DNA from: Microcaldota archaeon
GTDB taxonomy: Archaea; Micrarchaeota; Micrarchaeia; Anstonellales; Bilamarchaeaceae
NCBI GenBank assembly: GCA_018812625.1
Contig: JAHJDH010000003.1
Location: forward strand, 1-33,820
Length of the DNA: 33,820 nucleotides
Direction: 5' to 3'
Shown here piece by piece: positions 1 to 33,820 of this stretch. Position 1 is the stretch's first letter. The number at the start of each line of letters is the position of its first letter. The notes under the pieces are model-generated. The model worked only from the letters and a program-made list of their open reading frames with translations. It was not told where the DNA came from and searched no databases. Both the position numbers and the translations under genes were made by a program.

Positions 1-3000
1 CCCTCAAGAATACCATAGTCGCTTGCTGGATCGTAGTTTGATAGAGTAAGAGTATTTGCTGCTTCACTTAATGTTGCTCCAGTATCACTCCATGAACCAT
101 TCCATTTCCAAAGCTCAAGATTTGCTTCTGTATAACTTGCTGCTTCAGTATCCGTCCAATGCCAGGTTGTTGTTTCAATTGTTGGAGTTCCAAGTGTTGG
201 AGTTATGTTAATGAATTTCTGCTCAAAGCTAGTGTAATCAGTAGGCAATGTTGAGGAGTTTGTTGTCCAGGTCATTGAGTAACTCTCATTGTTTCGAAGA
301 ACATCATTGAGTGTTAGGTTTGTGTAGTTCACATAAGTTGCTGCTGGGTTTAGGAATGTCATGTTCATATCCAGCGAGAAGTTCATAGGATTGAAATCAT
401 CAGAGTTGTTGAATAGAACATCCTGAGTGTTATTAGTAAATACCAGACCATTTGCATTGACGCTTGATTTGTATAATGATGCACCAATGGAACTGCTGGA
501 ATTCACAGTAACATTGTCAAGTGTAAGGAAATGTTCCAAATAGATAAATCCAAAGAGAAGATCAGCATTATAGCCATGATAAATACCGATTGCATTCTCA
601 TAGAATGTTGTGTTTGCGATTGTTATATTTCCAAGAGGAACATCAGGACCTTCGGTTCCAAGTCCATAGAAACCATAGCTGTTGTTGTAGAACTCAGAAT
701 TGTAAACATTTGCCCATGGCTCGGTTCCTGAAGAGAACGGACCTGTGAGATGAACACCATAAGTGTTGTCCCAAGCAGTGTAATTGTTCAATTCAATTTC
801 TACATATTCATTCTCAAGTTTTACACCAGCATTGCTGTTGTTCCAGGCTCTTGAGTTTGTAATGTTAACATGAGATCCGAAATATGCAATGAATCCATCG
901 CTGTTGTTGTGAATATCAACATAATCCAAAACCACATAGTTGTATGGAGCAGATGAACGGCCGTTCAAAAGGATACCAGTATTGGAGTTGTTGAATACTG
1001 TTGAATTGCTTACAGTTGTTGTGTTAACCTGATCAAGAACAATACCGTCATCATAACCTGAGATTGCAGGACAGTTCTGGATAGTCACATTATCATAGAG
1101 AAGATTTGGATAACTCAAACTTGAGTTAATGATAATACCTGCAGCGTTTGTTGTTCCGTTGTTTGTGATGTTGTAACCATCACAGTCAAATGTAACATTT
1201 GATGATGCGATTCCTATACATGCATTGCTAGCCCCAGAAGTTATGCCAAGCATATTATACGGCGCACCTTCAACATTTGAAGTAAGGACATAGTCTCCAG
1301 GAGAAGTTATCAGCATACAAGTTGAGACACTTGATTGCAGAATACCATAGTCACTTGCTGGATTCATGTTTGTCAAAGTGAGTGTGTTGTTGCCAGTATC
1401 CAAAGCAGCGCTTGTATTGCTCCAGGAGCCATTGTATTTCCAAAGCTCAAATGCACTTTCATTATCTGCTCCAGTTATTTCAGTTTCATTCCATCTCCAG
1501 ATGATTTCATCGATAGAAACGCTGCTGGTGAGGTTCGAAACATCAACGAATTTGTTTTTGAAACTGGAGTATCCTCCAGGTAGAGGTGATGGGGTTGTGC
1601 TCCAATTTATCTGATAGGACTCTCCTGCTGCAATCGAGTCATTGATTGTCATGTTTGTGAAGCTTGTATTGTCTCCAGCAGGTCTGTCGAATATGAGTGA
1701 AAGCATGTTCAGTGTTATTGGAGTTCCGAGGGTGTTGTTAATCTTAAGATCAATTGTGTTGTTGAAAGTTCTTGAATCATAGATTGTTGTATTGTCAGAA
1801 TCAAGAATGTAGATACCAATTTCGCTGTTGTTGCATGCAATTGTATCATTGATTATTGTGTCGTTTGAGTTGTTGACAAGAAGACCGATTGTGTTGTTGC
1901 AAAGATAGAGCGGATCGATATCTACACCAGTAGAAGTATCAAAGAGCATTCCAAACTCATAGCCTACAATGTGGCCGTCTGAACCATATATCTTGGTCCC
2001 ATCATAGCCTCGGTTGAAGATACCAAATCCAGTTCCAGCATCAACAAATGTCTGGACAATGTAGTGCCCATTCATATCAATTACGACATCGTCGGCCAGT
2101 ATCTCAATACATTTATTCTTGGCGACCTGCGTTCCGACAATGTCATTTGCAAGACGATAACGACCAGATGAGGTTATGTCCATACACCCAGTAATAAGTT
2201 CTGGATCTTCCATAAGACCATAAATGCCTTCGGGTGAGAAGTGCTCAAGCTTCATGTAATTGTCAGTTGTATTTGGAACTAAATTCAATTCCTGGACATA
2301 TAAGATACTGGATATCCATTTGGAAACATACATGTCAAACCTTGACTCAACGTATGGGCCAGATGCAACTTCAGTTGAAGTCCAGTGCCAGGTTGTTGAA
2401 TTGATTTCCTGTCCGGTTGCTTTGGTTCGTAGATATTCAATGTCAAGATATTTATTCTCAAAACTGCGCGCCCATGCTGGAAGTGCGGATTCGCTGATAT
2501 TTGTACCAGTTATGGCATAAGGACTAGATGCAGTTAGGTCTTCAAAGTTATCCTCAAGATCAAGACGAACATATTGAGCTGGTGTGCCTCCATCCCACAT
2601 AAAGTCGAGATTAGTTGCATTCAGTGAAACATCTGTAAAGGAACCCGGATCAACAACCAGATCCTTATCATTGTCATATAATATGACGTTGGCCAAGGTA
2701 GCATTATAAGTTTCATCAAGAATCACACCATATCCATGATTGATACCACCAGTTCCAGTTTTTGATACTGTGACATTCTCAATAGTTGACTCATGGCATC
2801 CGATATAGTTTATTCCAGAACCCGGCTCATAATCAGGTCCGCCAAACCCTCCATCAGAAACATTGCTGTTTGCGAAAATATTATTCTGACAATCATTACT
2901 GCTGAATTTGGTCCTTGCAGAGAAGAAGCCATGTTGTGTGTGGTTTATAGTTACGTTGCTAACTTCCACTGCATCGCTTCCAAGAGAATAGATACCGTAT

Positions 3001-6000
3001 TCGAAGTCGCTTATTAGGGAACAGTTCTGGATTATGACATTGTCTGAACCTGGAACAAGAGCTATTGCAGCAGTATCAGCTAGCTGCGGACCAGTTGGCC
3101 AATCAATGTACGAACCGTTGCAGTTGAGGACAACGTTTGAACTGTTAATGAGGATACATGCATAGTCAATATTGTATGCATTTCCTTGAAGTACTGGTGA
3201 TATGTTGCCATCTGGAGCAGTATAATCCCCGTATAAAACAAAGCTGGCTGCATCTATACCATTGGCAATAGTATAAGTTCCAGGGTCAGATATTTCGATG
3301 CATCCATATACTGGTGTTGAACCAAGACTGGAGATATCCTCGAGCATAGCATATGTTGACTGTGGATCCATTGCAGAAAGTGAAAGCGAATTGGTATTTG
3401 TCTTAATAGTTGCTCCAGTATTGCTCCATGAACCATTATGCTTCCAAATCTCTAATTCTGCCTCATCAGCACTGCCAATCTCAGAATCTTCCCATTTCCA
3501 GGTGATGTTGTTGATTGAAACATCGCCATTGACTTGGGTGATGTTGACATATTTATTATCAAATGTAGCCCTGAAAGGTGGCAGTGTGGTTGGCTGGAAA
3601 GCATGGTCAATCGTATATGTTTCATCGAACTCAGTAAGTGTGTCGTTGATGTAGAGATGAGTGTCCCTGTTAAAGTCACCAGCGTCGCGATCAATTGTCA
3701 TGTTCTTTGCAACGTAGTAGTCTGTGCCGCCAGAGGATGCCATAATGTAGAAGTCTTTCGTGTTATTGAAAAGATGAACATCCTCAATCGTAAGGTTGTA
3801 TTGTGATGAAAGTGAAAGACCGTAGCCATTCTTATTCGCAGTGCAGTTTGAGATAATTACATTTGATGTGTAGCTTATCTGGAAACCGCTGACCGTATTA
3901 TTGAATGCAGTGTTGTTGGTCAAATTGTTGCTGTTTCCTATTATGTAGTAGCCTGAGCCAGTACTATGACGGACGATGTTGTCGGAAATATTGTTACCGG
4001 CAGACTGGACATTCATGCCAACCCCATCATTCGCCTCAAGAAGGTTGCTGTATATCCTGCTCGATGGGTTGTTGTGCGCAAGGCCCGAATCGCCGTTGTT
4101 GCTCATGTTATTATCATATATACTGAAATTGCTGCCGCCAGCTGTGTAAAGCCCATAGCGATAATTATCGTATAAATGATTGTCATGGAAAGTGTTGTTG
4201 GTGCCCGAGCCGGTGCGGATTCCATCCCATGATGAATTGCGTACTGTAAGGTTGTAGAACTGGCTGTCGCTTGTGTTGTATGTCCAAATTCCGTATGATT
4301 GTGCGATGTCACCAGACGCATTAATGAGAGTGACATTTCGAATTGTATCCCCAGAAGTCTGATGGAGCGCGATTCCAATCTCATAGTCGCTGATATTTCC
4401 GCAGTTCTCTATAGTTACGTTAGTATAATCAGCTGTAGTGTTTCCGTAAATCGTAATTGCTGCAGCATCATCCATATGATTTAGATTCGTGATGGCATAA
4501 CCATTGCAGTCAAAGCGAACATGATTGGCCATAATCCTGAAACAGGTATAATCAACATAATTTACATCAGGAACAGAAAATGGCGCTCCATAAGCATCGA
4601 AACCTAAAAGATATGTTCCTGGAACTGTAATGTCCTCGCATCCGGTTCCAAGTCCTTCAAAAATTCCGTATTCGCTGTTTGGAACTAAGTTTGTGATAGA
4701 AAGATTATTAGTTGCGGTATTAAGATTACTGATCATCTTGGTCCACGAACCATTGTTCTTCCAGATTTCTAGATTTCCTTCGGAATATCCGCTTACCTCC
4801 GCATCATTCCACTGGAAGGATATGCTGTCGATCGAAACAGTACCAATGTCTGAGCTTATATCAACGTATTTTTCATTGAATGAAGGAAAAACAAATGGAG
4901 GATTGGAACTGTTTGTTGTCCAGTTGAAATAGTATCTTGATGTTGCACTCATCTGATCATACATTGATATGTTTGAATAGTTCTGATAGTTTCCAAGTGG
5001 ATTATCGAAAATCATTTCATCCATGAATATTGCTGGTGCGGAAGTTGCATACAAAGCAACGTCACGTGAATTATTGTACATGTGATTTTTGGAAAGATTC
5101 GTTCCGGGTCCTTGCGAAACATAAATACCATAAGTTGATGAACGAGTCACATTATTGTTAATTATACGCGTACTTGCTGCACCGATAACTGAAATACCGG
5201 TTGGTATGCCAGTAACATTGTTGTTCATGATGAGATTGTTGTAGCTCGTTGAGTCACCAACATAAATACCAGTGTTGGTCACATCATCAATCACATGATC
5301 GTAAACTTCATTGAAGTCTGCATCTGTATCAAGGCGAATAGCAGTATTAACATCAGTGATTGTGTTGTTTGTAAGGACGTTTCCTTTGGAACTTGATGTT
5401 GCCATAATCCCGTATGTGCCGCTGTTGGAAATATTGTTTTCCCAAATACGGTTCAAAAGACTTCCAGAAGTCAGGAAGATACCGACATTTTGGTTGTCAT
5501 AGATACTGTTATTTGTATAATTATTGCTGTTGCCGCCCCATGAATAAACACCATAGTCAAAGCGATGGAACGTATTGTTCTCGACTATATTGTAATATGA
5601 ATATCTTGGATAAAATCCATAACCATCAATTGACCAATTGAACGTGTTGTTTCCGTAAATTCCGTGAAGACCTGCATCTGCATAAACACCTATTGGGAAA
5701 TATGCAGTGTTGTTGTACATGTGAACAAAGTCTCCCCTGATTCTGTATCCATAATCCCCAGTACCAGAAGTTCTGCGAACTTCATTGTCAACAATCGTGT
5801 TGTTGTGGCTGTTCTCATCAGTGAGGAAACCAGCATCATAAGGATTCTGAACATAATTGTTTCTCATTGTTGAATTGGAAGTGTTATCAAGCATAACACC
5901 ATAAGCATACCCATAAGCATTGCAGTTTTTTATTGTAAGGTTTGATACTCCAGTCCCAAGAATCGCATAGCGATAAATTTCAGCTGTATGGCTAAGATTG

Positions 6001-8150
6001 TATCCATTACAATCAAGAACAACATCATCTGCAAGGATTTTCAAACATGCAAAACCAGTTCTTGGAGATGCATTGATAGGTGATCCTGCCAGATTATTAA
6101 TAAGGCGATATTCTCTTGGCTGATCGATTTCCATACATGATGAGACAGGAATTGCAAGTTGCTCTCCAAGTATACCATAAACAACTCCGTTCAAGCCGCT
6201 TGGAACTGGATGATTGTTAAGAGTGAGTTTGTTGCTTCCAAAATTAAGAGTTGCGCCCTTATCATCCCATGAAGAAGATGTATTCCATGAATAAACCTTC
6301 AGTGTAGTTTCATTGAATGATTCTGAAGTAACTTCAGCATCTGTGTAGTGCCAAACTAATTTCTCAATTGTTGGGGTATTCAAGGATTCCGTTCTCCTAA
6401 ACCGAACGAATTTCTGGCCAAGGCTATAATTTTCCAATGGTGGGGATACAGCTGGATGATTCCACCAGGAAATACTGTACTGATCAGCATCACTTGGCAT
6501 CGAATCATTCAAATCAAGCCAGGTGTAATTCTCAAACACCCCTGTTGGTGGAAGGAAGTAGAGACTCAACATGCTGACATTTGAATTGATAATATCCTTC
6601 TGCCTGATATTAAGATCATAATCATTATTGTAGAGAGTAAGGTTGTTTACAGAAATATTTCTTGGATCGCGAAGCCTCATTCCAATTCCAACTGATGAAC
6701 TAATAGAACCACTTGAATACGCAGTGCTGTTAATGTAATTGCTGTTGATGCATCCTATTGAGAATAAACCAGCGCCAGGCTGCCAATCAGGTTTAGTATA
6801 ACCTGCATTGTATGATGAGACATTAACATATGTGTGATTGTCACAGTCAGAACTGCTGAATCTTGTTCTCATGGAAGTAAGGCCATAATAAGATCTGTTT
6901 GAAGAAACATTCTCAATATGGACATTCCTGTTTCCAAGAAGGTATACATTGAATGCGAAATCTTCGATGTTTGGACAGTTTGTGATTGTAATATTGTTCT
7001 TGCTAGGAACTACAGCAATCCCAGCTGAAACTGAGTTGAAATCTCCAGAGCCATCCCAATCTATCTCGAGTCCTTGGCAATCAAAGTTAACATTTGAGGC
7101 ATTGATTATGATGCATGCATAAGTTATGTCAAAGGCTGCGCCTTGAAGAGTTGAAGAAACATTACCAAAAGGAGCTTGATAACCATCGTAACTCAAAACC
7201 GAAGATGCTGAAATATCTGCACCAAGATAGTAGGAACCAGATTCATTTAGTTCCACACATCCGAATAAATTCTGATCTCCGAACATTCCGTAGATGGATT
7301 CATTTGCCAGGTTCGTTACAGTAAGTGTATTCTGAACAACATTGCGAGATTCCCCAGCACCATCCCAGTCACTGCCATTCCACCCATACAATTCAATTGT
7401 AGATTCTTTGAAAGCTGAGCCTTCTGAAGTTGTCCAATGCCAAACTGCTGAGTCAATGCTCATGGTGGATGTTGCAGTTATTGTGATATACCCGTCTCTG
7501 ATATTTGTAAGGCTGTTTGGAGCAGCTGATGGACTTGATGACCAGTTGATGTTGTATTCTTCATTAGAAATCGTAAGAGTATCATCAATGTCAAGAATTG
7601 TGTAATTGTTCAAATCCCCGCTTGGATTATCGAATGTAACATTGTTCAGTTCAATTGGAATGCTTGGTGAAGATGAGGAAGTGTTTATGTTGAAATCAAG
7701 TGAGTTGTTGTAAAGTCTTGTATCATTGATAGTGGTGTTGATTGAGTCATAGACAAGAATACCGTATTGGCTGTTGTTGCATGCAATTGCATCAACAATG
7801 TTAGTGTTGTTGGATTGATTTACAAAAATACCAACATCATTATTGCAGAAAGATGAGGGATCTACAGATACATTATCGGAATCTGTAATCTTGATACCAT
7901 TTGTATAGTCACTTACAACTGAGCAGTTTATTATTTCGACATTGTCAGTTGTTACAAGTATACCATTTGTTGTTCCTCCAGTTCCATTATTCTCGATTTT
8001 ATAATCATAACAATTCAAGGTGACTCCAGATGCAGTTATCTTAAGACAAGAAGTACCATCACCAGAAATATTTGCTCCGGCTAAATTGTTTATTAGTCCA
8101 TACTCGCCTGAAGATGAGATTTCCTGGCATCCGGAAACCGGTGTTTCGGC
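1..8150 (-). repeat. Seven in-frame beta-helix modules (M1-M7) of the surface protein
   Basis: Module boundaries were set by hand at the conserved Cys motif that follows each YGIL-like end. Approximate spans, N- to C-terminal: M1 8138-7262, M2 7261-6137, M3 6136-4641, M4 4640-3304, M5 3303-2189, M6 2188-1321, M7 1320 to the window edge. Lengths run from about 870 to 1,500 bp. DNA identity is mostly low, but junctions keep similar sequence: AGAATACCATAGTC occurs near positions 9 and 1342. M6 carries Met in place of the third Cys (IDMNGHYI). Boundaries are approximate to tens of bases. Confidence 0.8.
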
Positions 8151-9092
8151 CATGACACCGACAGTCGTGTTGGAACTGCATAAAGCACCCCCATCCTGCG
8201 TGCCATCATTTGGAGTAACACAAATACTCCAGTTCTGATCATCAGTTGTCATGCTGCTGACAATTTTGTTTGATTCGTTGGCCGCGAAAGCTGCGACCTG
8301 CTCTGCAGAAAGTGCAGAATCATAGAATCTGACATCGTCTATTGAACCGTAGAAGTCATCACTGGTAGAGCCATCTATGCCTATGTAAAGATAGGTTGGC
8401 GAGGCTATATCATATTGATGGGAAGAATTCCCCAGTGACCTCCCATCAAGATAAAATTTAAGCTGGCCGGCGGCCGTCCCTTCCCTGACAAATGCCACGT
8501 GGTGCCAGTTGCCATCAGTTATGCTGCTGTTGGACAATGAAGATGGGTGAATTCCCGAATCATAGACCCCGAGATAATTTGAGTTGTAGACGTAAAAACC
8601 AGGGTCGTGATAGTTCATGCCAAAGATACCTGCGTACGAAATCTGACTTGCCGCAGGTTTTATCCATGCCATCATGGTATAATTTCCGGAACCGATAGGC
8701 GGGAAGCTCGTAGTGGCAAGGGATACGTAATCGCCACTACTACTGAATTCGTATGCACCATGACCATCATGGCCCCCAGTGGCATTGTATATTGCTCCGG
8801 CAACAGAGCTGCCGCCATTATCATCTCCAGCATAATCAGTTGCATTATATGCGTTCGAAGAACCTTCAAAAGGAACATACAAAACAGGAAGTTCATCACC
8901 ATTCAGTGACCACACAGTAAAATTACGGACATCGTCCGAGTCGCCATCATAAACATCCCAGCTTGCGCTAAGGTTGTCAGTCGATAAATAACCAGTAATT
9001 GAGATATTTTCTGCTATTGGCAGCGCGGCAAAAGAAATGCCAGAAAAAAGTAAAATCACTAGAACTACGGAGACTATGGTAAATGAACGCAT
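1..9092 (-). CDS. Giant secreted LamG / right-handed beta-helix surface protein (C-terminus beyond window)
   Basis: This frame is absent from the ORF track because it runs off the left edge. I translated the N-terminal part and several other stretches by hand and found no stop there; at least 3,030 residues are present. Residues 1-22 form a signal peptide (MRSF, hydrophobic core, SFA/ALP cleavage). Residues about 70-271 are a LamG/concanavalin-A-like domain (GNWHHVAFVREG, FYLDGRSLG, IDDVRFYDSALS). The rest is Asn/Thr/Ser-rich NosD-like parallel beta-helix in modules. Each module opens with a Cys...Cys...DCxGxxI motif and closes with a beta domain such as WHWTxxE...ELWxWNGSW...YGIL. N-x-S/T sequons are very dense, suggesting heavy N-glycosylation. 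Family knowledge: such proteins are cell-surface adhesins or carbohydrate binders. Cell-surface attachment and adhesion here are inferred, and the anchoring end is not visible. The ATG at 9092 fits a leaderless start about 25 bases after a TATA box. Confidence 0.93.
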   Translation of the reverse strand, partial: MRSFTIVSVVLVILLFSGISFAALPIAENISITGYLSTDNLSASWDVYDGDSDDVRNFTVWSLNGDELPVLYVPFEGSSNAYNATDYAGDDNGGSSVAGAIYNATGGHDGHGAYEFSSSGDYVSLATTSFPPIGSGNYTMMAWIKPAASQISYAGIFGMNYHDPGFYVYNSNYLGVYDSGIHPSSLSNSSITDGNWHHVAFVREGTAAGQLKFYLDGRSLGNSSHQYDIASPTYLYIGIDGSTSDDFYGSIDDVRFYDSALSAEQVAAFAANESNKIVSSMTTDDQNWSICVTPNDGTQDGGALCSSNTTVGVMAETPVSGCQEISSSGEYGLINNLAGANISGDGTSCLKITASGVTLNCYDYKIENNGTGGTTNGILVTTDNVEIINCSVVSDYTNGIKITDSDNVSVDPSSFCNNDVGIFVNQSNNTNIVDAIACNNSQYGILVYDSINTTINDTRLYNNSLDFNINTSSSSPSIPIELNNVTFDNPSGDLNNYTILDIDDTLTISNEEYNINWSSSPSAAPNSLTNIRDGYITITATSTMSIDSAVWHWTTSEGSAFKESTIELYGWNGSDWDGAGESRNVVQNTLTVTNLANESIYGMFGDQNLFGCVELNESGSYYLGADISASSVLSYDGYQAPFGNVSSTLQGAAFDITYACIIINASNVNFDCQGLEIDWDGSGDFNSVSAGIAVVPSKNNITITNCPNIEDFAFNVYLLGNRNVHIENVSSNRSYYGLTSMRTRFSSSDCDNHTYVNVSSYNAGYTKPDWQPGAGLFSIGCINSNYINSTAYSSGSISSSVGIGMRLRDPRNISVNNLTLYNNDYDLNIRQKDIINSNVSMLSLYFLPPTGVFENYTWLDLNDSMPSDADQYSISWWNHPAVSPPLENYSLGQKFVRFRRTESLNTPTIEKLVWHYTDAEVTSESFNETTLKVYSWNTSSSWDDKGATLNFGSNKLTLNNHPVPSGLNGVVYGILGEQLAIPVSSCMEIDQPREYRLINNLAGSPINASPRTGFACLKILADDVVLDCNGYNLSHTAEIYRYAILGTGVSNLTIKNCNAYGYAYGVMLDNTSNSTMRNNYVQNPYDAGFLTDENSHNNTIVDNEVRRTSGTGDYGYRIRGDFVHMYNNTAYFPIGVYADAGLHGIYGNNTFNWSIDGYGFYPRYSYYNIVENNTFHRFDYGVYSWGGNSNNYTNNSIYDNQNVGIFLTSGSLLNRIWENNISNSGTYGIMATSSSKGNVLTNNTITDVNTAIRLDTDADFNEVYDHVIDDVTNTGIYVGDSTSYNNLIMNNNVTGIPTGISVIGAASTRIINNNVTRSSTYGIYVSQGPGTNLSKNHMYNNSRDVALYATSAPAIFMDEMIFDNPLGNYQNYSNISMYDQMSATSRYYFNWTTNSSNPPFVFPSFNEKYVDISSDIGTVSIDSISFQWNDAEVSGYSEGNLEIWKNNGSWTKMISNLNTATNNLSITNLVPNSEYGIFEGLGTGCEDITVPGTYLLGFDAYGAPFSVPDVNYVDYTCFRIMANHVRFDCNGYAITNLNHMDDAAAITIYGNTTADYTNVTIENCGNISDYEIGIALHQTSGDTIRNVTLINASGDIAQSYGIWTYNTSDSQFYNLTVRNSSWDGIRTGSGTNNTFHDNHLYDNYRYGLYTAGGSNFSIYDNNMSNNGDSGLAHNNPSSRIYSNLLEANDGVGMNVQSAGNNISDNIVRHSTGSGYYIIGNSNNLTNNTAFNNTVSGFQISYTSNVIISNCTANKNGYGLSLSSQYNLTIEDVHLFNNTKDFYIMASSGGTDYYVAKNMTIDRDAGDFNRDTHLYINDTLTEFDETYTIDHAFQPTTLPPFRATFDNKYVNITQVNGDVSINNITWKWEDSEIGSADEAELEIWKHNGSWSNTGATIKTNTNSLSLSAMDPQSTYAMLEDISSLGSTPVYGCIEISDPGTYTIANGIDAASFVLYGDYTAPDGNISPVLQGNAYNIDYACILINSSNVVLNCNGSYIDWPTGPQLADTAAIALVPGSDNVIIQNCSLISDFEYGIYSLGSDAVEVSNVTINHTQHGFFSARTKFSSNDCQNNIFANSNVSDGGFGGPDYEPGSGINYIGCHESTIENVTVSKTGTGGINHGYGVILDETYNATLANVILYDNDKDLVVDPGSFTDVSLNATNLDFMWDGGTPAQYVRLDLEDNFEDLTASSPYAITGTNISESALPAWARSFENKYLDIEYLRTKATGQEINSTTWHWTSTEVASGPYVESRFDMYVSKWISSILYVQELNLVPNTTDNYMKLEHFSPEGIYGLMEDPELITGCMDITSSGRYRLANDIVGTQVAKNKCIEILADDVVIDMNGHYIVQTFVDAGTGFGIFNRGYDGTKIYGSDGHIVGYEFGMLFDTSTGVDIDPLYLCNNTIGLLVNNSNDTIINDTIACNNSEIGIYILDSDNTTIYDSRTFNNTIDLKINNTLGTPITLNMLSLIFDRPAGDNTSFTNMTINDSIAAGESYQINWSTTPSPLPGGYSSFKNKFVDVSNLTSSVSIDEIIWRWNETEITGADNESAFELWKYNGSWSNTSAALDTGNNTLTLTNMNPASDYGILQSSVSTCMLITSPGDYVLTSNVEGAPYNMLGITSGASNACIGIASSNVTFDCDGYNITNNGTTNAAGIIINSSLSYPNLLYDNVTIQNCPAISGYDDGIVLDQVNTTTVSNSTVFNNSNTGILLNGRSSAPYNYVVLDYVDIHNNSDGFIAYFGSHVNITNSRAWNNSNAGVKLENEYVEIELNNYTAWDNTYGVHLTGPFSSGTEPWANVYNSEFYNNSYGFYGLGTEGPDVPLGNITIANTTFYENAIGIYHGYNADLLFGFIYLEHFLTLDNVTVNSSSSIGASLYKSSVNANGLVFTNNTQDVLFNNSDDFNPMNFSLDMNMTFLNPAATYVNYTNLTLNDVLRNNESYSMTWTTNSSTLPTDYTSFEQKFINITPTLGTPTIETTTWHWTDTEAASYTEANLELWKWNGSWSDTGATLSEAANTLTLSNYDPASDYGILE

Positions 9093-9110
9093 GGCAATAT
9101 TAGAAATGTA

Positions 9111-9121
9111 ATATTTATAAA
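9111..9121 (-). promoter_or_regulatory. TATA box for leaderless transcription of the surface protein
   Basis: On the minus strand the sequence reads TTTATAAATAT, centred about 25 bases before the ATG at 9092. No Shine-Dalgarno-like purine stretch lies between. This spacing places transcription initiation at or within a few bases of the start codon, the usual archaeal leaderless arrangement. Confidence 0.65.
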
Positions 9122-9164
9122 TTCAAATACAGCTGAAAAGTTTCATACTAATAATATAATATAG

Positions 9165-9198
9165 AAAAAAAGTGGTAAAAAATATACAAAAAAAAGAA
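9165..9198 (-). terminator. Oligo-T terminator after the Asp-rich secreted protein
   Basis: Directly after the minus-strand stop codon the sequence has three T tracts (TTCTTTTTTTTG, TATTTTTT, CTTTTTTTC) within about 34 bases. Archaeal RNA polymerase terminates at such runs without a hairpin. The tracts separate this gene from the promoter of the downstream surface protein. Confidence 0.55.
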
Positions 9199-9798
9199 TT
9201 ATCTGCATTTTGGAGTAACTGATACGTTCATGAAAAGCCGCATGTCACCTAGAATTCCAAAACACATCATCTCAACAGTTGCAATCTCATTTGAAACTTC
9301 TTCAGTAGAATTAAGTGGAAGAGGAACATTTTCTTCTATGAGCTCTCCGGTCCCATCACAATGAAGAGTAACATAAGCTACCGGGCCTTCATTTGAAACT
9401 CCGGTTATCCGTATTCCACCAACAACTGAGCTTCCGCCAATATCAACTCTAAGTTCTGGGTTTGAATCAGATTCTGTAGCACATCCGGGTTCAGGACAGG
9501 GCGGCAGCTCTACCTCCATATCATATATAGCATCAGGCCTAGCATCAATAATCATTTCAGCATCCATTCTCATATCAGCATCACGATGATCAGGATCATT
9601 ACCAATTACATCAGAATCAATCCGAGCTGGAGTATCCGAATCCATTCCAGCATCCTCTGAAAGAGATTGTCCGCCACATGCAGGGGTAAGCATAGCCAAA
9701 CAAATAATTCCTTCTGCAGCCAGTTTCTTTACCTTTGAGAACTTAACTGGTTTTTCTGAATCCTTTTTTCGAGCATTTTTTGCCGTTTTTGTTAACAT
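9199..9798 (-). CDS. Small Asp-rich predicted secreted protein, possible lipoprotein
   Basis: The ORF track starts at 9828. The ATG at 9798 is preferred because AGGTGG lies about 7 bases upstream, giving 199 residues. Residues 1-25 are Lys-rich, followed by a short hydrophobic stretch (GIICLAMLTPA) and Cys41-Gly-Gly, resembling a lipoprotein signal. The Pro at -2 makes the lipobox imperfect, so lipidation is uncertain. Residues 45-95 are a low-complexity Asp linker (DAGMDSD, RDADMRMDAE, DARPDA). Residues 97-110 hold two Cys (PPCPEPGC). Residues 115-199 form a probable beta-sandwich domain with three more Cys and an end in TPKCR. I do not recognise the C-terminal domain. The Asp-rich linker after CGG is a style familiar from delta-proteobacterial lipoproteins, which may be transfer or convergence. 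Confidence 0.8.
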   Translation of the reverse strand: MLTKTAKNARKKDSEKPVKFSKVKKLAAEGIICLAMLTPACGGQSLSEDAGMDSDTPARIDSDVIGNDPDHRDADMRMDAEMIIDARPDAIYDMEVELPPCPEPGCATESDSNPELRVDIGGSSVVGGIRITGVSNEGPVAYVTLHCDGTGELIEENVPLPLNSTEEVSNEIATVEMMCFGILGDMRLFMNVSVTPKCR

Positions 9799-9830
9799 AA
9801 TATCCCACCTACTATAATAGTACAGCAAAT

Positions 9831-9841
9831 CATTAAAAAGA
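9831..9841 (-). promoter_or_regulatory. Probable TATA element of the Asp-rich protein gene
   Basis: On the minus strand CTTTTTAATG lies about 35-40 bases before the ATG at 9798. Initiation 25 bases downstream would leave a short leader that contains the AGGTGG ribosome binding site. Confidence 0.4.
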
Positions 9842-9856
9842 CTCCCCCCTTGGGAG
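9842..9856. promoter_or_regulatory. Inverted repeat in the divergent promoter region
   Basis: CTCCC and GGGAG form a 5-bp palindrome with a 5-base spacer, placed between the two divergent TATA elements. Its GC richness stands out in an AT-rich intergenic region. It could be a regulator site for one or both genes. The arms are short, so chance is a real alternative. Confidence 0.25.
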
Positions 9857-9878
9857 GAACAAGATAGGTTCTTAAAAG

Positions 9879-9888
9879 TTTATATATA
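9879..9888 (+). promoter_or_regulatory. TATA box of the methyltransferase-like gene
   Basis: TTTATATATA preceded by purines (AAAAG, BRE-like) lies about 70 bases before the chosen ATG at 9957. Initiation near 9910 would give a leader of about 45 bases ending in GGAGGTTG. Confidence 0.55.
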
Positions 9889-9956
9889 GACATAAATTGC
9901 AACTAAGTTTCATCGTAGCCAGTGATAGGTTAGTTGTATTTTGGAGGTTGAAAAAA

Positions 9957-11006
9957 ATGAACGGTAGAGGTTTTAGAACTTTTAGAAATGTATCGACTTT
10001 TACATATGTTGGAAGAAACACTTCCCTGTATAACAGAGCGTTCAAATATAACGACCCAAAAAAAGAACCTTTGAAAATACTAATCGCCGGACCAGGACCT
10101 TTTGAACCTTTTTATGTTTCTTATTTAGGAAAACACAGTATTGATGCTGTTGATATCAGTCCGAAAATGTGTGATATAATCCATGGGATAAACAATGGAG
10201 CTTATGTTGACATGGAAACCCTGGCAGAAAAATGCCACAATGTAAATGACGATGGAAAGCCAAGGCCAAATAGAGATCTAAGTAATTCAGAAAGAGTTGA
10301 GCAGGCAGCAAAAGAGATGGCAATGCAGGGATTTGCACCAGAAGATTTCCTCTCAGGACGAAAAAGATTCTTCAGGGTGATGAATCCTAATGCAGACATC
10401 ACCACATTTGCAGAGGACATTTTTGCATTCCTTGAAAAGAAAGGAGGGTATGATGTTGTTGCAATGTGTACACTTTTTATCAACCTAAGAAAAACACTTG
10501 GAGATGAAGAGCTGGCAAAATTGTTTATTTCATTTAGAAAAGTTATGTCATGTGCAGACAGAAGAGATTCCGGAATTCTTGCAATAAGTGAAACACCAGC
10601 AGCTATCCATGGACCAAGAAATGTTGTTGGATTTATGGTTGATGCAGGATTCACAATTACAGACATGATTGTTGATAATCTTGTCAATGCAAGAGGTTCA
10701 CTTCGGGGCGGTTATGGGATCATATCAAGAGCAGATGGACATTTAACCAGGAAAAGAAGTGATATGGATATTAGAAAACTTAGAGAAGAATTTGACGGCG
10801 GAGTTTTCGCAGGCTCGGGTGTTTCAGCAATAGAGATGCCGGATGATGCACTGGTTTCATTCCTTGAAAATACTGATCGAGTTGTTCTTGCAGCGCTCAG
10901 AACCTCTCTGGAAAAAATGACAGTATTCACTGCAGACAAGCAAAAGCTCACTGATACTCTTCCTGAAACTAGAACTTCGTTTGGTCTCTCGGAATTAGAA
11001 CAATAA
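9957..11006 (+). CDS. Orphan class I SAM-dependent methyltransferase-like protein
   Basis: The start at 9957 is chosen over the track's TTG at 9897 because GGAGGT lies 8 bases upstream, giving 349 residues. Residues 40-52 (KILIAGPGPFEPF) look like the glycine-rich SAM-binding motif I, followed by an acidic strand end (DAVDIS, 63-68). YDVVAMCTLFINL (165-177) fits motif II/post-II at the end of a Rossmann strand. Residues 221-256 (RNVVGFMVDAGF ... GGYGIISR) resemble the late strands of the fold. The insert at residues 80-160 and the C-terminal tail at 265-349 are unrecognised. Substrate is unknown. It stands alone, divergent from the Asp-rich protein and followed by a T-rich terminator. Assignment to the methyltransferase superfamily is likely, and catalytic activity is inferred only. 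Confidence 0.75.
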   Translation: MNGRGFRTFRNVSTFTYVGRNTSLYNRAFKYNDPKKEPLKILIAGPGPFEPFYVSYLGKHSIDAVDISPKMCDIIHGINNGAYVDMETLAEKCHNVNDDGKPRPNRDLSNSERVEQAAKEMAMQGFAPEDFLSGRKRFFRVMNPNADITTFAEDIFAFLEKKGGYDVVAMCTLFINLRKTLGDEELAKLFISFRKVMSCADRRDSGILAISETPAAIHGPRNVVGFMVDAGFTITDMIVDNLVNARGSLRGGYGIISRADGHLTRKRSDMDIRKLREEFDGGVFAGSGVSAIEMPDDALVSFLENTDRVVLAALRTSLEKMTVFTADKQKLTDTLPETRTSFGLSELEQ

Positions 11007-11010
11007 TAAT

Positions 11011-11029
11011 ATTTTTTTATACTTTTTCT
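11011..11029 (+). terminator. Oligo-T terminator after the methyltransferase-like gene
   Basis: ATTTTTTTATACTTTTTCT begins five bases after the stop codon. It is a typical archaeal T-rich termination signal with no stem needed, and it separates this gene from the ATP-grasp gene. Confidence 0.5.
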
Positions 11030-11111
11030 CCAGCCCAACACCAAAATAAGAATGAATGAAAAAATCAGAAAATGGAAAATCTTATTAACAATTGGAACTT
11101 ACTGATATGCA

Positions 11112-12392
11112 ATGAAAATAGGAAAACGCCGCATGAATCTTCTTTTCGTATCAACAGATTTGAACATAGGATCCTTGATTATCAGAACAATAAACGAAGG
11201 CTCAAATGTCAAAGTCTATTCGTCAAAATACAAACATAATGCACTTGAGGGATTTCTTCCCGATAGTAAGTGGGTTGACAACTGGAAGGAACATATTGAC
11301 TGGGCTGATGTTATTATTTTCGATGATGTTGGTTGGGGAAAACATGCAGACAGATTAAGAAAAAAAGGAAAACTTGTAGTAGGTGGAAGCGAGTACACTG
11401 ACAAACTGGAAGTAGATCGCCAGTTTGGCCAGGAGGAACTGCAAAAAATTGGGATCAAGATACTTGATGAAACTGAGTTTTCAACAATAGACAAGATCAT
11501 CAATTACATCAAAAAAAATCCTGCCAGATATGTCCTTAAGCCATGCGGAGGACATGATTCTGATGGAACAATAGTTGCAGGTTCAAAAGACAGCAGCGAC
11601 CTACTCATACTGCTTGAGCATAATAGAAAACAATGGACAAAAAACAACAGATATTTTCTCCAGAAATTTGTTGAAGGAATAGAAGTTGCAGTTGGGGCAA
11701 CTTTTGATGGGAATGATTTTGTTTATCCAATCAACATAAATTTCGAGTACAAACGCCTTTTCAATGGAGGACTTGGACCACTGACATGGGAAATGGGAAC
11801 AGTACTCTTTCACACAAACAAAAACAAACTCTTCAATGAAACACTGCTAAAGATGAAGGAGCGCCTTAGAGCAGCATCTTACATAGGAGACATTGACATT
11901 AATTGCATAGTCAATAGCAACGGAATATTTCCTCTGGAATTTACATGCAGATTTGGTTTTCCAACCACTCAATTATTATGGGAGGCAAACACAAGAAATG
12001 CAAGCAATTACTTTTTTCATCTTGCTAGGGGCATGGTAAAAAACAAGCCTCCTCAAAAGGGATATACAGTAGGTGCACTTGTTTGCGTCCCACCATTTCC
12101 ATTTAATGATAATAATGAATCAGAAAAATACAAAGGAGCTCTCATAAGGTTTGAGAGAAATGATTTGTGCGGAGTGCATTTTGTTGATTCCATAAAAAGA
12201 AAAGGACAACATATTGTGAACGGTTCTTGTCCACTAATTGTATGCGGAAAGGCAGGTACAGTAAAAGAAGCTAGAAAAAAAATGTATGCAAGAATAGATA
12301 AAATCCAAATCGAAAACAAGTATTACAGAACAGACATTGGCGAAGGCTTGGAAAAAGAATCAAAAAAGCTAAAGGAATTAGGATATATCTAG
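11112..12392 (+). CDS. PurD-like ATP-grasp ligase (phosphoribosylamine-glycine ligase family)
   Basis: The protein has 426 residues, close to normal PurD length (about 420-440). ATP-grasp features are visible: an N-terminal pre-ATP-grasp domain (MNLLFVSTDLNIGS), the nucleotide-binding Lys in YVLKPCGG (140-147), LQKFVEGIEVAVG (183-195), GGLGPLTWEMGT (219-230, in the place of PurD's GPNTGGMG), and the metal-binding end GIFPLEFTCRFG. The N-terminus lacks the typical PurD GxGGREHA start, so the amine substrate may not be phosphoribosylamine. No other purine genes are nearby. This points to a paralogue with another carboxylate-amine ligation. The start at 11112 has no ribosome binding site; a TATA-like TCTTATTAAC about 25 bases upstream suggests a leaderless transcript. 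Met8 is an alternative start. The 3' end overlaps the convergent amidohydrolase by 4 bases. Confidence 0.8.
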   Translation: MKIGKRRMNLLFVSTDLNIGSLIIRTINEGSNVKVYSSKYKHNALEGFLPDSKWVDNWKEHIDWADVIIFDDVGWGKHADRLRKKGKLVVGGSEYTDKLEVDRQFGQEELQKIGIKILDETEFSTIDKIINYIKKNPARYVLKPCGGHDSDGTIVAGSKDSSDLLILLEHNRKQWTKNNRYFLQKFVEGIEVAVGATFDGNDFVYPININFEYKRLFNGGLGPLTWEMGTVLFHTNKNKLFNETLLKMKERLRAASYIGDIDINCIVNSNGIFPLEFTCRFGFPTTQLLWEANTRNASNYFFHLARGMVKNKPPQKGYTVGALVCVPPFPFNDNNESEKYKGALIRFERNDLCGVHFVDSIKRKGQHIVNGSCPLIVCGKAGTVKEARKKMYARIDKIQIENKYYRTDIGEGLEKESKKLKELGYI

Positions 12393-13210
12393 AAATCAAA
12401 GTTAAAGAATTGCTCAGCATTTTTATAGAAGAATTTTTTGTGCAACTTTTTCGGAACCATTTTACTTAGCCATGAAATGTACTCATTCATCCTAACAAGC
12501 GGCCAATCAGAACCATACATGACTTTTTCGCCATTGTCAAGATAATCAAGTACCCAGCGCATCCAGTGCCTATCAAGCTCATCATCATTTCTGATAGGCC
12601 CTTCCCTTAAACCTGAAAAATCCAGCGCAACATTCTCGTTTTTATACGCAATTTGCGCAGCATCAATCAGCCAGGGGTAACCCGCATGTGCCATCAATAT
12701 TTTTAGTTTTGGAAAGTCCACAGCAAGATCATCAACATGTATTGGATGCGCATATTTTTGATAGATTTTTTCTTCATGTGATTTGATTACTGCACCAGTG
12801 TGAACAATAACAGGAACTTCATAGTTCAAACAGAGCTTGTAGAATTTATGATATTTTTTGTCATTTGGATATGTTGGAAAATAAGATGGGAATATCTTTA
12901 TTCCATTGATAAGACCGCGTTTCATCTCCTGCTCAAGCATCTGAAAATGTTTGGGTCGAACCTTAATCGGATTGATGCCAAAAATGCATTTTATATTCTC
13001 ATTTTCAAGTGATATTTTCTTCAGCAACTCAATGTCCCTTGATAGGTCAGGATCATCACCAGAAGATATCAAAACACCTGCAACAAGATTGTGTTTTTTC
13101 ATCTCTAGCTTGAGGTTTTCTATGGTTGGAGTGATTCCTACTTCCTTAGAACTGTCCAGAACAGGACCAGTTGTTTGTGTCACATGGAGATGCGTATCAA
13201 TAATTTTCAT
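12389..13210 (-). CDS. Amidohydrolase-2 family metal-dependent hydrolase
   Basis: A 273-residue TIM-barrel hydrolase of the amidohydrolase-related type (family including ACMS decarboxylase-like enzymes). Candidate metal and catalytic residues are in place: His7 and His9 in DTHLH, His137 in VIVHTGA, His175 in LMAHAGYP and Asp235 in MYGSDWPL. Lys105 (GIKIFPSY) lies near the position where related enzymes may have a bridging Lys or substrate contact. The length suits a minimal barrel with no added domains. Substrate cannot be told from sequence; hydrolysis of C-N bonds or decarboxylation are family options. The ATG at 13210 follows an A-rich TATA element by about 29 bases with no Shine-Dalgarno, so it is probably leaderless. 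It converges on and overlaps the ATP-grasp gene by 4 bases. Confidence 0.85.
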   Translation of the reverse strand: MKIIDTHLHVTQTTGPVLDSSKEVGITPTIENLKLEMKKHNLVAGVLISSGDDPDLSRDIELLKKISLENENIKCIFGINPIKVRPKHFQMLEQEMKRGLINGIKIFPSYFPTYPNDKKYHKFYKLCLNYEVPVIVHTGAVIKSHEEKIYQKYAHPIHVDDLAVDFPKLKILMAHAGYPWLIDAAQIAYKNENVALDFSGLREGPIRNDDELDRHWMRWVLDYLDNGEKVMYGSDWPLVRMNEYISWLSKMVPKKLHKKFFYKNAEQFFNFDF

Positions 13211-13232
13211 CGGGTAGTATAATCATTGGTTT

Positions 13233-13245
13233 TTTTTAATACTAG
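13233..13245 (-). promoter_or_regulatory. TATA element of the amidohydrolase gene (leaderless)
   Basis: On the minus strand AGTATTAAAAAAA is centred about 29 bases before the ATG at 13210, and no ribosome binding site lies between. The 74-base gap also serves as the 3' flank of pdaD; the T run in ATTCATTTTTCCC is the only terminator candidate for pdaD. Confidence 0.5.
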
Positions 13246-13284
13246 GGATGGGAAAAATGAATAAATTTGGAGTCATATGAAGAC

Positions 13285-13833
13285 TCAAGGAAGCAACACG
13301 GCAACCGCAATGGCAGTAGTCCACTTTCCGCACTTATCACAAATTGCAGATTGAGTTATATTGGTGGTTTTGACAAAGTGCCCACTCATCTTGAATTCCT
13401 GCTTCTTATCGTCCCACGCCTTTTCAGGGTCAAATTCTATGCCCAAAGTAGACGCAAGCATTGAGGCTGCAAGATCCTCAGCGTATTCTCCTGCGCTTAT
13501 TTCAGTCTGCCCAAAACCATGGTGCTCTGAAAGATATCCATACTGATCCCGATTTGCAGGAATTGCCATTCCAACTGATGCTGCCATCAGACGGTTCGGC
13601 TCATTATCTTCAATTCGGGCCATAACGACAAAGGTTATCTGACCCGGCTTAATATGATTCAGACCCTCCTTTTTAGATATTATTTTTGCCCCTGGAGGGA
13701 GAATCGAAGATACTGTAACCAGATTGCATGTCTCTATACTAGCATCCCTCAATGCAAGCTCAAATGATTGTAACTTATCCTTTGACCTCCCTACTCCCTT
13801 GGTTAAAAACACTTTTGTCGGAACAAAACTCAT
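13285..13833 (-). CDS. pdaD: Pyruvoyl-dependent arginine decarboxylase
   Basis: This enzyme decarboxylates arginine to agmatine, the entry step to archaeal polyamines. The proenzyme cuts itself between two serines and the new N-terminal Ser becomes the pyruvoyl cofactor. The self-cleavage site is visible as Ser42-Ser43 in [10 protein letters not shown] conserved catalytic-type Glu103 lies in [12 protein letters not shown]. The length of 182 residues falls in the usual range for archaeal PdaD (about 155-195). The C-terminus carries CDKCGK (165-170), a single CxxC, and a hydrophobic AIAVAVLLP end. The start at 13833 is supported by GGAGG seven bases upstream. No speB/agmatinase or other polyamine gene is in the window. 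A degraded copy of this gene's 3' end lies about 950 bases away. Confidence 0.95.
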
Positions 13834-13866
13834 TTTCTAGCCTCCATTAGTGCTTTTTCATATTCA

Positions 13867-13876
13867 TATTTTTAAA
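13867..13876 (-). promoter_or_regulatory. TATA box of pdaD
   Basis: The minus strand reads TTTAAAAATA about 38 bases before the pdaD ATG. Initiation 25 bases downstream gives a leader of roughly 12-15 bases that just holds the GGAGG ribosome binding site at 13841-13845. Confidence 0.5.
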
Positions 13877-13916
13877 CTGATTCTGTAAGTGAATTAAAAA
13901 CATACAGAATAGAGGA

Positions 13917-14168
13917 TTATCTCATAATCGGTTCATTCATAAGACTCAAGGCATGCCAGGCTAGAGCGCGATTATCAGGATGAGTATCTGGAGAGGTTGC
14001 AACCTTTATCAACTCTGGTTTGAAATTATTGTTTTTAAGATAACCAATAAATGAATGCGACTCAAAGCATGAGATTCTCAAAAATTCCTTTTTGCCACCC
14101 CTGAATTTTTCAAGTGCTTTTTTTCCAGTTTCTCTTCGAAGGTGTGCAGTCATGGCATTGTGTCCCAT
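13917..14168 (-). CDS. Small hypothetical protein, 83 residues
   Basis: I do not recognise this protein. It has a basic N-terminal half (HLRRETGKKALEKFRGGKKE) and a C-terminal half (PELIKVATSPDTHPDNRALAWHALSLM) whose helix pair resembles a single HEAT-like or ARM-like helical repeat. There is no signal peptide or membrane segment. ATG 14168 lies 28 bases after a TATA box, which supports a leaderless start at Met1; Met6 is the alternative. It lies upstream of pdaD on the same strand with an 83-base gap that has its own TATA box, so co-transcription is not required. It separates pdaD from the degraded pdaD tail copy. Confidence 0.6.
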   Translation of the reverse strand: MGHNAMTAHLRRETGKKALEKFRGGKKEFLRISCFESHSFIGYLKNNNFKPELIKVATSPDTHPDNRALAWHALSLMNEPIMR

Positions 14169-14190
14169 GCAAAAGAGTGTGTGCTAGTGT

Positions 14191-14200
14191 GTTTAAAAAT
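14191..14200 (-). promoter_or_regulatory. TATA box of the 83-residue protein gene
   Basis: The minus strand reads ATTTTTAAAC centred 28 bases before the ATG at 14168, with no ribosome binding site in between. This is the main evidence that the small ORF is a real gene. Confidence 0.5.
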
Positions 14201-14268
14201 AGGATATAGTCTCATCATTTAGAACATTTTGGCAAGTATAATTTTTGATATAGTAAAAGTCAAAAAGT

Positions 14269-14320
14269 TGGCAGTGATCAACTTCCCACACTTATTGCAG
14301 ATTTGATTATATTAGTAGTT
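14269..14320 (-). pseudogene. Decayed fragment of a pdaD 3' end
   Basis: Aligned by eye to pdaD positions 13311-13369, this stretch matches at 42 of 52 bases with one 7-base deletion. On the minus strand it encodes TTNI..SAI, as pdaD does, then loses frame after the deletion and meets a TGA. It corresponds to the C-terminal CxxC region of PdaD. The simplest reading is the remnant of a second pdaD copy. The rest of the 217-base gap holds the two divergent promoters and nothing else I can identify. Confidence 0.7.
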
Positions 14321-14334
14321 CCATCCATAAACAA

Positions 14335-14350
14335 TTATAAATAATATAAT
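14335..14350 (+). promoter_or_regulatory. TATA box of the small-helical/giant-protein operon
   Basis: TTATAAATAATATAAT is a strong archaeal TATA-like sequence 40-50 bases before the ATG at 14386. Initiation near 14366 leaves a leader of about 20 bases containing a weak purine-rich site (GGTAGAG). This is the only promoter I can place for the giant gene. Confidence 0.6.
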
Positions 14351-14385
14351 AGTGTAAGTGAAGTAATTGAAATGCGGTAGAGTAT

Positions 14386-14745
14386 ATGGCGAAGCAAAGT
14401 AGCACATCAAAAAGAAGCTCTAGAAAAAAAATTACAAATACCTCAGACATTGTTAAAAAATCGGCCATGTATGAAAAAGACCTTAACGTACTCGAAGATG
14501 AGACACTAAGAAAAGTAAACAAATCTATTTCTGCTTTGGAAGTTGCGCTGGCGGGTTGGGAAGCATCAAAAGATAAGCCAGAATATCTTAGATCAAAATA
14601 CCAAAAATATGAAAGATTTCACAAGGAACTAGCCATGTGGACAAAAAAAATACTTCATGCTAGAAAACTTAAACGGCCTGTTGATGAAAGGGTGGAACTG
14701 CTCAGAGATTTTGTAAAAATCTGCAGTTCTTACAGCAGGAGTTAA
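14386..14745 (+). CDS. Small basic helical protein encoded just upstream of the giant protein
   Basis: A 119-residue protein that I do not recognise. The N-terminal 20 residues are a Ser/Lys/Arg-rich disordered tail (KQSSTSKRSSRKK). The remainder is almost entirely predicted amphipathic helix (YEKDLNVLEDETLRKVNK, EYLRSKYQKYERFHKE), basic overall, with no signal or membrane segment. Its stop codon lies 4 bases before the ATG of the 6,342-residue ORF, and the giant's ribosome binding site (AGGAG) is inside this gene's last codons. The two are therefore almost certainly co-transcribed and may be translationally coupled. A partner or chaperone role for the giant protein is inference from this arrangement. 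Confidence 0.75.
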   Translation: MAKQSSTSKRSSRKKITNTSDIVKKSAMYEKDLNVLEDETLRKVNKSISALEVALAGWEASKDKPEYLRSKYQKYERFHKELAMWTKKILHARKLKRPVDERVELLRDFVKICSSYSRS

Positions 14746-14749
14746 TCAA

Positions 14750-17700
14750 ATGGCACAAAGATCAAGAAGAGGTCCGGAAAGAACTGAAGAAGTAATACCA
14801 GTACAGCAACCTCTTCGGCACGGACAACCTCCTCCAGTGCAACAGCAGAATCTTGAGGCTCTCAGTGCAGATACAGACAGGCAACTAATCCCAGTTTTAA
14901 ACCAAGGCCCTCGTGTTGCTGAGCTCATAAGACAAACAGACCCTGAGTCAATGGAGGTATTACACCAGGCTAACGAACTTGTTCAATGGGCGGATAGTAG
15001 AAGCGGCTCAAAGATTAATGGTAGAGAGTATTCCAATGAAATCAACTACATAGGCAACCTCGCAAGACAGGCAAGAGATACTCGTGACCCAGCCGTTCTT
15101 CAGAGGGCAAGAGGGATGGTTTATTCATTTGCCCTCATGATCAGCACGCAGGTTCGCCTTGATGCAGAAGCTGCAGGCACCCCTGAAGCAGCCCACCTTA
15201 CCCAGATGATTGAACGCTCAAGACAATTCTTCACAAATCCAGAGGAACTGCACAGAACCATGGGTTCGGCTATGGCATCGTGGATGTACATAGAGAACAG
15301 GCAGGTTTACGATGCAGCTCCGGAAATGAAACAAAATCTTTTCAACTCAGTTGAATCTTTCTCCGACCCATCCAGGGAAGTGAGACCAGAACAAATGAGC
15401 CAAGCATTCTCAACAATCACGAGCAGCCTTGACTCGGTAGTTATGAGAATGGAAGGCACGCAAGCAAACATGCAGGCTGCGCTGATGAGTCAAGTGCACA
15501 TGCTGGTTTCGCTGGAAGCTATCAGAGAAACGATGAAAGGAAAGATGGAGAAACTTGATAAGGCAATCAAAAAAATGACTGAAGCGCTTTCAGATTCGAA
15601 AAAAACAGAAGAAGAAAAAGAAAAAGAAGTAGCGATGGTTGAGAAGGAAATCAGAGATTTTGTTGCTGAGGCAATTGATGTTGCGCTTGCAGATGCAAAG
15701 GCTCCACCTGAACTTCTCGCTGCAATGGGAAAAGCAAGAGAATTCCTGAAGAATCCAAAACTCCGCGAGAGAGGACAGCGTATCCTGATGGCAGGAATTG
15801 CCTATTTCAACAGCAGACTTGTACTAAACCTTCCTGAAAATCAAAAACTTAAAAAAGCCCTGCTCGATGCAGTTTCCAAACTTGCAGACAATCAAAAACC
15901 AATTTCTGCAATGCTGAGAAGGAGACTGATTTCAATTCAGATGGGCATCAGCGCTGCATTGAAAAGTGCAGAAGGAAGACCTGAAATTGTAATTGCCAGG
16001 ATAAGCGAGTCTCTGGACAACCTGAAGGCAATGGCAGCTACGGCAGGCAACAAATACCTCTCCAAAACAATCGATTACATCAAAAAACTAGTTAAAGGCA
16101 TCAAAGATCCAAGAGAATTGAAAATAATCGTGGGTTTGATGGGTTACATCAGAGGCTCCCTCGATGGACTTTCGAAGATGCCAGCAGAAACAAAAGATGA
16201 GAAAGAAACAAGGGACAATGTTGCCACACTTGTTGCGAATGCAGTTCTTGTTTCTCTTAAAGAACCGCGTTCTGAAGCAGCGAAAATGGCAAGGCTGCTC
16301 GCAGGAGTATATGCAGGATTCAAAAATGGCGCGCTGCTGCTAAGCATAAGCAAGGGACTCAATGAAGGAAGCATTGTAGTTGATGAGGCAAAAGAAAAGG
16401 TAGCTGCGTTTATTCTCCGTGAGGCAGATGCATCCATCGCGAGGATAAAAGAATCAAGTCCTGAGCTTGCCAAAAGAATCGCAAGATTTTTCGGAACGCT
16501 CCGAAAGAATCCTGGCAGTACAAGCACAGGCATTTTTTCCCGCGCCCTTGATGTTCTGGGATTGTCAAAATTCATATCCGATAAGGTCATCCCACACAAG
16601 AACAAAAAGATCAGGAAAGGACTGCTGGATATTGCAGGGGAAGCTCTTGGAGCGCTCGAGAAAGGAGACCGTGAAGGTTTTGACTCTTCGGTTGGAGTGG
16701 CAGCTGCTCTTCTTGATATGCCAGAGCAGGAGGCAGAGGCAGTCATTGATGGGCATGCACAGAAGGCAGAGGAAGCAAAGCAAGAGAAGGAGCTTGGCAG
16801 ATACCAAACGTTCATGGCCCTTGAGGGATTCCTAGGCAAGTTCGGCCAGATGGAACTGGCAGATGACAAACTTAAACAATCAATTTCCTTCGTAAGAAGG
16901 ACAATAGAAAAAATCCAGGAGAGAATCCAGAATGGAGAGGATGTCGGCCAGGGCACGATGAAGAATCTTGAGAAGATGATTTCCTTGGTCGAAGCAGCTG
17001 CTGGGATTCTCAAGGAAAGAACTGGCTGGGATGTAAAGGGACAGGAGAAAATTCTTGGGCAGGGCATGGCAGCATTCGTTCTTGCAGGGCAATTAAGCAC
17101 AATGTCGAACATCATGAAAGGCCCGCAAAAAATGAGCGTTGAAGAAGTGGCAAGAACAGTACTTGGAGAAGGCGCAACAAAAGATGAGGTACGCATCCTT
17201 GCTGATGAATACAAAAAAGAGAATTTAGATAGCAGAATCCGGGAACTTGGAAACCTGGCGAGCTTGCACATATACATTGCACAAAAATATGATGAGTCGC
17301 ACAGCGCAGAAGACAAGAAAAGATTCCTTGGAATGAGCAGCGACATCGCAGATGGCAAGATGTCACAAGGAAAAGCACTCCAGAATTTGGCAAAAGATTA
17401 CGCCGAGCAACTTGGCAAAATAAAGATACAAGACCCAGCAATCAAATCAATATTTGAAAGGATAATCAAGAGCCTTGACTCCCCCACAATCAAATTACTT
17501 GGCATGGCGCAAGATGGCATCGAATTGGCGAAAACAATTCAGCATGAGGAAAACATGCTTAGCATGAAAGAGTATGAGGGTATACGAGAAACTTCAATGC
17601 TCATGCTACGAAATGCCCTCACCCTCCTGCAGAACGGTGTGGAAAGTGAAAATGTCAATTCCATAATCGAACTTGCAAGAATGCTCCGGGAGAACCACAA

Positions 17701-20700
17701 GAACCCTGAGAGGATGGAACTCTTAGAAACTGCATGCTCCAATTCCGCAATTGGTGTGCAGCTTTTCCAGATGGTTTTGACAATCCGTCTGGAGCCTGGA
17801 CTGACTATGGAGGATGCTGCAAAGAAAGCGCTCCAGAGCCTGAATCCAGGAAAAAAAATCACCAGTGATGAAGTTACCGGCCTCGTGAAGACATATGAAG
17901 GCGCAGAAAAGGCACGTGACAAACCAGGAGGCGCAGCAGTAATGGCATTAGAACTTCTCAAAAGAAGTTCCCTATTCATAGAAATCGCCAACAAGAAGAA
18001 AGCAGTCGAAGTGATGCAGTCAAGGGCAATAGGACTGGTGGAAAAATCACTCTACCAGCCTTTGATAGACGCTCTTGGAAGGTACCTTATTAATATATCC
18101 CAAGGAGAGAAACCCAAGGACGAAGATATTCTTCTGATACAAAGAAGCCCGCAGATTCTAGCCGGAAACGGAGGTACTGTAAGCAGACTTTTTGTCACAT
18201 CACAAGACCCTGCCATCAGGATGCAGCAGGCAGAAGTTTTCGCCGGACTCAGGAGCATAGATCAGGTACTTAAACCGCTTCGCGGACTGATCAGGGAAAG
18301 GACTGCAGCGATTTATGCAAAGGCACAGGAAGAACTTGAAAAAGGCAACCTAAACGAAACAGCAGTTTATCTCTCACTTGCGCAAGCTTACGCAAGCACA
18401 AGAACACCAAAGGAAAGGAAAGAAATACAAGATTATGTTTCAAGGCTCTCAAAATCCACCATGAGCGAAAATGAAATGCTAGCGCTCCCGAAAGATGAAC
18501 GACCTATAACTTCTGCCGAAGCTTTATGGATTTCCAAAGTTTATCGAGAGAGATTTGATATTTCAACAGGGATAAGAAACCCTGCCCAAAAAAGGAATTT
18601 CATTATTTATTCAGACCTTGCTCTAAAGGCATACCAACAGGGAGACCAAGATGGAGCAAACCTGCTTCGAAACGCAGCGCGCTTCTATGGAAATGCGGCG
18701 CTAGGCGGTGTCAGAGATGGCATTGCCCTTGCCGATGGCACGGATGGAATTCCTTCACTCAAACAATTGCAGGAGGGAATATCGAAAGGCCAGTCGCTCG
18801 CTCAGATACTTGGGGCCAAGAAAGGAGAGGAGGAGATAGTGCTGCAGACATTCGGATTCAGACTGCGTGAAATTGACATCATAGTCGGTTCTGCGGCTTT
18901 CGATTCCAGAATGCAGAATGTTGAATCAAGAGGAGTGCAGTACAAAGCTGAAGCCGGAAGACTCGGAAGGTTGCGCACAACCGCACAGCAGAAAAACGAC
19001 AGCATAGGAGCAGAGAGACTTGAATACCAGATTGGTCTTGTTGATATTGAAAAGACAAAAGGTTGGCTTGAGCAGGCGAAAACAACACGTGATGATGGAG
19101 TGCGCCTACTTCGGTTCTCGTTGGCAAAGGAAAGAGAGGCACTACAAAAATCAGGCGATGATGCTGCCGCACTGATGAAAGAAGCGGGCGAATTGAGAAC
19201 AAAAGGCGAGAGACTGCTCTATCTCGCGGAGAACATCCAGGCATCGGCATTACTTTTTCATACAAGCATAAGTGAAGTTGGCACAATTCACAGGCAACGT
19301 GGAAGACATGAATGCGCTATGGCTGCAGACGGATTTGTCGCAGTTGCCAAGGAGCTTCGTGACACTGAAGGCATTCCAGAAGAAGATGTGCTTGCCAAGC
19401 ACCAGATAACGATAAAAAGCGCGAACCAGAGCCTGCAAATGGGAGCGAGCCAGATTTCGCAGCAAAGAGGCATACAAAGTTCAGTATGGGGCCTGGTACA
19501 GCGTGCAAAAAAGCTTACAGCTGACAACCAAAAATTCGGAGAAGTGTATGGCAAGGAAACTAAACCTATCAAAGGATACCCGAACGTGCGCTCAAGTGCC
19601 CTGGCATATGACGAGAGCAAAATACAGAAGAGAATTGATAGGGGAACGCAACTTGCAATGTCAGAGCGTATCGGTGCGGCCGGAGGAGTGCTCAATGCCG
19701 CAGGATTCCATATGAACAGCAGCGTTCTGGCAGCTGTGATTTGCAGCAAACATTGGAACCTTATCAGGCAGGCAACTGAAAGGGAAAAAGAAGAGGGGAT
19801 GTTCGAGTTCCATACTGAGGCATGGTTAGGCTTTATTGAAAAGGGTCAGGAGTTCGCAGATCAGGGCAACATGGCAGCGGCAGAGGACCAAATGCGTTTC
19901 GTGAATTATGAGGTTGTGAAGATACAAGGATGGAGGCAGAACTTGCACAATTCATTCAATGCCAACGTAACTCTTTGGAGAATGGGCAGGGCTGATGCAA
20001 GGGCCCATGCCAGGTCACTTGCTGACAGGCACTATGATATTACAACAGACAGAGAAGTATCAGGAATAGATGAGGCTCCAAGCGGACCTCAGTCAGTGCG
20101 GGCACTTTACCGGACCATGAGATCTAAGAATAGGAAAAGATATGTCGATGCTGTAGAAAAAGCATGGACGGATTGGGAACAGAAATATATTGACAAGGGA
20201 ACTTTCCCAACAGCAGATGAGGAAGCTGCCTTTCGCACCTCAGTTGAGCAGTTGCCAGAAGTCAAAAAAGCAGTGCAACGTAACGAAGAAGTTGAGGGCA
20301 AGTTCTGGGAAGGAAATCTCTGGTCAAGCGACCTTGAGCAGGTAGACCCTCACTACCAATACATGGACCATGCATTGATGGGCTCTGCTCCAAACAGAAA
20401 AAAGCAGGACTGGCACAGATATTATTCTGAGGTTGAAGCATCGAACAGAGCCCACAGCACATGGCAAGGAAATGCACAGGATGCTAATGGACAGGCAGAC
20501 CAGGCAATGATGAGAGCAGCTCAGCTCCAATGGATAAAACAAAAAACATTCAGCACTGATGATGTGCCTGAGGGCAATCCCAAACTCAACCAAATGCTTG
20601 CGATGGCAGTTGCTGCAAATGACGGAATTGTTATAGAGACACTAAAGGCAATTGAAAGAGGAGAAGACAGTTTATTTGGAATAGGAAAAATTACTCCGGA

Positions 20701-23700
20701 AATGAGAAGGGCCGCCTTCAAATATGATTCTGATTCTGAACTTGCCACGCTTGCTTTCGATGCACTGAAACTCAGGCAGCAAGTGCACGGAGCATCGGAA
20801 AAAAGCAGAGAGTCTCTGATTGCTCAGGCAGAGGATAAGGAAATGCAGATTATGCAGCGCCTTAGAACAGATCCAAAGAAGATGGATATTATAGCATCGC
20901 ATCTCTTGCTTAGAGGAGTTAGAACAAATATCTTGACAATAGGCGCTCCAATTGACAAAATCAATGAAACCCTTGGAAGGAGTCTTGTATATATGGCAAA
21001 GCACCAAGATGGGGTGCTCCAGTTCCAGCAGCATGAAAGCGGAAGACGCATCGCAACCGACGCAGTGAACATGTATATCCAAGCACATGGAGCAAGATAC
21101 AATCTGCAACGGGCCCGTCCTCATGGTTTTGAGTCACGAGTTGCAAGAAGGCAGCTTGAACTCTCGGCAAACGGATTCCTTGGAATTGCCAGAAACGCAA
21201 GCTCAGACACTGCATATGCCCATCACCAAGCTGCACAGGGGGAGATGATAGGACAGTGGGAAAACGCATATAAGATGTATGGTGAGGCACTCGCAGGCCT
21301 TGCAACACCAGGTGGAGTGAAACCAGATGCAATTACAGAAGATATGGGATATGCATTCCAGCTCATGCGTGAATTCCCATCGGTTGCTGAAGTCACGAAG
21401 CTCAATGTTCGCCTCATGCATGCGAGCTGGGGCATATATATCGACCCGGAAACCGGAGAAACAAGTGAATTGCACCTAACAGCAAATGAGCAGAGGGTTC
21501 TGGTTGCCGCAATGCAATCTGCAAACGGCGCCCTTGAACAGATGCTCGGTACTGCCTCGAGTCTCAGAACATTCATGAGCACTGGCGCTGGTGATGAGGG
21601 CCACGAGATTCTGCTTGAATTAGAATCACATATCGAAGAAGTCGAGAAACAGATAGGAACTCTGATGCAGCATGCAGCAGCAAGGGACCCAGAATACATC
21701 AAGAAATACGGCATCACAGATGAGATGAGCCATTCTGAGCTGACTAAAATAACAGGCGATATCACCAGCCACCGCGATAAGACATTTATAAAAGTAGATT
21801 CTCTGATACAAAGCGGAACCTCATGGGACACCGCTGTAATGATCGGAGAAACACTCGTCAAAACAGTCGCCTACAGCGCGCTTGCATTCAGCGGATACGG
21901 AACAGCCGCAGGAGTAGCAGGTCTTGCTGAAACATATGTTGGTATGGAGGAGATGGTAGCCTCAAAGGGCGGACTTGACCAGATGGAAACCCGCGAACTC
22001 TGGGCATACTACGGAGGATATGCAGTAGCTGGCGCTGGAGCAATTGTTGGAGGATTGAGCGACTCGATGAGAATGGCACGCAGTCTCAGTTCACCAACTC
22101 TAGGAACAGTTGGGCTAAGGATTCCAGGAACTTCAAGTTTAGCCCCTCGGGCATTGGACAGAGTAACTAGTGTCCTGGGCTCAGGAGTCATGGACAAGAT
22201 AACAAATGTCGGCGGCCTTCTTCTTATGGGCGGTGGTGTGGCACTTGGAGGACTCGAAGTATATAACATGTATAGGGAAGGCGTAACAAGCGAAGCGCAG
22301 TATGGACTTGCATTCTGGAACGCACTGAATCCAGCCCTTGCAATTGGAGGCTCAAAGATTATGAGTCTCAATCCAAAGCTCGCACACAGCAGAAGTCTTG
22401 GGGCAACGATGTACCGCGGCATGATGGGAGGATTATTCGGAATTTCCCAGAGAGAAATGGTCGCGGCCCATAAGATGCAGAGCCAACAACAGTATAATGC
22501 AATGCGCGAATCAAGAGTTGCCAGGATTCGTGGACCGACAAGAAAAAGTACGAGAAAAGCACAGAGCCATCAGTGGGCAATTGATGAGACTGCATTCACA
22601 GCAATCGAACAAAGGCAGGGCTCCCTGACAACAGAAGAACGCATCATGGTTCTTGAGCATTACAATGCTGGAGAAGGAGGTCCAAGACAGATAAATGCAG
22701 TGGAAGCTGCAGGACTTCTTAGCGATTATAATTCACTTGTGGAATCCAGGATCGGACAGCTCTCACCTGAGGCCCAGACAAGGATAAGACAAATTCCTGA
22801 TTTGATAGGAAGGCAGCTTGAGAACGGAGAAGCGCTTGCGATAATAAATGAGTTTGGACACGAGATTCCAGGCACTCTCAAAGCTGAGATGGTTGATGGA
22901 AAACCTGTAGCAAAAGTACAGGTCGATGTCGGACGCATCATGCAATTCCTTGATGGACAGAGAATGAATGCGGCAGAGACTGGCAAAAAACCATTCTACA
23001 CACTTACAGATTACGCCTCTTACAAACAAAGACAAAGTGCAAAGGTACTTGCAGGACTTGAGCCTCCAAGCGCAGCCCCAAAACCAGTTGATACTGGTCG
23101 CGTTCTTGCAGGTCTTGATACTGCGGCAAAGTCCAGAGACTACCAGAAAACAAGAGAAGCGATTCTTGGAATTACAATTGCAGGATACAGCGATGAGCAC
23201 ATCGCTTTCGCAAGAAGCATTGCTTCAGCAGCTGACTTTTTCGCCAATTACAATGAGTTCCCGCCTGGAACTCCTGCAGAAGTAGTCAAGGCCGCACAGG
23301 CATTGGCAGGAGCAAAAGGAAAGAAGAGTAATTTCAGAGATGCCACAAATTATGGGAACGCAAAGCAGCAACTCCAGCTTGCTCTTGATGCAACAAGCGA
23401 GATATTCATCAAGCAGGCTGAGCAAACACAATCAGCAGTCACTCTCGGACTCGGCACAGCAGAAGGAGTAGCTAAATTCACAAGAAGAATTGTGCGTATG
23501 GATTCAGATGCACTTGGAGCGCTCGCACAGCTTCCGCAGGATATCCAGCAGACAGTCAGAGACCTGGCCAATGACCCGAGATTCTTTGTAGCAGCCAAAT
23601 CCACGGAAAAGGAAGAAACGATAGCAAAGTTCTCAGGCCCAGGTGGAAAACTAAGGGATGTTGCACAGGAAGCTGCGGAAAAGATTGCACCGAAATTGCC

Positions 23701-26700
23701 TCCACCAGAAGCTATTGATATACCAATTCAGAAAGCAGTAGGTGACGGTCTCACTCCAATAGTTGGTGAGGAAGTTGTGGTGCAGCCAACAGGAGCAGAT
23801 CAGACCAAGGCAATGAAGATTTCAATTGCAGGTGGTGGGGGTGGAAGAGCACATATACCTGTCCCAGAATCAGTCCCAGTAACAGCTGAGAGCGGATCTC
23901 AGCCAAGGGCAATTCCGCTTCGCCTTGTTAAGCAAAAGAGTGAAACACCTGCTGTCCCAGTACCTGCGCCTGAGCAAATGCCAGCACTTCCACCAAGGAA
24001 AAGACTGACAGAACTCGCCAGCCTGGCGCATGATGCTGTTTTTGGAACTGATGCCCAGAAGCTAAATGCCGCAGACCAGATTGAATCTTTGGACGCAGGT
24101 GAACAGAGAGCATATACAAAATTCGAAAGTCTTGCAAAAAGAATGAAAGAACGCGGAGATGATTTCAATCCAGAAAATTATTCAACTGCCTACTGGGAAC
24201 AGAACGCTGAACCAGGTGTGATTGAAGCCCAACTCAAGGCAGACAAAAAAATTGCTGATTCGCTTGTGGATGCCTATAACAAAATCAATGAGATGGGAAG
24301 CAAACCCATCGAGCATGGCGGGCTCAGACTTGCAAGAGAATACAGAAGAATGCTCAAGTACATAGCAGATGGAGACAGTCCACAGCAGGCCGCAGAAAAA
24401 GTGGTAATGGAATACAGGAACCATGAAACTCCATTCTCCTGGGAGAAGAGAACACCTGCTAGCGCCGCACCAGTAATTGCTACTGAAACAGTTCCGCTAG
24501 CAACTTATGAAGGAGCAATTGGTAATAGAATAGGAAGACCTGAACTTGAGAAGGTTATCGCAAATGCAGATGCGAGAACTCAAAGAATTGCAAGGGTGCT
24601 TGATTATTTCAGAAAAGCACTTGGCGAATCTTCTGTTCCGCCAGAGCTTCGCCCCGCACACAGGGCAACAAAAGATAGCGACAGCCCAGCGATCATCTTG
24701 GAGCAGGCATTAAGATTTACGCAGGATCTGCCGGCAGTAGTTGAATCTCCAACAGAACAAGTGTCAATAGACCTTGGACCATATCGTGGAATAGCAATGA
24801 CGCCAGGTTCAGAAGCGCTTGAAGGAGTCCTAAGCGGATATGCTGATCCACGAATTAGGGAGGTCGCAAGAGTTCTTGAGCACATCAAGGATGGAATACT
24901 CACAGAAGGCAAGGTTCCTGGTAATATGCCCAAAGAACTGATTGCAGAATATCAGGCCATGAGAAAGAGTGCAAGTTCAGAAGAAAAATTTGTTATTGGA
25001 CCAAGGGATTTGGTCGGCCAGGCAATCAATTATGTCATGAGAAAAAGAGGTCAGGCAGAAGAGGGAGAACCAATACCACTTGTCCGAAGGAAAGTTCAAC
25101 AAGCACCAGCCCAACAAGCGCAGGAAGCTCCAGTTATACCGCCCCTCCCGCCAATACCAAAGATGCCAGAAGTATCGCAAAGTGTTGAAATTCCGGTTGC
25201 AGAACAAATGAACTTTGGAGTATTTGATTTTGTTGCATCCAATCCAGGATCTGCTGCTCTTGAAGGTACACTAAGTACAATCACTGATAAAAATGTAATT
25301 GGTTTTGCAAGAGTCCTTGAAAGACTTAATAGTATGGACGCAGACTATCACCAGGTCCCTGGATTGCCTGGGGATTTGCTAAATGCTTACCGTAAATTTG
25401 TTGCTGACAAATGGAATGAAGGAGTCTACTTCCTCAAGCCTGAGCACTTTGTTGGTTTCGCAAAAGAGTATGTTGCAAAAAAACAGACTGCTGCACTGCA
25501 GGAATCACAAGCAATTCCATTGGTCAAAATAAAACCACCTGAATCTGAAGACGAGATTACTGCAGTAATACCATCAGAGGATCTGAGAACCACCAGAAAG
25601 ATGAAACGCCCAGAAGAAGTGATTGAAGTTGATCTTGGCGAGGTCCAGGTTGTAGGCCAAGAAGAACCAGTATCCCCACCGCATCCAGCACAAGGAGAAG
25701 AACCCACAATTATAACTTCTATTCCAGAGGAAGAGACAGTGCCTTTCAATCCAGCAGTGGCAGCTGATTCTACTTTGGCAAATGGAGAGCCAAAGCTTTT
25801 GAATGAACCAACTTACATAAATGGCATCCTGACAATAGAGGCAAGTGGCCTTGGCGGAGATATAGGACATGCTGTGAAACCAGAACATGCCCAGTTCGCA
25901 GTGAATGGAGAATTCAAGACTGCAGGACATAGCGTGAAACCCAAAGGACTTTGGTTGTCCTGGGGCTCTGGATGGGATAATTTTACAAAATTTGCTGGTA
26001 TCGATTTCTTGGGCAACGTTAAGTTTAAAGCAGAAATAAGATCAGGACTAAAACTATTCCTCCTTAGGGATGGCGAGGCCTTCAGCAAGATGATGACTGA
26101 ATTCAGGAAAGATATAAAGGTCGCAAAAAGAACTGAGGGCAGTTATCCTGAAGGCACATGGTATGATGGGAAAAGCTCTTACTATGAAAAGAGCCCTTGG
26201 CAATGGCTCAAAGAAAAAGGGTATGATGGCGTAGCAGTAACAGCAGATGGAGTAGGGGACACAAACTATCAGTTCATGTGGGACGCTGAGTCCATAGTTA
26301 TTTTCGAACCAAAAGGAAGTGTTAATTTACCAAATGGAGAAGCCAGGCTCAAGGAATATCAACAGAGTACTCAAAGCAAGATTGACAGTTTTATACCTGA
26401 GATAAAGAAAGAAGTTGGTGGATTGCATACACAAAAAGAGGCGTACGAATTATTAGATGCATATGCCAAAGGTACCGAGGTATTAGATCAAGATCATAAA
26501 AAATTCCTTAAAAAACTAAAAGATGATGGACTGAGTTTAGAAGATGCAGCAGAAAGCATAATCAAATACCTGATTGATGAAGAAGCGGAAGATAACAGTG
26601 TTGCTAGTATGCCAGCTCCGCATCCAGCACAAGGAGAAGAACCCACAGTTATAACTTCTATTCCAGAGGAGATAACACGGCAGGTACCGCTTCCAGGGGG

Positions 26701-29700
26701 CGAAGAAGGAGTAGTTGAACCTTCAGGACCCACACACTTATACCAGGCCCAAAGCACATCACCTGTTTCTGAAGCCCAGCCACCAATCTCAAGTGATATA
26801 CTGTTCCAAAGAATAGGACAGTCTTTGGAAAACAGCGATCTGAGACAAAGGGATGCATCCAGTATTAATGCCCAGCATGAGAGCACGCCGCTCAGTGAAG
26901 ATGCACTTGATAATGCGCTTTTCCTGTTCAAGGATAGAACAACAGATGGGAGTTCCAGAAAAATTGATGATGCAATTGAAGATGGACTCATAATCGCACC
27001 TCATCTTCCTGATACAAAACACCTTGACATATTTGCTTACTTCAACCCGGAAACAAAAAAGATTGTCAGTGTTGTTGAGTCTCATCCTGACAACATGCCA
27101 GCTTCTCTTAGAAACAATTCAGATCTACTTATAGTCAAATTTAAAGTCAATATCGAGTCAGGCAAAATTGTCGCGATCACCCAGACACCCAATGCAAACG
27201 CGACGGTTAGGATAGCAAACGAAAGGCCTACGCAAGACCTAGCATTGACAGGTCTTGTTGGAATGCGAGTCATGAAACAAAAAACGGTGCAAGCTCCTGA
27301 ACAGGTATTTTCATATGTTCATCAGCCATTGTCAAGCCAAGCTCTTCAGGATAAGCTTGTTGCTGCTGAATCCAAAGGAATAATAACTCCGGAACAAGCG
27401 AAATACTTAAGGAACCAAAGAATTTTCCTGGCAGATGAAGCTAAACGTGATCAGGCACACAGGCAGAGAGTGCTTGATGGTGGAGGCATTTTGAAACCAA
27501 AAGATTACGACTCCATCCCATTCACTGACAAGGCTGCTGATAACGCTGTGACACTGCTTAGCCATTCAAGTGATGTTGATGGACAGCAAAGAAGAACTAT
27601 TGATCTTGCGCTTGAGAGCAGCGGCTGGGTGCCAGGAGAAGCAGGAACCATTAACGCTTATTTCGACCCGAGAACAGAAAGCATAGTTGCAGTTGTCATA
27701 GATCCTACGAATATAAATTCAGATACTGATGCACCTTTTGGAATACCTAGAGAGATCGCGAGAGATACGATATTGAGCAAGGTAGAGTTCGGGATAGGAC
27801 CGGATGGAAGAATAATTAATGTCCGCGAAACACCCAACATCCCAGGAGGAAGTGCATTTGCGGATCCGGAAGGTGCGATTTTCTATTCATTAAGCGCATT
27901 GAAGGGAATGCAGATTGTTGATACTGAACCTGCAGGAGGGCCTCCAAGCGGACCGCGAAAACCATCCGAGCCAAGGGACCTAAAAGGAACAGCGCCTGCA
28001 GCGCCACGTGTTACACCAACTGACATGAAGGCCACTGCACCTGCAGCGCCAAGAGTATCTGCACAAGAAGCAGCAGCTCCGATAGCTAAAGGAATATTAA
28101 GCGGGAACCAAGATGCAATTGCAAGTTACAATAGTATGCCAAAGGCACAGCAAGATCAGATCGGATTTGAAATGACAAAACAACTCGGACTTGATACCAA
28201 CATTGGACTTACCAGATTCGCAAGAGAAGTTAGACTTAGGAACAAAAACATACTTGAAAGAATGTCTATGCTGCCGCAAGAAGTTCAGGATGCAGTAAAC
28301 AGGCTTGCCAAGGGAGATCTTAGTAAGAGCTTTGCAAGCAGAGAAAGGAAAACGCAGAAGGCTGCTGTTGAAACGGCACGTGGCGACATGCTTGATGCAA
28401 TAGAAGGCACAATGCCTGAAGCAGCACAAGAACAAGTGCCTATTGCTGTAGGTGGAGAAGTATTTGAAACTATGAAACCGCCTCAAGAACATGAAGTGCA
28501 TGAAGAAAAAGGACCTGTAATAAAAGCAGTTAAAGATTCAGGAGATGGATCAAAAGGTCCGCGAATCGTCTCGCCATGGGCAGCAGGCGGACCGAGGATA
28601 ACTGTAGGAGGACCTTCAGCAACCGCACACGTGATGCCACCAGGTGGAGGAGCAGTTGCGCCCAAACAATTACCAAGAGGGGAGCGACAAAGACAAAGGT
28701 TCCTCTCAAAACCATTTAGACAATCCAAATTAGTTAGAACATTGACTAGAGAATGGACACTTAGTAAAGGAAAAAAACTCAGCAAAGAATTCAATATGGA
28801 AATTGCTTATCTCATGACACAACCTGAGGATGTCCAGCAGAGAGTAAGAGAGAAGACAACAGCCAAGATTAGGGAAACTTCGGGAGACAAAATAGCAGAC
28901 AGTTTTGATGAAATGTTCACGATTTTAATGAATGTCAAGGGCACTCAATTTTCGCCAGAATATAAACCTGTACTTGAGCTTGCTCCAACACTTTACCAGG
29001 ATCCTGGAGGCTCGAAGACATCATATCCAGGAAAAGAAGATGTGATGAAAAGAGGTACTGAAGAACTCCTTCATGCGCAGGGAATTGAGGTTGGAAAAGG
29101 CGGGTTTGAGAACCTGCTCAATATCATGATAGAAGGGGAAATAAGGTATGGACAGTTCGGGGGTCTTTCAGAAGAAGGAGGACTACAGAGCATGCTCGCA
29201 GGAGGTCATGGCCCATACTATATTGTAGTTGACAGAAGCGTCGCTAAAACTCCAGCACCTGAAAACTTCCATATCGCTTATATCGTTCCAACAAATGAGC
29301 ACAAGAAAGGAGTGATAGCTGCATTGAACCAGGCTGTGGAACAAGGTCTGATGAGCCATGATGAGGCTGTTGGAGTGATGTCAAAAGTAGCGACATATGA
29401 TGAGTTTGCCAATGCTCCAAAGGGAATTTTCGAGAAGCCAGGCGACTTTGCTGCTTCACAGAAAGCGCAGGCTGAAGCAGTTATTGCTGGAGCTCCAACT
29501 CAGAAGCCGCCCTCAAGAATACCATTCTCAGTTAGTGATGCAGAAGTTGCAGTTGAACTGGCTTCCCTCCACCAAAGGGCAGCCTCACCTTGGGCAGGAG
29601 AAACATTCCGCAAAGAAATCAGTGCTGAGGCAATGAAAAAAGGAATCAGCTACGATCAGGCACTGGTAGAAAGGGCAAGAGGAAATGCAGTCAGGAAAAA

Positions 29701-32700
29701 AGCTTCCCGCAGAGCTAGAGAATCAGGATTAGATAATGTTGTAAAAATAGAGGCAACTCCTGAAGGAGAAGTGGTCAGGTTCGCCAGATCAGATGGCACT
29801 GAAGCAGTGATGAGCCGAATGCGTTTCGAAACAGTGCGTGCGCTTGTGCTTGAAGCTGAGAATGTAATTAATGGAGCTCCAATTCTTGATGAATCAAAAC
29901 GCGCAAGACTTACATCGCTAAAGGAAGATACAGAATTCAACAACGCAATGCAACATGGAGACCGGACCGCACAGTTCGATAAAGCGCTTCGGCAAATCGA
30001 GCTTCCTGGCAGATCCGCAGAGCTGCATGACATAGCCCAGCTGTTCATTTCAGGAGAACCTGCGAAAATCAAGGACGCTACAGCCAGGTTCTATGCATTG
30101 TCGAATTCAGAGAAAGATTCGATAAACGCAATGGTCTCAGAGGGAAGCAGATATGTGAATGCTGGCTCGGACGAGCGACGGACAATCGCAAGGGAATATG
30201 CACTTGAGAGTGCACATCGCGCAGCAGGAAGACCAAGAGAAGTTCCGAACAAGGAAAAACTTACCGAGCTTGCACAGGCAGCTTGGCATATGCTTTATGG
30301 AAACAAAGATGCTGTAGGCAAGTTCCTTGATGGTCAGGATCTGAGCATGGCAGAGGAGCACGCATATGGAAGGTTCTACCAGTTGATGAAGAACCAGGCA
30401 ATGGAAAGCCCTGAGAAGATCAATATACAAGGATATGTTGATGGTTATCTGGCAGAACAGGCTGGTGCTGCTACGCATGATGTCACTACAGGCTATACTA
30501 ATTACCTAAAGGCAAAAGCCATCCAGGGAGAAATAGCAATCCAGGACTTCTCAGATGAGGTCCAGCTGATGGCAAAAAGAATAGATGCAAGCGAGCTTCC
30601 AGCTGCAGGACCTGAAAGAGAAAGCTACCTGAATGGGAAGGCAGAACAGGTCCGGATAGATTTAGCTAATATGAAAGCGCTCATCCAAAACTATGACCAA
30701 ACACCTGAAAATAGGCCAAAGACTCCTGCGATGGAAATGATGGATGGCTATGTTTCGCAGGGCATGAGCCTAGGAGATTCTGCTGAACATGTCCTTCTTG
30801 ATATGGCCAGAATTGATTTCCTTATCAGTACTTATGAGCAAGGACCTGAAGCCAGACCAAAGACACCAATTATGGGATTCATGGATAGCCAAGTTCAAGC
30901 AGGCAAAAACGTGAATGATGCCGCGAGATTAACATTGGCAGGCATAAAGGCTGCTGAGGCAGCGCAAAGCGCAACATATGCTGCAGATGAACCTCATGTC
31001 CCGATGCCTGCCGCGGCTTTTGACAGCAAGCTGAACACAGCGAACCTTCATCCAGAGGCACAGGAAATGATTCTAGCCCGGCAGAGCCAAAAACGCCTCA
31101 GTGAAGGAGGGCTTGACAATTGTATAGCAATTTTCAGCAGCGATCTTACTGCCGCAGTACAGGATGGTTTGAGTTATGTCAATGCCCCAAGACCTCGTCT
31201 TCCAAAAGAAGAAGGAAGCAATATCCCAGTTAGTGCATACGTCAATTCAGAAGGAATAATAGTTGCAGTCATTGACAGCTGGTCAGCCATCAGAGATGGT
31301 ACGAGTTCAATTCCAGCAGAAGTCCGAAACAACAGGAACCTTTCGATAGCGATTTTATCGATAAACATGGAAAGCGGAAAAATCGAGAATGTGTTCTGGC
31401 AGGCCGGATATGAAACCAATCTCAGTACAAAGACCAAATCACAGCAGCATCCACTAACAGACCTGGTTGGTCTGAAGGTTCTGAAACCTCATGAACCATC
31501 TAGTCCTGGAGGAGGTGAAGGCGGACATTCACAAGGTCCAGAAGGACCAGAAAGTATTACACATGTTTCTGGAGACGGTGAAACACCCCCCATCCATATT
31601 GAGGCAGATCCTCAAGAAAACGCACCAACCTCGCAATACGGAACTGAGCCACAGCAAGTTGATCCCACGCTTGAATCAGAAGTCATGACAACTCCACTCA
31701 AGGTTGCGGAAAAACCTAAACCTCAGGCAGTAGTTGAAGAACCAGAAGTAGGAAAAACTTTGCCAGGAATTGGTCCTGAGATTGGCGAGGATATTGGAAG
31801 CGCATCAACTGAAGCAGGTATAGCAGCGCAAGGTGTACTGCTTGAGGAACAGGACACACAGGACCATTATGAACCGACAGTAGCATCTCCTGGAGTTGAA
31901 AAATCCAGCGGGAAGAAACCGCAGACTGCGGAGACATTGCTGAGCGTGGCAGAGAGTTTTAGTAGGCTGAGGGAAATGGAGCCCCAACAAAGAGCTACAG
32001 AACTGTCAAAGCTGGATATTGATAAAAATGCAATAAGGGCAATTGTAGGAATCCTCGAATATCCTCAAGGTGACCCAATAGCAGTTGCAATAGCAAATGA
32101 ATGGGAGATATCGCAAGTTGCAACGCTAAGGCAAAGGCGAATTGATGGTTCTAGAGAATTAGGAGCACTGAAGGCAATTGATGAGGCTTTCGGCAATTCA
32201 GATCTTTGGACAGGTGAGGAAGGTTCTGGTAATCCCACAGTTGAGACACTGATAGCTGCCCTTGGACTAAGCAAGAACACTCCGATGAGCAGAACACTCA
32301 GTAACCCTACAGAAAGCAACTCCCAGCGCAATGCAATAGTAGCAGCCTACAATTCCGAGGGTGCCAACGGAGTGATGAAGTACCTTGCTGAAAGAGGATT
32401 TGATAGCAGGGAAGTCCAGAGACTTCTTGTTCTTGACAGTCATATCCGGTCCAATATATCTGAACTGCCACAGAGAATAAGAGAAGCTTATGAATATGAA
32501 GGAGTCCTTGGAGTATTTGGAGAATTAGTTGGGCTTGGAACTCTTGGCGATAAAAAAATCCTTACAGATACAGCCAACCTTGCCCAAGGAAATATGACAT
32601 TCGTTGAACTCGTGATAAAAGGAGATCTTGCTGGAAAAATACAGACTTTGCCAGGATATGAAAATGCCAGAATATATGGCATTTCTAAAATTCCCGGAGG

Positions 32701-33778
32701 TGTGGGAAGGTACAGAATCATCCTCAGCAATGGCAGGGAACTTTTCGCTCAGGTTGAAGATTATGCACCGGCTAGATTAGGTGCGCAATTATTCGAAGCT
32801 CAGGGACTTTGGAAAACATCAGACAGGTTCCATAAATTCAGTTATGAAACAGGAATTCTTGATCCTTCGCAGCAACCAGAAGTTGTGATGTTTGGTTTCA
32901 CGCAGGACATGCACGATTTCGCAAAAGACAGTGAACAGATTAGGATAAGAATGCCTGAATCCGGACAAATGGAAGATGTAAAAGTTGCCGGAGTCGCATT
33001 GAAAAATGACCTTCTTATGGCAGATATTAATGATCCTGTAGTTGTGCAAGGCCTTGTGCAAAGAGGTTCATTGGAAGCTGTAAAAACATTTAGGAAAATG
33101 CTTGGAACAAGTAAAGGAAGAGAAGAGATAATGAAGGCATGGGCTGCATATCACGAGATGGCAAGAAGGGCAATCGGAGTGGACAGATTCCTTAGAAACA
33201 CGGCCATGGTTCTTGTAAAAAGAGAGAATCCCAAACCAGGACAAAGCGAATATGCCATCACTTTCCAGCCATTTGATACTGATTTTGTTGGGGGTAGAAT
33301 CTTAGGAAAAAGAGATTTGCTTAATTTCCACAGTTTTGACAAAGACTTTGCTGATGCAAGCATAAAATTCGTAAAAGAACTGCATTTTGCAGCTATGAAG
33401 GGGAACATACTGATTAGTCAGAAAAAGCTTGCACTCGAACTGCTAAGAGCACACGAATCATGCAGCATCCCAATATTGCCAGAAACAGCAGTGCATAATG
33501 AAGCAGTCCTTCAAGGGCATGTTGGAAAGGCATTCGGGTTCCCCGTCCGGGAGGGAATTGCAGTAGTTCCGAATTACGCTGGAAGAAGAAGAGTTGTTAT
33601 GCGTGAGGATGGCAGAATGATTCTCAATAGGCCTGAGGAATTGCAAAAAATACAAGACACTACATTGTCAGCAAATAACCGCAGAGATCATGATAAAGTA
33701 AGGAGAATGTACTTTGTCAAGGACTCTGGATTCGCACTGACAAGAAGCGACATCCAAAGTCTTGGTCCATTGAAATGA
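14750..33778 (+). CDS. Giant 6,342-residue multidomain protein
   Basis: A single uninterrupted ORF. The start is supported by AGGAG about 9 bases upstream and the 4-base gap to the preceding gene. There is no signal peptide: residues 1-45 are Gln/Pro/Arg-rich and disordered. Residues 45-2350 are almost wholly helical, with a highly charged coiled coil near 264-304. Residues about 2366-2543 are Gly/Ala-rich and hydrophobic. Pro-rich linkers then join repeated domains: three copies of a GSxALEGxL domain (3251-3610), an ADP-ribosyltransferase-like domain (about 3690-3870), three copies of a DNAxxLF...GxxVxK domain (4047, 4256, 5448), a domain with GGHGPYYIVV (about 4720-4900), paired helical repeats, and a C-terminal kinase-like domain (about 5950-6342). 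Whole-protein function is unknown. Domain recurrence and mixed catalytic-like folds resemble effectors or polyvalent proteins; host interaction is a hypothesis. Confidence 0.95.
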   Translation: MAQRSRRGPERTEEVIPVQQPLRHGQPPPVQQQNLEALSADTDRQLIPVLNQGPRVAELIRQTDPESMEVLHQANELVQWADSRSGSKINGREYSNEINYIGNLARQARDTRDPAVLQRARGMVYSFALMISTQVRLDAEAAGTPEAAHLTQMIERSRQFFTNPEELHRTMGSAMASWMYIENRQVYDAAPEMKQNLFNSVESFSDPSREVRPEQMSQAFSTITSSLDSVVMRMEGTQANMQAALMSQVHMLVSLEAIRETMKGKMEKLDKAIKKMTEALSDSKKTEEEKEKEVAMVEKEIRDFVAEAIDVALADAKAPPELLAAMGKAREFLKNPKLRERGQRILMAGIAYFNSRLVLNLPENQKLKKALLDAVSKLADNQKPISAMLRRRLISIQMGISAALKSAEGRPEIVIARISESLDNLKAMAATAGNKYLSKTIDYIKKLVKGIKDPRELKIIVGLMGYIRGSLDGLSKMPAETKDEKETRDNVATLVANAVLVSLKEPRSEAAKMARLLAGVYAGFKNGALLLSISKGLNEGSIVVDEAKEKVAAFILREADASIARIKESSPELAKRIARFFGTLRKNPGSTSTGIFSRALDVLGLSKFISDKVIPHKNKKIRKGLLDIAGEALGALEKGDREGFDSSVGVAAALLDMPEQEAEAVIDGHAQKAEEAKQEKELGRYQTFMALEGFLGKFGQMELADDKLKQSISFVRRTIEKIQERIQNGEDVGQGTMKNLEKMISLVEAAAGILKERTGWDVKGQEKILGQGMAAFVLAGQLSTMSNIMKGPQKMSVEEVARTVLGEGATKDEVRILADEYKKENLDSRIRELGNLASLHIYIAQKYDESHSAEDKKRFLGMSSDIADGKMSQGKALQNLAKDYAEQLGKIKIQDPAIKSIFERIIKSLDSPTIKLLGMAQDGIELAKTIQHEENMLSMKEYEGIRETSMLMLRNALTLLQNGVESENVNSIIELARMLRENHKNPERMELLETACSNSAIGVQLFQMVLTIRLEPGLTMEDAAKKALQSLNPGKKITSDEVTGLVKTYEGAEKARDKPGGAAVMALELLKRSSLFIEIANKKKAVEVMQSRAIGLVEKSLYQPLIDALGRYLINISQGEKPKDEDILLIQRSPQILAGNGGTVSRLFVTSQDPAIRMQQAEVFAGLRSIDQVLKPLRGLIRERTAAIYAKAQEELEKGNLNETAVYLSLAQAYASTRTPKERKEIQDYVSRLSKSTMSENEMLALPKDERPITSAEALWISKVYRERFDISTGIRNPAQKRNFIIYSDLALKAYQQGDQDGANLLRNAARFYGNAALGGVRDGIALADGTDGIPSLKQLQEGISKGQSLAQILGAKKGEEEIVLQTFGFRLREIDIIVGSAAFDSRMQNVESRGVQYKAEAGRLGRLRTTAQQKNDSIGAERLEYQIGLVDIEKTKGWLEQAKTTRDDGVRLLRFSLAKEREALQKSGDDAAALMKEAGELRTKGERLLYLAENIQASALLFHTSISEVGTIHRQRGRHECAMAADGFVAVAKELRDTEGIPEEDVLAKHQITIKSANQSLQMGASQISQQRGIQSSVWGLVQRAKKLTADNQKFGEVYGKETKPIKGYPNVRSSALAYDESKIQKRIDRGTQLAMSERIGAAGGVLNAAGFHMNSSVLAAVICSKHWNLIRQATEREKEEGMFEFHTEAWLGFIEKGQEFADQGNMAAAEDQMRFVNYEVVKIQGWRQNLHNSFNANVTLWRMGRADARAHARSLADRHYDITTDREVSGIDEAPSGPQSVRALYRTMRSKNRKRYVDAVEKAWTDWEQKYIDKGTFPTADEEAAFRTSVEQLPEVKKAVQRNEEVEGKFWEGNLWSSDLEQVDPHYQYMDHALMGSAPNRKKQDWHRYYSEVEASNRAHSTWQGNAQDANGQADQAMMRAAQLQWIKQKTFSTDDVPEGNPKLNQMLAMAVAANDGIVIETLKAIERGEDSLFGIGKITPEMRRAAFKYDSDSELATLAFDALKLRQQVHGASEKSRESLIAQAEDKEMQIMQRLRTDPKKMDIIASHLLLRGVRTNILTIGAPIDKINETLGRSLVYMAKHQDGVLQFQQHESGRRIATDAVNMYIQAHGARYNLQRARPHGFESRVARRQLELSANGFLGIARNASSDTAYAHHQAAQGEMIGQWENAYKMYGEALAGLATPGGVKPDAITEDMGYAFQLMREFPSVAEVTKLNVRLMHASWGIYIDPETGETSELHLTANEQRVLVAAMQSANGALEQMLGTASSLRTFMSTGAGDEGHEILLELESHIEEVEKQIGTLMQHAAARDPEYIKKYGITDEMSHSELTKITGDITSHRDKTFIKVDSLIQSGTSWDTAVMIGETLVKTVAYSALAFSGYGTAAGVAGLAETYVGMEEMVASKGGLDQMETRELWAYYGGYAVAGAGAIVGGLSDSMRMARSLSSPTLGTVGLRIPGTSSLAPRALDRVTSVLGSGVMDKITNVGGLLLMGGGVALGGLEVYNMYREGVTSEAQYGLAFWNALNPALAIGGSKIMSLNPKLAHSRSLGATMYRGMMGGLFGISQREMVAAHKMQSQQQYNAMRESRVARIRGPTRKSTRKAQSHQWAIDETAFTAIEQRQGSLTTEERIMVLEHYNAGEGGPRQINAVEAAGLLSDYNSLVESRIGQLSPEAQTRIRQIPDLIGRQLENGEALAIINEFGHEIPGTLKAEMVDGKPVAKVQVDVGRIMQFLDGQRMNAAETGKKPFYTLTDYASYKQRQSAKVLAGLEPPSAAPKPVDTGRVLAGLDTAAKSRDYQKTREAILGITIAGYSDEHIAFARSIASAADFFANYNEFPPGTPAEVVKAAQALAGAKGKKSNFRDATNYGNAKQQLQLALDATSEIFIKQAEQTQSAVTLGLGTAEGVAKFTRRIVRMDSDALGALAQLPQDIQQTVRDLANDPRFFVAAKSTEKEETIAKFSGPGGKLRDVAQEAAEKIAPKLPPPEAIDIPIQKAVGDGLTPIVGEEVVVQPTGADQTKAMKISIAGGGGGRAHIPVPESVPVTAESGSQPRAIPLRLVKQKSETPAVPVPAPEQMPALPPRKRLTELASLAHDAVFGTDAQKLNAADQIESLDAGEQRAYTKFESLAKRMKERGDDFNPENYSTAYWEQNAEPGVIEAQLKADKKIADSLVDAYNKINEMGSKPIEHGGLRLAREYRRMLKYIADGDSPQQAAEKVVMEYRNHETPFSWEKRTPASAAPVIATETVPLATYEGAIGNRIGRPELEKVIANADARTQRIARVLDYFRKALGESSVPPELRPAHRATKDSDSPAIILEQALRFTQDLPAVVESPTEQVSIDLGPYRGIAMTPGSEALEGVLSGYADPRIREVARVLEHIKDGILTEGKVPGNMPKELIAEYQAMRKSASSEEKFVIGPRDLVGQAINYVMRKRGQAEEGEPIPLVRRKVQQAPAQQAQEAPVIPPLPPIPKMPEVSQSVEIPVAEQMNFGVFDFVASNPGSAALEGTLSTITDKNVIGFARVLERLNSMDADYHQVPGLPGDLLNAYRKFVADKWNEGVYFLKPEHFVGFAKEYVAKKQTAALQESQAIPLVKIKPPESEDEITAVIPSEDLRTTRKMKRPEEVIEVDLGEVQVVGQEEPVSPPHPAQGEEPTIITSIPEEETVPFNPAVAADSTLANGEPKLLNEPTYINGILTIEASGLGGDIGHAVKPEHAQFAVNGEFKTAGHSVKPKGLWLSWGSGWDNFTKFAGIDFLGNVKFKAEIRSGLKLFLLRDGEAFSKMMTEFRKDIKVAKRTEGSYPEGTWYDGKSSYYEKSPWQWLKEKGYDGVAVTADGVGDTNYQFMWDAESIVIFEPKGSVNLPNGEARLKEYQQSTQSKIDSFIPEIKKEVGGLHTQKEAYELLDAYAKGTEVLDQDHKKFLKKLKDDGLSLEDAAESIIKYLIDEEAEDNSVASMPAPHPAQGEEPTVITSIPEEITRQVPLPGGEEGVVEPSGPTHLYQAQSTSPVSEAQPPISSDILFQRIGQSLENSDLRQRDASSINAQHESTPLSEDALDNALFLFKDRTTDGSSRKIDDAIEDGLIIAPHLPDTKHLDIFAYFNPETKKIVSVVESHPDNMPASLRNNSDLLIVKFKVNIESGKIVAITQTPNANATVRIANERPTQDLALTGLVGMRVMKQKTVQAPEQVFSYVHQPLSSQALQDKLVAAESKGIITPEQAKYLRNQRIFLADEAKRDQAHRQRVLDGGGILKPKDYDSIPFTDKAADNAVTLLSHSSDVDGQQRRTIDLALESSGWVPGEAGTINAYFDPRTESIVAVVIDPTNINSDTDAPFGIPREIARDTILSKVEFGIGPDGRIINVRETPNIPGGSAFADPEGAIFYSLSALKGMQIVDTEPAGGPPSGPRKPSEPRDLKGTAPAAPRVTPTDMKATAPAAPRVSAQEAAAPIAKGILSGNQDAIASYNSMPKAQQDQIGFEMTKQLGLDTNIGLTRFAREVRLRNKNILERMSMLPQEVQDAVNRLAKGDLSKSFASRERKTQKAAVETARGDMLDAIEGTMPEAAQEQVPIAVGGEVFETMKPPQEHEVHEEKGPVIKAVKDSGDGSKGPRIVSPWAAGGPRITVGGPSATAHVMPPGGGAVAPKQLPRGERQRQRFLSKPFRQSKLVRTLTREWTLSKGKKLSKEFNMEIAYLMTQPEDVQQRVREKTTAKIRETSGDKIADSFDEMFTILMNVKGTQFSPEYKPVLELAPTLYQDPGGSKTSYPGKEDVMKRGTEELLHAQGIEVGKGGFENLLNIMIEGEIRYGQFGGLSEEGGLQSMLAGGHGPYYIVVDRSVAKTPAPENFHIAYIVPTNEHKKGVIAALNQAVEQGLMSHDEAVGVMSKVATYDEFANAPKGIFEKPGDFAASQKAQAEAVIAGAPTQKPPSRIPFSVSDAEVAVELASLHQRAASPWAGETFRKEISAEAMKKGISYDQALVERARGNAVRKKASRRARESGLDNVVKIEATPEGEVVRFARSDGTEAVMSRMRFETVRALVLEAENVINGAPILDESKRARLTSLKEDTEFNNAMQHGDRTAQFDKALRQIELPGRSAELHDIAQLFISGEPAKIKDATARFYALSNSEKDSINAMVSEGSRYVNAGSDERRTIAREYALESAHRAAGRPREVPNKEKLTELAQAAWHMLYGNKDAVGKFLDGQDLSMAEEHAYGRFYQLMKNQAMESPEKINIQGYVDGYLAEQAGAATHDVTTGYTNYLKAKAIQGEIAIQDFSDEVQLMAKRIDASELPAAGPERESYLNGKAEQVRIDLANMKALIQNYDQTPENRPKTPAMEMMDGYVSQGMSLGDSAEHVLLDMARIDFLISTYEQGPEARPKTPIMGFMDSQVQAGKNVNDAARLTLAGIKAAEAAQSATYAADEPHVPMPAAAFDSKLNTANLHPEAQEMILARQSQKRLSEGGLDNCIAIFSSDLTAAVQDGLSYVNAPRPRLPKEEGSNIPVSAYVNSEGIIVAVIDSWSAIRDGTSSIPAEVRNNRNLSIAILSINMESGKIENVFWQAGYETNLSTKTKSQQHPLTDLVGLKVLKPHEPSSPGGGEGGHSQGPEGPESITHVSGDGETPPIHIEADPQENAPTSQYGTEPQQVDPTLESEVMTTPLKVAEKPKPQAVVEEPEVGKTLPGIGPEIGEDIGSASTEAGIAAQGVLLEEQDTQDHYEPTVASPGVEKSSGKKPQTAETLLSVAESFSRLREMEPQQRATELSKLDIDKNAIRAIVGILEYPQGDPIAVAIANEWEISQVATLRQRRIDGSRELGALKAIDEAFGNSDLWTGEEGSGNPTVETLIAALGLSKNTPMSRTLSNPTESNSQRNAIVAAYNSEGANGVMKYLAERGFDSREVQRLLVLDSHIRSNISELPQRIREAYEYEGVLGVFGELVGLGTLGDKKILTDTANLAQGNMTFVELVIKGDLAGKIQTLPGYENARIYGISKIPGGVGRYRIILSNGRELFAQVEDYAPARLGAQLFEAQGLWKTSDRFHKFSYETGILDPSQQPEVVMFGFTQDMHDFAKDSEQIRIRMPESGQMEDVKVAGVALKNDLLMADINDPVVVQGLVQRGSLEAVKTFRKMLGTSKGREEIMKAWAAYHEMARRAIGVDRFLRNTAMVLVKRENPKPGQSEYAITFQPFDTDFVGGRILGKRDLLNFHSFDKDFADASIKFVKELHFAAMKGNILISQKKLALELLRAHESCSIPILPETAVHNEAVLQGHVGKAFGFPVREGIAVVPNYAGRRRVVMREDGRMILNRPEELQKIQDTTLSANNRRDHDKVRRMYFVKDSGFALTRSDIQSLGPLK
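21845..22380 (+). other. Hydrophobic Gly/Ala-rich central segment of the giant protein
   Basis: Residues about 2366-2543 contain several 18-22 residue hydrophobic stretches in an otherwise charged protein: VAYSALAFSGYGTAAGVAGL, YAVAGAGAIVGGL, VGGLLLMGGGVALGGL and LNPALAIGG. The small-residue content resembles membrane-inserting or pore-like hairpins, or tightly packed helical pairs. It splits the helical N-terminal arm from the repeat-rich C-terminal chain. Real membrane insertion is not proven. Confidence 0.5.
24500..25490 (+). repeat. Three copies of an approximately 100-residue domain in the giant protein
   Basis: Copies begin near 24500, 24788 and 25214 (residues 3251, 3347 and 3489). 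The shared pattern is GxxxLExxLSxxxDxxxxxxARVLE, then a VPxxLPxxL turn and a final helix ending in YVxxK. Copies 2 and 3 are closest (GSEALEGVL and GSAALEGTL), and both are followed by a linker with IPLVRRK or IPLVKIK. Copy 1 is the most diverged. Confidence 0.65.
25679..25731 (+). repeat. Left 53-bp direct repeat flanking the ADP-ribosyltransferase-like cassette
   Basis: Begins CCGCATCCAGCACAAGGAGA and encodes the linker HPAQGEEPTIITSIPEE. It matches 26618-26670 at 52 of 53 bases (one A/G difference). Copies are 939 bp apart, exactly 313 codons, so the reading frame is kept. Confidence 0.9.
25732..26617 (+). other. Cassette encoding an ADP-ribosyltransferase-like domain
   Basis: Residues 3662-3956. 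The core (about 3690-3870) has a GHSVKPKGLWLSWG strand and a downstream SGWDNF. It then has WQWLKEKGYDGVAVTADG and a closing strand MWDAESIVIFEP with a candidate catalytic Glu. This order of motifs (KPxGLW ... GYDGV ... WDxES ... P) recalls phage and bacterial proteins that I associate from memory with ADP-ribosyltransferase-like folds. A helical tail follows. Fold assignment is tentative and activity is not shown. Confidence 0.4.
26618..26670 (+). repeat. Right 53-bp direct repeat flanking the ADP-ribosyltransferase-like cassette
   Basis: Second copy of the linker repeat, encoding HPAQGEEPTVITSIPEE, with one base difference from 25679-25731. Sequence outside the 53 bp differs at once on both sides, so the homology is sharply bounded. 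Confidence 0.9.
26888..27277 (+). repeat. Copy A of the recurrent DNAxxLF...GxxVxK domain
   Basis: Residues 4047-4176 of the giant protein. The domain runs LSEDALDNALFLF, IFAYFNPETKKIVSVVES, LLIVKFKVNIESGKIVAI and LTGLVGMRVMK. It is an alpha/beta domain of about 130 residues. Copies B (27515-27922) and C (31091-31486) follow the same order. No family was recognised. Confidence 0.75.
27515..27922 (+). repeat. Copy B of the recurrent DNAxxLF...GxxVxK domain
   Basis: Residues 4256-4391. Pattern: FTDKAADNAVTLLSH, INAYFDPRTESIVAVVID, ILSKVEFGIGPDGRIINV and LSALKGMQIVD. It lies about 80 residues after copy A, joined by a helical linker. Confidence 0.75.
27977..28066 (+). repeat. 45-bp tandem linker repeat (two units)
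   Basis: Two adjacent 45-bp units encode DLKGTAPAAPRVTPT and DMKATAPAAPRVSAQ. This is an Ala/Pro linker directly after copy B of the recurrent domain, likely made by slippage or unequal crossing-over. Confidence 0.7.
28900..29440 (+). other. Unrecognised globular domain with GGHGPYYIVV motif
   Basis: Residues about 4717-4897 of the giant protein. Successive elements are EELLHAQGI, IRYGQFGGLSEEGG, GGHGPYYIVVDR, HIAYIVPTNEHKKG and LMSHDEAVGVMSKVATYDEF. The mix of Gly-rich turns and strands differs from the helical surroundings. It could be an enzymatic domain; I cannot assign a family. Confidence 0.4.
30677..30958 (+). repeat. Two tandem 47-residue helical repeats
   Basis: Units start at residues 5310 (ALIQNYDQTPENRPKTP) and 5357 (FLISTYEQGPEARPKTP). 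Each continues with a helix and a GxSLGDSAE or GKNVNDAAR turn. A related single element (GLRLAREYRRMLKYIADGDS) occurs near residue 3190, after the RLTELA element at 3085. The KLTELA counterpart at 5170 lies before this pair, so a larger segment may have been duplicated. Confidence 0.65.
31091..31486 (+). repeat. Copy C of the recurrent DNAxxLF...GxxVxK domain
   Basis: Residues 5448-5579. Pattern: LSEGGLDNCIAIFSS, VSAYVNSEGIIVAVIDS, LSIAILSINMESGKIENV and LTDLVGLKVLK. It lies more than 1,000 residues after copy B. The end (LTDLVGLKVLK) is closest to copy A (LTGLVGMRVMK). Confidence 0.75.
32590..33778 (+). other. C-terminal kinase-like domain of the giant protein
   Basis: Residues about 5947-6342. 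A strand pair YRIILSNGRELFAQVED is followed by a helix with Glu (AQLFEAQGL). Then comes GVDRFLRNTAMVLV (Asp6145, Asn6150), which fits the DRxxxN catalytic loop of PI3K- and HipA-like kinases. ITFQPFDTDFVGG (6176-6179) fits the metal-binding DFG region, about 26 residues later. The usual ATP-binding Lys position appears to be Gln6001, so it may be inactive or use another Lys. Tentative. Confidence 0.4.
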
Positions 33779-33820
33779 TTATTTCAAAACAGTGGTTGAC
33801 AATTCCTTGTTGACGATAAA

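What the first reader, a model, noticed from the sequence alone, without database searches (positions are those of the whole stretch)
14750..33778. A 6,342-residue multidomain protein without a signal peptide in a presumed archaeon
One ORF fills 19 kb. It combines a 2,300-residue helical arm, a hydrophobic centre, duplicated unknown domains, and two domains with enzyme-like motifs (ADP-ribosyltransferase-like and kinase-like). A host-dependent archaeon paying for such a protein suggests a strong benefit, such as contact with a host or rival cells. The size, order and repeats are seen directly; the effector role is inference.
Basis: partly seen in the sequence, partly recalled or inferred. Interest (0 to 1): 0.85.

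Follow-up and report, generated by a model that had tools for sequence, protein, structure and literature searches.

The report
Giant archaeal protein with tiny partner
A tiny, symbiont-type archaeon makes a 6,342-residue protein whose gene directly follows that of a small helper protein; the same gene pair recurs up to ten times per genome across its genus with different business ends, which looks like a previously undescribed way of building, and probably exporting, giant effector proteins.

Summary
In detail: one uninterrupted 6,342-aa ORF (14750-33778), no signal-peptide-like N-terminus, a mild hydrophobic centre (aa ~2350-2560), several duplicated modules, and a C-terminal domain whose AlphaFold model matches protein-kinase-like folds. 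The ADP-ribosyltransferase claim is not supported: that segment is an orphan. The genome is Micrarchaeota, same genus as Ca. Bilamarchaeum. Homologues of that small protein occur in 26 of 301 Micrarchaeota genomes, including 16 of 17 of this genus. Of 58 copies read, 53 sit directly upstream of a long ORF (344-8,599 aa) and one is fused to its partner; the small-protein tree sorts by partner class. Long partners share a helical arm and hydrophobic segment but carry shuffled C-terminal modules. In seven species many partners are almost lysine-free, yet some keep exactly the kinase beta-3 lysine; the window copy is lysine-rich and has Gln there. Best reading: an exported, modular, effector-type giant with a dedicated adaptor. 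Cassette and family are shown; export, adaptor role and host contact are inferred.

The parts
14386..14745 (+). Small helical partner protein (119 aa), first gene of the cassette; core aa 31-109 conserved, basic N-terminal tail
   Evidence: Alignments A1/A4; 47 homologues aligned; 53 of 58 copies directly precede a long ORF; tree sorts by partner class
14737..14741 (+). AGGAG ribosome-binding-site-like motif between the two genes, 8 bases before the giant's ATG
   Evidence: Sequence
14750..33778 (+). Giant ORF, 6,342 aa, long partner of the cassette; contig ends 42 bases after the stop
14750..15529 (+). N-terminal segment aa 1-260, Pro/Arg/Gln-rich start, 2 Lys in the first 262 aa; contains the class-II/III shared 'YxxEIxxI' region; proposed docking site for the small partner
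   Evidence: Composition; N-termini compared; docking is inference
14750..21499 (+). Helical arm, aa 1-2250; aa ~126-1870 have colinear relatives in other giants, aa ~1750-2250 do not
   Evidence: Iterative HMM windows; composition
21797..22429 (+). Hydrophobic centre, aa 2350-2560, Gly-rich hydrophobic segments conserved across class II and III partners
23414..23704 (+). Module R2 copy a (aa 2889-2985), also in at least five other giants
28130..28432 (+). Module R2 copy b (aa 4461-4561)
23972..24214 (+). Module R4 copy a (aa 3075-3155)
30230..30457 (+). Module R4 copy b (aa 5161-5236), part of a region shared with three other long ORFs
24770..25660 (+). Tandem repeat R3 (aa 3341-3637, two copies), seen only in this protein
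   Evidence: z 22.3
25727..26389 (+). Segment aa 3660-3880, the probable 'ART-like' stretch (GYDGV...IVIFEP); orphan
   Evidence: No hit: Pfam, PDB, PHROGs, 43 family genomes (56), own set (70), phages
26846..27304 (+). Module R1 copy a (aa 4033-4185); also in the second giant of the same genome (G000:C32) and other species
27500..27937 (+). Module R1 copy b (aa 4251-4396)
31055..31504 (+). Module R1 copy c (aa 5436-5585)
28694..29452 (+). Conserved module aa 4649-4901 (motifs NIM..G, HGPYY, AYIVP, TYxEF), shared with three other giants; fold unresolved
   Evidence: Alignment A5; AlphaFold pLDDT 71, pTM 0.56; no convincing Foldseek match
32540..33649 (+). Protein-kinase-like domain aa 5931-6300: D6145/N6150 (D+5 N), D6176/D6178; beta-3 position Q6001 instead of Lys
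   Evidence: Alignment A2; model pLDDT 77, pTM 0.77; Foldseek top 50 all kinase-like

Best explanation
The giant is one copy of a genus-wide, multi-copy two-gene cassette in the Micrarchaeota family Bilamarchaeaceae: a small three-helix-type adaptor (about 100 aa) followed by a long modular cargo protein. The proposed mechanism: (1) the adaptor binds the N-terminal part of its cognate cargo soon after coupled translation; (2) the pair is delivered to an export route that does not use a Sec signal peptide (type IV pilus/T2SSE-like ATPases are present in every genome of the genus, but no link to the cassette is shown); (3) the long helical arm and conserved hydrophobic segment span or insert into a membrane; (4) the variable C-terminal modules, here a divergent kinase-like domain and several repeated modules, act at or in a partner cell, most likely the archaeal host. 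Shown: cassette, cognate pairing, shared arm and hydrophobic centre, shuffled modules, kinase-like fold model. Inferred: adaptor binding, export, membrane insertion, target cell.
For: Small protein in 26 of 301 Micrarchaeota genomes, 16 of 17 in the genus, 1-10 copies each; 53 of 58 copies lie -116 to +157 bp before a same-strand ORF of at least 300 aa, 39 complete, 344-8,599 aa. One small protein is fused to its metallopeptidase partner (G017). Small-protein tree needs 3 changes for the three partner classes against 19.1 shuffled, 0 of 200 as low. Window arm and hydrophobic centre align colinearly with five other giants, C-terminal modules change place and copy number. Kinase-like fold. Standalone versions of C-terminal modules exist. 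Operon mates with a signal peptide are lysine-free almost only in the part after the signal peptide: lysine purge acts on a form that leaves the cytosol. In lysine-free giants the rare lysines hit kinase beta-3 positions (G010:C15 K3417, G016:C5 K2760).
Against: No direct evidence of secretion, of adaptor binding, or of a target. The window giant itself is lysine-rich (6.3%) and its beta-3 Lys is Gln, so it may not be catalytic. Hydropathy of the centre is below a classical transmembrane threshold. The export machine is unidentified; no full FtsK/EssC-type ATPase was seen. No immunity-like gene can be seen because the contig ends. Foldseek E-values are no better than 3.6e-3 with low TM-scores.
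Confidence: 0.55

Rival explanations
1. Intracellular scaffold: the giant and its small partner form a cytoplasmic or membrane-bound skeleton or organising platform, with kinase-like and other modules for regulation; nothing is exported.
For: No signal peptide, long helix-rich arm, weak coiled-coil hits; one giant locus keeps a fixed chromosomal place near rtcA/S15 in several species, as a core gene would.
Against: Copy number 1-10 per genome, mosaic C-termini, stand-alone modules, and lysine and cysteine depletion shared with signal-peptide-bearing operon mates.
Confidence: 0.22
2. Competition toxin against rival archaea rather than a host effector: polymorphic-toxin logic with an adaptor and, in some loci, a ~180-aa downstream gene as immunity.
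For: Conserved N-terminal arm with variable C-terminal enzymes; ~180-aa gene directly after several giants (G008:C4 twice, G010:C15, G016:C5).
Against: That downstream gene is absent after G000:C32 and is conserved rather than variable; a downstream gene cannot be seen in the window; no known toxin fold found.
Confidence: 0.13
3. Anti-virus defence system with a small regulator and a giant sensor/effector.
For: Modular architecture with kinase-like domain, multiple loci per genome.
Against: No PADLOC match beyond one trivial coiled-coil hit; conserved core loci and signal-peptide mates do not suit defence islands.
Confidence: 0.06
4. Assembly artefact or pseudogene.
For: MAG data; one relative (G009:C11) is split by an in-frame TGA.
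Against: Codon bias, RBS, and independent giants in many separately assembled genomes.
Confidence: 0.01

Closest known systems
SPEARE giant proteins of Nanohaloarchaeota (PMC6642349, PMC10266531)
   Same: Giant (up to ~9,000 aa) proteins of small host-dependent DPANN archaea, thought to serve host interaction.
   Different: SPEAREs are surface-anchored, with LamG/Ig adhesion domains and a VirB4/TraG- or type III restriction-like ATPase part. None of these was found in the window protein, which instead has a small upstream partner, an internal mild hydrophobic segment and a kinase-like C-terminus.
T7SSb LXG polymorphic toxins with Lap1/Lap2 targeting factors (PMC9600955)
   Same: Works like: small helical proteins encoded upstream, cognate to a cargo with a helical N-terminus and a variable C-terminal enzyme.
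   Different: No LXG/WXG/DUF3130/DUF3958 match; cargos up to 8,599 aa; no EssC-type ATPase seen; lineage is archaeal.
Protein-kinase-like superfamily (PI3K/VPS34, APH/MPH, Src, Fam20)
   Same: AlphaFold model of aa 5931-6300 and D+5N / DxD motif geometry.
   Different: No sequence-profile match to any Pfam kinase; beta-3 Lys is Gln in the window copy; the family is new at the sequence level.
Lysine deserts in AB toxins, pupylating bacteria and their phages (PMC10665810)
   Same: Strong selective loss of lysine in a protein class while the rest of the proteome keeps it.
   Different: Here it spans proteins of up to 8,599 aa in archaea (15 Lys), with catalytic-position lysines retained; the window's own giant is not depleted.

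Membership tests
SPEARE giant proteins | Signal peptide or anchor with mostly extracytoplasmic length | tested here: not met
   Hydrophilic N-terminus, no strong transmembrane segment by hydropathy; no dedicated signal-peptide predictor available
SPEARE giant proteins | LamG / Ig-like adhesion domains | tested here: not met
   No Pfam or NCBIfam domain over the whole length
SPEARE giant proteins | VirB4/TraG- or type III restriction-like ATPase region | tested here: not met
   No such Pfam/NCBIfam hit
T7SSb LXG toxin systems | LXG or WXG domain in the cargo | tested here: not met
   No Pfam match
T7SSb LXG toxin systems | Small helical partner encoded directly upstream | tested here: met
   homology to Lap1/Lap2 not found
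T7SSb LXG toxin systems | EssC/FtsK-type translocase | tested here: not met
   Only short P-loop-sized matches in HerA-size ORFs
Polymorphic toxins | Conserved N-terminal part with variable C-terminal enzymes | tested here: met
   general architecture only
Polymorphic toxins | Known toxin domain at the C-terminus | tested here: not met
   No Pfam, NCBIfam or PADLOC match
Polymorphic toxins | Immunity gene downstream | not testable with these tools
   Contig ends 42 bases after the stop
Protein-kinase-like fold | Bilobal kinase fold | tested here: met
   Model pLDDT 77; the 50 Foldseek hits listed are kinase-like folds, best E 3.6e-3, TM-scores low
Protein-kinase-like fold | Catalytic Asp with Asn at +5, and a metal-binding Asp | tested here: met
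   D6145, N6150, D6176/D6178 invariant in 9 of 9
Protein-kinase-like fold | Beta-3 lysine | tested here: not met
   Q6001 in the window copy; Lys in seven of nine members
ADP-ribosyltransferase | Recognisable ART profile or fold | tested here: inconclusive
   No sequence match anywhere; fold not predicted because no alignment exists

The most novel reading that the evidence does not exclude
Bilamarchaeaceae archaea run a dedicated adaptor-plus-giant-cargo export system, the first such effector system described in DPANN archaea, whose cargos are in many species purged of lysine except at catalytic positions because they act where lysine is a liability, for example inside a host cell with a lysine-targeting degradation or modification machinery.
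Probability: 0.3. Interest if true: 0.93.

Novelty: new variant of a known kind. Interest (0 to 1): 0.78.

Why it matters
How DPANN archaea act on their hosts is an open question with few molecular candidates. A conserved, multi-copy gene pair with clear cognate pairing gives a concrete set of candidate effectors and a candidate adaptor in a whole archaeal family. The near absence of lysine in proteins of thousands of residues, with kinase beta-3 lysines kept, is a natural experiment that marks which residues matter and points to where these proteins work.

Tried and rejected
Pfam, NCBIfam, PHROGs, PADLOC and PDB profile searches of the window slices: nothing useful. BLAST of the protein against itself gave only the full-length self match and hid the repeats; pairwise tests with shuffles found them. 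ART idea: tested by every sequence route, rejected as unsupported rather than refuted. Second AlphaFold job on module A5: moderate model (pLDDT 71, pTM 0.56), no convincing structural match; a 70-residue similarity to Wolbachia CinA/CinB entries (probability up to 0.92, E 2.4) is too weak to use. Ubiquitin-like E1 as the reason for lysine loss within the producer: E1-like ThiF is present in most genomes but only a short weak partial match was found in G010 and G005, which have lysine-free giants, so no simple correlation. Bin contamination as the reason the window giant is lysine-rich: tetranucleotide profile of the flank fits the bin (r 0.949) but also fits a sister species, so the test does not discriminate; G008 also holds both kinds.

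Full report
What was checked. The window is a complete contig (G000:C6) of a 1.27-Mb, 85%-complete genome, and it ends 42 bases after the stop codon.

Which organism. The genome's S15 protein is 59-74% identical to a series of Candidatus Micrarchaeota MAGs. The last is isolate LFW-283_2, the type of Ca. Bilamarchaeum dharawalense (PMC8561730; lineage). So the window genome lies in the same genus as that species, in Bilamarchaeaceae, Anstonellales. The full-text search of that paper found no mention of giant proteins.

A gene pair, not a lone giant. Immediately upstream (14386-14745) is a 119-aa helical protein. Its alignment shows a ~80-residue core with invariant or nearly invariant E37, W58, K64, P65, W85, L106 and F109 behind a basic tail. 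A profile of it hits 26 of 301 Micrarchaeota genomes: 16 of 17 in the genus with 1-10 copies each, nine in other genera of the family and one outside the family. In 58 loci read, 53 small genes are followed on the same strand, between -116 and +157 bp, by an ORF of at least 300 aa; 39 of these are complete and run from 344 to 8,599 aa (start codons were chosen mechanically). In G017 the small protein is fused to its partner. A maximum-likelihood tree of 45 small proteins separates three partner classes with 3 changes against 19.1 for shuffled labels, 0 of 200 as low. This is strong evidence for cognate pairs.

The partner classes. Class I: ~340-480-aa HExxH metallopeptidases (weak SprT-like match, E 8.4e-5). 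Class II: 1.9-3.6-kb-residue proteins with the arm and hydrophobic segment, usually followed by a second gene with a GDSL/SGNH hydrolase domain (E 1.6e-10 in the copy tested) and by a long protein with a signal peptide; this cluster sits next to phosphoglucosamine mutase and PRPP synthetase in the three species inspected. Class III: giants like the window's, including a second one in the same genome of 8,599 aa (G000:C32).

Anatomy of the window protein. Iterative profile searches in 250-aa windows give this order. Aa ~126-1870 align colinearly with other giants. Aa ~1750-2250 are private. Aa ~2300-2750 hold the conserved hydrophobic centre (13-sequence alignment). After that comes a mosaic: module R2 twice, R4 twice, a private tandem repeat R3, the orphan 3660-3880, module R1 three times (also in G000:C32, G009, G015), a conserved unknown module at 4649-4901, and the kinase-like domain at 5931-6300. 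Repeats were verified against shuffles. The same modules occur in other giants in different order and number, and as separate genes (G008:C3 65678-68101; G008:C4 6209-7177).

Kinase-like domain. Nine homologues align with invariant D-R-x-x-x-N and DxD motifs. AlphaFold gives pLDDT 77 and pTM 0.77. The 50 Foldseek hits listed against the PDB are all protein-kinase-like folds (VPS34, macrolide and aminoglycoside phosphotransferases, Src, Lck, Fam20-type Golgi kinase, mTOR), though the best E is only 3.6e-3 and TM-scores are low. No Pfam or PDB profile recognises it. At the beta-3 position seven of nine members have Lys; the window has Gln (aa 6001) and G008:C3 has His.

ART-like domain. The segment with GYDGV...IVIFEP (aa 3660-3880) has no relative in 43 family genomes, in the loci collected here, in phages, in the PDB, in PHROGs or in Pfam. 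The idea cannot be excluded but nothing supports it.

Lysine. The long partners are cysteine-poor throughout (0.02-0.5% against a median near 1% for ordinary proteins). In seven species (G000, G001, G005, G008, G010, G015, G016) 19 long ORFs have under 0.5% lysine with 8-12% arginine, while ordinary proteins of the same genomes have medians of 5-10%. G000:C32 has 15 lysines in 8,599 residues. In the signal-peptide-bearing class-II proteins most remaining lysines lie in the signal-peptide region (G000:C35: 5 of 10 before residue 30; G010:C7: 3 of 5 before residue 32), so the purge concerns the mature, exported part. In two lysine-free giants one of the 8-9 remaining lysines is exactly the kinase beta-3 lysine (chance about 3e-6 for both), and G000:C32 keeps lysines in FAK and VAVK contexts of two kinase-like N-lobes (the second is my reading of the sequence, no profile hit). 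The window giant does not share the depletion (6.3% Lys) apart from its N-terminus (2 Lys in the first 262 aa). I therefore treat lysine loss as evidence about the family, not about this copy.

Mechanism. From these facts I infer an adaptor (small protein) that binds the cargo's N-terminus, an export step without a Sec signal, a membrane-active middle, and C-terminal activities aimed outside the producer. By analogy it works like LXG toxins with Lap targeting factors (PMC9600955), but it fails their defining features and is not filed there. It shares with SPEARE proteins (PMC6642349, PMC10266531) only size and DPANN origin. All genus members have T2SSE-type and AAA_10/HerA-type ATPases, which are common in archaea and not linked to the cassette; the export route is unknown.

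Limits. Profile searches of genomes covered one phylum; other phyla were only reached by a low-sensitivity pattern scan. Only two structure predictions were possible. No transcription, proteomic or localisation data exist here.

Noticed in passing
G000:C32, G000:C35, G010:C15, G010:C7, G001:C41, G001:C65, G016:C5, G016:C8, G005:C13, G015:C25 (loci L013-L018, L023, L072, L076, L084, L086, L091, L094, L098): Giant and long proteins almost free of lysine (0.06-0.5%) in genomes whose ordinary proteins have 5-10%; some of the few retained lysines fall on kinase beta-3 positions or in signal peptides.
   Followed up: yes
G000:C35:5874-28379 (L084, L133), G010:C7, G009:C3: Class II operon: small protein, ~2,900-aa protein, GDSL-hydrolase protein, and a ~2,900-aa signal-peptide protein with a beta-rich C-terminus ending in an aromatic-rich strand; conserved next to phosphoglucosamine mutase in the three species inspected.
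   Followed up: partly
window 3-9092 (-): A second giant: secreted protein of at least 3,030 aa with a signal peptide, a LamG domain (E 1.3e-22) and NosD/beta-helix repeats, open at the contig end.
   Followed up: partly
L077 (G009:C11 15157-32838): Giant of Ca. Bilamarchaeum dharawalense split by a single in-frame TGA into 2,699 and 3,193 aa; recoding, decay or sequencing error not resolved.
   Followed up: no
L137 (G102:C36 1670-1960 and downstream): The only cassette outside the family: small protein plus a 1,043-aa ORF with a weak kinase N-lobe match; possible lateral transfer.
   Followed up: partly
L017 10274-10822, L019 5020-5565, L020 10790-11359, L023 4998-5501: A ~170-190-aa gene directly follows several giants that share a C-terminal domain with 'RAPFAYMDSN'-like motif; possible immunity or second helper gene.
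   Followed up: no
G000:C32 (L014), around giant aa 6700-7900: Second giant of the same genome carries a calcineurin-like phosphoesterase domain (E 1.6e-7).
   Followed up: partly
window 13285-13833 (-) and 11112-12392 (+): Flanking genes look like pyruvoyl-dependent arginine decarboxylase and a PurD-like ATP-grasp ligase (TIGR00877 E 1.3e-27, well under its cut-off); ordinary neighbours.
   Followed up: partly
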